From NCBI RefSeq assembly GCF_002072955.1, contig NZ_LPUF01000004.1, forward strand, positions 124,001 to 188,000: a stretch of 64,000 bases of DNA, read 5' to 3'. The position numbers were made by a program, and so were the translations under genes. Positions 1 through 64,000 of the stretch are shown piece after piece. Source of the DNA: Methyloprofundus sedimenti. GTDB taxonomy: Bacteria; Pseudomonadota; Gammaproteobacteria; Methylococcales; Methylomonadaceae. The notes below the pieces were generated by a model. The model saw only the letters and a list, made by a program, of their open reading frames with translations. It had not been told where the DNA came from and ran no database searches. Each line of letters begins with the position of its first letter. Positions within the stretch are counted from its first letter, which is position 1.

Positions 1-150
1 TCTGCCATACAGGAAGTCAGTCAGCGTTATGCAATGCCCGTGATATCGATCATTGCACTTGAACATATTATTGAATTTATTGCCGGCGATAAATCTTATA
101 ATGTGCATATTGCTGCAATTAAAGAGTATCAAAAGCAATATGGCATTTAG
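1..150 (+). CDS. pyrE: Orotate phosphoribosyltransferase, C-terminal end (partial)
   Basis: Only the last 49 codons are inside the window, open from base 1 to a TAG at 148-150. The translation (SAIQEV near the start, then a VISIIALEHIIEFI stretch and a KEYQKQYGI end) aligns by eye with the C-terminus of bacterial PyrE, which has SAIQEV...VISIITL...AVKAYREEFG. PyrE joins orotate to PRPP to make OMP in pyrimidine synthesis, in the cytosol. The active-site loop lies upstream and is not visible. It converges on the AraC-type gene on the other strand, with a REP-like palindrome between the two 3' ends. Confidence 0.85.
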   Translation, partial: SAIQEVSQRYAMPVISIIALEHIIEFIAGDKSYNVHIAAIKEYQKQYGI

Positions 151-177
151 AGTACTTAAAGACGTGCTGCTTTAACA

Positions 178-222
178 AGTTGTATTAATGGGCACGAGCA
201 AAACACTCCTTTGCCCATTCTT
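178..222. repeat. REP-like palindrome, family A
   Basis: ATGGGCACG and TTTGCCCAT form imperfect inverted arms, preceded by GTTGTATT. The same unit recurs at 4619-4667 and twice in 5068-5160, beside a decayed REP-associated transposase. It sits between convergent pyrE and the AraC gene, where a REP can act as a transcript-end hairpin. Confidence 0.6.
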
Positions 223-226
223 CCTC

Positions 227-1180
227 CTAATTGTCGAATTTAATTATTCCACGCTCCCTAGAGACTTCCTTAGGTGTTATCCCAAAATAATTATAAAACG
301 CAGTACTAAAATTACCTGCATGAGTATAGCCTACGTAATATGCGGCGCTAGCGACCTGACAGTGGGTGGATGCGAGTAGTTGATAGGCCTTTTCCATGCG
401 AATATCTAATAACAAGCCATAAGGCGTGGTATTAAAGTATTGATGGAAGAGCTTTTTTAATTTGCTTGAATTAGTTCCCACTTTTTGCGCCAGTTCAGCC
501 ACTGTTGGCGGTGATTTAAACATACATAATAAAATATCGCGCGCTGCATTGGCTAAATAAATTTCGTGTAGATTTTCTGTCTTGTAAGGCTGAAATAAAT
601 GCATTAGTTCAGCTGTTAATATGTTCATAGCCTGGGTATGCATAAACATGGTACGCATTGCCCCCTGTTCATTGTTTTTTAGTAGTTGTTGCACTGCTAT
701 ATGGCTTTGACAGGCCATTGGCTGGCAGCTTAAAGTTTTTAGATTATTGTGTTTAAACAAATCTTCCAATTGTTGCTCTTCTATATACCTACGCAACCAA
801 TTTTTATTTAATATCAGACGTAATTGGTGAGTTGGTTGATCCGCTTGATACTGACGTTCACCTACCGTGGTGTTAAATCGTGTAATGGTTGAGTATCCTT
901 GTTTAAAAATAACTTCATCGCCATTTTTTGCTGCAAATCGAGAGCTGCCTTGCAAGGCTAAGGTCACGACAATTTTTGGTTCAGCATGATCTATCTGACT
1001 GATAATTGCTGTATCTTTTGTTGGTTGATAAGAGGTCTCGATATAGCTTAAATCTGCATCAAGCTGAGTATTCGTAAATTGGTAGTAACCTAAATCATCC
1101 GGTAATAACGCATGTGACGTAGTGTTTTGTTGCGCGATAAGCGACTGTAATTCTGAATTCTGGATGCGATAGGGTTTCAT
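227..1180 (-). CDS. AraC family transcriptional regulator
   Basis: 317 aa. The C-terminal ~100 residues form an AraC/XylS double helix-turn-helix: PTVAELAQKVGTNSSKLKKLF is the first HTH region, and a second follows with VASAAYYVGYTHAGNFSTAF and the typical FG(I)TPKEV ending. The N-terminal ~200 residues are a poorly conserved sensing region resembling PchR-type regulators. PchR-like proteins often control iron or siderophore genes, but nothing next door supports that here. The gene is divergent from the amidohydrolase, with a 317-bp shared upstream region, so that gene is a possible target. Start and family are clear; the ligand is unknown. Confidence 0.88.
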   Translation of the reverse strand: MKPYRIQNSELQSLIAQQNTTSHALLPDDLGYYQFTNTQLDADLSYIETSYQPTKDTAIISQIDHAEPKIVVTLALQGSSRFAAKNGDEVIFKQGYSTITRFNTTVGERQYQADQPTHQLRLILNKNWLRRYIEEQQLEDLFKHNNLKTLSCQPMACQSHIAVQQLLKNNEQGAMRTMFMHTQAMNILTAELMHLFQPYKTENLHEIYLANAARDILLCMFKSPPTVAELAQKVGTNSSKLKKLFHQYFNTTPYGLLLDIRMEKAYQLLASTHCQVASAAYYVGYTHAGNFSTAFYNYFGITPKEVSRERGIIKFDN

Positions 1181-1497
1181 TTTTGTCTGTATTTACCGAG
1201 TTCTATGCCAAAAAAATATTAAAGTAACCGTTTAGCATATATAAAACATCTTTTAGCATACAAACTCAGTTAGAAATAGTACTTATTTTTGGATAAGATC
1301 AATGCGTGCTGTGGTCAATACTTTATAGACTGAATTATATGTATTGCCATAAAGCTTTTAGCTCACAAATATACATGCAATGTACTTTTTTTATTTCCGT
1401 TTCCAGAGCCTGGTCTGTAAAGATTACGACTTGTTTAGAGTGCAGCTAAAAACGTTTGTATGCGGTTCGTGTGTAAAACTAATAACAAGGAAAAAAA
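1181..1497. other. Divergent intergenic region
   Basis: 317 bp between the AraC regulator and the amidohydrolase. It is AT-rich, with no convincing gene. It should hold both promoters. I saw a near-repeat of TTTAGCATA (about 1231 and 1252) that could be a regulator site, but this is weak. Confidence 0.4.
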
Positions 1498-3039
1498 ATG
1501 AAATTAAAATCTCTTCTGTCGGTGACCACGCCCTTTATGTTGGCTATGTGTTTGAATCAAGGTTTCAGTGCCATTGTTTATGCTCACAATGGTGAAGATC
1601 ATGGCAATACTAATACAGACATAGTACAGGATGCGCCTGATTGTCAGGTGTTATCTGCTGACCGACTGTTTGATGGTGATATGCTTATGGAAAACCAGGC
1701 GGTATTACTTAATGGCAATAAAGTTGTCAGTATCGGCACTGCGAGCGAATTAAGTAAACTCTGTGGCTACCGGATAGAATTGGGTGATGCGACAATTTTG
1801 CCTGGATTTATTGAGTCTCATGCGCATGTCGCTTTTCAAAATGTACGCAAAGACAAGGTTTTGGCTCATGGTATTACTACGGTGCAGGATACGGGTGGAG
1901 CATTGCAAGTAACGGAAGGCGGTGACGGCGCTTTACGTTTATTGAGTACGGGGCCTATTATTCAGGCACCAGGCGGTTATCCACTGAACATATTTGGCGG
2001 CGGAGAAGGCGGTTATGACCAGATAGGCATTCCGGTCAGTTCGGTGGCTCAGGCTGAAGAAGTAGTTGCTAATTTGGTGACTGGTGGAGCAACAGCAATC
2101 AAGATTGCCCTTGAGTCTGGTGGTGAGCCAGGGGCGCCCTGGATGTTGCCGCATGGCGATCAGCCTGTGCCAGCAACGCCCTGGAATTTACTGTCGCAGG
2201 ATATTGTTAACGCGATAGTAACTAAAGCACATACACTGGAAAAACGAGTGATTGCGCATGTTGGCGAGGATGAAGGCGTTACTCGTGCGTTAGCTGCTGG
2301 CGTGGATGAGTTTGCACACATGCCTTGTGCAGCAATCAGTGACGACTTATTGCATGAAGCGGTACAAAAAGGAGTGACTTTTGTAACCACAATCGACACC
2401 CTCGGTTCTTGTGTCAATGCTGATGGCATGGGAATTCATTCCAATACGCATACTGTCGCCCATGCAATAGAGCATAATCCGGATACGGGTGCGCAGTTTA
2501 TTTATGGCTCTGAAATTGGTCATGATAATGTGCCTTGGGGAATTAATGGCGAGGAATTACATATGATGTTACACCTTACCAGCGGTGAATCTGTAGACTT
2601 TGTAGATGTGCTTAATGTATTAAAAGCGGCTACCTCAGAAGCGGGTAAGCGCCTTGATATTCCCGGTCTTGGTACTCTAAGTGCCAATGCTCCGGCAGAC
2701 CTGATTGCCGTGCGAGGCAACCCATTTCAACGCTTTAAGCTGTTGGAGTATCCAGACCTGGTAATTTCCGGAGGTCGCACTATTATTAATGAATTTGGCT
2801 ACCAGAGTGCTGTTGAATGTTTATTTGCCTGGGCAGAAATTAATTTTCCTGAGTATCTTGCTCCAGCGGGCGCTTATACACAGGTATCCAATGGATTTAT
2901 TCAGCGGGAGTATTCTTCAAGCCAATCTTTTGTGCATATTTCTAATGATAAACACCGTGTTTACTTTACTGGAGCTGATGGAGTGCAGCATGATTTAGGT
3001 GATTTATCTAACTGGCTGGCGACTGCAGGCTGTCACTAA
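1498..3039 (+). CDS. Secreted amidohydrolase with an extra C-terminal domain
   Basis: 513 aa. Residues 1-29 look like a signal peptide ending near VYA. The amidohydrolase metal ligands are visible: HAH at 108-110, a candidate Lys near 202 (AIKIALES), His at about 254 (IAHVGED) and about 274 (FAHMP). The barrel is followed by the usual GLGTLSANAPADL segment near residue 400. Residues ~438-513 are an added domain (CLFAWAE...FPEYLAPAGA...YFTGADG...LSNWLATAGCH). I recall similar tails on secreted proteins of beta- and gammaproteobacteria, of unknown role. AAGGA lies about 7 bases before the ATG. The substrate cannot be told; imidazolonepropionase-like peptidases or lactonases are the nearest group. 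It probably acts in the periplasm or outside the cell. Confidence 0.85.
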   Translation: MKLKSLLSVTTPFMLAMCLNQGFSAIVYAHNGEDHGNTNTDIVQDAPDCQVLSADRLFDGDMLMENQAVLLNGNKVVSIGTASELSKLCGYRIELGDATILPGFIESHAHVAFQNVRKDKVLAHGITTVQDTGGALQVTEGGDGALRLLSTGPIIQAPGGYPLNIFGGGEGGYDQIGIPVSSVAQAEEVVANLVTGGATAIKIALESGGEPGAPWMLPHGDQPVPATPWNLLSQDIVNAIVTKAHTLEKRVIAHVGEDEGVTRALAAGVDEFAHMPCAAISDDLLHEAVQKGVTFVTTIDTLGSCVNADGMGIHSNTHTVAHAIEHNPDTGAQFIYGSEIGHDNVPWGINGEELHMMLHLTSGESVDFVDVLNVLKAATSEAGKRLDIPGLGTLSANAPADLIAVRGNPFQRFKLLEYPDLVISGGRTIINEFGYQSAVECLFAWAEINFPEYLAPAGAYTQVSNGFIQREYSSSQSFVHISNDKHRVYFTGADGVQHDLGDLSNWLATAGCH

Positions 3040-3204
3040 GCAAGAGATATCTGTTGTTAAGAATTGGGCCGACTATCTATAAGACTAACGGATGTAATAA
3101 TGGGTAATTCCAACATATTTTACCCGCGCCTTAAACCCTTATCAGTTGTAGCTTTTCTCGTTCCTACGGCCCCCTCGTGGAAATACAGTTTGTGATGGTC
3201 ACAG

Positions 3205-3248
3205 AGTGCTGAGCGTTGCTGAATAACATTAACAGCATTGCGAGCGCT
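3205..3248. terminator. Candidate bidirectional hairpin between convergent genes
   Basis: AGTGCTGAGCGTTGCTG and CAGCATTGCGAGCGCT are imperfect inverted arms around an 11-base loop. It lies between the 3' ends of the amidohydrolase and jetD. There is no strong T-tract, so it is only a candidate. Confidence 0.35.
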
Positions 3249-3267
3249 CAAGCAGCGCGCTAAATGA

Positions 3268-4449
3268 CTATTTCAAACCCGCATTCAGATACTGCTGCAA
3301 ATAGCTAAAACTGATCCGTTCCTGCTCCAGGCGTAAGCACTCCTGATGCAAGTGCTGATAAAGCAAGTTTTCCTCATCGCTTAAATGCTTTAATATTTTT
3401 TCAGTGATTTTTGTTGGTGCATGAACCACTAAATGCGCAAACTGCTCTAAAGTTTGCGCATCCATCAACATCGATTTGACCTGCGGATAATACTGCCGCA
3501 AACGCGCTAAAATTGCCAAACCATCCGCATCTAAATCACCCCAATAATAAACCGTACGATCCTGCAAACATCGCGCATCTGCCAACAAATTCACCGCATA
3601 ACCCAAACCAAAAATCACGATCGCCTCAGGATGATCAGGAAACGCCAAAACAGTCACCTTATTTTCCGCAATAAACACCGTTTTTGCTGGAATATTTAAG
3701 GCTTTAAACTCACTCAAAGTCAGCGTTAAATCCGTTAAGCCCTGAATCGCCAGCGCCGGATCTAAAATGCGCAAGCGAATCAAAGGCTGGTCATAACGCA
3801 ATCCATAACGGCGTTCAAAACCATTATTTTTTAAACCGCTAATATCCGCCTGATAACTCGACTGGGCTAAAGTTTGCGTCAATAACTCACTTAAAATGCT
3901 TTTGTATTGTTCAATAAATTTACTATCCACACCTTTAATATCCAGTTGACGAATATAGCAACCAGGCTGAGGATGGGCTTCAAAATAAGCACACACTTTT
4001 AACAACTGCGGCCAGACTTCGGCGTATTGCATGACTTTAAAAGGATAACGAATTAACCAGTCTATTAATAAGCCATCTTGTTGCAAACTTTGTTCGGTGA
4101 GTGCTTGAAATTGTATGAATTCAGCAGTTTTAGCTAAATAGCTTAGAAAAATAGCTGCATTTGTAAAACGGATAACAGCAGGAATTTTTTGTTCGCCTAA
4201 TTGACGATGGCTAATCGCCTTATCAATAATTAAATAACCGTGTTTTTCACTGTCCTGGCGCAAGGTATAAATAGCATCCTGCAATTCACTATAATCAGTC
4301 AGCAAGTTTTTAGCGGGAATGTTTTTCAAGGGAATATCCAGCGGAAAACAGCTGGTTTTTTGTAGCCAGGCGCGATGAATATCGCCACGCTGCCAGATTT
4401 TTAAAGCGCTTTGTTTCAGGGCTTTAGGGGTGGTGAGTAGATCGGACAT
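3268..4449 (-). CDS. jetD: Wadjet anti-plasmid system nuclease JetD
   Basis: 393 aa, the normal length for type I JetD. The N-terminal half (to ~residue 190) fits DUF3322: PKALKQSALKIWQRGD, then an HRQLGEQKIPAVI stretch. The C-terminal half fits DUF2220, a topoisomerase VI A-like Toprim domain: VFIAEN supplies the acidic Glu and GDLDADG (304-310) the DxD pair. JetD is the topoisomerase-like nuclease that cuts circular plasmid DNA after JetABC extrude it. The gene appears intact from ATG to stop. It is on the same strand as jetABC and in the expected order (A-B-C-D), but ~9.8 kb away. No promoter of its own is obvious in the 200 bp upstream. Confidence 0.9.
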   Translation of the reverse strand: MSDLLTTPKALKQSALKIWQRGDIHRAWLQKTSCFPLDIPLKNIPAKNLLTDYSELQDAIYTLRQDSEKHGYLIIDKAISHRQLGEQKIPAVIRFTNAAIFLSYLAKTAEFIQFQALTEQSLQQDGLLIDWLIRYPFKVMQYAEVWPQLLKVCAYFEAHPQPGCYIRQLDIKGVDSKFIEQYKSILSELLTQTLAQSSYQADISGLKNNGFERRYGLRYDQPLIRLRILDPALAIQGLTDLTLTLSEFKALNIPAKTVFIAENKVTVLAFPDHPEAIVIFGLGYAVNLLADARCLQDRTVYYWGDLDADGLAILARLRQYYPQVKSMLMDAQTLEQFAHLVVHAPTKITEKILKHLSDEENLLYQHLHQECLRLEQERISFSYLQQYLNAGLK

Positions 4450-4618
4450 AGACTATTTTATTGCTTCACCAGCGACATTGATGGCCTTTGTTAATTTTTC
4501 GCTTATAACTGAAATCATTCCAAATTAAAACTGCTAAGATCAACGACACTGAAATGATTATCATAAAATTCATAAATAATGAACGCGTAGCGATACCCTC
4601 ATCTCAGCCGAGATCATC

Positions 4619-4667
4619 AAGTTGTATTGATGGGCACGGGAAAAAGCCCCCATTGCCCATCCTACCT
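4619..4667. repeat. REP-like palindrome, family A
   Basis: GTTGTATTGATGGGCACGGG pairs with CCCATTGCCCATC across a short loop. It is the same family as at 178 and 5068-5160. It touches the 3' end of the transposase pseudogene, the usual REP/RAYT arrangement. Confidence 0.7.
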
Positions 4668-4668
4668 A

Positions 4669-5051
4669 CTACTCATGTCCTATACCATCGAAATTATCTT
4701 TTAATAAAACATTTGATGCATACCAGCCTTTATCAATCGCCTGACAAAATGAGCTGTATTGTCATTCACTAGGATCTGAAACATACCCATGTTTGATTGG
4801 ATTAAAATGAATATAATCTATATGCCGTCGTCAATCATCCTCATCACGAATATAATGCTCCCAAAAACAACGCTGCCAGATACCTTTTTCGCGTTTTTTT
4901 ATTTTTGATTCACTCACGTCACTCTACGATAAACACAAATGAAAAGCAGCACGCAATCGATCAATATTTTCAATCAATAAGGGTTCTCGGTTTGCCGTTA
5001 CCACCGTAAAAAATATCTTGCTCCTGGCTTGTAAAAGCGTCGATATTCCAT
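4669..5051 (-). pseudogene. REP-associated tyrosine transposase (RAYT), decayed
   Basis: Reading the minus strand from an ATG at 5051 gives MEYRRFYKPGARYF, then after a one-base frame change TVVTANREPLLIENIDRLRA, later KKREKGIWQRCFWEHYIRD and RRHIDYIHFNPIKHGY. These are hallmark RAYT (TnpA-REP, Y1 HuH-like) segments. A six-T run at about 5004 is one base short. In-frame stops follow after FHLCLS, in place of Trp before RRHIDYI, and after SDPSE. RAYTs mobilise REP palindromes, and here REP-like units flank both ends. The gene is dead. Confidence 0.85.
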
Positions 5052-5067
5052 TCTATCACCCTGAAAT

Positions 5068-5160
5068 GTAGGATGGGCAAAGCCGTAGCGTGCCCATCAG
5101 GTTTGAGTCATGTGCGTTTGTATTGATGGGCACGGAAAAGAGCCTCTTTGCCCATACTAC
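5068..5160. repeat. Pair of REP-like palindromes, family A
   Basis: Two units in opposite orientation: GTAGGATGGGCA...GTGCCCATCAG, then TTTGTATTGATGGGCACGG...CTTTGCCCAT, about 17 bases apart. This BIME-like pair lies just upstream of the RAYT pseudogene. Confidence 0.65.
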
Positions 5161-5541
5161 CGACTGCCCATGATGCGTATTGTACACACCGGATAATCGC
5201 AATAAAACTGTTCCTTGTTTGAAGCAACCGATTTTATTATGAATAGTTAATATTGAGATAACCAGCTTGGCGAGTTAAACGATTCGTTGTAATGAGCTTA
5301 AAAATCATTAAACTTTATTCTCTAATCTCATCTTATTTTTTCCAGATTCCATGATTTAATTCTACTGTAACCCTTGTCGCCAACCGTCTGTACAAATACG
5401 CGAAGAGCATCTGCGTTGCTAAATAGGTTTATGAATGCCCCCCCAGCTCTACACGACTTTTAGTCGTATAGAGGTTAAAGCATTTTACAATGCGCATAGT
5501 ATTGCGCATAATAGGTTTAAGTAATTTTAGAGGATATTAGT
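5161..5541. other. Region upstream of ccdAB
   Basis: No gene seen. It contains a 12-bp stem with a 3-base loop at 5447-5473 (CTCTACACGACT / AGTCGTATAGAG, one mismatch) and, next to it, the putative Ccd operator. The hairpin has no T-tract after it. It may insulate or regulate the ccd promoter. Confidence 0.4.
5491..5508. promoter_or_regulatory. Candidate CcdA operator
   Basis: TGCGCA, six bases, then TGCGCA again. Each hexamer is its own reverse complement, so the whole is an inverted repeat, 34 bp before the ccdA ATG. CcdA/CcdB complexes repress their own operon from such sites. The assignment is by position and symmetry only. Confidence 0.45.
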
Positions 5542-5787
5542 ATGCAAGACTTATATGATTATACTGCCCCAAAAAAAGCAGCAAACCTTAGTTTAAATAG
5601 TGACCTGCTTAAAAAATCTAAAGAGTTGAACATTAATTTATCAGCAACATTAGAGCAGGCACTGAGAGAAAAACTGGCCCAAGCGGAATCTATACAATGG
5701 CTAGAAGAAAATAAAAATGCAATTAAAGCTTACAATAAATTTATAGAAGAACAGGGTAGTTTTGGTGACGAATACAGGAACTTTTAA
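5542..5787 (+). CDS. ccdA: Type II antitoxin CcdA
   Basis: 81 aa. The N-terminal part (KKAANLSLNSDLLKKSKELN, then INLSATLEQAL) is the ribbon-helix-helix DNA-binding region. The C-terminal part ends with LEENKNAIKAYNKFIEE and a G-F-DEYR-F end, the disordered tail that wraps CcdB. CcdA neutralises CcdB and represses the operon. The ATG follows GAGGATATTAGT. Its stop overlaps the ccdB start (TAATG). A chromosomal copy in an IS-rich island probably arrived by transfer. Confidence 0.92.
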   Translation: MQDLYDYTAPKKAANLSLNSDLLKKSKELNINLSATLEQALREKLAQAESIQWLEENKNAIKAYNKFIEEQGSFGDEYRNF

Positions 5788-6104
5788 TGGCCCAGTTTGA
5801 TGTTTATAAAAACCCAAATAAGAATACACAGAGTGCCTACCCGTATATCGTTGATATTCAAAGTCCGTTAATTTCAGAATTAGCAACAAGAATTGTTATC
5901 CCATTAGGCAAGTTGAGTCATTTTAAAAATGAACAAATAAATCGACTTACGCCTGAAATAAACTATAGCGGGGAACTGTTATTGCTACTGACACCGCAGA
6001 TTGCATCAGTTCCTGCAAAAATACTAAAAAAACCAGTTGGAACATTAAATCATTTTAGAGGTGAAATTATTGCATCCTTAGATTTTGCTATCACAGGGAT
6101 TTAA
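5787..6104 (+). CDS. ccdB: Type II toxin CcdB (gyrase poison)
   Basis: 105 aa, close to the ~101 aa of F-plasmid CcdB. It starts QFDVYKN, has PYIVDIQSPLI and TRIVIPL, and ends DFAITGI, matching the family's conserved start and the C-terminal GI. CcdB traps DNA gyrase on DNA and makes double-strand breaks. The residue before TGI is Ile where F CcdB has Trp, so potency may differ. It is translationally coupled to ccdA by a one-base overlap. The reading frame is intact. Confidence 0.92.
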   Translation: MAQFDVYKNPNKNTQSAYPYIVDIQSPLISELATRIVIPLGKLSHFKNEQINRLTPEINYSGELLLLLTPQIASVPAKILKKPVGTLNHFRGEIIASLDFAITGI

Positions 6105-6319
6105 TGAGAAATACAAAAAAAGCGTATCAAAAGAATAGGTCTTTTCAGGCAACATTACTACCCATTACTTTTTTGTATGTCTGGTAAGGAAAGACCCTCA
6201 CCTTCCTTCTAGCACTTACCCGATTAGAATAATTATTTAATCACACCAGAATTCGCAATTCGGGACCTGAACATCCCTCCCACGTGTACGTGTTTTCGAT
6301 AAATAGTGGCGCGCTGAGT
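6105..6319. other. Spacer with the GCAATTCGGGACCTGA motif
   Basis: 215 bp without a gene between ccdB and the Mrr-like gene. At 6249-6275 it has ATTCGCAATTCGGGACCTGA, followed by ACATCCCTC. This motif recurs near 7266, 12697, 13751, 14070 and, in part, near 37640. Confidence 0.45.
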
Positions 6320-6970
6320 TTAGTTAAATGACTTCATCCATTCTAAAATATCTGAATAATCATTTAGAGTAAGTATGTTCCTGGACTCTTTAGAGACGAT
6401 AACTGCGTCCGCAGTAAAGTAAGACGTAGTTACGACAATACCCTTATGAGCCTGTCGTTGAATAACATTACCTACCAGCCTTTGCACAACCCCAATTCCT
6501 ACTTTGTTGTCCGGGGCGTATCTTTTACATTCTATTAAGTTTACAGTATTTCCAGTAAGCGGTGATTTATGAATGGCTATAACATCTACGCCGCCGTCTC
6601 GAGTTTCCGGTGTTAACTCAACGTCAAAGCCATGATTTCTAAATATTGCTGCAACAAATTCCTCAAACTTCCTTGGTGTGATTGAATACAACTGCTCTGG
6701 ATGTTTCTTGAAATATGCAATAAGCTCTGATTCAATATTTGGGCATATTACTGTTGATTGTGATATTGCTACTTTTTTCTTTTTAGACCAATCAAACCCA
6801 GCAAATAAATCTACTAATGTTGACTGCCCATATTGCATTATAATTTTATCTAGCTCTTCATCCTCGATGTAATCCGCTTTAAAAAGAGACATGATTTCTG
6901 TTTCAGTAAGTGTCTTTCCATTTCTCAATTTCTCGGAAGCATTTCTGGAAATCCTCCTATGAACACGCAT
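6320..6970 (-). CDS. Mrr-like restriction endonuclease
   Basis: 216 aa. Residues ~90-216 fit the Mrr_cat PD-(D/E)xK fold: FEEFVAAIFRNHGFDVELT, then GGVDVIAI (acidic Asp) and IECKRYA (ExK), then VGIGVVQRLVGNVIQ and KGIVVTTSYFT. Such enzymes cut foreign, often methylated, DNA (type IV). The N-terminal ~85 residues are not recognised and do not look like the winged-helix recognition domain of E. coli Mrr, so specificity is open. No methylase is near. It faces away from ccdAB. Sitting beside Wadjet and toxin genes, it fits a defence island. Confidence 0.85.
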   Translation of the reverse strand: MRVHRRISRNASEKLRNGKTLTETEIMSLFKADYIEDEELDKIIMQYGQSTLVDLFAGFDWSKKKKVAISQSTVICPNIESELIAYFKKHPEQLYSITPRKFEEFVAAIFRNHGFDVELTPETRDGGVDVIAIHKSPLTGNTVNLIECKRYAPDNKVGIGVVQRLVGNVIQRQAHKGIVVTTSYFTADAVIVSKESRNILTLNDYSDILEWMKSFN

Positions 6971-7054
6971 ATCTGGAGGAAGCGGGGGCTTTTCCGGCGC
7001 TTCTTTTTTTCTTTACTCCCGGCGTTTCTGGCTCACTCATCTATTCATCTTTAG

Positions 7055-7133
7055 TCTGGTTGGGTGGGCAATGCTTTTATGCCCACCTTGTTTATCGGTA
7101 AATGATGGGCAAACGGTAAGGCTGTTTGACCGG
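7055..7133. repeat. REP-like pair, family B
   Basis: GGGTGGGCA...TGCCCACC is followed by GTTTATCGGTAAATGATGGGC and AAACGGTAAGGCTGTTTG. The same composite is at 42667-42750, and its second half at 12514-12567. The closing arm of the second unit is cut short by about 8 bp here. Confidence 0.65.
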
Positions 7134-7389
7134 GCTTTTCTTATATCAGGTGCATTATATGACACCGTCAGAAGGGAGAGGAGTCCATATCATCATCCTA
7201 CTAACTAGACTACTATGCAAAAATAAACACCTGAACATCCCTCTGCTTTTATTTTCTGCATATGAATTCGCAATTCGGGACCTAACCCTTAGCTTTTATT
7301 CGTAGTTTTTACTTCAGTTTGTTCATTACTTCATTACAATTTTGTTCTATTGTTTTGCAGATTTTATCAATAGTTACAGAAGTCTTATT
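7090..7389. repeat. Duplicated 300-bp segment (partner 12514-12821)
   Basis: From GTTTATCGG to TCTTATT this matches 12514-12821 with two substitutions that I can see and one 8-bp deletion in the REP. It carries the last 26 codons of the bestrophin gene and stops exactly where the IS66 copy begins. A second copy of the bestrophin locus was therefore broken here. Confidence 0.85.
7309..7389 (-). pseudogene. Bestrophin gene, 3' fragment
   Basis: The last 26 codons and stop of the gene that is whole at 12741-13643, cut off by the IS66 copy at 7390. Identical in this stretch to the intact gene as far as I can read it. It has no start of its own. Confidence 0.8.
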
Positions 7390-9037
7390 GTAACTTCTCA
7401 TTATCCACTGGCAGCGGCCGCACGAATGACTTCCGATAACGGAGGAATCCCTTCTAACTTCAGTAAGCGACTTTTTAAATAACCCCAAAATGACATGCCG
7501 TGCTTTCGGCAGGTCTTCTTGAGACTGGCAAAAGTATCACGGGCTTTCCGCCCTGCATCACTTCGTGTACTCCCGCTGATTTTTCGTTTCTTGACGTAAT
7601 CCCTTATATCCCGTTCGCTTAAATTGTTATGAAGTGGGAGGTAGGGTTTGTCGAGTACACGGAGGAGTTCATGTTGATTTTTCCCCATTCGCCCGAGGGC
7701 CTGGTTAAGCGTTTCGTAACAGGTTTTGGTACTGCATAGGATTTGAAAGCGCTGCCTGATACTGCTCGCCTGTTCGGTAACAGGATTAAGTTTATAAGCT
7801 TTCAGGTCATGGTAAATCGACCAAAGCTGGTCGCGTGCGTCATCTACTGCCTTGGTATGGCTGTCATTTAAAGGAATCAGGCGATTAATTACTCGTTCGG
7901 CATGGATCCAGCACAAGGCATGATCAAAGACGTTAAACTGCCCTGCATCATCACTGATAATTGAAAAAGTCAGAGGAAATGCCTTGGTCTAGCAGCCCTC
8001 CCATCAAAGCACCTTCCGTGACTATTTTTCTGTGCCGAGGTTTAACGATGCCTTGCTGATCCAGCCATTCGCACCCGTCAGGTGCCGTGTTAATGCAGAC
8101 ACTGATATTTTCCAGTGTCGCCAATATTACAACAGACAGCTTATTTTGTGCCATGTATTCAATGGCACCTGTGTTCAATGTATAAAGCGTTGTTTTGCCT
8201 TGTGATAGACAGTTTAAAAAATTGATTCTGCTTTTACTTTCTGTACTACTGAACCAGGCAAAAAAATCATTGCCAATATGTGTGCAATAGCCATTTTGCC
8301 CTTTATGCCGTGCGCCAGTATCATCTGTATGAATATATTTAGAAACGGATAATCCCGTCTTCAGTAATTCATCTTTTTCGGCATGAAAATCGTCCAGATC
8401 TTCTGTTAGTATATAACTGAGCTTACCGCTCGAAATATCGACGCCTAAATCACGAATTTGTTCCAGTAGTAATGGCTGTGTGACATGTTGGTGATGGTAT
8501 TGATAGAGAATAAAGGCAATAAGGCTTTTACCAAAACTACCTCCCTGAATGTCTTCAGGAAGCTGACCTAAAATCGTAAGACCCTCTGGCGTTATATATT
8601 CTGCTAAACGATAACGAATGTTATGAGTTTGAAAGGTAATATCCTGAATAACACGATCCTGATACCCTTTAAAGCGTGAACCCTCTGGGATTTCATCCGG
8701 CTAAATAATTTGGGTTTCATCTATTTTGAGGTTGCCTTTTTTACTGCGCCTTGGGCCTTTTTTCCTTTTTGATGAGGAGTCATCACTTCCTGGGGCACCC
8801 TCCTTATCCATTGTACTCGGTTTGATTTTAGGCTTTGTGGTTTCGCCTTTAAGCTTGAGTATCTCTTGTGCTAACTCATCAATCTGCTTTTGTTGCCAGG
8901 CAAGCATTTCCAATAACACATCGACTAGCGGTGTGCGATCTTCTTTGTTTATCTCTGGTAATTCAGGTTTAGGCGAGTTCATAGAATATATTGTAAAGCA
9001 ACTTTTTAATATTTTCCCGTGGATAATGAGAAGTTTC
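7390..9037 (-). mobile_element. IS66-family element (tnpC only), copy 1
   Basis: 1,648 bp with ends GTAACTTCTCATTATCCAC and its inverse (one or two mismatches; the other end reads GAAACTTC). The 5'-GTAA start is typical of IS66. It is near-identical to the copy at 40702-42348, one base longer. No 8-bp target duplication is seen (GTCTTATT left, ATTATTAT right), and tnpB of another IS66 abuts its right end. Confidence 0.85.
7401..8982 (-). pseudogene. IS66 transposase TnpC, inactivated
   Basis: It should encode ~526 aa like the copy at 40713-42293. A Gln codon became TAG at 8703-8701, early in the gene (after QTQII), and one extra A in an A-run at about 7965 shifts the frame. Fragments in three frames (8982-8701, 8178-7951 and 7916-7401) together cover the family: a Lys-rich linker, a core with DDTGARHKGQNGYC, and C-terminal NNLSERDIRDYVKKRKISG. 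The transposase is dead in this copy. Confidence 0.88.
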
Positions 9038-9120
9038 ATTATTATACCACTAAAAGGCTGATAAATAAGGTTTAACTTGCTGTTTTATTGATTCTTTTTA
9101 TGCAGAATAGAGTCGCTTGA

Positions 9121-9477
9121 TCAGTTGTTTTTTAGACCAGAAACAGCCGTGTGCGCTTGCACTTGGTGATAGGATAAACCATCCAGTAACCAGTGTAATT
9201 CACGTGAGGTTAGTGACACAGCCTGCTCGTTCAATTCGCTTGGCCACTGGAACGTCCCCTTATCCAGGCGGCGATAATAAAGCCAGAAGCCATTACATTC
9301 CCAATAGAGTAGTTTTAGTTTATCGCGAGAGCGATTACAAAAGACAAAAACACTCCCGGTAAAGGGATCATGGCCCAACTGCTCTGAAACGATCAGCGAC
9401 AAGCCATTAATGGACTTACGCATATCCGTAACACCTGTCGCCAGATACACCTGATTAACAGCAAGACCGTTTATCAT
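9121..9477 (-). CDS. tnpB: IS66 accessory protein TnpB
   Basis: 118 aa, the standard Orf2 of IS66 elements: YLATGVTDMRKSINGLS near the start, then VFVFCNRSRDKLKLLYWECN and GFWLYYRRLDKGTF. TnpB is needed with TnpA and TnpC for IS66 transposition; its exact role is unclear. It overlaps tnpA by 4 bp (ATGA). No cognate tnpC follows. Confidence 0.92.
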   Translation of the reverse strand: MINGLAVNQVYLATGVTDMRKSINGLSLIVSEQLGHDPFTGSVFVFCNRSRDKLKLLYWECNGFWLYYRRLDKGTFQWPSELNEQAVSLTSRELHWLLDGLSYHQVQAHTAVSGLKNN

Positions 9478-9806
9478 GAGATGGACCTCACCAACTCCAA
9501 TAACGGTTTTAAAATACTGAGTTCCGTATTGGCCTGTATTTCCAGGCTAAAGCCATTGGTATGAGTGACTTTGATAACCGACGATAGCCTTGGGCCACTT
9601 AAATTGTCTTCGGCAACAAATTTTACCGGAACCAGTTGGCTGGTTTGTTGCACTGACGAGCTGGCCGAACCGAATTTCTTTTTGTAATAACTGAAGATAT
9701 GCGGCTTGATATCATGGACCTTGCAATACTCAGCCTGAGTTAAACGACTGGCTTGCCATTGTGGTATATGCTCTTGCATAGCCGCTTTATTTTGAGATGG
9801 GCTCAT
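9474..9806 (-). CDS. tnpA: IS66 accessory protein TnpA
   Basis: 110 aa. The N-terminal helix-turn-helix (WQASRLTQAEYCKVHDIKPH, then FSYYKKKF) is typical of IS66 Orf1, followed by a loose linker and a beta segment (FSLEIQANTELSILKPLLELV). Probably binds the element ends. First gene of the remnant and overlaps tnpB. Confidence 0.9.
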   Translation of the reverse strand: MSPSQNKAAMQEHIPQWQASRLTQAEYCKVHDIKPHIFSYYKKKFGSASSSVQQTSQLVPVKFVAEDNLSGPRLSSVIKVTHTNGFSLEIQANTELSILKPLLELVRSIS

Positions 9807-9909
9807 AAATACCTCTGAAGTTAAATGGAGGTATTAGTGTGCCCTTTTTTATAGGGGTTTAGAATGTGTGGTTTAATTGACGCTTACAGTATAAATGTTG
9901 AACTTGTAA

Positions 9910-10113
9910 CTACTCAATTTCCCAATCCCCCAACCTTAACCCTGTCACCCGTGAAAATTCGCCAGTATTATGTGTCACCAATACTACATCATAAGTGCGT
10001 GCCGTGGCAGCAATTAGAATATCATTGGGCCCTATGGGTTTACCTTGAGCGGCTAGGTCAGCACGTATTTGTCCGATAACTGCGATAACTGCGATAACTG
10101 CGATAACCGGTCA
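9910..10113 (-). pseudogene. VapC (PIN) toxin, C-terminal fragment 1
   Basis: On the minus strand the frame gives QIRADLAAQGKPIGPNDILI, then AATARTYDVVLVTHN and TGEFSRVTGLRLGDWEIE before a TAG. This is the last third of a VapC PIN domain, including the conserved GPND and the TxN acidic site. The first two thirds, with the first catalytic Asp, are missing. The upstream end runs into a 9-bp tandem repeat and the IS4. A second fragment of the same gene lies at 13861-14049. Confidence 0.82.
10072..10107. repeat. Tandem 9-bp repeat, four units
   Basis: TGCGATAAC three times plus a diverged first unit (TCCGATAAC). In the vapC fragment's frame it reads Val-Ile-Ala repeatedly, so the array was gained in frame, by slippage. 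Confidence 0.85.
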
Positions 10114-10133
10114 GGATAACTGGGGTCAGAGTA

Positions 10134-11670
10134 GAATGGCACTTACTTAAGATATAAGCTACTGAAAATATTAAAAAAGGCAGGTTCGATGATAAACTGA
10201 TTGCGACAAAACAACTTAGCCATCACCGAGAAACCTGCCTTAATGTTTATTAATAACAAATTTTTACGCTGCCAACAACAAAGAATAAAAAAATGTGCAG
10301 AAAAGACAGATTCGTATCAATTTTTAACCTGCTCACCTGCCCTGAACTGCTATCAAGAATTGACACCTTATTACCTGAACATCGAGAGCGACTTTATCCG
10401 CCCACAGAAACACTTTCAATTTTTTAGCACAAGCCTTGAGTGAAGATCGCTCCTGTCAAAAAGCGGTCAATGATGCAGCAATAAAACGTATCATTGGTGG
10501 CCTTGCACCTGTTAGTACCTCTACGGGTGGTTATTGTCGAGCAAGACAGCGTTTGCCATTAGCAATGGTTTCTGACCTAGTTTGCCAGACAGGTGAGCTC
10601 ATTAACTGTCAAATCCCTGAGCAATGGCGCTGGCATGGAAGGCGTGTACATTTAATTGATGGAACCACTGTAACAATGCCCGACACCGTTGAAAATCAGG
10701 CAGTATATCCTCAGCAGAGTGGTCAAAAACCAGGACTTGGTTTTCCAATTTGTCGGTTGGTTGGCGTTATCTGCCTTTCAAGTGGGGCCGTTTTAAATGC
10801 GTCGATAGGACGGTTCAATGGAAAAGGCTCAGATGAGCAAAGTTTGCTTCGTAATATTATAGACACCTTTGATACGGGAGACCTTGTTCTTGGCGATGCT
10901 TTTTATGGTACCTATTTTTGTTAGCTTCACTGCGTGAAAAGGCATTGATGCCGTCTTTGAGCAAATGGGCGCGCGTAAACGGGTAACTGACTTTAGGAAA
11001 GGCAAACGAATAGGCACCAGAGATCACTTAATCGAACTAACCAAACCAAAGATCAAACCAGACTGGATGACACAAGCGCACTATGATGTTGCACCGAAAA
11101 CGTTACTTATCCGTGAGTTAAGCACTCATGGCAAGATACTCATAACAACATTGCTATGCCCTAAAGAAGCATCGAAACCAGAACTCAAGGTTTTGTATAA
11201 AAAACGCTGGCAGATTGAAGTTGATTTCCGGAATATAAAAACGACGATGGGCATGGAAACGCTCAGCTGTAAAACACCCGAAATGAGTGAAAAGGAGATA
11301 TGGGTCTATTTTCTGGCCTATAATCTGATTCGACTATTGATGGCTCAAACGGCTTTATTAGTCGATATATTACCACGCCAGCTTAGCTTTAAGCATACAC
11401 TACAATTGTGGTTGGCATGGACTCAACAGACGGCTCTTACTGGTACAGGAGTCATTGAAGAATCATTATTTGTATTAATTGCTCAGCAGCGGGTTGGAAA
11501 TCGTTCTGGTCGAATAGAACCTCGTGCAGTAAAAAGAAGACCAAAGCCTTTTTCCTTGTTAATGAAACCTAGAGAAGAAGCAAGAGCAGTGATTAGAAAG
11601 AATGGACACCCGAAGAAAATAAAGTAACTCACTGTGATTTATGTGTTTTATTCTTAAGTAAGTGCCATTC
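10134..11670 (+). mobile_element. IS4-family element, copy 1
   Basis: 1,537 bp with perfect 19-bp ends (GAATGGCACTTACTTAAGA inverted). It is flanked by an 11-bp direct repeat, GGGTCAGAGTA, at 10123-10133 and 11671-11681, the target duplication. It is the same element as 42822-44362, which is 4 bp longer. Confidence 0.93.
10201..11627 (+). pseudogene. IS4-family transposase, frameshifted
   Basis: The intact copy encodes ~476 aa. Here four single bases are missing, each in a homopolymer: a T-run at ~10321, a T-run at ~10424, a T-run at ~10918 and an A-run at ~10941. The broken frames still cover DDE landmarks: HLIDGTTVTMPDT (first D), GDLVLGDAFYGTY (second D), and YKKRWQIEVDFRNIKTTMG (YREK-like region with the E). 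Either dead by slippage or a read error, since every difference seen is a run-length change. Confidence 0.88.
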
Positions 11671-11766
11671 GGGTCAGAGTAAATTTAAATCTGAAAATAG
11701 AAGGAGTTTAACTTTACCCTGAACCCAGTTATCTCAGTGCTTCCCGCAGTCAGGTGGAGCGCCTTT

Positions 11767-12027
11767 TTATGCGACTTCTTTTTGCTCTACATCCCAGCCT
11801 GGAAAAACAAGTACAGCAGGATGAACCTGTAATGCTCTTGCAAGAACTTTTGCTCTTTCTACCCCTAAGTTTACCTTGTCATGCTCAATAGCTGAAAGTG
11901 TTGATTGAGGGATTCCTGTAAGAGTTGATAATTCATTTTGGCTTAATTCTTGAAACTCGCGAATAATACGAACAGACTCACCTATGGAAACTTTTTCTCT
12001 AATTAGAGATTCTTGATAATCTTTCAT
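11767..12027 (-). CDS. HTH antitoxin of a RelE-type pair
   Basis: 86 aa from the ATG at 12027. I prefer this start because AGGAG lies 8 bases upstream and the ATG begins one base after the toxin stop; a start at 12048 would overlap the toxin. An XRE helix-turn-helix is clear: VRIIREFQELSQNELSTLTG, then PQSTLSAIEHDKVNLG. It is expected to bind the toxin and repress the operon. Toxin-first order is that of HigBA-like modules. The operator candidate is at 12318-12333. Confidence 0.88.
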   Translation of the reverse strand: MKDYQESLIREKVSIGESVRIIREFQELSQNELSTLTGIPQSTLSAIEHDKVNLGVERAKVLARALQVHPAVLVFPGWDVEQKEVA

Positions 12028-12028
12028 A

Positions 12029-12310
12029 TTACTTTCTCCTATAATCATGTGCAGTTACTTTAACTACATATACAAAAAACTGCTCATTTTCAATTTTATA
12101 AATAATTCTATATTGAAGGTTGAGGCGTGACGATCGGTGTCCTTTCCACTCGCCTAGCAAAGGCTCATCGTTAAATCCTTTAATCTGTTTTAACCCGTCT
12201 GGACCAGAAATTGATACGATATCTTTCCATTTTTCATATCGCTTCAAAACTTCAGTTGGTAATGAGCTAATTTGCTTTATAGATTTTTTATGTTCAAATA
12301 TTTTCCACAT
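12029..12310 (-). CDS. RelE/HigB-like toxin
   Basis: 93 aa. Features fit the RelE/ParE superfamily: SLPTEVLKRYEKWKDIV, then LKQIKGFNDEPLLGEWKGHR and SSRLNLQYRIIYKIEN, ending VVKVTAHDYRRK. Family members cleave mRNA at the ribosome; the C-terminal HDYR-type end is typical of the HigB/YafQ side. It is first in the operon, and the antitoxin ATG follows one base after its stop. The frame is intact. Confidence 0.87.
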   Translation of the reverse strand: MWKIFEHKKSIKQISSLPTEVLKRYEKWKDIVSISGPDGLKQIKGFNDEPLLGEWKGHRSSRLNLQYRIIYKIENEQFFVYVVKVTAHDYRRK

Positions 12311-12317
12311 ATCATAA

Positions 12318-12333
12318 ATAGTATAGATACTAT
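12318..12333. promoter_or_regulatory. Candidate toxin-antitoxin operator
   Basis: ATAGTAT-AG-ATACTAT, a perfect 7-bp inverted repeat, 8 bp upstream of the toxin start. Its position and symmetry suit autorepression by the HTH antitoxin. Confidence 0.5.
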
Positions 12334-12740
12334 ATTTAGTATGTCAATTTTTAATGAGCATAACGCCGCCATTGGATTATCTCACTACTTATACAAAAGT
12401 CGGGGTCACAAAAGTCGGGGTCTACTATAGAATTATGAAGAGAAATGACAAGTGAGTAATAGATATGATGTTTATAGGAAAAGTTATCTATATATGTATA
12501 TCTGCAAGTGCAAGTTTATCGGTAAATGGTGGGCAAACGGTAAGGCTGTTTGCCCACCCTACCGGGCTTTTCTTATATCAGGTGCATTATATGGCACCGT
12601 CAGAAGGGAGAGGAGTCCATATCATCATCCTACTAACTAGACTACTATGCAAAAATAAACACCTGAACATCCCTCTGCTTTTATTTTCTGCATATGAATT
12701 CGCAATTCGGGACCTAACCCTTAGCTTTTATTCGTAGTTT
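12334..12740. other. Repeat-filled intergenic region
   Basis: No gene seen. It holds a double AAAAGTCGGGGTC (~12395-12422), a 98-bp dispersed repeat (12417-12514), a family B REP and the duplicated segment shared with 7090-7389. It ends in GAATTCGCAATTCGGGACCT just after the bestrophin stop. Confidence 0.6.
12417..12514 (+). repeat. 98-bp dispersed repeat, copy 1
   Basis: Matches 40325-40422 in inverted orientation with two differences. It starts GGGGTCTACTATAG and ends CTGCAAGTGCAAG. No protein recognised in it. Confidence 0.85.
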
Positions 12741-12821
12741 TTACTTCAGTTTGTTCATTACTTCATTACAATTTTGTTCTATTGTTTTGCAGATTTTATC
12801 AATAGTTACAGAAGTCTTATT
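12514..12821. repeat. Duplicated segment (partner 7090-7389)
   Basis: This is the full version, with a complete family B REP (12514-12567) and the 3' end of an intact bestrophin gene. The partner is truncated by IS66. Confidence 0.85.
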
Positions 12822-13643
12822 TTCCGAAAATGGCTCAGCAAATAAGTTTGTTAACTTGTTTATTGTTAAAAACGCAGAACTTATGATTACCATAACTGGA
12901 ATTGCTAAAAACTCAAATCCACTGTTTTCTCCTCCTAAGTCTATATCGCCAATAAATAAAGGTATAAGAATGACGTAAAAACCCACAATTATTTTCGTGA
13001 AAGCACTGTAAATCATCAAAAAAGGCGTGTTTTTGATTCTCTCTGCTTTACCTTGAGTGTCATAAAAACGATTAATTTGTTGCATTAAATCGCTTTTTTC
13101 GATATTAGCTCTTGAAGAGAAATCGCTTTCAAGGGTTTTTGTGATCGCTACTAATATTTCGTTTGAAATTTTATTTTCTATGTTTATTTTAAATGCGCTA
13201 AATAACTCTAACTCTTGCTCATTAAAACTGGGTTTGAAATTATTGTGCATTTCATTTTTTAGCTGTCGTATGTATAAAATAGTCAATCTAATTAATTTTT
13301 CAGCTTGAAGTTTTAAATCTGCTTGCTCGATATCTTTAAAATTTTCTGAATTACCATAATAGGCATAGATTTTAGCAACGAAACTTCTAGTGTTGTTTGT
13401 TAATTCTCCAAATATTTTCCTTGCTTCCCACCATCTGTCATACGCTGAATTCATTCTAAAACCCAAGAAAAAGGCAACAGCAAGCCCAAATACAGAGCCT
13501 ATTTGTCCAGATGTTTTATAAATGTGGTCACCAAAATATTCTTCAATACTAAGTACAAGAACTGCGTAAACCGTTGTAATAATTATAAACGGTAATGCAA
13601 TTTTTAATAATTGAAGTAAACCTTGTTTTTCTGTCTTTATCAT
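12741..13643 (-). CDS. Bestrophin-family (UPF0187) membrane channel
   Basis: 300 aa. Hydrophobic segments near 13-35, 45-65, ~210-235 and ~245-262. The hallmark FGLAVAFFLGFRMNSAYDRW, followed by WEARKIFGELTNNTRSF, identifies the bestrophin/YneE family. Bacterial members form pentameric inner-membrane ion channels; several conduct cations rather than chloride. AT-rich compared with the jet genes. It is monocistronic, between toxin genes, so probably cargo. A 3' fragment of the same gene is at 7309-7389, so the locus was once duplicated. Confidence 0.88.
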   Translation of the reverse strand: MIKTEKQGLLQLLKIALPFIIITTVYAVLVLSIEEYFGDHIYKTSGQIGSVFGLAVAFFLGFRMNSAYDRWWEARKIFGELTNNTRSFVAKIYAYYGNSENFKDIEQADLKLQAEKLIRLTILYIRQLKNEMHNNFKPSFNEQELELFSAFKINIENKISNEILVAITKTLESDFSSRANIEKSDLMQQINRFYDTQGKAERIKNTPFLMIYSAFTKIIVGFYVILIPLFIGDIDLGGENSGFEFLAIPVMVIISSAFLTINKLTNLFAEPFSENKTSVTIDKICKTIEQNCNEVMNKLK

Positions 13644-13860
13644 TTGCTAATCGTCATCTTCTTCAATGCTTTGATTATAGGGGATCCCAATATTTAGACC
13701 AATACTTAAAGAGCTATTTAGAGGTGAAAACAAAGGGTCAAAAAACAAGCGTCAGGTTCCAATTGCGAATTTATTGACAAATAAGCTAAGAACTTTAAGG
13801 TCAGTTCTAACATTCATATATTTTTGTTGGAATCTTAGACTTTACCCTTGGGTTAACGGT

Positions 13861-14049
13861 CTAGCCATGCGTTTGATAGCAGCATAAATGTTGAACTTGT
13901 AACGACTCAATTTCCCAATCCTCCAACCTTAACCCTGTCACCCGTGAAAATTCGCCGGTATTATATGTCACCAATACTACATCATAAGCGCGCGCCGTGG
14001 CAGCAATTAGAATATCATTGGGCCCTATGGGTTTACCTTGAGCAGCTAC
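13861..14049 (-). pseudogene. VapC (PIN) toxin, C-terminal fragment 2
   Basis: Same segment as 9910-10113, about 95 percent alike by eye: AAQGKPIGPNDILIAATARA, then YDVVLVTYN and GEFSRVTGLRLEDWEIESLQ. Here the final stop of fragment 1 is a Ser codon and the frame runs on to a TAG at 13861. The 5' part is missing and is replaced by unrelated sequence at 14050. Confidence 0.82.
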
Positions 14050-14145
14050 AAACAGAGGGGCAGGTCCCCAATTGCGAATTTCTAGCTATTCTGAACGCAT
14101 TGGTTTTCGGGATTTTGTACCTCAGTTTGTGGATCTCTGCGTCAC

Positions 14146-14192
14146 GGAACGCTGAGCGTTCTCGTATGAATTCCCACGCAGAGCGTGGGAAC
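14146..14192. repeat. Double palindrome next to jetC
   Basis: GAACGCTGAGCGTTC, then TTCCCACGC-AGA-GCGTGGGAA. Both are self-complementary. Such units are spread through many proteobacterial genomes. This one lies 36 bp after the jetC stop, so it could also end the jetABC transcript. Confidence 0.6.
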
Positions 14193-14227
14193 TAGGAGTA
14201 AGTTAAAAAAACGGGAGCTAGTCGTCA

Positions 14228-17200
14228 TTACCGCGCGCCCTTCTCCTTATGATATTCCTCAATCGTCAAATTCCTTAACATCGAATTTTTACCGCCTTCA
14301 TTATGTACCAGATTCACACTTTTCACATAATTCTCAATCACATGGATTTTCTGTAACGGGGTGACGATTAACAACTGTAAATTAAGCTTACTGAATAATT
14401 CCAGCCCATAACGCGCGGAGTCATCCGAGCCGCGACCGAAGGCTTCATCGATCATCACAAAACGGAAGCTTCTGGATTGTGTTTCGCCCCATTCCAGGCC
14501 AAATTGATACGCGAGTGCCGAGGCTAAAATGGTGTAGGCGAGCTTTTCTTTTTGCCCTCCGGATTTACCTGCCGAATCGGAATAGTATTCTTTTTCCTGA
14601 TGATCTTCGCGCCAGCGCTCTGAGGCGGAAAACAGGAACCAGTTGCGCACATCGGTGACTTTTCGCGTCCATTTTTTATCGCTATCGGTTTGCCCTTCGC
14701 GACCATTGAAACGATCAATGAGCTTTTTTACCTGATAAAATTTACTTTCATCATACAAGTCATCCTCTCCGCCTAAGGTATCGGCTAAACAGGCTCTTAA
14801 ATCCTGCTGGAAACCTCTGATATCAATGTCTTTACTGCGCTCAGAAATCAGCGTGATATAAGTCCCTGCATTGTAATCAATGGCATTCAGCGAGAGATTT
14901 ATTTTGGTCAGTTTATCTTCTATTTCCTGGCGCTCTTTATCAAGATTGGCCTGAAACATGGCGATTTTCTGGATCGTGCCTTCTTTGAGCATTTGATGAA
15001 AACGTTTTTCATGCCGCGGCAGATCTTCTTTTTCTAATTTTTCCAGCATTTCACCAAATTCAAAAGCCGATTGTAAGGCGACATCGACCTCTCGGGTTTC
15101 CTGATGATACTTGTCCTTATATTGCTGCATCTGGGTAATAATACGCTCTGCCAGACGCTGAATTTTGGTGTTTTCATTATTCAACTGAATTTGTATCCAT
15201 TTGCGCATCACGCTTTGGTTATCATCGCTATTGGCGATGCTTAGCGTAATATCCGGTAGCGCTTTCGGCTGCAGTTCAGTGAGCCTGGGAAAGCTAAATT
15301 CGCGCTCGCTTATGGCTGTTTGCTGAATAGTTTGCTCGCTGATCTGGAGCAGGTGTTTATCGTGTTCTAATTGCGCTTCTAATTTACCGCCTTCTTTCGT
15401 TAAGACGGTCATTTTTTCTTCCTGCGCGGCAAGCTGCAGCAGGCTGTTTTCCAGTTGTGTTTGTAGCTGCTTTAAGATATCCGAGTTTTGCTCAATCTCC
15501 TTTTTTTCATCTAACAGCTGATCAATTTTCAGACTGATTGATTTCCAGTCTATCTCATCAAAATGCGCAATATTCAGTAAGTCACGCGCTTTATCGCGCT
15601 GCTTTGTTAATAACTGTAATTGTTTATCCAGATTTTGTAACTGGCTTAAACAATCAAAGCCTTCACGCTGTACCGCGGTTAAGTTCTGTTGCAGCGCTTT
15701 TATTTTGGCTTTATTATCCCAGCCCAGGATAAAGCGCGAACGGTCATTAATCGCATGGCGGTCATCTTTTTCATGCCGCGAGGCACTGCTTTTAATCTGC
15801 CCCTGGGGTGTAATCGCCTTGGGTTGTCGTCTGAATTCATCCAGGCTTTCTGCGCAGTAATAATCAAACTGCTGGGCAATTTGCGCGGCTAACCAGTCAT
15901 AAAAAGGGCTGTCCGTTTTGATACGTAGCTTATGAAACAGGGATTTAGCAGCTGGCATGTCAAAGCGTTCTGCTTGCTGCTCTTTAATGCGGAAATACAC
16001 CAAACGCCCTTTTAAATGCGTTTTTTCCACATAATGCGCGACTTTTTCATAGTGCTCTTCGGCAACCAATAAGCTCAAGCCCATGGTATGCATGACGCGC
16101 TCAATCGCGCCTTCCCAATGCGCCTCGGTTTCATCAACTTTTAATAATTCACCGATAAAGGGCAATTCTTCGGCGGCAATGCCAATGGTTTCAGCCATTT
16201 GCTGACGGATGCGCAAGTTATTTAACGGAATATTGCTTTGCCGCGCCTGTAAAGAGTCTATTTCTTCTTGTAACTGCTCCGCCTGTGCATTGAACTGATT
16301 GCGCGCAATGGTGACATCAATCTTGTGTTTATCAATTTCGCCTTGCTGCGTCTCTATCTCTTGCTGTCTGGCTTCTGCTTGCAGGCGGTTATCATGAAAG
16401 CTGTCGCTATCATGCACCATGGAAAATTCCAGCAAGGTACAAAAACTTTGATAACGTTCTGCCTGTTGTTTTTTCTGCGCCAGACTGATTTCAAAGCGTT
16501 GCACATCGGCGCGTATCATTTCCAGGCGCCGGCCGCCATTATCATCGATGCTTTGTTTTAGCTGGGTTTGCTGTTCCCGCAATTCAAGCAAATCAGCTTG
16601 CTGGCGAACTATGCGTTGCTGGTGTTTTTCCTGCTCTATTTCGCGTTTAGCAATGCGTTCATTAAGTAATTCGGTTTTATGTTGGGCAAAGAATGCGTCC
16701 AATGCATCACGGCAACGGGTTTTATCGCTGTGCTGTTGCGCATAGATCTGATGATGGCTGTAATCGCTTAACATCGGTTTTAAGAGCGATAATTGATCTT
16801 TGGCTTTTAAGACCGCTTCGTGCGCCCGATTGAGGTTATCAAATTCTCGACAGATTGACGTAATTCGTTCTTGTACCGGCGGCGCTTCCAGCATGTGCAG
16901 GCGCACAAAGTCTGTGAGATTGCCGACCGCTTTCATCGACACTGTTTGATACAACAGTTCTAAAGCTTGTTCGCTTTCTATGCCTAAACGCCGCCGGAAT
17001 TCGGCGGAATAGTCTTTAAAGGATTCAAATAACTGTAGTTTCGGACGTCGTTTCAGGCGCTTTTTTAAATCCAGAATATCACTGCCAAACTGGGAAAAAT
17101 GCTCCTTGATACTTAAGGCTTCAGTGCTCAGCACATAAAAACGCGCGGGTTGATTCTGATCTTCTTTACACCAGAAAACTTGCGCAATAGTGACATGAGC

Positions 17201-17593
17201 ATCGTAGCCGGCATTATAAAAATAACCGAGCAAAACACTATAGTTATTCGCATCGCGTAATGCGACTTGTTTAGCGGCTAAATTCTCGGCATCTTTTTCG
17301 CTTTTATAATGACCGCGTACATAGGAGTTTAAATTACGCTCTTTGGCTTCTGCACCGGCGGCTTTGTTATAGGTAATTTTTTGTGTGGGTACCAGTAGCG
17401 TTGTTAATGCATCGACTACAGTTGATTTACCAGAACCTATATCACCGGTTAATAAGGCATTTTCACCGTTGGGTTTGATCTTCCAGATATGCTTATCAAA
17501 AGTTCCCCAGTTTAAGAGTTCAAAACGATGCAGCCTGAACCCGGCTAATTTATCATCCGTCATACTATCCAGTTCAGTCTGTAGATTCGGCAT
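14228..17593 (-). CDS. jetC: Wadjet SMC-like ATPase JetC
   Basis: 1,121 aa. Walker A is LLTGDIGSGKST (GxxGxGKST at 50-58). The ABC signature KSGGQKEKLAY is near 1010-1020 and Walker B FVMIDEAFGRGSDD near 1045. Between them are long Gln/Glu/Lys-rich coiled coils (~290-450 and ~640-780, ~830-940) and a hinge-like globular part (~460-600). This is the MukB-like motor of type I Wadjet, a dimer that extrudes DNA loops and senses small circles. Its start overlaps jetB by 20 bp, implying coupled translation. Its TAA overlaps an ATG that no longer leads into jetD. Confidence 0.93.
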   Translation of the reverse strand: MPNLQTELDSMTDDKLAGFRLHRFELLNWGTFDKHIWKIKPNGENALLTGDIGSGKSTVVDALTTLLVPTQKITYNKAAGAEAKERNLNSYVRGHYKSEKDAENLAAKQVALRDANNYSVLLGYFYNAGYDAHVTIAQVFWCKEDQNQPARFYVLSTEALSIKEHFSQFGSDILDLKKRLKRRPKLQLFESFKDYSAEFRRRLGIESEQALELLYQTVSMKAVGNLTDFVRLHMLEAPPVQERITSICREFDNLNRAHEAVLKAKDQLSLLKPMLSDYSHHQIYAQQHSDKTRCRDALDAFFAQHKTELLNERIAKREIEQEKHQQRIVRQQADLLELREQQTQLKQSIDDNGGRRLEMIRADVQRFEISLAQKKQQAERYQSFCTLLEFSMVHDSDSFHDNRLQAEARQQEIETQQGEIDKHKIDVTIARNQFNAQAEQLQEEIDSLQARQSNIPLNNLRIRQQMAETIGIAAEELPFIGELLKVDETEAHWEGAIERVMHTMGLSLLVAEEHYEKVAHYVEKTHLKGRLVYFRIKEQQAERFDMPAAKSLFHKLRIKTDSPFYDWLAAQIAQQFDYYCAESLDEFRRQPKAITPQGQIKSSASRHEKDDRHAINDRSRFILGWDNKAKIKALQQNLTAVQREGFDCLSQLQNLDKQLQLLTKQRDKARDLLNIAHFDEIDWKSISLKIDQLLDEKKEIEQNSDILKQLQTQLENSLLQLAAQEEKMTVLTKEGGKLEAQLEHDKHLLQISEQTIQQTAISEREFSFPRLTELQPKALPDITLSIANSDDNQSVMRKWIQIQLNNENTKIQRLAERIITQMQQYKDKYHQETREVDVALQSAFEFGEMLEKLEKEDLPRHEKRFHQMLKEGTIQKIAMFQANLDKERQEIEDKLTKINLSLNAIDYNAGTYITLISERSKDIDIRGFQQDLRACLADTLGGEDDLYDESKFYQVKKLIDRFNGREGQTDSDKKWTRKVTDVRNWFLFSASERWREDHQEKEYYSDSAGKSGGQKEKLAYTILASALAYQFGLEWGETQSRSFRFVMIDEAFGRGSDDSARYGLELFSKLNLQLLIVTPLQKIHVIENYVKSVNLVHNEGGKNSMLRNLTIEEYHKEKGAR

Positions 17594-18164
17594 AGGCTTG
17601 GTAAGTGGCTAATTTTTGATTAAAGTCTGCAGTCCAGTCGGCATCAACCAAGGCGCTGATAATGCGTTGAATTTCCAGGTTTTCATTGTCGTTTGTCAAT
17701 TTGCGCAAAAAGCCCAGTTCAATCACTTTGTTAATGGTGGCGTTAATGGATGCACTGATTTGTGCTTCATTACTTTTCTCCGGCATAAACACCAGCATGG
17801 CATTGCTAAGCTCCTGTCTTGAGACAATCACGCGTATATCCGCACCTGAGCTATCGGCTTCAGCCATTTTTTTACGTAATAGCACACATAATAAGCTAAT
17901 CGGATAACTTAGAGGACGGCGCGCTATTAAGCGTGGCAGAGGATCTTTTTCATCCTCATCAGGGATACTTTGTGTTAGCCAGGCATAGCCTTCGGTATCG
18001 TCTATTGCCAAATCCAGTCCCATCACTTTTACATAATCTAGAACCTGACTTTGTAAGCTTAATAGATCATGCCATAACATCGGTTGCTGGTTACGGAATA
18101 AAATGCCTTTGAGGAGGTGGATGATAATGGGGGAGATACTGGGTTGGTGTTCTTCTTCGGTCAT
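17574..18164 (-). CDS. jetB: Wadjet MukE-like subunit JetB (DUF4194)
   Basis: 196 aa. It matches DUF4194: LLKGILFRNQQPMLWHDLLS at the start, YAWLTQSIPDEDEKDPLPRL, then RPLSYPISLLCVLLRKK, and a winged-helix-like end (NKVIELGFLRKL...EIQRIISALVDADW). JetB bridges the JetA kleisin and JetC heads in the way MukE does. It is middle gene of jetA-jetB-jetC, overlapping jetC by 20 bp. It lies 132 bp after jetA, a larger gap than usual, with no gene in the gap. Confidence 0.9.
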   Translation of the reverse strand: MTEEEHQPSISPIIIHLLKGILFRNQQPMLWHDLLSLQSQVLDYVKVMGLDLAIDDTEGYAWLTQSIPDEDEKDPLPRLIARRPLSYPISLLCVLLRKKMAEADSSGADIRVIVSRQELSNAMLVFMPEKSNEAQISASINATINKVIELGFLRKLTNDNENLEIQRIISALVDADWTADFNQKLATYQAYAESTD

Positions 18165-18296
18165 AAATGAGTTGTGCAGTATTTATTATCGGTAGCGGTG
18201 ATTAGCACCAGTTGTATTGGAAATTACTTTAGCATGAAAAAATCTGTTGCAACATGCCTGAATTTTGGCCAGCAGTCTGCGCTCCCGGCAATGAGG

Positions 18297-19736
18297 TTAA
18301 TGCCGGGTAAAAATAACACTGGGCATTGTTACCGACTTATCCACACCTTCCGAGCTCACCCAGGTAATTTCAACTTCTTTTTCGCCATCTATCAAGGCAT
18401 GGGAATTATCCTGACAAGCCAGATTCATATAGGCGATCAGTTCACTCAAGCCTTTTTCTAAAGGGTGCTGTTCACAGATTTCCAGCAACGTAATCTGTCG
18501 TTGATTTTGCAGGGCTTTGTTAATGCGTGCCTGTAGCATGTCTGTATCGACATAATGCTGAGTATATAATAAGTCACTGCTAAACTCTGCGGCACCGGAG
18601 CTTAATTTTTCTGTGGCAATAACCGGGCGACTGGGCGGTCGGAATAAGGTACGTGATACCGCTAATTCGATCTGCGCCTTGGTATCATCTAAGTAAGTAA
18701 AGTCTTTATCCTTGGGCGGGTTTTGTTTAATGGCAATTGCTGATTTTTCAATTTCGTGAATAATCGACATAATGCGTTTGTTTTCCAGCCATACCTGATC
18801 ATCCAAATAGCGGCGTAATTGCTCAACCAGACTAGAGCTGGTGCGCTGTACTTTCTCACCGGCTTCCAGTAAATGATATTTCATTTTCGGCAATAATTCA
18901 TCTGGCTCACAGCTTTGCACTTCTTCCAAAGCGAGCACTTTTTGAATAAGTGCATTAAATTCTTCCTGTTTTGCTGGCGACATCAGCAAGCCCCAGAACG
19001 CCTGAAAACTTTTGCCCTGGTCTGAATCACCGATATCATCTTGCTCGCCAAAAATATCATCCAGTAACTCGCCTTTATGTTTATTGCTGGTGGCGATTTT
19101 CTCGCGTGTACTACGGTCGAGTTGCCGAAAATTCTCTTCAACCTGTCTAAAATCCATCAGCAAGCTACGCGCGGTTTCTTCCAGCTGATAAAAGCGCTCT
19201 TTGACCTGACGAGGATCATAGCTAATCACTTCACCTTGTTGTAAACGGGAAATTTCAGCATCTATTTCTGCTTTTTGCACTTCTAATTCGGCAATACGCT
19301 GTTGTGGATCGGTTTGTGTAGTTTGCAGGATGCTGGCAAGCAATTCAAAGACCGTCAATAGCCGTGACTCTGTACCAATAAATTGTTTTTGTTCTAAACT
19401 ACGCAGCCATTCTATCGATTTTTCACTCGCCGGAGTTAAATCAAATTCTGGCTCGTCGCTGTTTTCTGCATAATACTTGCGCAAAAAAGCATTTTCTCCG
19501 CTAGCCCAATCAGTGAGATAGGCTTTCGCCGTTTTCGGGTATTTGTCGCGATGAATCTGACGCAGGTGAAATAAAGTGTCTTCCAGCTTTTCCGTTAATT
19601 CGCTTTGTTTTAATGAACGGCAATTGGGCTGAATAAACACTCGGTAAAAAAAGCTGATAATCAAAGCTGAATTATCGGCACATAATAAGCGCCAAGTCGG
19701 ATGCTGGCGAAGTTTGAGTAAATAATCGTGTTCCAT
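18297..19736 (-). CDS. jetA: Wadjet MukF-like kleisin JetA (DUF3375)
   Basis: 479 aa from the ATG at 19736. A GTG at 19808 would add 24 residues, but the family begins as here: YLLKLRQHPTWRLLCADNSA, then LIISFFYRVF. Next come LTEKLEDTLFHLR, TPASEKSIEWLRSLEQKQFI, a coiled coil near 160-190, and a C-terminal SELIAYMNLACQDN segment. JetA is the kleisin that closes the JetC dimer. It is the first gene of the operon and is divergent from the heptosyltransferase at 19862, so the jet promoter should lie in 19737-19861. No regulator is seen. Confidence 0.9.
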   Translation of the reverse strand: MEHDYLLKLRQHPTWRLLCADNSALIISFFYRVFIQPNCRSLKQSELTEKLEDTLFHLRQIHRDKYPKTAKAYLTDWASGENAFLRKYYAENSDEPEFDLTPASEKSIEWLRSLEQKQFIGTESRLLTVFELLASILQTTQTDPQQRIAELEVQKAEIDAEISRLQQGEVISYDPRQVKERFYQLEETARSLLMDFRQVEENFRQLDRSTREKIATSNKHKGELLDDIFGEQDDIGDSDQGKSFQAFWGLLMSPAKQEEFNALIQKVLALEEVQSCEPDELLPKMKYHLLEAGEKVQRTSSSLVEQLRRYLDDQVWLENKRIMSIIHEIEKSAIAIKQNPPKDKDFTYLDDTKAQIELAVSRTLFRPPSRPVIATEKLSSGAAEFSSDLLYTQHYVDTDMLQARINKALQNQRQITLLEICEQHPLEKGLSELIAYMNLACQDNSHALIDGEKEVEITWVSSEGVDKSVTMPSVIFTRH

Positions 19737-19861
19737 TAGCTTTATAAGTGAGGGTTCAGGGAAACAGGCAGCTCGCCTATACCCCGATAAACTGATTTGA
19801 TTTTGCACTCGGAATTGAGGGTGCTAAAATCAACGTATCTTTTTACTGTAAGTAATCATGC

Positions 19862-20923
19862 ATGAGCAATAATACAGTACCTCCCTCTAAAATAACACTG
19901 CTCCGACTTTCTGCAATAGGCGATGTGCTGATGTTATTACCCGCAGTACGCCTGCTGAAAAAACAGTTTCCTGACACACAAATCGATTGGTTAATTGATA
20001 GACCGATTGCAGGTCTACTGGCGCAAGTTACTGAGGTAAATGTGGTGCCTATAGACAAACCTAAATCAATAGGCGATTATTGGCGAATCAAAAAACAGTG
20101 GCGTCGTAAAAATACCGGACAATTAATTAGTTTCCAGACCAGTTTTGTCAGTAATATGCTCATGGCGCTGTTACCTGCTGAGCATAAAACCGGCTTTGGC
20201 CCGCCTTATTCTCGTGAAGGTCATCACTTTTTTACCGATACGGCCTATGAATTGCCTGAGCACTTGCATCAGGTTGAGATTTTTTTTGCCTTAGCACAAA
20301 AATTTGCGGGTATCAGTCAACAGATCAGCATAACGGCAGATGATTTAAACCTGCCTGTCAGCGACACCGATATCAACTGGGCAGTTGATAAGTTACAGAC
20401 GCATAGACAGTGGATCGCCATAAATCCTATGGCCTCTACACAGGAAAAAACCTGGGATGCAGAACGTTATATTAGTCTAATTGATAACTTGCACAGACTT
20501 TATCCCGACAGGCCTGTGGTATTAACGGGTGGTTCTGGCAGCAAAGAAGTGGCCTTTGGACAGCAAATCGAACAACAAACGCAAGCACCATGTCTTAACT
20601 TAACAGGACAAACAACGCTGACTCAGTTGGCCGCTATTCTTAAACAAGCGTCCCTGCTTATCTCTCCCGACACGGGCCCGTTACATCTTGCGAATGCTAT
20701 GGCGACACCGGTGATTGGTCTTTATGCTGTGACCCGGCCTGAATATATCGGGCCTTATAATCAGCTGGATAACTGTATCAATATCTATGATCAAGCCGCC
20801 CGGACCTTTATGCAGAAGCCTGCATCCCAGCTTCCCTGGCAAAAGAAAATACCCAGTTTAGAAGCCATGCAGTTAATCTCTGTGGAACAGCTTATCGCCA
20901 AAGTACGCGACTTAAACTTATGA
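19862..20923 (+). CDS. LPS heptosyltransferase I-like (GT9)
   Basis: 353 aa, GT-B fold, family 9. It starts ITLLRLSAIGDVLMLLPAVR, the donor-side motif of WaaC/WaaF enzymes. In the C-half are INPMASTQEKTWDAERYISL and the LLISPDTGPLHLANAMATPV heptose-nucleotide site with Asp. It probably adds L,D-heptose to Kdo of lipid A at the inner membrane. ATGA overlap with the next gene shows an operon. A second ATG sits 3 bases upstream in another frame. WaaC is the most likely role, but GT9 substrates cannot be fixed from sequence. Confidence 0.85.
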   Translation: MSNNTVPPSKITLLRLSAIGDVLMLLPAVRLLKKQFPDTQIDWLIDRPIAGLLAQVTEVNVVPIDKPKSIGDYWRIKKQWRRKNTGQLISFQTSFVSNMLMALLPAEHKTGFGPPYSREGHHFFTDTAYELPEHLHQVEIFFALAQKFAGISQQISITADDLNLPVSDTDINWAVDKLQTHRQWIAINPMASTQEKTWDAERYISLIDNLHRLYPDRPVVLTGGSGSKEVAFGQQIEQQTQAPCLNLTGQTTLTQLAAILKQASLLISPDTGPLHLANAMATPVIGLYAVTRPEYIGPYNQLDNCINIYDQAARTFMQKPASQLPWQKKIPSLEAMQLISVEQLIAKVRDLNL

Positions 20924-21933
20924 ATATTCTTGTTTTTTCTCCCGCCTGGGTAGGTGATATGGTTATGGCACAGACTCTTTTTAAAGTGCTACATCAACAT
21001 TACCCTGATATGAACCTGGATGTGATTGCACCTCCCTGGCCCTATGATTTATTACAGCGTATGCCGGAAGTCAATAAGCATTACAAAATTGAAGTTCAAC
21101 GCGGAAAGTTTAGCTGGCAGGCTCGCCGGGATATAGCGAATAGTATCAAAGATAAGCAGTATGACTGGGCGATTACTATGCCGGTTACCTGGAAATCTGC
21201 CTTAAATGGCTATTGGAGCGGTGCACCCAGACGTACCGGCTTTCTTGGGGAAATGCGTTATGGCTTATTAAATGACAGGCGCAGATTAGATACCAAAAAA
21301 CTGCCTTATATGGTGCAGCGTTATGTATCGTTAGGTTTGGATACCTCCGCACCTATCCCCGAATTAAATGCAATTCCAAAACCTCAGCTAGCCGTTGATA
21401 AAAACAATGCTGCAAACTGGATGCAGACATTAAATATTACACAGCAAAAGCCGGTCATTGCGCTGATGCCGGGCGCTGAATTTGGCCCAGCAAAGCGCTG
21501 GCCTACAGAGAATTATGCGCTGATTGCCAGGCATCTAATCCAATCTGATTGCCATGTATTGATTTTAGGTTCGCCTAAAGACTATGCAACGGCAGAAGAA
21601 ATAGTACAAAAAAGTGGTGTTCAGCTCATTAATTTATGCGGTAAAACCAACTTGCTAGATGCAGTTGATATACTTTCCTGTGCCAATCTGGCAATTAGCA
21701 ATGACTCAGGTTTAATGCATATTGCAGCGGCTGTTAATATCTCGCAAATCGCCATATATCGTAGTTCCACACCTGAATTTACGCCACCGCTGAATGATAA
21801 AGCGATTATTCTACAAGCTGAATTTAATAACCCGGCTGTAGATAAGATTAAGCTAAAGTCGCTGGAGGGTATAGCAGGCTTTACAGATGTTGCTATAGAT
21901 CAGGTACAATCAGCCATACAATCTATTTTATAA
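20920..21933 (+). CDS. waaF: LPS heptosyltransferase II
   Basis: 337 aa. MNILVFSPAWVGDMVMAQTL, VIAPPWPYDLLQRMPEV, RRTGFLGEMRYGLLND and NDSGLMHIAAAV are the marks of WaaF. The middle motif ALMPGAEFGPAKRWPTENYA is particularly diagnostic. It adds the second heptose of the LPS inner core on the cytoplasmic face of the inner membrane. It overlaps the upstream heptosyltransferase by 4 bp. Confidence 0.92.
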   Translation: MNILVFSPAWVGDMVMAQTLFKVLHQHYPDMNLDVIAPPWPYDLLQRMPEVNKHYKIEVQRGKFSWQARRDIANSIKDKQYDWAITMPVTWKSALNGYWSGAPRRTGFLGEMRYGLLNDRRRLDTKKLPYMVQRYVSLGLDTSAPIPELNAIPKPQLAVDKNNAANWMQTLNITQQKPVIALMPGAEFGPAKRWPTENYALIARHLIQSDCHVLILGSPKDYATAEEIVQKSGVQLINLCGKTNLLDAVDILSCANLAISNDSGLMHIAAAVNISQIAIYRSSTPEFTPPLNDKAIILQAEFNNPAVDKIKLKSLEGIAGFTDVAIDQVQSAIQSIL

Positions 21934-22261
21934 ATAGTTTTCTGATTATTTACAACCTCAGTCAACTTGAAAAACTTTTATTGATCAATTTTTATGTTAA
22001 GAGATGTGTATCAAATAATTTGAGGAAGCTGTTTTTTTGGGCGCGGACCGCCTATACATATCCAGGATAATCTATGTCCATCACTGGCTGGACAATACCC
22101 CTGATAGATACACTGGGTACCTGTTATTTATACTACCCTGTTTTATTATGCTAGTGAAACAGATTGCCGCGCATGACAGTGAAAAATTTTCCTTCACTGT
22201 TAGTTATCAACAACAGGCTATTGAGTACATAAATATCAAAGCCACCCGATAATCCATTTTT
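21934..22261. other. Gap within the LPS locus
   Basis: 328 bp. A 71-codon open frame (22037-22252) has no recognisable family, and its ribosome site is poor, so I do not call it. The first 100 bp are AT-rich and may hold a promoter for the downstream genes. Confidence 0.4.
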
Positions 22262-23425
22262 ATGAAACATACTATTAGCAGACTGCGCATTGCAGTTTTA
22301 ATCCGCCAATACACGGGAATCGGAGGGGCCGAACGCTATTGCGTTGAATTGACTGAGCGCCTGGCCAAACAGCATGAGGTGCATTTATTCTGCCAGTCCA
22401 TTGAAATTGAACCTCACCCTAATATTATCGTACACATCATCCCTAAAAAGCGGGGAAAACCACGTTATCTCAATCAATTAGAATTTTCCAGACTGACTCG
22501 TCTTGCCACAGCAGGCCAGTTCGATATCGTGCATTCGCATGACATGGTTACCCATGCTAATGTACAAACTCTGCATGTGCCTTGTGTGCGCAGCCGATAC
22601 ACTGACATATCAGGGATAAAAAAAATACTGCGTTATTTAAATAGTGCTATCAGCCCGCGCTTACTTGCCTATTTATGGCTGGAAAAAAAGCAGATTTGCA
22701 CAAAAAATAATCGCCAGATCATCGCAGTTTCAGAATTTTTAGCCCAAAATATCACTAACAGCTATCCTGAGGTCGTTAACAATATTAATATTGCCTATCC
22801 AGGTATAGCGGTATCAAAAAGCAAAAAAACGCTAAACACATTACGTCAGCAACAACGCAAACAACTACAATTAGCAGATGATGCTTTTGTCATTCTCTTT
22901 GTTGCTAATGATTACAAGCGCAAGGGCCTGCCGATTATACTCCAGGCCATCAAAGCGCTAGACATCCCACAGCTACAATTAGTTGTCGCGGGTGACGACC
23001 GGCCGAAAAAATTCACCACCACAGTTAAAAAAGCGGGACTCAACAATCAAGTTCACTTTATTGGCAAATGCGCTGATATGCATGCTTTGTATCCTGTCGC
23101 TGATGTTTTAATCCACCCGACTCTGGCAGATACCTACGCCATGGTGGTTCTGGAGGCGATGGCGCACGGCATCCCCGTTATCGTTAGTAATGCTACATAT
23201 TGTGGCTTTGCAGAACATTTAACGGATAATGAAGCATTGCTAATTGACCAGCCTAAAGACCCGGTCGAGCTGGCAAAACATATTAATACATTACTGAGCG
23301 ACACTGATCTGCGAGAATTTTTAGCTACAAATGGCAGAAAAAAAGCGCTGGCGATAAGCTGGGAAAATACTTTACAGCAGACCCAGCGCGCTTACCGTAA
23401 AGTTTTAAAGCTAACTACCAGGTAA
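22262..23425 (+). CDS. WaaG-like LPS core glycosyltransferase (GT4)
   Basis: 387 aa, GT-B. The N-half has the glycine loop GIGGAERYCVELTERLAK and DIVHSHDMVTHANVQ. The C-half has VANDYKRKGLPIILQAI, LVVAGDDRPKKF, VHFIGKCADMHALYPVADVL, and the EX7E-type HPTLADTYAMVVLEAMAHGI. This fits WaaG-type hexosyltransferases that extend the heptose core with glucose. It is the third sugar transferase in the cluster, on the same strand as the heptosyltransferases. Donor sugar not determinable. Confidence 0.85.
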   Translation: MKHTISRLRIAVLIRQYTGIGGAERYCVELTERLAKQHEVHLFCQSIEIEPHPNIIVHIIPKKRGKPRYLNQLEFSRLTRLATAGQFDIVHSHDMVTHANVQTLHVPCVRSRYTDISGIKKILRYLNSAISPRLLAYLWLEKKQICTKNNRQIIAVSEFLAQNITNSYPEVVNNINIAYPGIAVSKSKKTLNTLRQQQRKQLQLADDAFVILFVANDYKRKGLPIILQAIKALDIPQLQLVVAGDDRPKKFTTTVKKAGLNNQVHFIGKCADMHALYPVADVLIHPTLADTYAMVVLEAMAHGIPVIVSNATYCGFAEHLTDNEALLIDQPKDPVELAKHINTLLSDTDLREFLATNGRKKALAISWENTLQQTQRAYRKVLKLTTR

Positions 23426-23460
23426 TTTCCCAACAAATTGTATAAACACACGTTTATGTC

Positions 23461-24813
23461 ATGCTGAAAAAATCGCTTATTATCCTGTTTTTACTCGTAC
23501 TGTGTGGCTTAGTGGCTTATTTTTCACTGGCTGCCAAATACAACTACGATGTTGCCCAGAATTATCAATATGCATTCCAAAATAGCCAGCATACAGTAAT
23601 ACACGCTCAGATAAAGCAGGGGGAATTTAACTTCGACAGTGTACCAAACTGGGATACGGGTTTTATTGGATTAAACGTTTCCGCGACCCTCACCGGCTAT
23701 TTTGCCGAGCCTTATGTCGAGATTATTGGTGGCCAGCAACATTCTATTTTAAGTTTTGAACGTGGCGTACAAGGTCTGCGTTATATAAACCTACCTTCAG
23801 GCATAGGATATAAAGATCAGACTATTCGGCTTATTGCTCATCATTTAACGATTAATGACCAGCAAGCCAGCATCGTTTTATTTACCAACCCCAAAATACA
23901 CAAGCAGGCTAAAGTTCTGGTTATTGCGCCACACCCCGATGATGCTGAAATTGCTGCATTTGGTTTATATAGCCAACATAACAGTTTAATACTCACCATA
24001 ACAGCCGGTGAAGCAGGCCCGCATATTTATGATGAGGTGTATGCGGATGAAAACCAGCATTATCAGGAAAAAGGTAAACTTAGAGTTTGGAACAGTATAA
24101 CCGTGCCCATGTTAGGAGGTGTTAGCCCTGAGCATGCAATAAACCTGGGATACTTTGACGGCACTTTACAACAAATGGCCAGCAATAAACCCCGTTCGGT
24201 TCATTCAAGGTTTACTGGCATTGATAATGTCAATCATTTTAGGGGACAAAACCTGTCCAGTTTAACGCCTCTAAGCGCAGGCAAGGCAAATTGGCCTGCT
24301 CTGATTGACGATATAAAGCAGATTTTGCAGGACTATCAACCAGATATCATTATCACACCTTATCCTGCATTAGACTGGCATACCGATCATAAGCTTTCAA
24401 CACTAGCCGTCATTAGCGCTATTAAGCAGTTAGGGCTGCAGCAGGGCCAGCTGTTACTCTACACCAATCACTTAACAGCCAATAATTATTTTCCTTACGG
24501 ACAGCAGGGTGAGCAGGTCTCTATACCGCCTGATTTCAATCAATCACTGTATTTTGACAGTATTTATTCATTTAATCTGCCCAAGCCTAAAGAAAAGATT
24601 TTGGTGCTTGAAGCAATGAATGATTTACGCAACGATACCAGTTGGCTAAATATTTCCGGGGCATTTAAAATATTTATGACGACGCTGGGAAATAAACTTT
24701 TATTCAAAGATCAGACTTATTTTAGAAGGGCCGTCAGAGCAAATGAATTATTTTTAGTCGTTAATTTTTCAAGTTTATATAGAATAGAAACTATAAATTC
24801 TCTAAACCATTAA
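23461..24813 (+). CDS. PIG-L family deacetylase, membrane-anchored
   Basis: 450 aa. Residues 5-26 are one membrane segment after a Lys pair, so the rest should face the periplasm. Residues ~30-150 are a beta-rich domain I do not recognise. From ~155 the PIG-L (LmbE) fold begins: VLVIAPHPDDAEIAAFG carries the zinc-binding PHPDD, and DWHTDHKLS the HxDH-like site. PIG-L enzymes remove N-acetyl groups from GlcNAc-type sugars using zinc. Placed 35 bp after the GT4 gene, it probably trims an N-acetylated core sugar. Confidence 0.85.
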   Translation: MLKKSLIILFLLVLCGLVAYFSLAAKYNYDVAQNYQYAFQNSQHTVIHAQIKQGEFNFDSVPNWDTGFIGLNVSATLTGYFAEPYVEIIGGQQHSILSFERGVQGLRYINLPSGIGYKDQTIRLIAHHLTINDQQASIVLFTNPKIHKQAKVLVIAPHPDDAEIAAFGLYSQHNSLILTITAGEAGPHIYDEVYADENQHYQEKGKLRVWNSITVPMLGGVSPEHAINLGYFDGTLQQMASNKPRSVHSRFTGIDNVNHFRGQNLSSLTPLSAGKANWPALIDDIKQILQDYQPDIIITPYPALDWHTDHKLSTLAVISAIKQLGLQQGQLLLYTNHLTANNYFPYGQQGEQVSIPPDFNQSLYFDSIYSFNLPKPKEKILVLEAMNDLRNDTSWLNISGAFKIFMTTLGNKLLFKDQTYFRRAVRANELFLVVNFSSLYRIETINSLNH

Positions 24814-24882
24814 GAATGAGAATTTTTCATGCCCTAGAAATTTAGCCTGACTGCCGGGCGTTATATTTGAAAAGAACACGAC

Positions 24883-25674
24883 ATGACCCTATCATCCGAA
24901 GCCCAAAAAGTATTTCGTGAAACAAGAAAACTTTATCGATTTTCTTTAAATCCAGAAAATATTTTTGGCTCATCTAAGTATATCTTTATGTTTAGTCATA
25001 TGCGCAGCCGATCTTCCGTGCTCTCTCATGTACTTGGAAGTAACCCAGATATTTGCGGACATAGCGAATTACATTTACCTTATAAGGGCCGTATGTCCTT
25101 ATGGAAGATGCAGATTGAACTGTTTAATGATTTAAAGTGCAGCCTCAAGGATAAATATCTTTTTGATAAAATCCTGCATGATTTCGAATTTTCAGAGCAA
25201 GTATTGGAAATTTCCAAAGCGAAAATCATTTTCCTGTTAAGAGATCCAGAAAGCACCATCAAGAGCATCATGAATATGGGTTATATTACCGGAATTGAAT
25301 GGTATAAAGATCCGCTTCAAGCGACTAATTACTATTGCTCCCGATTACAACAACTCGAAGATTTGGCTCAGCAGACCGGAGGCAATTACTTTTTTATTGA
25401 ATCTGCTGAGCTTATTGATAATACAGACTATATTTTAGAAAAATTAACGCAATGGCTAAACCTGAGCGAAGCTCTGGATAAAAGATACTCGGTTTTCCAC
25501 AATACGGGTAAAACCGGGCGCCGAGGAGGAGACCCCTCAGACAATATTAAATCGGGAGTACTGAAAAAAACACCAGGTTACCCAGACATACAAATTCCCC
25601 CGGATGTGTTGCATACAGCAGAATCTGCTTACGAACAATGCAGGCTTAGCCTACTGAGTAAACTGCTCAAATAG
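24883..25674 (+). CDS. Sulfotransferase
   Basis: 263 aa, no signal peptide. FMFSHMRSRSSVLSHVLGSN is the 5'-phosphosulfate (PAPS) loop and IIFLLRDPESTIKSIMNMGY the 3'-phosphate site (Arg, Ser). Later FFIESAELID and a LTQWLNLSEAL helix fit the family. These enzymes move sulfate from PAPS to a hydroxyl or amine of a glycan or lipid, in the cytosol. It lies 69 bp after the PIG-L gene and before the GT25 genes on the other strand. A sulfated LPS core sugar is the natural guess. No PAPS synthesis genes are in view. Confidence 0.8.
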   Translation: MTLSSEAQKVFRETRKLYRFSLNPENIFGSSKYIFMFSHMRSRSSVLSHVLGSNPDICGHSELHLPYKGRMSLWKMQIELFNDLKCSLKDKYLFDKILHDFEFSEQVLEISKAKIIFLLRDPESTIKSIMNMGYITGIEWYKDPLQATNYYCSRLQQLEDLAQQTGGNYFFIESAELIDNTDYILEKLTQWLNLSEALDKRYSVFHNTGKTGRRGGDPSDNIKSGVLKKTPGYPDIQIPPDVLHTAESAYEQCRLSLLSKLLK

Positions 25675-25698
25675 CTGAATACCATTCGACTCATCTAA

Positions 25699-26391
25699 CT
25701 ATCCCCCGGTTTCATGCGGGCCATAGTTTCTATCTTGAATAGTGGTTTGAAAGATATCGGTTTGCATACAGCTAGGCTCTACGCCATAAGTTTTTAAGCG
25801 ATTTGTCTGGATACACCCAAGTAAATAGTCTGAGGGCATGCGAATGGGGTAAGCCACTTTTAACATCTTTTTCGCACCCACTAGCGTCAACATATAACCC
25901 ACGGTAAAAATAATAGTACGTTTTGAATTTTTTGAAGGAAATCGATACCTTGCCAATTTAAAGCCGGGGGCAAGTGTTCGTTTTAGCGGCCAGCTTTTTG
26001 CCTTGCCATGAAGCAGATAAATAAGCTCCCAGTCATTTTTCAGAGTCTCTATTTTCTGAATTATGTTTTTAAATTGTGGGTCAAAAATCATATCATCTTC
26101 CAGAATAATACAACTAGGTATGTTTTCCTGAACCATTTTTTCATAGATACCGATATGACTCAGTGCGCAGCCAATTTCTCCGGGAACTAATGTGTGTCCT
26201 AGCAATTTTTCAGCAAGTTCCAGGTCTGCCTTTGATTTTTGTTCTTCCGTCAAAGTTCTGCCATCGACAGCATCAAAAAACTCAAACGGAATATTTTGCT
26301 CCTGCATCTGTCTGACTATATGCTCCCTACGCTCAGTGGCACGTTTGAGGCTAATAATAAGGACTTTAGTTTGTATGGTCTGGTTATTCAT
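25699..26391 (-). CDS. GT25 family LPS glycosyltransferase
   Basis: 230 aa. KVLIISLKRATERREHIVRQ, FFDAVDGRTL, GEIGCALSHIGIYEKMV and the acidic CIILEDDMIFDP site identify family 25 (LgtB/Lex-1, beta-galactosyltransferases of LPS). The DD pair binds Mn-sugar nucleotide. It converges on the sulfotransferase. It is followed upstream by a decayed tandem copy (26431-27125), so this locus duplicated and one copy survived. Confidence 0.9.
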   Translation of the reverse strand: MNNQTIQTKVLIISLKRATERREHIVRQMQEQNIPFEFFDAVDGRTLTEEQKSKADLELAEKLLGHTLVPGEIGCALSHIGIYEKMVQENIPSCIILEDDMIFDPQFKNIIQKIETLKNDWELIYLLHGKAKSWPLKRTLAPGFKLARYRFPSKNSKRTIIFTVGYMLTLVGAKKMLKVAYPIRMPSDYLLGCIQTNRLKTYGVEPSCMQTDIFQTTIQDRNYGPHETGG

Positions 26392-26430
26392 TTATTTTTT
26401 AGCTTCAATAACATGGAGCTCTCGTCTCAC

Positions 26431-27125
26431 CTAATCATTCCCCGTTTTATGCGGGCCATAGTTTCTATCTTGAATAGTGGTTTGAAATATATCAGTTTGC
26501 ATGCAGCCGGGCTCAATGCCATAGGTTTTTAAGCGATTTGCTGGATGCGTCCGAGCAAATAGTCTGAAGGCATGCGAATAGGGTAAGCCACTTTTAACAT
26601 CTTTTTTGCACCCTCTAGCGTCAACATGTAGCCAGCGGCATAAATAATAGTACGTTTAGAATTTTTTGAAGGAAATCGATACCTTGCCAATTTAAAGCCG
26701 GGGGCAAGTGTTCGTGTTAGCGGCCAGCTTTTTGCCTTGCCATGAAGCAGATAAATAAGCTCCCAGTCATTTTTCAGAGTCTCTATTTTCTGAATTATGT
26801 TTTTAAATTGTGGGTCAGCAATCAAATCATCTTCCAGAATAATACAACTAGGCATGTTTTCCTCGACCATTTTTTCATAAATACCGATATGACTCAGTGC
26901 GCAGCCAATTTCTCCGGGAACTAATGTGTGTCCTAGCAATTCTTCAGCAAGTTCCAGGTCTGCCTTTCATTTTTGTTCTTCCGTCAAAGCTCTGCCATCG
27001 ACAGCATCAAAAAACTCAAACGGAATATTTTGCTCCTGCATCTGCCTAGCCATATGCTCCCTACGCTCAGTGGCTCGTTTGAGGCTAATAATAATTACTC
27101 TAGTTTGAATTACATCGTTGTTCAT
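26431..27125 (-). pseudogene. GT25 glycosyltransferase, tandem copy, inactive
   Basis: About 90 percent alike to 25699-26391. From the ATG at 27125, a Ser codon after EEQK is TGA, stopping the frame at about residue 53. Near the end (~26541) one A is missing, so the frame after GRIQ runs to an early stop. Restoring it gives NRLKTYGIEPGC and a HKTGND end. Two independent lesions argue for real decay. Confidence 0.88.
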
Positions 27126-27213
27126 TTACAACACCTGACTTTGTTTAAATAGCTTAAAACTATTTTCTATTAATTTTATTACTTATTTGCTATTCGACCA
27201 ATATGTCAATCCC

Positions 27214-28302
27214 GAATTCATATAATAACTGCAACACCTCTTTAAAGGGTTAGATGGTATAGTTTCCGTCGACTAAAACCTGAAACTAAAAAGAGGTGCT
27301 CAATGAACACGTTTAACCATCTAACCCAAGAGGAAAGATTTTACATTTATACGCAACTAAAACAAGGCGTTTCTAAGAATCAAATAGCCATCACATTGGG
27401 GCGTCATAAATCAACTATTGGACGTGAAATTACGCGTAATACAGGTCAGTGTGGTTATCGTTACAAGCAAGCTGAGAGAATAGCTAAACAACGCCATATT
27501 GATAAGCCCAAAAACATCAAGATGACGGCTGAGTTACAACAGATAATAACGCCTTTAATCAAAGAGAAATGGAGTCCTGACTGTATTTCAGGACGCTTAA
27601 AACAACAAGGTAAGGACTCCGTCAGTCATGAGACTATTTACCGTTATATTTTAGCTAACAAAGCAGCCGGTGGCGATTTGTATACTTATTTGAGGCATCA
27701 AGCCAAACCTTATCGTAAGCGATATGGAAAAAATGATTATCGCGGAACGATACCCAGCCGTGTTGATATTGATGAGCGACCACAAGTGGTTGATGATAAA
27801 ACGCGTTTAGGTGATTGGGAAGCAGATACTGTTATCGGTAAAGGACATAAAGGCGTATTGGTGACGCTGACTGAACGGGTCTCAAGGCTCAACTTCGCCA
27901 TCTCAATTGAGCGTAAAGAATCTGAATTAACGAAAGAGGCGATTATCAATGCTCTTGAGCCTTTTAAACGTTGGGTTCACACGATTACCTTTGATAATGG
28001 ACGTGAGTTTTGTGGGCATGAAGCCATTGCAAAAACACTCGACTGCGGCACTTATTTTGCCAAACCGTATCATTCGTGGCAACGAGGTTTAAATGAAAAC
28101 CACAATGGCTTATTAAGGCAATACTTCCCTAAAAAAGAACCTTTGGATAAGGTAACTCAAGATGAGGTTGATAGTGCAATTACAGCACTTAATCATCGTC
28201 CAAGAAAAGGGTTAAATTACAGAACTCCATGGGAAGTATTTTGCCAAATAACGGGGGTTGATATAAATAAATCACAGGGTGTTGCATTAATTGCTTGAAT
28301 TC
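27214..28302 (+). mobile_element. IS30-family element
   Basis: 1,089 bp. Ends are 25-bp imperfect inverted repeats, GAATTCA...TGCAACACC (20 of 25 match). The transposase stop lies inside the right repeat. It sits between the dead GT25 copy and a GT9 gene that ends 6 bp beyond it. Confidence 0.82.
27303..28298 (+). CDS. IS30 family transposase
   Basis: 331 aa, intact. N-terminal HTH: FNHLTQEERFYIYTQLKQGV, then SKNQIAITLGRHKSTIGREI. Middle: KWSPDCISGRL and SHETIYRYI. Catalytic DDE: DWEADTVIGKG (D), ITFDNGREF (D) and NENHNGLLRQYFPK (E). C-terminus has NHRPRKGLNYRTPWEVF. All key residues are present, so the element may be active. Confidence 0.95.
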   Translation: MNTFNHLTQEERFYIYTQLKQGVSKNQIAITLGRHKSTIGREITRNTGQCGYRYKQAERIAKQRHIDKPKNIKMTAELQQIITPLIKEKWSPDCISGRLKQQGKDSVSHETIYRYILANKAAGGDLYTYLRHQAKPYRKRYGKNDYRGTIPSRVDIDERPQVVDDKTRLGDWEADTVIGKGHKGVLVTLTERVSRLNFAISIERKESELTKEAIINALEPFKRWVHTITFDNGREFCGHEAIAKTLDCGTYFAKPYHSWQRGLNENHNGLLRQYFPKKEPLDKVTQDEVDSAITALNHRPRKGLNYRTPWEVFCQITGVDINKSQGVALIA

Positions 28303-28307
28303 GCGAA

Positions 28308-29393
28308 TTATGATTTAAGTAGCTTTACCAGTAACGGAAGTAACGTTTTCCAGGCCAGCGCATTTATATCGGCTGGTCTTGCTTGTTCAGAGAAGCATGT
28401 GATTGCCCTGTCAGAATGAGGATGCCAGTCTGAGTAATTTAGTTCATCCGGATTATAGAGTGCCAACTGACGTTTATTTAAGCCTGCAGCAATATGTACT
28501 ATGGCCGTGTCCACTGAAATAACCCAGTCTGCTTTTAGTATCAAAGCAATTGCATCATAAATCGTTCTGGATTCCGGATTATAAAAAACATTATCCCTCG
28601 CCACATCAGCACAGAGTTTTTCAACCTCTGAAACGGTATCAGGCGTAGAAAGAACAGCAATATTAATAGCCGGTAGAATATCCAGTGCAGCGTTAATTAT
28701 TTTTCTGGTATTTGCGTTATTTAATCGCCTGGCTTTATCACCACCACAGGGATTAATAACCAGCAAGGGCTTATTGGCTATGCCTTCCAGGAATCTCTCC
28801 ACCTTTAGCACTGCTGCTGTATTAAGCGGAATATGGTATTTTGGATGTTCTTCTTTAATCCCAAGACACTGTAAAAGATAAACGAGTTTCTCTGAAAAAT
28901 GCAGCCCATGTGTCAGTTTACCCAGCTTTAAATTAACACGCCCAATGTCATCATCTAATCCGGCAACCCGCTTGGCCTGTACTTTATTTAACAGATACAG
29001 ATCCTTCATTTTCATATGCATATTAAAATGAATCAGTAAATCAACGGGCCTGAGTTGTTGCGCCAAATAATTTAACTGTCTATATGTCGGCCTGCCGGAG
29101 ACTTCCAGTACTTGATCAACATCTAAATAATCCGCAAAATAACCAGACATAGCAGCCGAGGTAACAATCGTAATTTTGATACCCGGATACGCCTTGCGCA
29201 GTGGCTTGATCATGAGTGAAGACACAATGGCATCGCCCCATTTTGCATCCCAGCGGATAAAAACAACATGCTGCAAATCTGCGACAGGGCAGATTACATC
29301 GTCTACTTTACTATCAAATAGAAAAACACCAAGCTTTCTTCTGATTCTATCCCTGGCAAGCTGCCATGATTTATTAACACGCTTGAGTAACAT
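28308..29393 (-). CDS. GT9 glycosyltransferase (heptosyltransferase-like)
   Basis: 361 aa. VVFIRWDAKWGDAIVSSLMI replaces the usual LRxxAIGD loop but keeps GD. VINPCGGDKARRLNNANTRK and DWVISVDTAIVHIAAGLNKR are the donor-binding parts. It resembles heptosyltransferase III/IV-type enzymes. It closes the LPS locus on the minus strand. The IS30 end lies immediately after its stop, so its last residues could have been changed by the insertion, though the length looks full. Confidence 0.82.
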   Translation of the reverse strand: MLLKRVNKSWQLARDRIRRKLGVFLFDSKVDDVICPVADLQHVVFIRWDAKWGDAIVSSLMIKPLRKAYPGIKITIVTSAAMSGYFADYLDVDQVLEVSGRPTYRQLNYLAQQLRPVDLLIHFNMHMKMKDLYLLNKVQAKRVAGLDDDIGRVNLKLGKLTHGLHFSEKLVYLLQCLGIKEEHPKYHIPLNTAAVLKVERFLEGIANKPLLVINPCGGDKARRLNNANTRKIINAALDILPAINIAVLSTPDTVSEVEKLCADVARDNVFYNPESRTIYDAIALILKADWVISVDTAIVHIAAGLNKRQLALYNPDELNYSDWHPHSDRAITCFSEQARPADINALAWKTLLPLLVKLLKS

Positions 29394-29741
29394 ATCGTAG
29401 TCTTCTGGGTATAAATAATTTATGACGTTTTGTTGACAGTATAAAATTTAGCATCGATTGACTTACAAAACATATACAAAAAACACGGTATTAACTAAAC
29501 CCCATTTTTGCCTTACTTTAACCACTCGCGCTCAAATGAAAAAATAAGCAGTTTATTCTTTGGCTTGCCTCAAGTTAACCTGGGGATAACCCGGATAGCA
29601 CTTCTATTGTCTAACGCTATCTGACGGACATTATCGATAATATAGTTTTCGATTTGCCTATTTTATCACCTGATAATCAATAGGTAGATAACTCAAAGTA
29701 TTCAACAGCTGCGGCAGTATATACTCTGCCCTGTATCGGGC
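29394..29741. other. Intergenic region
   Basis: 348 bp between the GT9 gene and the DUF4105 gene, both minus strand. AT-rich; I see no gene, repeat or clear terminator. It should contain the GT9 promoter. Confidence 0.4.
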
Positions 29742-31559
29742 TTAATCTGCAGCAATCAAATGCTTATAACTCCCTTTACGAATATTAAAAAAAGCCAGCT
29801 CAGGCAGACTCATTAAAATACCCATAGCGCCATCTTTTAAGGCCTTACCTGAATCAAAAGGTATGGCAAGTCCACCGTATACACTTATCGTGGTTGCGGC
29901 AAGCAAGTTAATCGAGCCAAATATTGGTCGCAACAGGATATTATCATCCGTAAAAATCAGAAAGGGAGCATCCTGATCATTAAATTTGTAATCACTCGCG
30001 CTAAGTGTATTAAATTCTCTAAAAAAAACCAGTGCATTATTTTCTTCCCTGTACATTTCCTGAAGCTGTTGATGTCGAAAAGAAGGCAATGTTTGCTTTG
30101 AATAGGCATCAGAGAGACTATGAAATGAACCAAAGGGAATAAACGCGATTAAATCTTCACTGGTCAACTGGCTTAGTTCTATAATTTGTTTGTTATTTGT
30201 GGGTATCTGGCTAATGGTACGGATAATTTCAGTAACACAGTTACGGGTGAATAAATCATAGCTATACAGTGACCGCATTTGCTGATCAATATTTATTTGA
30301 TAAGCCTCGAATCTGGCTAAACTTGTTTCGCGCTGGAACTCAGTTAGTCTAGGGTATAGCCCGGTTGGCAGAGGAATTGATTTGGTTGCTAATAGCTGCT
30401 CTCCAGATATCCTGAAATCCTGTTTGTTTTGCAGGCCACGTTCGCGTTCATAGTAATAGTTACCAAGCATTTCAAGCTCACCATAAGCTTTCTCGGTAAG
30501 CGCATTTGTGGGTGTAAATAGTTCTGCTTTTAACTGGAAAATTCGAGACAAAGCCTGTTTTTGCTGGCTTAGAAATTTTGTTTTATAGCGCGCTACTTCA
30601 ACGTCAGAAATGCTCGGGCTAGACTCGCGAAAAGTATCCAGGAAAACTAACTTTCTCGAATCAATGGCAATGGCAAGACTTAATATTCGCGCATAGAGTG
30701 CGAAAGCAGCACTGCCCCAGCCTGGACGCCGAGAACCTAGCAGGGTTAATAAATTATGCGTTAATAACTGTTGCAAGCTTTTTAATTGAATAACCTCTGA
30801 TTGAGAAAGCTTGAATACTGACTGCTCAGGGCTAAAATAGAACTGTTGATCCAGGGAACTTCGATTCTGGATAGCTTGCAATAGCAATATCTTGCTGACG
30901 GTATCCAGGTAATGACTGGCAAATGAATAGGGAATAGATGAAAATGTTCCCTCGCTGAACTGTAAGCTGTTTTTCGGCCAGGGTTCCGGACGCAGAGTCT
31001 TAATTTCAGCGTTCAGTTGTTGAGTGCTGTTAGTTAAAAAAGCAGCGCCATACTTTTGTTTTATTTGCTCCTGAAGACGATAAATTGTCAATGATTCTGC
31101 TTCAAGCGGTACAGCATCATTAGCAAACAGCCCCGCACCCTGGATATTTAATTGGGGATGCTGAGCCCGATTGCTTAATATTTCAATATTAAGATCAATT
31201 TCTTTGCGAATGGCATCCTGCTGTTTTTGCTGTAAGAAGCGTAGATTGAAATGATTATGCAGCTGCTCATAATCTTTCTCATTCAGATCTAGCGACGCCT
31301 GATGAAAGGTTCTGTTTTCTAGAAAACGATATTGAAAATCAAAATCCGTGCTGGAATCTTTGACTAAACGAATTATGCCTCCGTCATTGTACTGAAAATG
31401 ATAGGTTTCATTATCGAAACGCAGTGCTGTATGCCCGCCGCTGGCATTACCTTCACTGGCTGCAATGTAAATATAATCAAACGATTTTGCAGACAACAAA
31501 GGTGCAAACAATAAGCTTAAAGCTGTATTTAGTATAAAAAAAAGATATATTGCTTGCAC
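29742..31559 (-). CDS. DUF4105 periplasmic protein (Lnb-type papain-like fold)
   Basis: 605 aa with a signal peptide (cleavage near residue 24, LLSAKS). FDYIYIAASEGNASGGHTAL holds His43 and LYSYDLFTRNCVTEI holds Cys441. The order His-then-Cys is that of permuted NlpC/P60-like domains. The DUF4105 group includes Bacteroides Lnb, which moves an acyl chain onto lipoprotein N-termini. Whether this protein does so is unknown. The long middle (~120-380) is helical and not recognised. A membrane segment near residues 550-575 may anchor the tail. A small lipoprotein gene lies just upstream on the same strand. Confidence 0.75.
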   Translation of the reverse strand: MQAIYLFFILNTALSLLFAPLLSAKSFDYIYIAASEGNASGGHTALRFDNETYHFQYNDGGIIRLVKDSSTDFDFQYRFLENRTFHQASLDLNEKDYEQLHNHFNLRFLQQKQQDAIRKEIDLNIEILSNRAQHPQLNIQGAGLFANDAVPLEAESLTIYRLQEQIKQKYGAAFLTNSTQQLNAEIKTLRPEPWPKNSLQFSEGTFSSIPYSFASHYLDTVSKILLLQAIQNRSSLDQQFYFSPEQSVFKLSQSEVIQLKSLQQLLTHNLLTLLGSRRPGWGSAAFALYARILSLAIAIDSRKLVFLDTFRESSPSISDVEVARYKTKFLSQQKQALSRIFQLKAELFTPTNALTEKAYGELEMLGNYYYERERGLQNKQDFRISGEQLLATKSIPLPTGLYPRLTEFQRETSLARFEAYQINIDQQMRSLYSYDLFTRNCVTEIIRTISQIPTNNKQIIELSQLTSEDLIAFIPFGSFHSLSDAYSKQTLPSFRHQQLQEMYREENNALVFFREFNTLSASDYKFNDQDAPFLIFTDDNILLRPIFGSINLLAATTISVYGGLAIPFDSGKALKDGAMGILMSLPELAFFNIRKGSYKHLIAAD

Positions 31560-31630
31560 AGTCTGAATATTGAATACCCGGGGTTGTTATGCTTCGCGCA
31601 ACAGAGACCGCGCGAAGCATACTATGAATT

Positions 31631-32065
31631 CTAGTCTTTTTTCATCTCATAACCTTTCTGAATCAATTTCATTCTATCGGCATCAGAGTTGGCTATTTCA
31701 GCTTTATAGGTTTCGTATACACTGCCTGTTATGTCAGATTTTTTTAAAGCTTGACCTATGGCAATCATGGTTGGTTCATCATCCTCCCAATTTGTAATCC
31801 CGTTGGCAGTCGCAATTTGTGAGATACCTCTGGAAAAAGCATCTCGGTCAAAATCTGAAGTGGTGACATAGGCACTGGTATAACCTATAACTTGAAGTTG
31901 ATACTCTTCATTATCCGCTGAAGACTTGCTGCTGCTACTCGAAGCGGATGACTTTGAGCTACCGCCTGAGCTGTTTGATGAGCTTTTGGAGCTATAAGAA
32001 AAAGAACATCCTTGTGCAAGACTTATTATAATGAGCACGGGAAACAGAAATGGTTTAATTTGCAT
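31631..32065 (-). CDS. Ser-rich small lipoprotein
   Basis: 144 aa. Signal peptide with lipobox LAQGC (Cys20). Residues ~23-50 are almost only Ser, Gly and Lys, a flexible linker. The rest is a small domain: YQLQVIGYTSAYVTTSDFD, FSRGISQIATANGITNWEDD, then TMIAIGQALKKS. The family is not known to me. It ends 71 bp before the DUF4105 gene on the same strand, so the two may be cotranscribed. Probably outer-membrane attached. Confidence 0.75.
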   Translation of the reverse strand: MQIKPFLFPVLIIISLAQGCSFSYSSKSSSNSSGGSSKSSASSSSSKSSADNEEYQLQVIGYTSAYVTTSDFDRDAFSRGISQIATANGITNWEDDEPTMIAIGQALKKSDITGSVYETYKAEIANSDADRMKLIQKGYEMKKD

Positions 32066-32352
32066 GGTTAAAATCCTGTCTTGGTTTTAATTTGAATTTA
32101 TCAGACTCTAATCATAAACACTTTATGCATTTATTGCCTTAAAATAATACTGTTTTTATCGTATCGGTACAGTTTAATAATCATTTGTAATGAGAATGAA
32201 ATAATTTATTCAAGCTTGTATAGTATAAATAAGTATTCGTTTCCCGAATATCAATGCAACTACATAGACTGGTCCAGGGAAGGCAGCTATCGCTAGTCTT
32301 TAAGTTTATGGCAAAATGCCGTAAATATACTCTTATAAAAGTGAGATAAAAC

Positions 32353-33633
32353 ATGACAGAATCCGCTATTTTATTTTCTGAAGCTAAAAAATTTATCCCT
32401 GGTGGTGTTAATTCACCTGTACGTTCTTTTAGTGGTGTCGGAGGAACACCTGTTTATATAGATCATGCCAAAGGCGCTTATTTATACGATTCAGAAGGTA
32501 AACAATATACTGATTATGTCGGTTCATGGGGGCCGATGATCGTTGGTCATGCACATCAGGATGTGCTCGATGTTGTTAATGAGACGGCTGCTAAAGGACT
32601 TAGCTTTGGAGCGCCAACCGAGCTTGAAACCTTAATGGCAAAAAAAATCTGTAAACTGGTGCCATCAATTGAGCAAGTGCGCATGGTGAGCTCTGGTACA
32701 GAAGCGACCATGAGTGCTATACGCCTTGCACGGGGATATACCGGGCGGAACAAGATTGTAAAATTTGAAGGTTGCTATCATGGCCATTCCGATTCTTTAC
32801 TGGTCAAAGCCGGTTCAGGAGCCTTAACCCTAGGAGTACCAAGCTCCCCTGGTGTTCCAGCGGCTGTTGCAGCAGATACGATCACCCTGACCTATAATGA
32901 CAGCGACTCAGTTAAGCAGACTTTTGCGCAAATCGGTGAGCAAATTGCAGCAATAATTGTTGAACCGGTTGCGGGAAATATGAACTGTATTTTACCCGTC
33001 CCGGGGTTTTTAGAAACATTGCGTGAAGTCTGTGACCAGTATGAAACGGTATTAATTTTTGATGAAGTCATGACAGGGTTTCGGGTAGATAAACACTGTG
33101 CCCAAGGCTTATATAATATTAAGCCTGACTTAACGACTTTAGGGAAAATAATAGGCGGAGGCATGCCGGTAGGCGCTTTTGGCGGAGCGCATAAAATCAT
33201 GTCATCTCTTGCACCTGTAGGTTCCGTTTATCAGGCTGGAACTTTATCCGGGAATCCGGTTGCCATGGCTGCGGGTTATAAAACGCTGGAATTATTATCG
33301 GCGGCCAATTTTCATCAACATTTGGCAGAAAAAACCCGGCTATTAGCTGAAGGGATTCAGGCAAAAGCGATTGCGGCAGGGATAGGAATGTCTATTAATG
33401 TAGTTGGTGGAATGTTCGGCTTATTTTTTAGTCAGGATGACCATATCAGCAGTTTTGCTCAAGTAATGCGCTGTGACCAGGAACTCTTTAAACAATTTTT
33501 TCATGGTATGCTAAATGAAGGCTTTTATTTGGCTCCTTCAGCTTTCGAAGCGGGTTTTGTTTCATCAGCACACAGTGATGCGGATATTACCGCGACTATT
33601 GCTGCTGCTGAACGCGTATTTAATCAATTATAA
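32353..33633 (+). CDS. hemL: Glutamate-1-semialdehyde 2,1-aminomutase
   Basis: 426 aa, standard length. [13 protein letters not shown] at the start, [66 protein letters not shown] and the PLP-Lys motif [18 protein letters not shown] are all present. It makes 5-aminolevulinate from glutamate-1-semialdehyde, the C5 route to heme. The ATG is preceded by GTGAG. It is followed after 35 bp by relA. Confidence 0.97.
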
Positions 33634-33668
33634 AGATACCTGCCTGGGCATAATGGCCCAGCCTATTT

Positions 33669-35531
33669 ATGCCTAGATTTTCATCCTCAACACAAGATTT
33701 ATTCACGCGCTTTTCAGCAGAGGAAAGCGCTTTAATTCAAAAAGCTATAGCGCTGGTTGAAAATCTTGAAGCTATTGAATCCAATCACCCGAATGGCATT
33801 GATGTTGCCTTAAATTTACTGAGCCTCAATGTTGATTTAGAAACAATACTGGCGGCAATCCTAAGTGATTCACGATTATTAAATTATCCTCTGAAAACTG
33901 AGTTTGGATCAGTTGTAGCAAGCTTAGTGAGTAATATTAAAGAACTTAATTCGCTTAAAATCTATTCAAAAAATATATCAACACAAGCCTCGCAAATAGA
34001 AATACTTAGGCGCATGCTGTTATCCACTGCTAATGATATACGTGCGCTATTGATTAAATTGGCATATCGTTTAGCGAGACTAAAAACATTAGCTCAGGAA
34101 GAACAGGAAATACGTCATTTTATAGCCCAGGAAACCCTCGACCTGTATGCCCCGATTGCTAATCGTCTAGGTATCGGACAATTAAAATGGGCGCTGGAAG
34201 ATTATGCTTTTCGCTATTTAGAACCCGAAAATTACTTATTTGTAGCCAAAGAACTAGAGAACAAACGTGTACACCGGCAAGAATGTATTGATGCTTTTAT
34301 CCAGCAATTAAATAAGGCATTAAGTGATAGCGAATTGCGGGTCGAAATCAAAGGTCGCCCCAAGCATATTTATAGTATCTGGCAAAAAATGCAGCGCAAG
34401 AATCTGCCGATTGAAGATCTATATGACTTATTAGCAGTGCGAGTAATTACGCAGCAAACGGCACATTGCTATGAGATATTAGGCATAGTTCATCAGCATT
34501 GGACTTCAATTCCTAAAGAATTTGATGATTATATTTCCAATCCGAAAAATAATGGCTATCAATCTTTGCATACAGTAATTTTAGATGCCGAAAATAACCG
34601 CATAGAAGTACAAATACGCACTAAGGAAATGCATGACTTTGCCGAGCTCGGTGTCGCGGCACATTGGCGTTATAAAGAAGGCAGCAAGCAAGATATTGCA
34701 ACAGAGAAAAGCATTGCTTCATTGCGTCAGTTATTAGAAGAAAAAGACGGTGATACTCTGCTGGCAAGTTTCCGTACCGAGCTATTCGCTGATAGAGTGT
34801 ATGTACTAACGCCGACGGGGCAGTTAATCGATTTGATAAAAGGCGCAACCCCCCTGGATTTTGCCTATGCAATTCATACAGATGTCGGGCATCGTTGTCG
34901 CGGTGCCAAAGTTAATGGCTCGATTGTTTCATTAACATACCCGTTACAAACTGGAGAGCAGGTTGAAATTCTCACCTCGAATGAAATTGCACCCAACCCG
35001 AAATGGATTGACCCAAATCTGGCTTATTTAAAGACCCCGCGCGCAATCCAGAAAGTCAAGGCATGGCTTAAACTACAAGGGAAAGACAAGCATCTCTTGA
35101 TGGGGCAGCAACAGCTGGAAAAAGAAGTGCTGCGCATAGGGCTAAAAAAAGATTATCAAACAAAGTTATTACAGCATTTTAATTTATCCGATATGAATAG
35201 GTTATATATTGCTTTGGGGCGTAAAGTCATTAACAGCAGGCAATTAAATAATGCCTTACTAGAAATTGAAGGAAAAAAAGAGAAAGCAAAAGTAAAAAAA
35301 GTAACGCCGTCACAAACCAATAAACTGGAAATTACAGTCGCCGGAACAGATAATATTTTGACTCATTTTGCCCGGTGCTGTGAGCCTCAATTGGATGATG
35401 AATTAATAGGCTATATTAGTCACACCAACGGTATCGCCATTCACAAAGTGGATTGCGAAAATATACGCAAGCTAGATGATGAGCAAAGAAAGCAAATTTT
35501 TGCGGTTAATCTGAAAGTGAATAATGCCTAA
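33669..35531 (+). CDS. relA: GTP pyrophosphokinase RelA, lacking the ACT domain
   Basis: 620 aa against ~744 in E. coli. Residues 40-150 are the degenerate hydrolase region without the HD pair. The synthetase is complete: GRPKHIYSIWQKMQRKNL (229-246), DLYDLLAVRVI, EFDDYISNPKNNGYQSLHTV (284-303) and VQIRTKEMHDFAELGVAAHW. The acidic EFDD is RelA-type, not the SpoT-type RFKD. The TGS domain follows at ~373-435, then a Zn-finger-like FARCCEPQLDDELIGYI near 575. The protein stops ~30 residues later, where other RelAs continue into an ACT/RRM domain. It makes (p)ppGpp on stalled ribosomes. Confidence 0.92.
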   Translation: MPRFSSSTQDLFTRFSAEESALIQKAIALVENLEAIESNHPNGIDVALNLLSLNVDLETILAAILSDSRLLNYPLKTEFGSVVASLVSNIKELNSLKIYSKNISTQASQIEILRRMLLSTANDIRALLIKLAYRLARLKTLAQEEQEIRHFIAQETLDLYAPIANRLGIGQLKWALEDYAFRYLEPENYLFVAKELENKRVHRQECIDAFIQQLNKALSDSELRVEIKGRPKHIYSIWQKMQRKNLPIEDLYDLLAVRVITQQTAHCYEILGIVHQHWTSIPKEFDDYISNPKNNGYQSLHTVILDAENNRIEVQIRTKEMHDFAELGVAAHWRYKEGSKQDIATEKSIASLRQLLEEKDGDTLLASFRTELFADRVYVLTPTGQLIDLIKGATPLDFAYAIHTDVGHRCRGAKVNGSIVSLTYPLQTGEQVEILTSNEIAPNPKWIDPNLAYLKTPRAIQKVKAWLKLQGKDKHLLMGQQQLEKEVLRIGLKKDYQTKLLQHFNLSDMNRLYIALGRKVINSRQLNNALLEIEGKKEKAKVKKVTPSQTNKLEITVAGTDNILTHFARCCEPQLDDELIGYISHTNGIAIHKVDCENIRKLDDEQRKQIFAVNLKVNNA

Positions 35532-35574
35532 TCGGTTTTTTGCTGTCTATTTGTCAGCGGAAGGAAGGAAACAA

Positions 35575-36081
35575 ATGAATCAAAAGAACTTTTATATTGT
35601 GATGCTTGCGCTATGCACCGCTTGTAGTTCAGCATCAGGTTCACAAACAACTGAATTTACCTTTGTGGATACCAGTACTCAAAAAAGTCCTGAATATTAT
35701 CAATATTCAGTTGTTCAGGCCGGCGATAACTACAACTTTAAATTTGACAAGTCACCCGCAGATAACGCAAGCAAATTAAAAGCAGGCTACCATGTACTTC
35801 AGTCTATCTTCAAAGATGACTCAATTAATAAAACACATAGCGAAAGTTATATACGCGAGCGAGCACGCTGCTATGTTTTCGATAGCCGTTTTCACACCTA
35901 CAGTCTTTGTTTTTTACCCAATGATTTTAGCCTGAAAGATAAGGGCCGATTTTGGGGTTTTGTGACCCAAGTGCCCAACTGGAAATGGCTATTTACGCGG
36001 TTTTTCTTACCCCTGTTACTGATTTATGGCCTGGTTTTTTATACAGCGAGATGCAAAAAAACTCACATAAGTGAAATTTAG
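35575..36081 (+). CDS. Membrane lipoprotein of unknown function
   Basis: 168 aa from the ATG at 35575, chosen because AAGGAAGG precedes it; a start at 35524 would overlap relA. Lipobox-like LALCTAC near residue 12. The body (~30-125) has FTFVDTSTQKSPEYYQYSVV and two Cys (RCYVF and YSLCF) that could pair. A membrane segment lies at ~138-158 (WLFTRFFLPLLLIYGLVFY) with a basic tail, so the C-end should be in the cytoplasm. Family not recognised. Confidence 0.65.
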   Translation: MNQKNFYIVMLALCTACSSASGSQTTEFTFVDTSTQKSPEYYQYSVVQAGDNYNFKFDKSPADNASKLKAGYHVLQSIFKDDSINKTHSESYIRERARCYVFDSRFHTYSLCFLPNDFSLKDKGRFWGFVTQVPNWKWLFTRFFLPLLLIYGLVFYTARCKKTHISEI

Positions 36082-36126
36082 CTTGCCTGCTCAGCATAGT
36101 TACGCCCACTTCCCTCCCCCAACGCC

Positions 36127-36736
36127 ATGAAACAAACATCAATAATCATAGTATTCCTGCTCTTATCATCCTGCGGGCGCCCCACTCCTCCGGTTTACGA
36201 TAAAATATCTCAGGATGCAATTATTCTGGCGTTTGGTGATAGCCTGACGTATGGAACAGGATCCTCAGAAAGCGCAAACTACCCCAGCTTATTAAGTACT
36301 TTAAGCCAGCACAAGGTTATCAACGCAGGCATTACAGGTGAAATTAGCCATATTGGACTCAAGCGACTCCCCGTTTTATTAGATAAATATCAACCTGAAT
36401 TAATGATTCTTATTCATGGGGGCAATGATATGTTGAGAAGAATTCCGCAACAGCAAATTGCCAGCAATCTACGCCAGATGATTAATGAAGCCAGGCAGCG
36501 TAATATTAAAGTAGTCATGTTGGGGGTACCCAAACCCCGGTTTTTTTTTATTAAGCAGTGCAGAAATATATCAGCAAGTTGCCGAAGAGCAACAAGTCCC
36601 GATTGATCTGGAAACATTACCGAAAATACTAGGCGATAATGATTTGAAGTCAGATAGAATTCACCCCAATAATGCCGGATACAGATTGATGGCAGATAAT
36701 ATTTTTAATTTATTAATTAGCTCAGGGGCTTTGTAA
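36127..36736 (+). pseudogene. GDSL arylesterase (TesA-like), frameshifted in a T9 run
   Basis: The first frame gives a lipoprotein signal (LLLSSCG) and a GDSL core: IILAFGDSLTYGTGS, INAGITGE, MILIHGGNDML and VVMLGVPKP. At 36541-36549 a run of nine T shifts the frame. With eight T it continues FLLSSAEIYQQVAEEQQVPI and reaches the catalytic DRIHPNNAGYRLM near the end at 36736. Expected product ~202 aa, a periplasmic esterase/lysophospholipase. Dead, phase-variable, or a read error; the rest of the gene looks healthy. Confidence 0.85.
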
Positions 36737-36839
36737 TTCAGCACTTAATCAATGATAGCCTTCAGAACTGACTACACCGTGTAAATCATGAAAAAACGGC
36801 CTACACTAACAAATTTTATGTCACTAACCGAGGGGCTTT

Positions 36840-37271
36840 ATAGTATCAAAAGAACAACGCTACTCAGCTATTATTACCCTGATTATCACGCTGATTATCA
36901 TAACGCCGCTATGTGGCTTTTTGTTTCAGTGTGGCTGTGATTGGCCATGGGCAGGGCTGGATAGTAAGTGCAATTTTTATACCGCCTATGCAGAGCATAA
37001 ATGCCCCTGGTGCGTATCGATGCGCACGGGAATGTTATCAACAGGAATCGCTATTATTGCTGGCGTATGCGCTGCAATGGCTGAATTACGTTTATTAACC
37101 GGCCAACAGGCTATCACGAAAATCATGCTGCGCACCTTATTCGGTATTATTGCTTTTCTATTAATGGCCACCCTAACCTCTGGAATAGCAGCTTTGCGAC
37201 AGGATTATCCACTGGGTATAGGCGGTTATATTATCGCTGTAAAAGCGTTAAATCTGTCTAATGGTGGCTAA
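36840..37271 (+). CDS. Cys-rich small membrane protein, start codon uncertain
   Basis: About 143 aa if read from ATA at 36840, which has GAGGGG 4 bases upstream; no ATG, GTG or TTG exists in frame until TTG 36921, which would cut into the first membrane helix (AIITLIITLIIITPLCGFLF). The protein then has QCGCDWPWAGLDSKCNFYTA and HKCPWCVSMRTG, five Cys, followed by two more hydrophobic segments. CPWC suggests a redox or metal site. I do not recognise the family. The intact frame and helices argue that it is real. Confidence 0.6.
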   Translation: MVSKEQRYSAIITLIITLIIITPLCGFLFQCGCDWPWAGLDSKCNFYTAYAEHKCPWCVSMRTGMLSTGIAIIAGVCAAMAELRLLTGQQAITKIMLRTLFGIIAFLLMATLTSGIAALRQDYPLGIGGYIIAVKALNLSNGG

Positions 37272-37739
37272 TACTTTTACCCCCTTAGACATTATCAAGC
37301 TTGCCTAAATCAAGGGAGCACTCATTAATACCGCTACCAATGAAATACTAAGTTATTGAATTATAATGGTTAAGTATAAATATTTTCCATGTTTTTTAAA
37401 TAAATATATGATCGTTTTTGAAACAATGACTTTGACAGTTGTATATTATTCTTCTGGTGCAATTTCTAATAAACGATTTTCGTAAGCTATTGTTTGTCAC
37501 TGTAGTGTTGATGATTTAATTTACTGGTAGCGGCATTCGGGCCAGCCATTGATTTTTCCCCCTTTATTTACCTTGATTCCAAAAATATGAGCTCAGCCGC
37601 GATTAAAAACTTTTTTTCTATCGCTGAGAAATAATGAATTTGCCATTTGGGACCTGAACATCCCTCCGTGCAGATCCGCACACGGGGTGCTGTGGGAGAG
37701 CTGGGAAGAAACCAGCTTTTACCTGATTAGCTGACTGGG
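37272..37739. other. Gene-free region before mazEF
   Basis: 468 bp. It holds one unit of a ~32-bp direct repeat (37549-37580) and, near 37640, a diverged GGGACCTGAACATCCCTCC motif shared with 6257. The first half is AT-rich with nothing recognisable. Confidence 0.5.
37549..37580 (+). repeat. Direct repeat flanking mazEF, unit 1
   Basis: TTGATTTTTCCCCCT, then TTTACCTTGATTCC; matches 38419-38450 with about four differences. The two units bracket the mazEF pair. Confidence 0.55.
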
Positions 37740-38069
37740 TTAAAATACAAACATTTCTTGAAGTAACTCACATAACTCAACTTGAATATTTTCATTAAGA
37801 GTACCTAATTTTTTTACTAATCGTGTTTTATCAACAGCTCTAATTTGGTCTAAGAGTATAAGACTTTTTTTTCCATTAAAATCACATTTAACTCGACAAG
37901 GATATTCAAAACCCTGAGTAGTCATTGGAGCAACAAGAGTTGTAGATAACACAGACATTTCATTTGGAGAAATAACGACACAAGGTCTGGTTTTATTTAT
38001 TTCTCTTCCTTTGGTTGGGTTAAGGTTTACCAGCCATATTTCAAACCTATTAATACTAGAAACTACCAT
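37740..38069 (-). CDS. mazF: MazF-type endoribonuclease toxin
   Basis: 109 aa. FEIWLVNLNPTKGREINKTR and PCVVISPNEM form the conserved start with the RP motif; LVAPMTTQGFEYPCRV and KKSLILLDQIRAVDKTRLV follow, the latter holding the TD/DK active region. It cuts RNA at short sequences when free of antitoxin. Its start overlaps mazE by 7 bp. Confidence 0.92.
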   Translation of the reverse strand: MVVSSINRFEIWLVNLNPTKGREINKTRPCVVISPNEMSVLSTTLVAPMTTQGFEYPCRVKCDFNGKKSLILLDQIRAVDKTRLVKKLGTLNENIQVELCELLQEMFVF

Positions 38070-38317
38070 TCTGATTCATCGTCTACGGTCAACTCAGCAT
38101 CAAGCCACTCGCTGTCAATGACCTCCTCCCCATGACAAGCTAATAGGGTATTGATTGATTCTGCCCATCCTTTTCTAGGTTCATTGATCGGAGCAATAAA
38201 AAGACCACCATTAAGTACTTCGAGCTTAAGCTCTTGTCCTTCAAGATGAGCCTGTTCTATCAGTAGTTTAGGAATTCTAATTCCCCGAGAATTACCGATT
38301 TTGACTAAGTAAGCCAT
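38063..38317 (-). CDS. mazE: MazE-type antitoxin (AbrB fold)
   Basis: 84 aa. LVKIGNSRGIRIPKLLIEQA is the swapped-hairpin DNA-binding part, and the acidic C-end (EVIDSEWLDAEL, DDESEW) would wrap MazF. It precedes and overlaps mazF by 7 bp. A perfect inverted repeat 22 bp upstream is a likely operator. Confidence 0.9.
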   Translation of the reverse strand: MAYLVKIGNSRGIRIPKLLIEQAHLEGQELKLEVLNGGLFIAPINEPRKGWAESINTLLACHGEEVIDSEWLDAELTVDDESEW

Positions 38318-38339
38318 AAAATATCCTATTGCGAATAAT

Positions 38340-38366
38340 AAAAGTAACTATAATGTAATTACTTTT
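38340..38366. promoter_or_regulatory. Candidate mazE operator
   Basis: AAAAGTAA, 11 bases, TTACTTTT: perfect 8-bp arms just upstream of mazE. The spacer contains TATAAT, a good -10, so binding here would block transcription. Confidence 0.5.
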
Positions 38367-38418
38367 AGGTTGCAATCAATTTTTCAATCATTTGAAATTC
38401 AATCAAGGGACAGCCTAC

Positions 38419-38450
38419 TTGATTTTTACCCCCTGATTTACCTTGACTTC
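38419..38450 (+). repeat. Direct repeat flanking mazEF, unit 2
   Basis: TTGATTTTTACCCCCTGA, then TTTACCTTGACTTC; partner of 37549-37580. Confidence 0.55.
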
Positions 38451-38566
38451 TTCGGTCGGATTGATAAATCCTGAACTATACAACAGCTAGCCCTGTCAGT
38501 CCCTAAAAAATAAATTGCACTTATTAGTTGAATCTAAGAACATTATTAAACTATTGAATTAAACCA

Positions 38567-38593
38567 ATAAAAGTATTACCATAAAAGTATTAC
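38567..38593 (+). promoter_or_regulatory. Paired 13-bp iterons before the AbrB/PIN operon
   Basis: ATAAAAGTATTAC occurs twice, 14 bp apart, ending 17 bp before the antitoxin ATG. Spaced direct repeats are plausible binding sites for the AbrB-type antitoxin. Confidence 0.45.
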
Positions 38594-38610
38594 TTATAGA
38601 GGTAGTTATT

Positions 38611-38838
38611 ATGCGCGTAACCAGTAAAGGTCAAGTCACTATTCCACGTGATGTCAGAGAAAGTATGGGTATACATCCCGCAGAAACCGAGGTTGAGTTT
38701 TTGCAAGATGAAAACGGGCGCTGGTATCTTGCCAAGGCTAAAACAACAAATAAAACCACTAGCCGATTCCGCACTGCTCATAAAACGGGCAAGTTAACAA
38801 TGAGTACCGATGACATCATGGCCTTAACACGGGGATAA
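38611..38838 (+). CDS. AbrB/VapB-type antitoxin
   Basis: 75 aa. RVTSKGQVTIPRDVRESMGI is the SpoVT-AbrB DNA-binding core. The tail ends MSTDDIMALTRG, the usual toxin-neutralising helix of VapB proteins. Strong GAGGT ribosome site. Two bases separate it from the PIN gene. Confidence 0.9.
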   Translation: MRVTSKGQVTIPRDVRESMGIHPAETEVEFLQDENGRWYLAKAKTTNKTTSRFRTAHKTGKLTMSTDDIMALTRG

Positions 38839-38840
38839 TC

Positions 38841-39266
38841 ATGGCAATCATCCTGATTGATACCTGCGTCATAACAGATTTAGCTGATACTAATAGTGCC
38901 TGGTTCGAGTGGAGCGCAGCAACGCTGGAACGGCTGGATCAAAATAACACAATGGTTATTAATCCGATCATTTATGCTGAATGTTCCGTGGGATTTGAGC
39001 GTATCGAAGAGGTAGAAGCCTTGTTTGAACATTTGAATTTTGCCATTAAGCCAATGCCTAAAGAAGCCTTATTTCTAGCAGGTAAAGTCTTTTTGCAATA
39101 TAAAAAGCGCAAAGGAGGAAAAACTAATGTATTGCCTGATTTCTTTATTGGTGCGCATGCTGCAATAGCCAACTATCAATTAATGACACGGGACAAAGGA
39201 CGGTTCAGCAGCTATTTTCCCAGCATTAATTTAATCATGCCTGGATCACCTACTGAGTTGAACTGA
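38841..39266 (+). CDS. PIN-domain (VapC-like) toxin
   Basis: 141 aa. The four acidic PIN positions are visible: IILIDTCVITDL (first Asp), YAECSVGFERIEEVE (Glu), LPDFFIGAHAA (Asp) and LMTRDKGRF (last Asp). PIN toxins cleave tRNA or rRNA. Complete, unlike the two vapC fragments near 10 and 14 kb. Its TGA overlaps the ATG of a third small gene. Confidence 0.9.
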   Translation: MAIILIDTCVITDLADTNSAWFEWSAATLERLDQNNTMVINPIIYAECSVGFERIEEVEALFEHLNFAIKPMPKEALFLAGKVFLQYKKRKGGKTNVLPDFFIGAHAAIANYQLMTRDKGRFSSYFPSINLIMPGSPTELN

Positions 39267-39487
39267 TGATAATCAAGGAAGCTGAATTACGCTTTCATGC
39301 CAGAGCGCTGGCAACACCGATCATAAGAAAACACGATCAGGAAAATAGCTGGACTATTGCTCTTACTGACAGCCATAAGCTTAATCAAATACTAGAAACT
39401 GCAAGAGGACAAGTGCGTCTGTTTAAGCGGCAGAATGCGGCCATGGGGATAGTGTTTGAAATTAAGTTTGGTGAGATATCTAATTAA
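39266..39487 (+). CDS. Small protein coupled to a PIN toxin, unknown
   Basis: 73 aa. It starts in the PIN stop codon (TGATG), so it is probably translated with it. MIIKEAELRFHARALATPII, then SWTIALTDSHKLNQILETAR and GQVRLFKRQNAAMGI. Mixed alpha/beta, basic, no signal or membrane part. I know no such family. It could be a regulator or chaperone of the pair, or a chance passenger. Confidence 0.6.
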   Translation: MIIKEAELRFHARALATPIIRKHDQENSWTIALTDSHKLNQILETARGQVRLFKRQNAAMGIVFEIKFGEISN

Positions 39488-39594
39488 AAACAGGATAATC
39501 ACCTGTATTAATACACCTCAATTTATCGGTTTATAACTTATTATGGAGAAGTGGTGAACAGAAACATTTCGGCCATTTTTTTGCGCACGACGAG

Positions 39595-39810
39595 CTAACT
39601 ATCTCTGCCAATAGCATCAAGGACTTGGCCGGTCATGCGCCCCTCGACCGATCTCACATAGGCCAGCGCCACCTGCGCAGCTGGTATCCCAGAGCTGGGA
39701 TCCATCTTCATAGCTACGAGTGTCTCGCGAACCCAACCGGGAGCAACTGCATTGACACGGATGCCACAGGGGAGCTCCAATGCCGCTGCGCGTACAAATC
39801 CTTCGAGCCC
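39595..39810 (-). pseudogene. SDR oxidoreductase, C-terminal fragment
   Basis: GLEGFVRAAALELPCGIRVN, then AVAPGWVRETLVAMKMDPSS and SVEGRMTGQVLDA are the end of a short-chain dehydrogenase. The NAD site and the YxxxK core are absent. The DNA is more GC-rich than its surroundings, and the 5' side joins an IS110 fragment at 39804-39814. Looks like foreign material carried by rearrangement. Confidence 0.82.
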
Positions 39811-40036
39811 AGCCATTGTAACCTTCCATAGCAACGTCTACAGGTCGGTTGTATAAATGCTCTTGCCGCTCAATACGGCTAAAAAAATACTGAAACCCTG
39901 CTGGTGTATGCGTAATCGAAAATTCGTCCAGAATCCCTCCCTCAGAAAGGCCAATAGCCACATAATGTTCGTGACTACCGATATCAACTGCAACTTGTAA
40001 ATGGGCTAAATTATGAATGTTCATGACGGCCTCCAT
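39811..40036 (-). pseudogene. IS110-family transposase, N-terminal fragment
   Basis: LQVAVDIGSHEHYVAIGLSE (first Asp of the DEDD site), then SITHTPAGFQYFFSRIERQE and RPVDVAMEGYNGWA. About 75 residues of a ~340-aa IS110 transposase remain before the frame enters SDR sequence. Confidence 0.85.
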
Positions 40037-40430
40037 AGGTCAACGTTAACAGTGGATACAACACCATCCTGCGTCTCGTCTACTTAGTAGAGCCACAAAT
40101 GACCCCAAAAAAAGCCATATGAAATCACTCGGCACCATCCCAATAAAGACGTCTCGGACGGCGCAAGTGGCGGGGGCGGCATTTCAAGTTCGAGCCGTTA
40201 CCCTAAAGTACGACGGACCCCATGAGCCACACCCCCACCAGGTTCAATTTTACACCCCTGGCAAGATGCCCGCCACTTGCTTTGGAGAGAATTTCAGATT
40301 GTTGAATAATCGAAAAAAATTCGGCTTGCACTTGCAGATATAAATATATAGATAACTTTTCCTATAAACATCATATCTATTACTCACTTGTCATTTCTCT
40401 CCATAATTCTATAGTAGACCCCTTAATCTT
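40037..40430. other. Gene-free mixed region
   Basis: 394 bp. The first ~280 bp include a GC-rich stretch (40130-40290) unlike the neighbours, with a 74-codon open frame I cannot assign. The last part is the 98-bp dispersed repeat. Confidence 0.45.
40325..40422 (-). repeat. 98-bp dispersed repeat, copy 2
   Basis: Inverted relative to 12417-12514, two differences. It begins CTTGCACTTGCAG and ends CTATAGTAGACCCC. Confidence 0.85.
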
Positions 40431-40701
40431 ATGAATGTTAAAGAAACACAGGTGACCAATATCGCTAACTTTTCATTATTTATGGTCACATTTTCACAGC
40501 TGTTATTGCCTCAAATAAAGGCATTAGAGCGTAAAAGTATATTAGATTTGAAAACCACGTTCAGGGCACGTAAGTTCACGCGTCGGATTATTAACTCACT
40601 CAGCTTAAATGCAGAGGCGTTTTTAATAACCGATAAGGTTTTTCAAGCCGCAGAGATTGGTAAAATTCATGCTAATGCGGCCTGGTTTTTGGCGAATGTA
40701 T
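40431..40701 (+). pseudogene. Unknown gene, 5' part, cut by IS66
   Basis: Ninety codons from ATG 40431 (MNVKETQVTNIANFSLFMVT, later KTTFRARKFTRRIINSLSLN, ending AAWFLANV) run straight into the IS66 end at 40702. Codon use looks coding. Family not recognised. The missing 3' part is not found on the far side of the IS. Confidence 0.5.
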
Positions 40702-42348
40702 GTAACTTCTCATTATCCACTGGCAGCGGCCGCACGAATGACTTCCGATAACGGAGGAATCCCTTCTAACTTCAGTAAGCGACTTTTTAAATAACCCCAA
40801 AATGACATGCCGTGCTTTCGGCAGGTCTTCTTGAGACTGGCAAAAGTATCACGGGCTTTCCGCCCTGCATCACTTCGTGTACTCCCGCTGATTTTTCGTT
40901 TCTTGACGTAATCCCTTATATCCCGTTCGCTTAAATTGTTATGAAGTGGGAGGTAGGGTTTGTCGAGTACACGGAGGAGTTCATGTTGATTTTTCCCCAT
41001 TCGCCCGAGGGCCTGGTTAAGCGTTTCGTAACAGGTTTTGGTACTGCATAGGATTTGAAAGCGCTGCCTGATACTGCTCGCCTGTTCGGTAACAGGATTA
41101 AGTTTATAAGCTTTCAGGTCATGGTAAATCGACCAAAACTGGTCGCGTGCGTCATCTACTGCCTTGGTATGGCTGTCATTTAAAGGAATCAGGCGATTAA
41201 TCACTCGTTCGGCATGGATCCAGCACAAGGCATGATCAAAGACGTTAAACTGCCCTGCATCATCACTGATAATTGAAAAGTCAGAGGAAATGCCTTGGTC
41301 TAGCAGCCCTCCCATCAAAGCACCTTCCGTGACTATTTTTCTGTGCCGAGGTTTAACGATGCCTTGCTGATCCAGCCATTCGCACCAGTCAGGTGCCGTG
41401 TTAATGCAGACACTGATATTTTCCAGTGTCGCCAAGATTACAACAGACAGCTTATTTTGTGCCATGTATTCAATGGCACCTGTGTTCAATGTATAAAGCG
41501 TTGTTTTGCCTTGTGATAGACAGTTTAAAAAATTGATTCTGCTTTTACTTTCTGTACTACTGAACCAGGCAAAAAAATCATTGCCAATATGTGTGCAATA
41601 GCCATTTTGCCCTTTATGCCGTGCGCCAGTATCATCTGTATGAATATATTTAGAAACGGATAATCCCGTCTTCAGTAATTCATCTTTTTCGGCATGAAAA
41701 TCGTCCAGATCTTCTGTTAGTATATAACTGAGCTTACCGCTCGAAATATCGACGCCTAAATCACGAATTTGTTCCAGTAGTAATGGCTGTGTGACATGTT
41801 GGTGATGGTATTGATAGAGAATAAAGGCAATAAGGCTTTTACCAAAACTACCTCCCTGAATGTCTTCAGGAAGCTGACCTAAAATCGTAAGACCCTCTGG
41901 CGTTATATATTCTGCTAAACGATAACGAATGTTATGAGTTTGAAAGGTAATATCCTGAATAACACGATCCTGATACCCTTTAAAGCGTGAACCCTCTGGG
42001 ATTTCATTCGGCTGAATAATTTGGGTTTCATCTATTTTGAGGTTGCCTTTTTTACTGCGCCTTGGGCCTTTTTTCCTTTTTGATGAGGAGTCATCACTTC
42101 CTGGGGCACCCTCCTTATCCATTGTACTCGGTTTGATTTTAGGCTTTGTGGTTTCACCTTTAAGCTTGAGTATCTCTTGTGCTAACTCATCAATCTGCTT
42201 TTGTTGCCAGGCAAGCATTTCCAATAACACATCGACTAGCGGTGTGCGATCTTCTTTGTTTATCTCTGGTAATTCAGGTTTAGGCGAGTTCATAGAATAT
42301 ATTGTAAAGCAACTTTTTAATATTTTCCCGTGGATAATGAGAAGTTTC
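40702..42348 (-). mobile_element. IS66-family element (tnpC only), copy 2
   Basis: 1,647 bp with the same ends as copy 1 at 7390-9037. The flanks GAATGTAT and CGCAATTG do not match, so no 8-bp target duplication remains. Both flanks carry truncated reading frames pointing into the IS. Confidence 0.88.
40713..42293 (-). CDS. tnpC: IS66 transposase TnpC
   Basis: 526 aa from the ATG at 42293 (MNSPKPELPEINKEDRTPLV). A frame start at 42353 lies partly outside the IS and would translate the terminal repeat, so I reject it. It has an N-terminal helix (QQKQIDELAQEILKLKGE), a basic linker, HTDDTGARHKGQNGYCTHIG with the first catalytic Asp region, CWIHAERVINRLIP, and NNLSERDIRDYVKKRKISG with the Glu region. 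Intact, so this copy could supply transposase for copy 1. Confidence 0.92.
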   Translation of the reverse strand: MNSPKPELPEINKEDRTPLVDVLLEMLAWQQKQIDELAQEILKLKGETTKPKIKPSTMDKEGAPGSDDSSSKRKKGPRRSKKGNLKIDETQIIQPNEIPEGSRFKGYQDRVIQDITFQTHNIRYRLAEYITPEGLTILGQLPEDIQGGSFGKSLIAFILYQYHHQHVTQPLLLEQIRDLGVDISSGKLSYILTEDLDDFHAEKDELLKTGLSVSKYIHTDDTGARHKGQNGYCTHIGNDFFAWFSSTESKSRINFLNCLSQGKTTLYTLNTGAIEYMAQNKLSVVILATLENISVCINTAPDWCEWLDQQGIVKPRHRKIVTEGALMGGLLDQGISSDFSIISDDAGQFNVFDHALCWIHAERVINRLIPLNDSHTKAVDDARDQFWSIYHDLKAYKLNPVTEQASSIRQRFQILCSTKTCYETLNQALGRMGKNQHELLRVLDKPYLPLHNNLSERDIRDYVKKRKISGSTRSDAGRKARDTFASLKKTCRKHGMSFWGYLKSRLLKLEGIPPLSEVIRAAAASG

Positions 42349-42490
42349 CGCAATTGTTCCCTCGGCTCAAAAGCATACGTCCCTGTACACTTTTAAACTG
42401 TCGGTCACAAATGCTAGATTCAGTGGCTCTTTCAGCTTTGGTGATGAGTGATTCGTTTCCGTCCCTAGTCTTTGTCCGGTAAGCATCCAT
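42349..42490 (-). pseudogene. Unknown gene, 5' part, cut by IS66
   Basis: From ATG 42490, with GCGAGG 6 bases upstream, 47 codons stay open to the IS66 end (MDAYRTKTRDGNESLITKAE, then SSICDRQFKSVQGRMLLSRG). No family known. It may be a gene start or a chance frame. Confidence 0.4.
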
Positions 42491-42821
42491 GCTAACCTCG
42501 CTTTGTGATACTTAAGCTTTATAATCAATATTTCGTATTGTCAGGCTTTGCTTTCCATGCGCTACGCACTCCCAATATTGCTTTGTTAGGCTATCGCCAA
42601 ACACCATTTTGATTACTGCTCATCCATGAGCAGTAGCGGAAAGCATCCATGCTATCCGCTTCTCAGTCTGGTAGGGTGGGCAGGCTTTTTTGCCCACCGT
42701 GTTTATCGGTAAATGGTGGGCAAACGGTAAAGCTGTTTGCCCACCCTACGTTGAATATGGGAGAGCGTTGTTATGTCAAATTAGCGCCGGGAAAAAAGCA
42801 CAAAAAAAAGGTCTCAGGTAC
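42491..42821. other. Spacer with family B REP pair
   Basis: 331 bp between IS66 and IS4. AAGCATCCATGCTA occurs twice (~42481 and ~42641). A REP pair lies at 42667-42750. The last 11 bases are the IS4 target duplication. No gene. Confidence 0.55.
42667..42750. repeat. REP-like pair, family B (full)
   Basis: GGTAGGGTGGGCA...TGCCCACCGTG, then GTTTATCGGTAAATGGTGGG and CAAACGGTAAAGCTGTTTG, CCCACCCTAC. The complete form of the unit at 7055 and 12514. Confidence 0.7.
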
Positions 42822-44362
42822 GAATGGCACTTACTTAAGAATAAAACACATAAATCACAGTGAGTTACTTTATTTTCTTCGGGTGTCCATTCTTTCTAAT
42901 CACTGCTCTTGCTTCTTCTCTAGGTTTCATTAACAAGGAAAAAGGCTTTGGTCTTCTTTTTACTGCACGAGGTTCTATTCGACCAGAACGATTTCCAACC
43001 CGCTGCTGAGCAATTAATACAAATAATGATTCTTCAATGACTCCTGTACCAGTAAGAGCCGTCTGTTGAGTCCATGCCAACCACAATTGTAGTGTATGCT
43101 TAAAGCTAAGCTGGCGTGGTAATATATCGACTAATAAAGCCGTTTGAGCCATCAATAGTCGAATCAGATTATAGGCCAGAAAATAGACCCATATCTCCTT
43201 TTCACTCATTTCGGGTGTTTTACAGCTGAGCGTTTCCATGCCCATCGTCGTTTTTATATTCCGGAAATCAACTTCAATCTGCCAGCGTTTTTTATACAAA
43301 ACCTTGAGTTCTGGTTTCGATGCTTCTTTAGGGCATAGCAATGTTGTTATGAGTATCTTGCCATGAGTGCTTAACTCACGGATAAGTAACGTTTTCGGTG
43401 CAACATCATAGTGCGCTTGTGTCATCCAGTCTGGTTTGATCTTTGGTTTGGTTAGTTCGATTAAGTGATCTCTGGTGCCTATTCGTTTGCCTTTCCTAAA
43501 GTCAGTTACCCGTTTACGCGCGCCCATTTGCTCAAAGACGGCATCAATGCCTTTTTCACGCAGTGAAGCTAACAAAAAATAGGTACCATAAAAAGCATCG
43601 CCAAGAACAAGGTCTCCCGTATCAAAGGTGTCTATAATATTACGAAGCAAACTTTGCTCATCTGAGCCTTTTCCATTGAACCGTCCTATCGACGCATTTA
43701 AAACGGCCCCACTTGAAAGGCAGATAACGCCAACCAACCGACAAATTGGAAAACCAAGTCCTGGTTTTTGACCACTCTGCTGAGGATATACTGCCTGATT
43801 TTCAACGGTGTCGGGCATTGTTACAGTGGTTCCATCAATTAAATGTACACGCCTTCCATGCCAGCGCCATTGCTCAGGGATTTGACAGTTAATGAGCTCA
43901 CCTGTCTGGCAAACTAGGTCAGAAACCATTGCTAATGGCAAACGCTGTCTTGCTCGACAATAACCACCCGTAGAGGTACTAACAGGTGCAAGGCCACCAA
44001 TGATACGTTTTATTGCTGCATCATTGACCGCTTTTTGACAGGAGCGATCTTCACTCAAGGCTTGTGCTAAAAAAATTGAAAGTGTTTCTGTGGGCGGATA
44101 AAGTCGCTCTCGATGTTCAGGTAATAAGGTGTCAATTCTTGATAGCAGTTCAGGGCAGGTGAGCAGGTTAAAAAATTGATACGAATCTGTCTTTTCTGCA
44201 CATTTTTTTATTCTTTGTTGTTGGCAGCGTAAAAATTTGTTATTAATAAACATTAAGGCAGGTTTCTCGGTGATGGCTAAGTTGTTTTGTCGCAATCAGT
44301 TTATCATCGAACCTGCCTTTTTTAATATTTTCAGTAGCTTATATCTTAAGTAAGTGCCATTC
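42822..44362 (-). mobile_element. IS4-family element, copy 2
   Basis: 1,541 bp with the same 19-bp ends as copy 1. Flanked by the 11-bp duplication GTCTCAGGTAC at 42811-42821 and 44363-44373. Intact transposase inside; likely the active copy. Confidence 0.95.
42865..44295 (-). CDS. IS4-family transposase
   Basis: 476 aa from a TTG at 44295, or 462 aa from ATG 44253. HLIDGTTVTMPDTVENQAVY (first D), LVLGDAFYGTYFLLASLREK (second D) and YKKRWQIEVDFRNIKTTMGM (E and YREK-like block) are all present. N-terminal CRARQRLPLAMVSDLVC fits the DUF4372/IS4 type. C-end basic (RRPKPFSLLMKPREEARAVI). All frames intact, unlike copy 1. Confidence 0.95.
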   Translation of the reverse strand: MRQNNLAITEKPALMFINNKFLRCQQQRIKKCAEKTDSYQFFNLLTCPELLSRIDTLLPEHRERLYPPTETLSIFLAQALSEDRSCQKAVNDAAIKRIIGGLAPVSTSTGGYCRARQRLPLAMVSDLVCQTGELINCQIPEQWRWHGRRVHLIDGTTVTMPDTVENQAVYPQQSGQKPGLGFPICRLVGVICLSSGAVLNASIGRFNGKGSDEQSLLRNIIDTFDTGDLVLGDAFYGTYFLLASLREKGIDAVFEQMGARKRVTDFRKGKRIGTRDHLIELTKPKIKPDWMTQAHYDVAPKTLLIRELSTHGKILITTLLCPKEASKPELKVLYKKRWQIEVDFRNIKTTMGMETLSCKTPEMSEKEIWVYFLAYNLIRLLMAQTALLVDILPRQLSFKHTLQLWLAWTQQTALTGTGVIEESLFVLIAQQRVGNRSGRIEPRAVKRRPKPFSLLMKPREEARAVIRKNGHPKKIK

Positions 44363-44500
44363 GTCTCAGGTACCGAATTGCGAAGTTATCGATAAAACAA
44401 ATAAGCTACAAAAGAGATCCATCGTTTAACAAGCTCACCCTAATATTCGCAACCGTCTCTGTAAAAAACGACTGAATGCGGCACCTCCCATCCTGCTCTG

Positions 44501-46183
44501 CTATCGTTTACGGCGATACTCCCGATATTCGGGACTCCAGAAATTAGCCTGAATGTTTTGTTCCAGCTCTGCTCTGGAAACTGCTGGCGCAACGTCTTCT
44601 TCAATCGCTTGCAGACCTACCGCCAGGGCAATATACAGGCTGACTTCTCTTAACTGACTTAGTGCAGGCAGCAAGTCATTTCCGGTGCCATTAACCAGCG
44701 GAGAACATTCCGCCAGTGCTTCACTGGCAACTATAAACATGGTGTCGGTCACGCGGGTTGCCTGACTGGCAATAACCCCTAAACCGATGCCGGGAAAAAT
44801 ATAACTGTTGTTACATTGCACAATCACTTTTTGCATATCCTGATACTCAACCGGAGCGAAAGGGCTCCCGGTTGCGACTATGGCATTGCCATCGGTCCAG
44901 CGTATTACATCCTCAGGCAAGGCTTCGACATGTGATGTCGGATTGGAAAGTGGTAATACGATCGGCTTGCTACAGTGGGCATACATTGTTTTAATGACGG
45001 ATTCAGTCATCAATCCCGCCTGCCCCGAAACCCCGATCAATATGCTGGGTTTACTTTCACGTACCAGGTCTAACAGACTGACAGCCTGTCCATTGCTACT
45101 CCAGGCAGAAATCTCGTTCGGGTCTCTGGCAAATTTTTGTTGAAAATCAAGCAGGTGATCCATATCAGTCGTTAATAAACCATGATGGGTAAACAAATAG
45201 ATTCGACTCAGAGCCTGCTCTTCGCTTAAACCCTCTTTAATCATGTGCTTTACAATCTGTTCTGCAATACCACAGCCTGCTGATCCACCGCCAATAAAGA
45301 CGATGCGCTGATCTGTAATCGAACTATTATAGACCTGACAAGCCGCTAACAGGATACCTGCCGTCACTGAAGCTGTACCTTGAATATCATCATTAAAACA
45401 ACAGATTTGATGCTGGTATTTTTTTAATAAGGGTGTGGCATTGCCCTGAGCGAAATCTTCAAACTGCACCAAAACACCTGGCCAGCGTCGCTTGACCCCT
45501 TGAATAAATAAATCGACAAAGTTGAAATACTCTTCTCCTGTCACGCGCTCATGTCGCCATCCCATATACATAGGGTCATCTAGTAAATCTTGATTATTCG
45601 TTCCTACATCCAGGGCGATGGGTAAAGTATAAGCAGGGCTAATGCCGCCGCATCCAGAATATAATGACAGTTTGCCGATGGGTATGCCCATGCCGCCTAT
45701 GCCCTGATCACCAAGCCCTAGAATGCGCTCGCTATCAGTAACGACTATAACTTTGACATTTCTTTTGTCCAGATTTTTCAACATATCCGACATTTTGTCC
45801 CGATCCGGATAGGATAAAAATAAACCTCTTTTACGTCTGTAGATACGTGAGAATTGCTGACAGGCCAGTCCCACTATTGGCGTATAGATGATGGGCATCA
45901 TTTCTTCAAGATGTTTGGTCAACATATTGAAATAAAGCGTTTCGTTGGTGTCCTGGATATTACGCAGAAAGATATGTTTATTAAGATCATTTCTGAGTTC
46001 GGAAAATTGGTGATAAACTCTTTTTTCCTGATCGTCAATGGTTTCGACCACAGTGGGTAATAAACCATCCAGGTTAAATTCCAGCCTTTCAGATGCTGTG
46101 AACGCAGTGCCTTTGTTTAATAATGCTGTTTCCAGCAAAATAGAATTTGCATAGGAGGTATATAAAGGGCGTTTTTTGTTCAT
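44501..46183 (-). CDS. maeA: NAD-dependent malic enzyme
   Basis: 560 aa, typical of the large MaeA/SfcA type. [40 protein letters not shown] (catalytic region), [35 protein letters not shown] (metal site) and the NAD loop [17 protein letters not shown] are all present. It turns malate into pyruvate and CO2 with NADH. Stands alone, 138 bp beyond the IS4. Confidence 0.95.
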
Positions 46184-46478
46184 TAGGATCGTGTTTATAA
46201 GTTTAGTGTGCTCAGAATAGCGCTTAAATAATTACCAGCAATATTTGCACCAGTTCTAATAATATTTAATCTAAGCAGCAGAGCCTGACTCGATAGTCCG
46301 CAGATGTTGTGGATTCAGTGGGCTAATGCCAGGCACTGACCACTAACCTGATTATCTCAATTTGATTAGGGAATTTATCTATTAGAGCGGATATTATAAA
46401 AGTTTGCACTGATATAAACTAGCGCTTAAAAATATGCACTGAATTTTTGCGCAGTTCAGGATCTGCAACCTGACATTA

Positions 46479-47150
46479 TCAGCAGATAACATCCGGCCGT
46501 TTACTCAGTCTATAAACTTTTTCCTTTAGATTACTTAAACCTCTTGCTCTAAAATTTTCATTGTTTTGCAAAACATCTTCTGCACTAAGCGGCTCTATAG
46601 CATAGGTCTTTCCAAACAGGCTGTGTACTTCATTATCATCAACAGAGAATGGCGGCCCTGGCATTTCATACTGAGTATATTCCAATGTTACTAACAAGGT
46701 GTGCTCTAGCGCAGGTGCTATTTTGTTTAGATGCTGAACATATTCCTGGCGCATCTCCGAGGGTAAGGCAATTAATGCCGCTCTATCGTATATCGCGAGA
46801 CAATCATTCAGGTGCTCATTACTCAGGTCAAAGAAATTGCCAAGATAGAGGCTAAGACCCTCCGTTTCCCAGCACTGAAAAGCGCCACAATCAGTGATAA
46901 TGGGTTCTAGCTGGTTTTCAGAAAAAAAGCTTTGTACTGCCAGCGGGCTAATTTCCACACCGACTACTTGATAGCCATGAGACAGTAACCATAATATATC
47001 TCTGCTTTTTCCGCACAGCGGCACAAATATTTTACTGTTCGCGGGAATATCAAGCGTCTCCCAGAATTTTTGTAAATGTGCGTTTATTTCCTGTTCATGA
47101 AAACCAATCTGGTTTTGTTCCCATCTTTCTAGCCAAAAATCTGTATGCAT
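46479..47150 (-). CDS. tpm: Thiopurine S-methyltransferase
   Basis: 223 aa, standard length. FWLERWEQNQIGFHEQEINA, SKIFVPLCGKSRDILWLLSH (SAM site), GVEISPLAVQSFF and IYDRAALIALPSEMRQEYV are all family marks. Bacterial Tpm moves a methyl from SAM to thiols and to selenium or tellurium compounds. Single gene, with 295 bp free downstream toward maeA. Confidence 0.95.
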   Translation of the reverse strand: MHTDFWLERWEQNQIGFHEQEINAHLQKFWETLDIPANSKIFVPLCGKSRDILWLLSHGYQVVGVEISPLAVQSFFSENQLEPIITDCGAFQCWETEGLSLYLGNFFDLSNEHLNDCLAIYDRAALIALPSEMRQEYVQHLNKIAPALEHTLLVTLEYTQYEMPGPPFSVDDNEVHSLFGKTYAIEPLSAEDVLQNNENFRARGLSNLKEKVYRLSKRPDVIC

Positions 47151-47530
47151 TATGTTACCTCTCGTTCTGTCATAGTTTATTATAATTGATAAAAGCTCAA
47201 CGGCTTCATCAGTTTCGCGGTAATGTTATTTATTTTATATCGCCGCTATGAAATTCAAGATCAACTGGCTATTATCCAGCCAGACTATGGACAAAGCTTA
47301 CAGACTAAAGCAAATTACCTGCTAACAATGCCCCGAGCTTGTCCCGTTTAGTTGACCGGGGTGTCAGCTCTGATTACAGATCGCCACGCAGTAGCCTATA
47401 ATGGCCTTACAGCATCTTGCCAACATGCCTGCTATGGGACGCTTAATGCAAGAATTAACTGAAATTCTGGCAGTAAATCCAGAGCCAGGGGATCAATAAA
47501 CAATTATTCTAACCACAATATACCTATTTA
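47151..47530. other. Intergenic region with possible gene scraps
   Basis: 380 bp between divergent tpm and rmuC. Near 47411-47500 an open stretch encodes HLANMPAMGRLMQELTEILA before a stop at 47500, possibly the tail of a lost gene. Nothing else is recognised. Confidence 0.35.
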
Positions 47531-49174
47531 ATGAACGAACTGACTCTTGATCCCATTTTCTTATTTGCTTCTATAAGCAGTTTTTTATTGTTTGTTTGCC
47601 TGTTGTTACTATTTTTCGTACTCAGAAAAGTCAATGCATTGACTAAATCTAATGCCGAACAAATTAAACTCGAATTAGTCAATCTGTTGCAACAAAATGA
47701 AGTGACATTAAAAGAAGGCTTAAATGATTCGCGCAAAGAATTGCGCGATGTCAGTGCTGATAACCGGCGAGAAATACATGATTTATTTAACAGCTTTCAG
47801 GATACTTTATTAAAACGACTGGGCGAAAATAGTAGTGATCAAAACCGTCAGTTAGAGGCTTTTAAAACCGCTCTGAATCAGTTATCGGAAAATTTAATTA
47901 GTAATTCCTCCGAGCTTAAACGCAGTGTTAACTTATCATTTCATGAAACCAGCGAAGCATTAAATAGAAAACAGGATGAATTTAGAGAAAAAACACTGGA
48001 AAAATTAAATGGTTTTGAGCAAAGCATCAAGAGCGACGCCAAGGATAACCGTCAGGAACAAAATGCCAGCCTAAAGTCATTTGAACAGAAATTTTCAGAA
48101 GTTATTAAAGAGTTTACCGGGCAATTAGGGGTTAAATTTTCCGATCTGAATACACAGCAATTGACCGCCACTCAGCAAGCAAAAACCAGCATTGTCGAAA
48201 TCAGGGATGCGATTGAAATGCAGTTAAAAGCAATTAGAGAAGATAATACTCAACAGCTCGGCGAAATGCGTAAAACAGTTGATGAAAAATTACATGAGAC
48301 TCTGGAAAAAAGATTAGGCGAATCTTTCAAGCTCGTGAGTGATCGTCTTGAGCAAGTGCATAAAGGCCTGGGTGAAATGCAGAACCTGGCTATCGGTGTG
48401 GGTGATCTAAAAAAAGTGCTCTCAAACGTTAAAACACGCGGAATCCTGGGCGAATACCAATTAGGTAATATCCTGGAACAGGTGCTTTCACCCGAGCAAT
48501 ACGATATCAATGTCGCCACTAAAAAGGGCAGCCAGGCAAATGTCGAATATGCAGTCAAACTACCCGGTAAGTCTGATCAAGAAACAGTCTGGCTGCCGAT
48601 TGATTCTAAATTTCCTCTGGAAAGTTATCAGCTGTTATTGCAGGCTTTAGAAGAAGGCGATGTCATTAAAATTGACCTGGCGCAAAAGCAGTTATTGAAA
48701 GTAATAGAAAGCTTTGCCAAGGATATCAGTACTAAATATATTGATCCACCTAACACTACCGATTTCGCAATAATGTTTTTGCCTGTGGAAAGCCTTTATG
48801 CAGAGGTCTTGCGTCATCCTGAAATGTTTGAGAAATTACAGCGTACCTATCGAATAACCATTACCGGCCCGACAACTTTGTCGGCATTGCTCAACAGCCT
48901 GCATATGGGTTTTAGAACCCTGGCAGTACAGAAACGCAGTAGCGAGGTGTGGAAAATACTGGCTGAAGTAAAAACTGAATTTGTTAAGTATGCAGGCCAA
49001 CTGGAGAGGGTGCAGAAACACCTGCACACTGCTTCTAGCTCTCTGGAGGTTTTACAATCAACACGGACTAGCATGATGGAACGTAAACTGCGTAGTGTAG
49101 AGTCAGTGGAAATTGAAAAAACAACTGAATCCATACAAACGCTGGGTAGCTCCGCAAATATTCATGAGGATTGA
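47531..49174 (+). CDS. rmuC: DNA recombination protein RmuC
   Basis: 547 aa. A membrane anchor at residues ~8-28, then ~250 residues of coiled coil, then the RmuC domain: MQNLAIGVGDLKKVLSNVKT, RGILGEYQLGNILEQVL, VEYAVKLPGKSDQETVWLPI, DSKFPLESYQ and ITGPTTLSALLNSLHMGF. RmuC limits inversions at short repeats in E. coli and has a nuclease-like fold. Single gene. The repeat-rich surroundings make its role here of interest. Confidence 0.94.
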   Translation: MNELTLDPIFLFASISSFLLFVCLLLLFFVLRKVNALTKSNAEQIKLELVNLLQQNEVTLKEGLNDSRKELRDVSADNRREIHDLFNSFQDTLLKRLGENSSDQNRQLEAFKTALNQLSENLISNSSELKRSVNLSFHETSEALNRKQDEFREKTLEKLNGFEQSIKSDAKDNRQEQNASLKSFEQKFSEVIKEFTGQLGVKFSDLNTQQLTATQQAKTSIVEIRDAIEMQLKAIREDNTQQLGEMRKTVDEKLHETLEKRLGESFKLVSDRLEQVHKGLGEMQNLAIGVGDLKKVLSNVKTRGILGEYQLGNILEQVLSPEQYDINVATKKGSQANVEYAVKLPGKSDQETVWLPIDSKFPLESYQLLLQALEEGDVIKIDLAQKQLLKVIESFAKDISTKYIDPPNTTDFAIMFLPVESLYAEVLRHPEMFEKLQRTYRITITGPTTLSALLNSLHMGFRTLAVQKRSSEVWKILAEVKTEFVKYAGQLERVQKHLHTASSSLEVLQSTRTSMMERKLRSVESVEIEKTTESIQTLGSSANIHED

Positions 49175-49632
49175 ATACACAACTTGTTAAGTATTACGAA
49201 CGGACACCACATATTTATAGTCCTCACCTTTCACAGGAGTAATCGCTAGGTCGGATTTGATGTCCAATGTTACGAAAACGCAAGATAACCTCTAACACGA
49301 GGGGCTTGTTTTTATTAATGTAATAAGTTTTTTTGCATCAACAGGACGTTTTAGACCAAACTTTATTTCTTTGGCTTTAGCCTCAATGCGCTGTTCGCAA
49401 CATGTTTTATCTCGTCGAGTCCGACTTTGGAGATCCAGACAAAACCGGCAAACAATTTATTTCCCTCGGAATGAATAAGGGTTGTGTTATTGAAGAGCAA
49501 ACGAAAAGGTTTATAAACAAATAGCGCCTGTAAAGCACTATTTGTATTGAAATATCAATCAAGATTTTTAATGCGATGGTCCCTTAGCTAGGGAACCTGA
49601 TTTATAGCATTTTACTGGTCACTTTGTTAGTT
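49175..49632. other. Gene-free region after rmuC
   Basis: 458 bp. On the minus strand 49190-49275 reads TLDIKSDLAITPVKGEDYKY, then VVSVRNT and stop, perhaps a decayed gene tail. GGGACC-like arms at ~49574-49601 (GTCCCTTAGCTAGGGAAC) form a short palindrome that could end the gene at 49633 on the minus strand. Confidence 0.4.
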
Positions 49633-50115
49633 TCACTTGCTACCCGCTGCACTATCATGGGTATCCAAAATACGGTTTAGCATATGTGTCTGTTGTGAGG
49701 CTCTATCGGCCTGGGTTAAATTAAGCATGCCTTTAAGGTTTTCAAACCCTGCTGCAGCATTTTTTAGTTGTGCAGTAGCTTCAACTAAATCATCCTTCTT
49801 TACAGCGGTACGTGCTTTTTTCAAAAAACCATTAGCTCGCATACGATTGCGATCGACTTTATCATTAGCATTTATTTCTTTACTAATTTTTAATGCGTCT
49901 TTGATCTCCGCGATAACAATATCGTTATCAGCTTTGTCATTGATAGATTTCATTGCCTGATTAGTTTGACTTATAGTTGCATTAATTGCCTCAAGTGGAG
50001 TCATATTGTTATACATGCATGCCATACCCATGCAAACGGCAGTTGCATTAGTCGAAAATACCCCTAAAGAAAGTGTCAATGTAGCAGCGACAGCAGCGCT
50101 TTTTAATAATCTCAT
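49633..50115 (-). CDS. Periplasmic helical protein, unknown
   Basis: 160 aa. Signal peptide (AAVAATLTLSLGVFSTNATA, cleavage near residue 26). The mature part begins with a CMGMACMYN motif (two Cys and several Met, possible metal ligands) and is then all helix: ATISQTNQAMKSINDKADND, EIKDALKISKEINAND, KKARTAVKKDDLVEATAQLK. I do not recognise the family; it vaguely recalls small periplasmic metal-binding helix bundles. A perfect 20-bp hairpin lies 37 bp upstream. Confidence 0.72.
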   Translation of the reverse strand: MRLLKSAAVAATLTLSLGVFSTNATAVCMGMACMYNNMTPLEAINATISQTNQAMKSINDKADNDIVIAEIKDALKISKEINANDKVDRNRMRANGFLKKARTAVKKDDLVEATAQLKNAAAGFENLKGMLNLTQADRASQQTHMLNRILDTHDSAAGSK

Positions 50116-50151
50116 ATATTGTAAACCTCGTTATAGTTATTTTTATTATTT

Positions 50152-50198
50152 GGTATGTAACTACTTAAATATTAGGCATATTTAAGTAGTTACATACC
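50152..50198. promoter_or_regulatory. Perfect 20-bp inverted repeat upstream of 50115
   Basis: Arms GGTATGTAACTACTTAAATA and its exact complement, loop TTAGGCA. No T-run follows on either side. It lies in the promoter or leader region of the minus-strand gene. Could be an operator, an RNA hairpin or a mobile palindrome. Confidence 0.7.
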
Positions 50199-50758
50199 GA
50201 GGTATACCTTATCATAACTTTTAAAAAATTATATGCTGAGGTTAAACAGTCTTTATATTTCGGTAACTTAGCATAAGTATAATATGTCATCTAAATCGCC
50301 TGAAAATAATAAAATCAGTACAATTGGAAGTAAGCCTGTATGTTCGACAGCCACAAAACTGACGTGTGAACCCTGACAATATTGGTTAGAATCATTACGA
50401 TTAATTTATATTTTAAAATTCCTTAGGCAGGAAACTCTATTAATCGATGAAACACGTTGCGAAATCAAGCATTCAAGCAATGCCAAAACGCCGCTAAGTA
50501 CTGTTAAGGAAAACAACAACAGCATACTCGAAAAAATATTGTAGTATCGAATCCTGAGCAGAGAATTCTCTTCGTGAGCCGAACTGATAAGCAAAGGCTT
50601 TTTGTGCCCATTACCTATAAAATGACGCACACTCAGCACTTTGCCCATTCATTCTGCTCTAATTTAACAGGAGTATGTTTTTCCGTTAGTGAAGCTTTTA
50701 AAAACATTAATGGGTAAAATAAACACAGTTTTAACTTATTATCATTTATCAAACAGCC
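50199..50758. other. Gene-poor region before batD
   Basis: 560 bp. A minus-strand frame at 50406-50648 (80 codons, one hydrophobic segment LLLFSLTVLSGVLALL) has no good ribosome site and no known family; I leave it uncalled. The rest is AT-rich, and the batD promoter should be in the last 100 bp. Confidence 0.4.
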
Positions 50759-52453
50759 ATGATTTTTTCCAATAAATTTAGACTTTTCGCGCCATTGTTT
50801 TTATTGCTATTCACTGTGACAAGCCCACTGTTTGCCGCCGATATCAGTGTTAGTATCGATCGTAATCCGATTAATTTACATGAATCCTTTCAAATTACCT
50901 TTACTGCAAATGATCAACCTGATGTAGAACCTGATTTCTCACCACTGGACAAAGATTTTGAAATTTTAAATCAGACACAACAACAATCCGTACAGATTAT
51001 TAACTGGAAAAAAACCAAATCTATACAATGGATTTTAACCTTGATGGCAAAACATGCCGGAAACCTGGTCGTTCCAGCCATTAATTTTGGCCAGGATAGC
51101 AGTCAGTTTGCCGCGATAGTTGTTAATGATGCTCAAGTTGCTGCGAATACAAATGAAGATTTGTTTTTACAGGTCGAAGTCGACACGCCCAAGCCCTACA
51201 TTCAAGAGCAAGTTATTTATACTTTAAAACTTTATCGAAAAGTTAATATTTCCCAGGCAAGCTTAACCGAGCCGGCATTAGAAAATGCAGTGATCGAAAA
51301 ATTGGGTGAAGACAAGAATTACAATACCCAGTTTCAAAGTGAAAATTATGTCGTTACGGAACGTAAATATGCTATTTTCCCACAAAAAAGTGGCACTATG
51401 ACTATTGCCCCGCTTAATCTGACAGCCAGTATCGTTATTCCAGGACAGCGCCAGTCTAATAGTTTTTTTAATCGACAAAAGACGCGTACCCAGCGTGTCG
51501 AATCTGCAGCGATAAGCCTGGAGGTACAAGCTAAACCAGTCAGCGCAGGAACTGACGACTGGCTGCCCGCTAAGCAAGTCTATTTAAGGGAAAAATGGAC
51601 TGATAATGCTGCACAGATGATCGTAGGTCAGCCGGCCACGAGAACCATTACTTTACTCGTAGAAGGCGCAACCGTCGGCATCTTGCCCGAATTATATAAG
51701 GATAATATGCCACAGAATTTAAAAGCCTACCCTGACCAGCCAGTATTAGAAGAAGAAGCAAAAGAGGATGGCATAATATCTATTCGAGAAGAAAAGATTG
51801 CTTTGATTCCAGGCCAGGCAGGTACTTATACCTTGCCGGCAATTGAAATTCCCTGGTGGAATACTCAAACCCGGAAAATGGAAATAGCCCGGATAGCAGA
51901 ACGGACTATAACCGCGGTTGCTGCAACCGGTTCAACAGTTCCCCTAGAACCAACAGCGCCCCTAGTATCTCCTGCACCAGCAACAATTAACGAGAATACT
52001 CAACAACCAGAGACCGGGACTTTTCTGCAAATAAAAACCTTATGGTTCTGGCTCGCATTATTTTTTGCATGTGCATGGCTAGTGACTTTAGTGTATTTTT
52101 TATCCAGGAAAACGGACCATACGGAAAAACAGCCATTCGCTGTAGAAAAAAAATCAGCGGTCGATAAAAGCCTGAAAAAAGCATGTACAAATAATGATCC
52201 AGTAATGGCCAAAAATGCATTGCTGCAATGGGGACGTGAAAAATTTAAGCAGTCTAGTTTAAGCAAAATTGCTGAGCAATGTGAGCAGCCCTTGCAGGGC
52301 GAGATATTATCATTAAATGCAATTTTATACGGCAATGTCAGCACTCAAACCTGGCAAGGGGCTGAGCTTTGGACTGCTTTTCAAAACCATAAACCAGATA
52401 CTGTAGCAGGAAAGGATCAAACAGACCCTTTGCAGCCTTTATTTAAAATTTAG
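50759..52453 (+). CDS. batD: BatD family protein
   Basis: 564 aa. Signal peptide 1-26 (LFAADISVSIDRNPINLHES across the cut). Repeated Ig-like domains follow: FSPLDKDFEILNQTQQQSVQ, WILTLMAKHAGNLVVPAINF, FLQVEVDTPKPYIQEQVIYT, YAIFPQKSGTMTIAPL. One membrane helix at ~428-448, then a cytoplasmic tail. BatD usually sits after batA and batB with a MoxR ATPase; none are here. Confidence 0.9.
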   Translation: MIFSNKFRLFAPLFLLLFTVTSPLFAADISVSIDRNPINLHESFQITFTANDQPDVEPDFSPLDKDFEILNQTQQQSVQIINWKKTKSIQWILTLMAKHAGNLVVPAINFGQDSSQFAAIVVNDAQVAANTNEDLFLQVEVDTPKPYIQEQVIYTLKLYRKVNISQASLTEPALENAVIEKLGEDKNYNTQFQSENYVVTERKYAIFPQKSGTMTIAPLNLTASIVIPGQRQSNSFFNRQKTRTQRVESAAISLEVQAKPVSAGTDDWLPAKQVYLREKWTDNAAQMIVGQPATRTITLLVEGATVGILPELYKDNMPQNLKAYPDQPVLEEEAKEDGIISIREEKIALIPGQAGTYTLPAIEIPWWNTQTRKMEIARIAERTITAVAATGSTVPLEPTAPLVSPAPATINENTQQPETGTFLQIKTLWFWLALFFACAWLVTLVYFLSRKTDHTEKQPFAVEKKSAVDKSLKKACTNNDPVMAKNALLQWGREKFKQSSLSKIAEQCEQPLQGEILSLNAILYGNVSTQTWQGAELWTAFQNHKPDTVAGKDQTDPLQPLFKI

Positions 52454-52508
52454 AGGACATACAGAGCAGGGACAGGATCAGGTCTTTTCTGATCCTGATT
52501 CTTTAATA

Positions 52509-52671
52509 TATACTTCGCACGACCACGGTTACAGTTTTCTAGCGACCGCTTTTTGCCGATAGCTGCGTTACTGAAACATTTGCGTAGCTAGCTATGCGCC
52601 TGTTTCAGCGCCTTGCTCTCAACAAAAATCGACTCACTATAAAATCCGCAACCGTCACCGCGCGAAGTATA
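52509..52671. repeat. MITE-like element, copy 1 (163 bp)
   Basis: Begins TATACTTCGCACG and ends CGCGCGAAGTATA, imperfect terminal inverted repeats. The reverse complement matches 59864-60024 at about 80 percent by eye, including GAGAGCAAGGCGC and GAAACAGGCGCATAGC. No coding capacity. Confidence 0.75.
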
Positions 52672-52771
52672 GCTAATTTGTATAGCTGTAACTATGTTAA
52701 GCAGTGCCGGCGAAAGCTATCGCGGACAGGGACTGCCAAAGGCGTATGAATAATCAGATAGAGTCCAGGAA

Positions 52772-53776
52772 TCAGTACTGTGTCTCGGACTTTTGGTCTC
52801 GTTGCAGTAAGTTTTGTACTGCACTTAAAGGCGCAAGCCCTTCGTATAATACGCGGTAGGTTTGTTCAGTAATTGGCATATCCACGCCATATTTTTTAGC
52901 CAGCATATAGGTCTCTTTTGCTGCAGAGATTCCCTCAACTTCCTGACCAATTTCTTGTATTGCCTGTTCTCTGTCTTTTCCCTGGCCTAAAGCCATACCA
53001 AAGCGACGATTACGCGACTGGTTGTCGGTACAGGTAAGAATCAGATCACCTAAACCCGCTAAACCCATTAGCGTTTCCTGCTGCCCGCCCAGGGCGGTGT
53101 TCAGACGAATAATTTCCGCTATGCCGCGAGTAACCAAAGCTGCCCGGGTATTTGCGCCAAAGCCTAGACCATCAGCAATGCCGGCTGCAATAGCCAGGAC
53201 ATTTTTAACCGCACCACCGACTTGCACGCTAATAATGTCGGGGGTTGTATAGATACGAAAGCGCGGGCTGTGCATGATCTGCGCTAACTGATTTGCAAAG
53301 GTCTGCTGGGTTGAAGCTATAGTAACTGCTGTTGGTAAGCCGACTGCGACTTCCCGGGCAAAGGAAGGTCCGGATAATACCGCCGCAGGTGTTTCGGCAG
53401 AGAATAGATTAGCCACTATTTGATGCAGTAATTCGCCTGTTTCCGGGTTAAAACCTTTACTTGCCCAGGCTATTTTCACCTTCTTACCGACAAAGGGCTT
53501 AATTTTCAGCAACGTCTCTAGAAATACGTGACTAGGTACAGAGATTAATAGTATGTCACTAAACTGGGCGGCTTGTATAATATCATCCGTGACTTCGAGT
53601 GTATCGGGAAAAGTCAGGTCAGCAAGATAGCGTTTGTTTTGCCGGTCTTCTGCCAGGTTTGCAATATGTTCTGGCTGATGGCCCCAAAGCAGGGTTTGAT
53701 TGCCATTTCTTGCAGCTTGTATAGCCAGAGCCGTGCCCCATGAACCAGCGCCCAAAACACTAATCTTGCTTGTCAT
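52772..53776 (-). CDS. gpsA: Glycerol-3-phosphate dehydrogenase [NAD(P)+]
   Basis: 334 aa. ISVLGAGSWGTALAIQAARN is the dinucleotide loop; KIAWASKGFNPETGELL, AVLSGPSFAREVAVGLPTAV, and GGAVKNVLAIAAGIADGLGF (catalytic Lys) follow. Makes sn-glycerol-3-phosphate for phospholipids. Nine bases after secB, the usual order. Confidence 0.97.
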   Translation of the reverse strand: MTSKISVLGAGSWGTALAIQAARNGNQTLLWGHQPEHIANLAEDRQNKRYLADLTFPDTLEVTDDIIQAAQFSDILLISVPSHVFLETLLKIKPFVGKKVKIAWASKGFNPETGELLHQIVANLFSAETPAAVLSGPSFAREVAVGLPTAVTIASTQQTFANQLAQIMHSPRFRIYTTPDIISVQVGGAVKNVLAIAAGIADGLGFGANTRAALVTRGIAEIIRLNTALGGQQETLMGLAGLGDLILTCTDNQSRNRRFGMALGQGKDREQAIQEIGQEVEGISAAKETYMLAKKYGVDMPITEQTYRVLYEGLAPLSAVQNLLQRDQKSETQY

Positions 53777-53784
53777 TACAGGTT

Positions 53785-54255
53785 TTAGTTTAAAGTATTT
53801 GTGCTAGCCGATTTTTGTTGTGCTTGCTGAACATGTTGTGCATATAAGGCATCAAAATTTACCGGCGCTAAAAGCAGCTGAGGAAAGCCGCCCTTGGCGA
53901 CTAAGTCAGATACAACTTCACGCGCATAGGGAAATAAGATATTAGGACAGAAACTGCCTAACATCGGCCCCATTTCCTGGTCTGAAAAACCCGCTAAAGA
54001 AAAAATACCTGCTTGCGTCGCTTCCACCAGGTAAGCCGTTTTTTCGTCAGTTTTAACGGTGACAGTGACAGTAATCGCAACTTCAAACATGGAGTTTTCT
54101 AGTGGCAATGCATTGGTACCTAAATTAAAGTCCACTGAAGGTTCCCACTTTTCAGTGAAAATCTTTGGTGATTCGGGTGATTCAAAGGAAATATCTTTAG
54201 TGTAAATTTTTTGAATTGAAAATTGTTTTTCTTGTACCTGGTTTTCTTCAGCCAT
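53785..54255 (-). CDS. secB: Protein-export chaperone SecB
   Basis: 156 aa. FSIQKIYTKDISFESPESPK at the start, FEVAITVTVTVKTDEKTAYL, then QAGIFSLAGFSDQEM and LFPYAREVVSDLVAKGGFPQ are standard SecB. It forms a tetramer that keeps preproteins unfolded for SecA. Located between a rhodanese gene and gpsA, as in E. coli (yibN-grxC-secB-gpsA) but without grxC. Confidence 0.97.
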   Translation of the reverse strand: MAEENQVQEKQFSIQKIYTKDISFESPESPKIFTEKWEPSVDFNLGTNALPLENSMFEVAITVTVTVKTDEKTAYLVEATQAGIFSLAGFSDQEMGPMLGSFCPNILFPYAREVVSDLVAKGGFPQLLLAPVNFDALYAQHVQQAQQKSASTNTLN

Positions 54256-54296
54256 GATTATTTGTGTTTATATTTAAATGTAAGTGTTATTGATAA

Positions 54297-54728
54297 TTAT
54301 TTTTTGTTTTTAACTATAGGTAACTTATTTTCTTCCCATGACTGCATACCGCCCGTCATCAAAAAAACATTTTCAAAACCTAGCTTGTGTAGTGTAGAGC
54401 AGGCAGGAGCAGAACGAGTACCAGATTGACAAACGACGATTACATCATCTTTTTTGTAAAGATCAATTTTATTAATTTGAGCTTCAATATCTACAACAGG
54501 TATATGTATCGCATCTGCGATATGACCTTTGTTAAATTCACTTGCTTCGCGGACATCAAGGATAATTGGATGGCCCGTATTTAATTTGGTTACAGTAAGC
54601 ATAGGCGAAATAGTATTATATTTTCGTATGCCCGCCTCGACTATATCCTGAATTAAAAAAAATGAAACTGCAAAAAATGCAGTAACAAGCATCCAGTGAG
54701 TAGAGGCGAATTCGATATATTGATCCAT
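54297..54728 (-). CDS. Membrane-anchored rhodanese-like protein (YibN-like)
   Basis: 143 aa. One membrane helix at ~10-30, then a rhodanese domain: ILDVREASEFNKGHIADAIH, IPVVDIEAQINKI, and the active loop VVVCQSGTRSAPA with the catalytic Cys. The loop CQSGTR suits sulfur transfer. Same strand and order as E. coli yibN-secB. Preceded by an ArsR-type regulator, which suggests sulfur sensing. Confidence 0.9.
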   Translation of the reverse strand: MDQYIEFASTHWMLVTAFFAVSFFLIQDIVEAGIRKYNTISPMLTVTKLNTGHPIILDVREASEFNKGHIADAIHIPVVDIEAQINKIDLYKKDDVIVVCQSGTRSAPACSTLHKLGFENVFLMTGGMQSWEENKLPIVKNKK

Positions 54729-54753
54729 TGTGAGTTTTATTTAGGGGTTAAAA

Positions 54754-55071
54754 TTAGCATTGATGATGACAAAAAATCTCACGCATCATCTCAATCAGCT
54801 TAAGCATGCGCGGGTCATCAATATAGTAAAAAACGCGGTTGGCATCTTTTTTAAAGTTTAAAATATCTTTTTCTCTTAAAATCGCGAGATGCTGAGATAT
54901 ATTACTCTGACTGGTGCCCACTTTCTCGACGATATCTTGAACGCTAATCGCCTCGGTACCCAGTACGCAAAGGATTTTTAAACGTAAAGGATGAGACATA
55001 GCTTTTAAACAGCGTGCTGCTCGTTCTATATCAGCATCTGCGTATAAGGAGTGATTTTCTTGAGTTTCCAT
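54754..55071 (-). CDS. ArsR-family repressor
   Basis: 105 aa. Winged helix: CLKAMSHPLRLKILCVLGTE, VQDIVEKVGTSQSNISQHLA and ILREKDILNFKKDANRVFYY. The SmtB/ArsR metal motif ELCVCDL is absent. Cys are at 21, 35, 101 and 105, with a CHHQC end, so sensing by Cys (metal or persulfide) is possible. First gene before the rhodanese, 25 bp apart. Confidence 0.88.
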   Translation of the reverse strand: METQENHSLYADADIERAARCLKAMSHPLRLKILCVLGTEAISVQDIVEKVGTSQSNISQHLAILREKDILNFKKDANRVFYYIDDPRMLKLIEMMREIFCHHQC

Positions 55072-55509
55072 GAGTCTATATTGTTTGCAAGGCGCGAATT
55101 ATAACATCCAAATAAGCAGTTTTTGCATACTTGTTCTGCTTTAAAGTAAGCAAGAGACAGTGCCAAGGTGAGTTTTTATTTGGAGCTTGTAGATTATACT
55201 GTGTAGTTTAGCCTATTAATGGCTTATTAGAAAACTCTTAATTTCATCAAAAACAATTACCTTCAGCAAATGCTCGAGTATTTTACACTGATAACGATCC
55301 AACAAAACAACTTACTCATAATCTTGATGCGCAGTCTCTCAAAAACCAAATGAAGCACAATAATTAAAATTAAGCGCACTAACAGGTAATTTTTTACAAT
55401 ATACTTAGGCTGGCATCATCACACTACGTACAAAAGTCTTATATTGTTATAAAATAGTACCCATCACAACAGTGCGTTGTTTATATTTTTTGGAACTACG
55501 AGATAAATC
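55072..55509. other. Divergent promoter region
   Basis: 438 bp between the arsR operon and gpmI. No gene. TTATATTGTTATAAAATAG near 55440-55458 could be an AT-rich promoter for gpmI. Confidence 0.4.
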
Positions 55510-57048
55510 ATGATCAAACCAAAACCTTTAATATTATTAATTCTGGATGGCTTTGGCGTTAGAGCAGAGACAAGCTATAACGCAATCGCTGAAGCTAATA
55601 CGCCATGTTGGGATAGTCTGCAGAAAAAATATCCTATGACTCAACTGAATTGTTCCGGGCGCGTTGTGGGTTTACCTGATAAGCAAATGGGGAATTCTGA
55701 AGTCGGGCATATGCACATCGGTACCGGACGTTATATTCCCCAAGATTTTTCCAGAGTCAGTGACGCAATAGAGTCTGGCAGTTTTTTTGAAAACCCGGCC
55801 TTATGCCTTGCTGTAAACGAGGCATTAAGTCATGATGGAACGTTGCATATTCTTGGCTTACTTTCAACTGGAGGCGTTCACAGTCATATCGACCATATTC
55901 TGGCAATGCTGGAAATGGCAGCAAAAAAAGGCTTAAAAAAAGTAGCTATTCATGCCATTTTAGATGGTCGCGATGTTGCACCGAGTAGCGCTAAAGAATA
56001 TCTTGCAATGTTACAGGATAAAATTGATCAGTTAGGTGTAGGGCATATTGCTTCAATCATTGGTCGTTTTTATGCGATGGACAGAGATAACCGCTGGGAG
56101 CGCGTACAAAAAGCACATCAACTTATTGTTTTAGGCAAAGGGGAATATACAGCACAGTCCGCGATAGAGGGATTGCAAGCTGCCTATCAGCGTGAGGAAA
56201 CTGATGAGTTTGTTCCGGCGACAGCGATACATAATGCACAAGGTGAAGTCACCAGTCTGGCTGACACTGATTCTGTCGTTTTTATGAATTTTAGAGCTGA
56301 CCGTGCTCGCGAAATTAGCCAGGCGATAACTGATACTGATTTCTCAGGGTTTGATCGCAATCATGCCGGATTTCAAGGTTGTTTTGTCACCCTGACTGAA
56401 TATAATGAAAAATATACTTACCCCATCGCCTTCGCATCTTCGGAAATTAAAAACACGCTGGGTGAAGTGTTGGCGCAACAGGGCTTATTGCAATTACGAC
56501 TAGCAGAAACGGAAAAGTACGCTCACGTCACTTTTTTTATGAATGGTGGTGTTGATGAACCCTATCCCGGTGAAGATCGTATTCTGGTGCCCTCGCCTAA
56601 AGTAAAAACCTATGACCTGCAACCTGAAATGCATGCAGCAAAGGTGACTGAGCATTTGGTCAATGCGATTACCGAGCAAAAATATGATGTCATCATATGC
56701 AACTATGCAAACTGTGATATGGTCGGGCATACCGGCAAATGGGAAGCAGCACTGAAAGCAGTAGAAACAATTGATAAATCTTTAGCTGCACTTGTTGAAG
56801 CTCTGGAAAAGGTAGGGGGACAAATGCTACTTACTGCTGATCACGGTAATATTGAACAAATGCGTGATGCCCAAGGCGGGCCATTAACTTCACATACGAC
56901 TAACCCGGTTCCGTTAGTCTATGTAGGCGGAAAAAGACCTTTGGCCGATGGCGGCAGTTTAAAAGATCTGGCCCCGACTATGCTGGAAATTTTAGGCATA
57001 GCACAACCCGTAGAAATGGATGGCAAATCTCTTTTGACAGGGTCTTAA
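55510..57048 (+). CDS. gpmI: 2,3-bisphosphoglycerate-independent phosphoglycerate mutase
   Basis: 512 aa. LILLILDGFGVRAETSYNAI, the catalytic Ser in MGNSEVGHMHIGTGR, AILDGRDVAPSSA, IIGRFYAMDRDNRWERVQKA, FMNFRADRAREISQAI and the metal site ICNYANCDMVGHTG and LLTADHGNIEQM are all present. Interconverts 3- and 2-phosphoglycerate with two Mn ions. Its stop touches the envC GTG start. Confidence 0.97.
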   Translation: MIKPKPLILLILDGFGVRAETSYNAIAEANTPCWDSLQKKYPMTQLNCSGRVVGLPDKQMGNSEVGHMHIGTGRYIPQDFSRVSDAIESGSFFENPALCLAVNEALSHDGTLHILGLLSTGGVHSHIDHILAMLEMAAKKGLKKVAIHAILDGRDVAPSSAKEYLAMLQDKIDQLGVGHIASIIGRFYAMDRDNRWERVQKAHQLIVLGKGEYTAQSAIEGLQAAYQREETDEFVPATAIHNAQGEVTSLADTDSVVFMNFRADRAREISQAITDTDFSGFDRNHAGFQGCFVTLTEYNEKYTYPIAFASSEIKNTLGEVLAQQGLLQLRLAETEKYAHVTFFMNGGVDEPYPGEDRILVPSPKVKTYDLQPEMHAAKVTEHLVNAITEQKYDVIICNYANCDMVGHTGKWEAALKAVETIDKSLAALVEALEKVGGQMLLTADHGNIEQMRDAQGGPLTSHTTNPVPLVYVGGKRPLADGGSLKDLAPTMLEILGIAQPVEMDGKSLLTGS

Positions 57049-58176
57049 GTGCACGTTAGATTTTTTCTGCTGTTTTTGCTACTCTGCAGCCATAGTACCG
57101 GAATGGCTGCAGTAAGCAAAGACCAAGAGTTACGTCAGATTCAGGACAAAATTAAAGTACTCGCTGATAACTTAAGCGACTTGAACAAGCAAAAAAATCA
57201 AGCGAGTTCTGAATTGAAACGCGTTGAGCAACAGTACGGAGAAATATCCCGTACGGTTCAGGAACTGGACACACTAGTCAACTCGAAACGCCAGCGCATT
57301 AATGAAATCCAACAAGAAATGCAATTGCAAAATAGCTGGTTACACACACAAAAATCACAGCTAGCAGAGCAAGTCAAAACAGCGTACGCACTCGGGCGAC
57401 AGGAGCAATTAAAACTATTGCTCAATCAGCAAGATGTCAATCGAAGCAGTCGCATCATGACTTATTATAAATATTTTAATCAGGCACGACTGGATAAACT
57501 GCAACGTATTAATGCCAGCTTGCAATTACTAACAAATTTAGAACAAGACAAGCTCCTGGAAAGTCAAGAGCTGGCAAAGTTAATGGCCGATAATAAATTA
57601 CTTCAAGAGCAGTTGATCTTGAGCAAAATCGAGCGCAAACAATTACTTGAGAAAATTAATAAAGACTATCAGGATAACAGTCAGCAACTATCCAGACTTA
57701 AAAAAAATGAAAAACAACTAAAGTTGCTTATTTCAAGATTAGAGTATGTTACTCGAACCGAAATCGCCAATAAAATAAAGACTCAGTCTTTTACTCATTT
57801 AAGAGGCAAATTACCCTGGCCAGTACAAGGCAAGATCGCCAAAAGCTTTGGTAGCCTGCGCTCAGGTGGCAAATGGAACGGAGTATTAATTCAAGCACAG
57901 GAAGGAAGCAAAATAAAAGCCATTGCCCATGGACAAATTGTTTTCTCAGGCTGGTTTAAGGGTTATGGCCTATTAGCTATCGTAAAGCATGATAAAAACT
58001 TTATGAGCCTGTATGCATTTAATCAAAGCCTGTATGGAGACGTAGGTGACTGGATAAAGGCTGGTGATACGATAGCAACAGTGGGTAACAGCGGGGGTAG
58101 AGACAAGGCGGGGTTATATTTTGAAATCCGCAAAAAAAATAAACCGCTTAACCCGCAAAAATGGTGTAAAAAATAG
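57049..58176 (+). CDS. envC: Murein hydrolase activator EnvC
   Basis: 375 aa from a GTG that directly follows the gpmI stop. Signal peptide ~1-20. Two long coiled coils (~22-120 and ~150-245). C-terminal LytM domain (~268-372): WPVQGKIAKSFGSLRSGGKW, GVLIQAQEGSKIKAIAHGQI, VFSGWFKGYGLLAIVKHDKN. The second zinc His pair is lost (LYAFNQ), as in EnvC, which activates amidases at division rather than cutting itself. Confidence 0.93.
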   Translation: MHVRFFLLFLLLCSHSTGMAAVSKDQELRQIQDKIKVLADNLSDLNKQKNQASSELKRVEQQYGEISRTVQELDTLVNSKRQRINEIQQEMQLQNSWLHTQKSQLAEQVKTAYALGRQEQLKLLLNQQDVNRSSRIMTYYKYFNQARLDKLQRINASLQLLTNLEQDKLLESQELAKLMADNKLLQEQLILSKIERKQLLEKINKDYQDNSQQLSRLKKNEKQLKLLISRLEYVTRTEIANKIKTQSFTHLRGKLPWPVQGKIAKSFGSLRSGGKWNGVLIQAQEGSKIKAIAHGQIVFSGWFKGYGLLAIVKHDKNFMSLYAFNQSLYGDVGDWIKAGDTIATVGNSGGRDKAGLYFEIRKKNKPLNPQKWCKK

Positions 58177-58383
58177 GCGTATATATACCTCAACCTTTTA
58201 GCTTTGCGGGGTGTAAGACAAAGAAACTGTAAAATAATTATGTGTTGTAATGCGTTCTTTTTAAATTGAATTGCATTATTTATTTGTATATTGATATAGA
58301 ATACTTATCTAGAATCTGTAACCCTATTCAAATATGGATACAGATAGAATTTATCAGGAATATTGTTACGGAGTTTGTACAAG

Positions 58384-59709
58384 GTGCTTAAACAAAAAAA
58401 TATTTTTATCTTATTTGTAGGTTGTTGCCTGGGTGTTTTATTTTCTACCGCCGGTTCAGTACTGGCAGATAAGGACGCTGAGCAGAACGAGCAGGCTGTA
58501 AGCTTACCTTTTGAGGAATTACGCACATTCACGGAAGTCTTTGGTCGCATTAAACAGGATTATGTTGAGACTGTTAGCGATAAAGATCTACTGGAAAATG
58601 CGATCAGAGGCATGTTAGTTGGTCTGGACCCTCACTCTAGCTATTTAGATACGGAAGAGTATAAAGAGCTTAAAGTAGGAACAACCGGGCGATTTGGCGG
58701 ACTTGGAATACAGGTCACAATGGAAGATGGCTTTGTTAAAGTAATCTCCCCTATAGATGATACCCCTGCACAACGTGCAGGCATTGAGCCCGGTGATTTA
58801 ATCATCAAACTTGATGACCAGCCTGTTAAGGGCATGTCTCTGACTAATGCCGTTAAAATAATGCGTGGTGAGGTGGGTAGTAAAATCGTGCTCACCATTG
58901 TGCGCGAAGGTGAAGAGGCGCCTTTTGACGTAACTTTAGTCAGAGATATTATTAAGGTAAAAAGCGTACGCAGTCGTATTTTAGAAGATGGTTTTGGCTA
59001 TATACGTATCAGTAGCTTTCAATCGCCTACAGGCGAAGCCTTGAAAGATGCAGTTGACGAACTTAAGAAAGAAAATGGCGGACCGCTAAAAGGGTTAGTG
59101 CTGGATTTACGCAACAATCCTGGTGGAGTTCTCGATGGCGCAGTGTCAGTCAGTGATGCTTTTTTAAACTCAGGTAAAATCGTTTATACAGAAGGACGTA
59201 TTAAAGACTCGCAGATGGAATTTAATGCAACACCTGGTGATTTATTAGATGGAGCGCCTATTGTTGTTTTGATTAATGCGGGTTCTGCTTCTGCCTCAGA
59301 AATCGTTGCCGGTGCTTTACAGGATCATAAACGCGCAATTATTATGGGAACTAAATCCTTTGGTAAAGGCTCAGTGCAGACAATTATGCCTACGGGCAAT
59401 GGCGGAGCGGTAAAAATCACTACTGCGCGATATTTCACTCCTGCAGGTCGTTCAATACAGGCGACAGGCATTGAGCCTGATATAGAGCTTGAACGCCTTA
59501 AACTCGAGTCATTAGAAGCAAGCAGTTTTAAGCCTATTAAAGAAGCTGATTTATCAGGTCATTTAGCGAATGGCAATGGCAAAAAAACGAAAACTCCAGA
59601 AAACACAAAAGAAAATGACAACGAAGAAGACCCAAAAGGAGTTGATATGCGTGACTATCCATTAAAAGAAGCGTTGAACTTATTAAAAGGCATCGTAATT
59701 CTAAAATAG
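58384..59709 (+). CDS. ctpA: Carboxy-terminal processing protease (S41)
   Basis: 441 aa from GTG 58384, with ACGGAG upstream; TTG 58363 would give 448 aa. Signal or anchor ~6-28. Then YVETVSDKDLLENAIRGMLV, GLDPHSSYLD, a PDZ domain (~85-165: FGGLGIQVTMEDGFVKVISP, and AGIEPGDLIIKLDD), and the catalytic Ser in INAGSASASEIVAGALQDH and Lys in MGTKSFGKGSVQTI. Periplasmic, trims tails of envelope proteins; often next to gpmI-envC. Confidence 0.95.
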   Translation: MLKQKNIFILFVGCCLGVLFSTAGSVLADKDAEQNEQAVSLPFEELRTFTEVFGRIKQDYVETVSDKDLLENAIRGMLVGLDPHSSYLDTEEYKELKVGTTGRFGGLGIQVTMEDGFVKVISPIDDTPAQRAGIEPGDLIIKLDDQPVKGMSLTNAVKIMRGEVGSKIVLTIVREGEEAPFDVTLVRDIIKVKSVRSRILEDGFGYIRISSFQSPTGEALKDAVDELKKENGGPLKGLVLDLRNNPGGVLDGAVSVSDAFLNSGKIVYTEGRIKDSQMEFNATPGDLLDGAPIVVLINAGSASASEIVAGALQDHKRAIIMGTKSFGKGSVQTIMPTGNGGAVKITTARYFTPAGRSIQATGIEPDIELERLKLESLEASSFKPIKEADLSGHLANGNGKKTKTPENTKENDNEEDPKGVDMRDYPLKEALNLLKGIVILK

Positions 59710-60219
59710 TCTAAAGGTCTGGTCATGCTTCGCGCGATAATGTTACGCGGAGCATTTCCACTAATCCTGATTTAATGTTAGTTCTAAGCTATCGGGTCCG
59801 AGGTAACGGGATTGTGGCCGTTACCCGCCTCAGCCGAGTAGTCCAAAGTATTAAACGATAATCTATACTTCGCGCGGTCACGGGTGCGGTTGTATAGCGA
59901 GTTAATTTTAGTCGAGAGCAAGGCGCGAAACAGGCGCATAGCAAGCTACGTAACTGTTCCAGCAACGCGGCTATCGATTAAAATCGGCCGCTAGAAAACC
60001 GCATATGTGGCCGCGCCAAGTATATCCGTGAAAAGTACTGAGATGCAATATCGTCAATAACAAATGCTATTCAGCCGCATATTTTTGCATTACATTCTCT
60101 TGCCAAATTCTTCATCGAGTCTCCTGGTCTCAAATTCCATTGCCACTGTTTTACCTTGCTACAAATCAATTTTGCTACCTTATCAATCATCGCCTGGGAA
60201 AAATTTATCAGAATTTGAG
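59710..60219. other. Gene-free region with a MITE-like repeat
   Basis: 510 bp. GCTTCGCGCGATAATGTTACGCGGAGCA (59729-59755) is a probable ctpA end hairpin. Then the MITE-like copy 2. No gene. Confidence 0.5.
59864..60024. repeat. MITE-like element, copy 2 (161 bp)
   Basis: Begins TATACTTCGCGCGG and ends CGCGCCAAGTATA. Inverted relative to 52509-52671. Confidence 0.75.
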
Positions 60220-61264
60220 TATTACATATCCCACTTAAATAGCGAACTTCATTGAGTGATTAACAAAGCTTAGAGCATTATCTGTACTGATGCATTTCAA
60301 CCCTTCGGCATAAGCTTGATATAACGCTTCAACGGTTCGTGGTCTTTGTTTGCGTAAGTACTGTTTAATTTTATTCCATGCTAATTCAATCGGGTTAAGG
60401 TCAGGTGAGTAAGGCGGTAGATAAATAAGCTTTGCTCCTGTCTTTTGAATAAGATCCTTAATCTCATCTACTTTATGAACTGAGGCATTATCCATCACAA
60501 CATAGTCACCTTCAGCGAGTAAGGGGCAAAGAAAATGCTTCAAAAAGTAGAGGAATACAAGTCCTGTCATGGTTCCTTCAAAATTTAAGGCGGTTTTCAT
60601 ACCGGCTGATGTCATTGCCCCGACCATACTTATACGCTGCCCTTTAGCAACCGGCGCTTCATCATAAACACGCTGATCTGACGGTGCTCGCCCATAAAGA
60701 GGTGAGAGATTCAGTCCTGCGCCCATTTCATCAAGAAAAATGAGCTTATCGAGCGATATATCGGCGATTTCAGTGCAATAGTCTATTTTTAGCTTTTTAG
60801 TTCGGTCACAATATTTAGCTGGATCGTACGGACTTTTTTTTATATCGAATATTCATACGCTTAAGAGCTCTATCCATTGAACTTTTCCCCATGCTAATAC
60901 CAAAGTGTTCAGCATATCGGTCACAAAGATCATTTAGTGTCAAATCAGGCTTTTTTATTAGCCATTCTTTTATCTCAAGAGCACCCGCTTCATCTACTTT
61001 TGGTGCAACATGCCCGCCTACTTTTTTGGCTGCAATCATGCCAGTTTCCTGGTAATGTTGCCATAAGGTATAAACAAAAGAATAAGAAACAGCGAAACGT
61101 TTAGCTATATCAGGTTTACTTTGTTTGTCTATCTCAATAGCATTGAGCACTTTTTTTCGAATATCGACTGAGTAAGGGGCTGGCACAAAAATATGATTGA
61201 TAACGGAGAACTGGGAAAGCTATAGTACATTAAAATTCAGTTCATTAATACGGGAAATGTAATA
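60220..61264 (-). mobile_element. IS630-family element
   Basis: About 1,045 bp. Ends TATTACATATCCC and its imperfect inverse (GGGAAATGTAATA), with TA at both edges, the target of IS630/Tc1 elements. It separates ctpA from the hyp operon. Confidence 0.8.
60235..61186 (-). CDS. IS630 transposase, two frames joined by an A8 run
   Basis: The first frame, from 61186, gives the HTH half: APYSVDIRKKVLNAIEIDKQ, DIAKRFAVSYSFVYTLWQHY, ending at YKKK near 60835. The second resumes at SPYDPAKYCDRTKKLKIDYC, has LDKLIFLDEMGAGLN (first D), YVVMDNASVHKVDEIKDLI (second D) and LPPYSPDLNPIELAWNKIKQ (the DxxxxE-type end) and stops at 60235. The switch is at AAAAAAAAG, a -1 slippery run. Either programmed frameshifting or a disabling deletion. 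Confidence 0.85.
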
Positions 61265-61646
61265 TAAACTATGGGGAGACCACTCAAACCAAATTAAATA
61301 ACTTGCACCGAATACCCAAGCATATTACATTTAGCTGGTTAACGAATTATTTAGATGTTATATATCATATAAATAACAGCGAATATTGCAGAGTAATTAT
61401 TATCCTAGAAACCGAAGTTGACCGCTACAAACACTATAAGTGACTGAATATAAAGTATAATGACCTTAAATTCTTGTCACCTGTTGGGTGGCTATACTCC
61501 GCTTCACGGTTTTGTGGATAAACCTGAGCACGAAATACTACGTTACAGCTCTTGCAAAGGGCTACGGCCATTGCCTGCGAGCTGTGCCTTGCCTTTCACA
61601 CTCAGATTTTCCACAAAATCCGTGTTCAACTGCGGTTTCTAGGATT
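61265..61646. other. Leader region of the hyp operon
   Basis: 382 bp between IS630 and hypA. The first ~200 bp are AT-rich with nothing recognised. The last part is an inverted-repeat element (61505-61624). The hyp promoter should lie here or was supplied by the IS. Confidence 0.45.
61505..61624. repeat. 120-bp inverted-repeat element before hypA
   Basis: Outer arms CACGGTTTTGTGGATAAACC...GAGCACG and CACACTCAG...TTCCACAAAATCCGTG are imperfect complements (~28 bp each). An inner pair TACAGCTC / GAGCTGTG adds a second stem. It may be a mobile palindrome or a leader RNA structure. Confidence 0.55.
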
Positions 61647-61988
61647 ATGCATGAAATGTCATTATGCGAAAGCGTTCTGGAGATATTAGAACAACAATCC
61701 AGGCAACAGCACTACAGTAAAGTTAGCAGGGTGTGGCTGGAAATTGGAGCCCTTTCATCGGTAGAACCAGATGCCATGCGTTTTTGTTTTGATGCAGTAA
61801 TGCAAGGCTCGCTAGCGGAAAACGCACGGCTGGAAATTGTAACAGTTCGAGGACAGGCCTGGTGTTTGCAATGCAATAAAAATGTGCTCATTGAACAACG
61901 TTATGATACATGTCCTGCATGTGGTGGATTTCAATTGCAGGTGAATGATGGTGAGCAAATGCGAATTAAAGAACTGGAGGTAGAATAA
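61647..61988 (+). CDS. hypA: Hydrogenase nickel-insertion protein HypA
   Basis: 113 aa from the ATG at 61647, since HypA always begins MHEMSLC with the Ni-binding His2. A longer frame from 61488 translates the palindromic element and is rejected. Zinc site: CLQCNKN and CPACGG. HypA with HypB puts nickel into [NiFe] hydrogenase. Overlaps hypB by one base. Confidence 0.95.
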
Positions 61989-62806
61989 TGTGTACCGTAT
62001 GCGGATGCAGTGAAGGTGAAACCACAATAGAACATACTCATGAACATGAACATCATCATGGAAAACACAGCCACACTCATGATTATGGATCAGGAGCGGC
62101 ACATGCTCATGCACCCGGCTTAAGTCAGGCGCGGATGGTGCAAATTGAGCAGGATATTTTAAGCAAAAATAATCAATATGCGAGTGACAATCGGGATTAT
62201 TTTAGCAAACACGGTATATTAACCTTAAACCTTGTTTCCAGTCCTGGCTCGGGTAAAACCAGCCTACTAACAGAAACTATTGCGCTATTGAAAGACCAGC
62301 TGGATATCTCGGTTATAGAGGGCGACCAGCAAACCACCCATGATGCCGACCGCATTCGAGCAACCGGTGTTAAGGCATTACAAATTAATACCGGTAAAGG
62401 TTGCCATCTGGATGCACACCAGATTTGTCATGCACTGGAAAACCTGAAACCCGCAGCAGCAAGTATCTTGTTTATCGAAAATGTCGGTAATCTGGTCTGC
62501 CCTGCCAGTTTTGATTTAGGTGAAGCGCATAAGGTAGCGATTCTTTCGGTCACTGAAGGTGAAGATAAGCCGCTGAAATATCCGGATATGTTTTATGCTG
62601 CGGATTTAATGATTTTAAATAAAGTTGATTTATTACCTTATGTTGATTTTGATGTAGCGCAATGTATTCAATATGCGAAACAAGTGAATCCACGTATTAA
62701 AATAGTGCAATTATCGGCTAAATCCGGCATCGGCATGGAGAGCTGGGTGCAGTGGCTAAACGCAAGTCGGGCAATGCAATTAGTTGATTTTTCTGAAACA
62801 GCTTAA
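61988..62806 (+). CDS. hypB: Hydrogenase nickel GTPase HypB
   Basis: 272 aa. N-terminal CTVCGCS metal motif, then a His-rich stretch ([14 protein letters not shown]) that can store Ni or Zn. GTPase: [12 protein letters not shown] (G1), [14 protein letters not shown], and LNKVDLLPY (NKxD). Drives nickel delivery. The His stretch is shorter than in Bradyrhizobium-type HypB. Confidence 0.97.
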
Positions 62807-62855
62807 CCCGCCGTAAATCGGGTACATTTTCAGCACTCGTTTCACACTCAGGAGT

Positions 62856-62875
62856 AAAAAAGCTTTAGCTTTTTT
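62856..62875 (+). terminator. Hairpin between hypB and hypC
   Basis: AAAAAAGCT-TT-AGCTTTTTT, then CTTTTATC. Perfect 9-bp arms ending in T's, 50 bp after hypB. It may lower readthrough to hypC rather than stop it. Confidence 0.5.
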
Positions 62876-62935
62876 CTTTTATCTGCAATCGCCAAAGCTA
62901 TTGCACTCCTTTTAATACAAACAAAGATTTTAATT

Positions 62936-63166
62936 ATGTGCCTAGCCATCCCCGCAAAAATTATTGCCCTTGATACCTCTAACGACAGGGCGACGGTAAC
63001 CGTTGATAATGTTCAAGTCGAGGTTTCACTGGCGTTGGTCGATGATGTTGTTATTGGCGATTATGTGCTGGTGCATGTCGGTTATGCACTGAATAAAATT
63101 GATCAGGACGAAGCCTTGAAAACCATTGCTTTATTTGCCGAAGCGGGTTTGAGTTGGGCATCATGA
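62936..63166 (+). CDS. hypC: Hydrogenase maturation chaperone HypC
   Basis: 76 aa. MCLAIPAKI with the essential Cys2, then VQVEVSLALVDDVVIGDYVL and VHVGYALNKIDQDEALKTI. Carries the Fe(CN)2CO unit with HypD to the large subunit. ATGA overlap with hypD. Could be a HybG-type paralogue, not separable here. Confidence 0.95.
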   Translation: MCLAIPAKIIALDTSNDRATVTVDNVQVEVSLALVDDVVIGDYVLVHVGYALNKIDQDEALKTIALFAEAGLSWAS

Positions 63167-64000
63167 AATATATAGACGAATTCAGAGAACATTCACTGGC
63201 GCAACAACTAGCCAACGCAATTAAACAAGAAGCAGATAACAACAGAACCTACCGGTTAATGGAGTTTTGTGGCGGCCATACCCATGCTATTTTTCGTTAT
63301 GGCATACAGGACCTGCTTCCGGATAATGTTGAATTTATCCATGGCCCGGGCTGCCCTGTCTGCGTCTTGCCCATGGGGCGAATTGATAACGCTATTGAAC
63401 TGGTCGAGCAACATGATGTTATTTTATGCATCTATGCCGACTTGTTACGCGTACCCGCGAGTCTGGGGAAAAGCTTATTAAAAGCGAAAGCATCAGGCGG
63501 TGATATTCGCATGATTTATTCCACCCAGGATGCCTTAAAAATTGCCCGCGATAATCCGAATCGCGAAGTGGTGTTTTTTGCCATCGGATTTGAAACCACC
63601 ACGCCACCGACTGCTGTGGCAATTAAACAAGCAAGTGAACAAGGCTTAAAAAACTTTTCGATATTTTGTAATCATGTGTTGACCCCATCGGCCATGCAGG
63701 CCATTCTTGATGCACCCGAACCCGTTTCGATTGATGGCTTTCTAGGACCGTCGCATGTCAGTACGATTATTGGCAGCCAGGCCTATGAGATTTTTGCGCA
63801 GCACTATCTTAAACCAATTGTCATTGCCGGATTTGAGCCACTGGATGTTATGCAGTCCAGTCTGATGTTGATTCGTCAATTGAATACCAGTCGCCATCAA
63901 GTAGAAAATGAATATACCCGGGCAGTCACCAGAACAGGCAATGTAAAAGCACAAAGCTTAATGAATGAGGTGTTTTGCCTGCGAGATGAATTTGAATGGC
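63163..64000 (+). CDS. hypD: Hydrogenase maturation protein HypD (partial)
   Basis: The first 279 codons of ~370; the gene runs off the window. FCGGHTHAIFRYGIQDLLPD, VEFIHGPGCPVCVLPMGRID (Cys pair), FAIGFETTTPPTAVAIKQ, and FVLPSAMQAIL-like NHVLTPSAMQAILDAPEPVS fit HypD. A [4Fe-4S] protein that works with HypC to assemble Fe(CN)2CO. Confidence 0.96.
   Translation, partial: MKYIDEFREHSLAQQLANAIKQEADNNRTYRLMEFCGGHTHAIFRYGIQDLLPDNVEFIHGPGCPVCVLPMGRIDNAIELVEQHDVILCIYADLLRVPASLGKSLLKAKASGGDIRMIYSTQDALKIARDNPNREVVFFAIGFETTTPPTAVAIKQASEQGLKNFSIFCNHVLTPSAMQAILDAPEPVSIDGFLGPSHVSTIIGSQAYEIFAQHYLKPIVIAGFEPLDVMQSSLMLIRQLNTSRHQVENEYTRAVTRTGNVKAQSLMNEVFCLRDEFEW

Follow-up and report, generated by a model that had tools for sequence, protein, structure and literature searches.

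A type I Wadjet operon of Methyloprofundus sedimenti in which 9.8 kb of mixed cargo separates jetD from jetABC

Genes of the locus and the DNA between jetC and jetD

The window analysed here, a 64,000-nucleotide stretch of the Methyloprofundus sedimenti genome (positions 124,001 to 188,000 of contig NZ_LPUF01000004.1), contains one type I Wadjet system whose four genes are intact, lie on one strand and stand in the right order, with jetD detached from the other three (Table 1). Wadjet is usually studied as a four-gene unit, and adjacency of the jet genes is treated here as usual for type I systems, not as essential to them. All four type I families are found at the locus: the Pfam matches are DUF3375 (2e-139) for JetA, DUF4194 (2e-39) for JetB, AAA_29 and SbcC_Walker_B, both above the Pfam cut-off, for the ATPase JetC, and DUF3322 with JetD_C for JetD, and the top PADLOC matches are JetA1, JetB1, JetC1 and JetD1. 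The jetA frame is contained in a longer ORF (18297-19808). In three stretches of JetC, which we take to be the Walker A, signature and Walker B motifs, residues are invariant in an 11-protein alignment, and all 36 aligned JetD proteins share the Toprim acidic residues (E262, D305 and D307). In its four families, its ABCD order and these acidic residues, the locus resembles the type I Wadjet (JetABCD; MksBEFG) whose structures were solved from P. aeruginosa PA14, E. coli GF4-3 and C. glutamicum. By sequence, JetD matches PDB entries 7til, 8b7f (MksG) and 8q72, and JetC matches 8dk2, 8as8, 9qxt and 8dk1. ORFs, Pfam and PADLOC thereby bear out the preliminary description, which had reported contiguous, intact jetA, jetB and jetC and, about 9.8 kb away on the same strand and in the right order, a whole jetD with its Toprim acidic residues; the gap (4450-14227) measures 9,778 bp.

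Table 1. Features of the Wadjet locus, in window coordinates
Feature	Position	Strand	Remarks
jetA (kleisin, DUF3375)	18297..19736	-	479 aa, intact; Pfam and PADLOC
jetB (KITE, DUF4194)	17574..18164	-	196 aa, intact; Pfam and PADLOC
jetC (SMC ATPase)	14228..17593	-	1121 aa, intact; Pfam and PADLOC
Segment, 169 nt	13880..14048		95% identical to 9887-10055
Bestrophin-like gene	12741..13643	-	intact; Pfam
Segment, 261 nt (bestrophin gene end and flank)	12561..12821		100% identical to 7129-7389
HigB/RelE-like toxin gene	12029..12310	-	below Pfam cut-off (20.7 of 27 bits)
HigA-like HTH antitoxin gene (HTH_3)	11767..12048	-	Pfam
IS4-like element (DDE_Tnp_1)	10134..11670	+	transposase broken (162 + 220 aa)
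IS66-type unit	7390..9888	-	tnpB (Pfam), tnpA-like ORF (by position), tnpC in pieces
Mrr-type nuclease gene	6320..6970	-	Mrr_cat 4e-27; PADLOC top match PDC-S02 (9e-14)
ccdA-ccdB toxin-antitoxin pair	5542..6104	+	opposite strand to jet genes, divergent from jetD
ccdA-jetD interval, 1,092 bp	4450..5541		repeats
jetD (Toprim nuclease, DUF3322 and JetD_C)	3268..4449	-	393 aa, intact; Pfam and PADLOC

Two insertion sequences (IS) occupy 4,036 bp (41%) of the gap, and the remainder holds CcdAB, HigBA-like genes, the Mrr-type nuclease gene, the bestrophin gene and repeats, with the cargo on mixed strands in the ORF list. CcdA, CcdB and Mrr_cat exceed their Pfam cut-offs, so that recognisable defence and toxin-antitoxin genes lie between jet genes, as in an embedded defence locus; the HigB-like product falls below its own, and a promoter-like match (12347-12320, 11/12) lies directly upstream of its gene. 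Both IS have near-full copies elsewhere at 97-100% identity, and the IS4-like element is bounded by an 11-bp direct repeat, GGGTCAGAGTA. Judged by eye only, the 169-nt segment resembles the end of a VapC gene, and the ccdA-jetD interval holds an apparent broken REP-associated transposase.

A separate Wadjet copy had been named in advance as a possible source of jetD. Across the assembly (4.29 Mb, 6 contigs) jetC and jetD give one match each, so jetD does not derive from a second recognisable copy, which is ruled out at the sensitivity of the search.

The same junction in congeners and constraint on JetD

Comparison with close relatives had been proposed as a check for an uninterrupted jetCD junction, and congener G017 supplies one, with a jetC-jetD spacing of about 190-200 bp. 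In a second congener, G008, the same junction holds 2,672 bp of co-directional cargo, comprising a PDC-S06 ATPase gene (a candidate defence gene) and a DUF2281-like, antitoxin-like gene. The two genomes have their jetA-side neighbours in common, and no DNA match was found between the G008 gap and that of the window. The suggestion of an ancient gap with conserved content is therefore rejected for G008, and the content of the window gap is, on this sequence comparison, not ancestral.

The genus as a whole raises the question of decay, in which insertion uncoupled jetD, JetD is not made in useful amounts and stops have not yet been acquired. Matches are patchy among 18 genomes (jetA in 7, jetC in 4, jetD in 6), and of the six genomes of this lineage, a number that includes the window's, three keep only pieces. 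In G007 jetD is fragmented and contains stops, jetA can be matched no further than about codon 353, and jetC gives no match; G015, with a completeness rating of 100%, has jetA with no match to jetC or jetD; and G014 has jetA and jetD on different contigs with no jetC match, an absence that is weak because this genome is only 70% complete. Both IS in the window gap look recent, as decay would also have it, but each of the four window genes keeps an open frame. The preliminary description's phrase that the system is on its way out fits these three congeners better than it fits the window.

The JetD sequence bears on the same question. Of 58 columns that are otherwise invariant in an alignment of 12 proteins the window protein breaks none, and of 69 that are near-invariant in a set of 36 it breaks 4, with 26 of the 36 breaking fewer; the corresponding numbers are 1 for the contiguous congener G017, 5 for G008 and 4 for G014. 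At all four columns G008 and G014 also depart from the consensus (three with the same residue, one with a different one), so none of the four is private to the window. That the changes are common to three lineages with a detached jetD is a point in favour of decay, although they are older than the separation of the window, G008 and G014. For jetD, pN is well under pS, at 0.088 against 0.59 between the window and G008 and 0.091 against 0.63 between the window and G014. Estimates of dN/dS by the Nei-Gojobori method, which are rough because synonymous sites are close to saturation or past it (most pairs with G017 could not be computed), are 0.08 and 0.07 for jetD in the same two pairs, 0.07 for jetC and 0.02-0.03 for jetA, the last under tighter constraint than jetD. 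Arithmetic on the pairwise values assigns a jetD dN of 0.034 to the window, 0.061 to G008 and 0.064 to G014; a window branch that is not faster argues against decay. Much of the constraint on jetD may be older than the split. With its catalytic residues kept and no near-invariant residue lost in the window alone, JetD is probably still in use, and we regard decay of the window system as less likely, though a serious alternative.

Heptose genes lie beside jetD in several congeners (hldD-hldE-gmhA in G008, gmhA-hldE-hldD in G007, and near hldD in G014), these names being assigned by eye, with only the SIS domain in G007 and the epimerase in G014 verified by domain. Removal of jetD together with these genes does not account for the gap: hldE of the window genome is on contig C1, and the 14 kb around it contain no jetD-like ORF, so the jetD side was rearranged too.

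Interrupted Wadjet operons in other lineages

In 70 named loci jetC and jetD are separated by a median of 15 bp, against 9.8 kb in the window; a distance above 1 kb occurs in 1 of those 70 and in 3 of 61 other survey pairs. The split of the window operon is real and unusual, but it is not unique, and the earlier claim that every known type I system keeps its four genes side by side was too strong, inserts of more than 1 kb being present between jet genes elsewhere. Six jetC-jetD gaps of this size were found (the window, G008, L082, G514, G467 and G533), those in the four further lineages holding Septu, type I restriction-modification (R-M) with Septu, TIR/MoxR genes, or a Schlafen-like gene. 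Defence or toxin-antitoxin family genes are present in five of the six; in the sixth, that of G533, the gene is of the Schlafen AlbA_2 type, and its only PADLOC matches, to argonaute, are weak. A search of titles and the beginnings of abstracts, with preprints and most subscription journals outside its scope, returned no split Wadjet and no cargo inside a Wadjet operon.

Such loci could be read as selected, functional units, in which Wadjet carries built-in accessory defences and JetD is made at a separate level. The five gaps are in line with this, as is the tight packing of G514, where hsdM overlaps jetC and jetD starts 6 or 9 nt past hsdR, and so is a distant Wadjet in the same genus (G011), whose jetA-jetB interval carries, in the orientation of the jet genes, a type III R-M system and a gene for a PemK-like toxin. 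These cases, however, were found first and described afterwards, without a background rate, and some inserts are not defence-like (a muramidase in L114). Among the named loci, inserts of more than 1 kb number 3 of 57 at the A-B junction, 1 of 58 at B-C and 1 of 70 at C-D, which does not support a preference for the jetC-jetD junction. Several other hosts have co-directional cargo, which could allow jetD to stay within the jet transcript, whereas the cargo of the window is mixed in orientation and broken by IS; for the window, selection for such a unit seems improbable.

Expression and history of the split operon

JetD is most likely made from its own transcript, as two parts of the gap, CcdAB and the IS4-like transposase, are encoded against the direction of the jet genes. 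Separate tuning of JetD levels relative to the SMC complex, as raised in the preliminary description, would be possible under such an arrangement. The preliminary description had also allowed for read-through of several IS; these genes would make read-through difficult, and IS account for less than half of the gap. A sigma-70-like consensus scan, which had no power (33 sites found against 41 expected by chance), gave no minus-strand match between 4450 and about 6065, and visual inspection of the sequence ahead of jetD in the window, in G008 and in G017 showed no good Shine-Dalgarno sequence.

The reading that we prefer, with a probability of about 0.6, is that foreign modules, followed by two IS, recently opened the jetC-jetD junction of a single type I Wadjet in this Methyloprofundus lineage, and that the system still works with JetD separately transcribed. 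Toxin-antitoxin pairs, the Mrr-type nuclease gene and the bestrophin cassette, partly duplicated, would have entered the junction first and the two IS after them. JetABC would be expressed from a promoter upstream of jetA and the JetD transcript would start within the 1.1-kb ccdA-jetD interval; as in known Wadjet systems, JetABC would extrude loops on small circles and JetD would cut. An assembly error fusing two loci through an IS copy is highly improbable, for although both gap IS are multi-copy, the contig that carries the window is 232 kb long, in an assembly of 6 contigs, order and strand match those of relatives, and G008 is split differently at the same junction.

The locus would then be one instance of a repeated pattern, the embedding of defence and toxin-antitoxin modules in type I Wadjet operons. 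More broadly, and only tentatively, type I Wadjet operons may be recurrent nests whose jet genes are parted, and jetD often cut off from the SMC genes, by unrelated modules (Septu, type I and III R-M, candidate PDC, TIR/MoxR and toxin-antitoxin); the outcome would be a composite anti-plasmid and anti-phage locus with JetD under separate or downstream control, of which the window would represent a late, IS-invaded stage. Natural operons with a detached jetD, or interrupted by R-M and Septu, offer ready tests of JetD dose and co-expression, and programs that demand close jet genes may overlook loci of this kind or divide them wrongly. Should the window locus prove functional, jetD can do without operon linkage. 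A known related case suggests that JetABC-like complexes are able to live without a linked JetD; the window differs in that jetD is present and intact.

Embedding of defence genes within defence operons is a known kind of arrangement, and the window is an IS-invaded example of it in Wadjet. A 2024 preprint by Payne et al. reportedly speaks of 'guilt by embedding' for defence genes set inside other defence operons. DarTG2, according to a passage in PMC12255303, sits between hsdS and hsdR in EPEC. Like these loci, the window has foreign defence and toxin-antitoxin modules between the genes of one defence operon; unlike them, its host operon is Wadjet, its cargo lies partly on the opposite strand and IS have been taken up.

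Separation of jetD from jetABC in a type I Wadjet locus

The positions in the preliminary description for the four jet genes were borne out (table below), and the window genome (4.29 Mb, 6 contigs) holds a single match each for jetD and jetC. A review describes Wadjet as an operon with four subunits, all of them required, and suggests that MksBEF arose through loss of JetD (PMC10586767); a four-gene operon is reported as conserved into Pseudomonas, with mksB split in P. putida (PMC10123090).

Features with coordinates in the window and in surveyed loci (L, locus; G, genome; A-B, between jetA and jetB)
Sequence	Feature	Position	Strand	Remark
Window	jetD	3268-4449	-	type I by Pfam and PADLOC
Window	jetC	14228-17593	-	type I by Pfam and PADLOC
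Window	jetB	17574-18164	-	type I by Pfam and PADLOC
Window	jetA	18297-19736	-	type I by Pfam and PADLOC
Window	jetC-jetD gap	4450-14227		9,778 bp
Window	duplicated piece	7129-7389, 12561-12821		100% identity
Window	duplicated piece	9887-10055, 13880-14048		95% identity
Window	IS66-type unit	7390-9037, 40701-42348		1,648 bp; tnpC-like gene only
Window	~97-bp repeat	12417-12514		at least 9 further genome copies, 93-98%
L040 (G011:C172)	distant Wadjet with A-B insert	150-12940	single strand
L040	insert: type III methyltransferase gene		jet strand	PADLOC 3e-166
L040	insert: type III restriction enzyme gene		jet strand	1e-139
L040	insert: PemK-like toxin gene		jet strand	Pfam 5e-24
L040	insert: ribbon-helix-helix gene		jet strand	just below Pfam's cut-off
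L052 (G015)	jetA	8203-9642		open, alone
L152 (G514:C100)	jetA to jetD	2861-18235	one strand
L152	extra A-B gene	4328-4891
L153 (G533)	extra A-B gene	4854-5600
L139 (G089:C2)	jetABC-like genes, helicase gene	2651-11300
L074	jetD-jetA-jetB	6876-10040
L056	jetD	5816-7018		open
L071	jetD	4321-5502		open
L042 (G020)	broken system	8183-14100
L089	fused ORF	6196-6633		145 aa

Among the best 80 of at least 581 named jetD loci, the jetC-jetD distance was measured in 70, with a median of 15 bp; four exceeded 300 bp and one, L082 of Pseudomonas cuatrocienegasensis, exceeded 1 kb (2,288 bp). In the other 10, jetC was absent from the sequence piece or no match reached its end. Distances above 1 kb were found in 3 of 57 jetA-jetB and 1 of 58 jetB-jetC junctions. 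The 369 genomes of the window's class yielded 33 jetC-jetD pairs, the window alone exceeding 1 kb, and 398 genomes of the phylum yielded 31, four of them above 1 kb with the window included; G000 and G132 occur in both sets, leaving 62 distinct pairs. Three of the 61 other than the window thus exceed 1 kb (G533, 1.4 kb; G514, 9.1 kb; G467, 13.3 kb), with distances extrapolated from the ends of alignments or models, no more than two jetC candidates scored per genome, and a pair counted only with both genes on one contig. The named and genome sets partly overlap (L055, for example, is from G017).

Contents of the gap and constraint on jetD

On the jetC side the gap opens with a segment that, by eye, resembles a VapC gene end, followed by a bestrophin gene and a HigB/HigA-like pair. 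Next come an IS4-like element and another copy of the VapC-end-like segment, then an IS66-type unit, a gene for an Mrr-type nuclease and ccdA-ccdB; the last 1.1 kb before jetD contains repeats. The two duplicated pieces suggest that a bestrophin cassette was duplicated before or with the IS events. The two IS occupy 4,036 bp of the gap. With 40 of 173 candidates scored, six or more near-full relatives of the IS4-like element were found in the genome (97-100%), and the 1,648-bp IS66-type unit has at least 16 near-full copies elsewhere (99-100%); these near-identical copies, and the 11-bp direct repeats on either side of the IS4-like copy, make both probably late arrivals. At two other places checked, the IS66-type unit is bordered by 8-bp target duplications.

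The preliminary description allowed for a separate jetD transcript, read-through or decay. Because ccdAB and the IS4-like transposase gene lie on the plus strand, against jetD, read-through from jetC is an unlikely route to JetD expression. As judged from this layout, jetD could not easily remain in one transcript with jetABC, and JetD would be expressed from a predicted transcript of its own.

In a 12-protein alignment, the window JetD conforms at all 58 columns that are otherwise invariant. In a set of 36 proteins (window, congeners G008 and G014, plus 33 from the 80 named loci; range 0-9), it breaks 4 of 69 near-invariant columns; 26 proteins break fewer, and that of G017, whose jet genes are contiguous, breaks one. 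At all four columns G008 and G014 also depart from consensus, with the same residue at three and a different one at the fourth, so that the changes look old and lineage-wide rather than a recent loss in the window. Two of these columns flank the catalytic pair; near residues 305-311 the window, G008 and G014 have DxDGL, whereas G017 and most other JetD have DTHGF. MksG of C. glutamicum also has DxDG in place of DTHG.

Nei-Gojobori estimates for jetD gave a dN/dS of 0.08 against G008 (pS 0.59, pN 0.088) and 0.07 against G014 (pS 0.63, pN 0.091), values that are rough in that synonymous substitution is close to or past saturation; the window-G008 values for jetC, jetB and jetA are 0.07, 0.06 and 0.03. 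An arithmetic split of the three distances assigns jetD dN of 0.034 to the window branch, 0.061 to G008 and 0.064 to G014. This apparent constraint argues against a dead jetD, although the date of the split cannot come from the same values. The sequence is best accounted for by a type I Wadjet that works, or did so until recently, with its jetD detached, at a locus that gathers defence modules, toxin-antitoxin modules and IS.

The locus in congeners

Matches to jetA, jetC and jetD were found in 7, 4 and 6 of 18 genus genomes, respectively. Within the lineage of close relatives (window, G008, G017, G007, G014 and G015), jetC and jetD were found together in G017 only, where the uninterrupted junction sought among relatives measures about 190-200 bp. 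In G008, jetABC is followed on one strand by a 720-aa PDC-S06/AAA_13 gene, a DUF2281-like gene (below Pfam's cut-off) and jetD, a gap of 2,672 bp in which jetD crosses a contig end and was joined by an exact 73-bp overlap. DNA comparison found nothing shared between this gap and that of the window; the jetA-side neighbours are common to both. In G014, jetA is followed by an AbiLi/AAA_21 gene that is truncated at the contig end, and jetD lies intact on a different contig; in G007 both jetA and jetD are broken. G015, rated 100% complete, has an open jetA alone, with no jetC or jetD match in the genome. These differing states indicate a locus that is repeatedly invaded and repeatedly lost. A further congener, G011, carries a distant Wadjet (JetD 33% identical) whose jetB, jetC and jetD stay together but whose jetA is cut off.

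Cargo in other Wadjet loci

The jetC-jetD cargo of L082 is a Septu pair, PtuA (4e-161) and PtuB (1e-36). In G514, hsdM overlaps the jetC end and is followed, all on the jet strand, by hsdS, a DUF3800 gene, PtuA (2e-128), PtuB (8e-65) and hsdR (4e-175), with jetD starting 6 or 9 nt further on and running into the contig end. Mostly overlapping or near-touching, the genes of this locus (jetA-X-jetB-jetC, cargo, jetD) interleave Wadjet, type I R-M and Septu. Since the cargo is co-directional in G008 and G514, jetD could share one transcript there. The G467 cargo (L151) comprises minus-strand genes including a MoxR-type AAA gene and, beyond them on the jet strand, genes for a TIR-domain protein and a second MoxR-like AAA protein; that of G533 is a single SLFN_AlbA_2 gene, which overlaps jetD and whose PADLOC hits, of argonaute type, are all weak. 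Smaller jetC-jetD gaps hold MazE/PemK (L088, 681 bp), an opposite-strand PIN-domain gene (G423) and a ketopantoate-reductase-like gene just below cut-off (G027). Elsewhere we found PDC-M25A (L064, jetB-jetC), a zeta toxin (L111, jetA-jetB), a TacA-like antitoxin with an acetyltransferase (L072, jetA-jetB) and, at junctions other than jetC-jetD, a muramidase, which is not defence-type (L114), and doubtful ORFs only (L124). On a raw tally, defence-type genes are common but not universal as cargo in these loci. Defence genes embedded in other defence operons are already published in general, including DarTG2 inside type I R-M (PMC12255303) and the PDC families, which take their name from 'guilt by embedding' (PMC10855318, PMC12988326), so the window is a variation on that and not a new phenomenon.

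L152 and L153, from two genomes of one taxonomic family, have an extra gene (187-248 aa) between jetA and jetB, for which a Pfam search gave no match. In L139, genes resembling jetABC (31-33% identity to those of the window) are directly followed by a 1013-aa SNF2-family helicase gene, and the class survey found no jetD match in that genome; these genes may encode a variant of JetABC that uses a different partner. Open jetD genes in a Methylococcaceae MAG (L056) and a Sedimenticola MAG (L071) have no jetC match in the 5.8 and 4.3 kb upstream. L042 retains only the last 266 jetC codons and a partial jetA match upstream, a broken system, and L074 (Sulfurovum sp. bin170) has a permuted order. In a Chlorobiaceae MAG (L089), an ORF joining the JetA start (Pfam DUF3375, 44 positions) to the JetB end (by eye), apparently by in-frame deletion, precedes open jetC and jetD.
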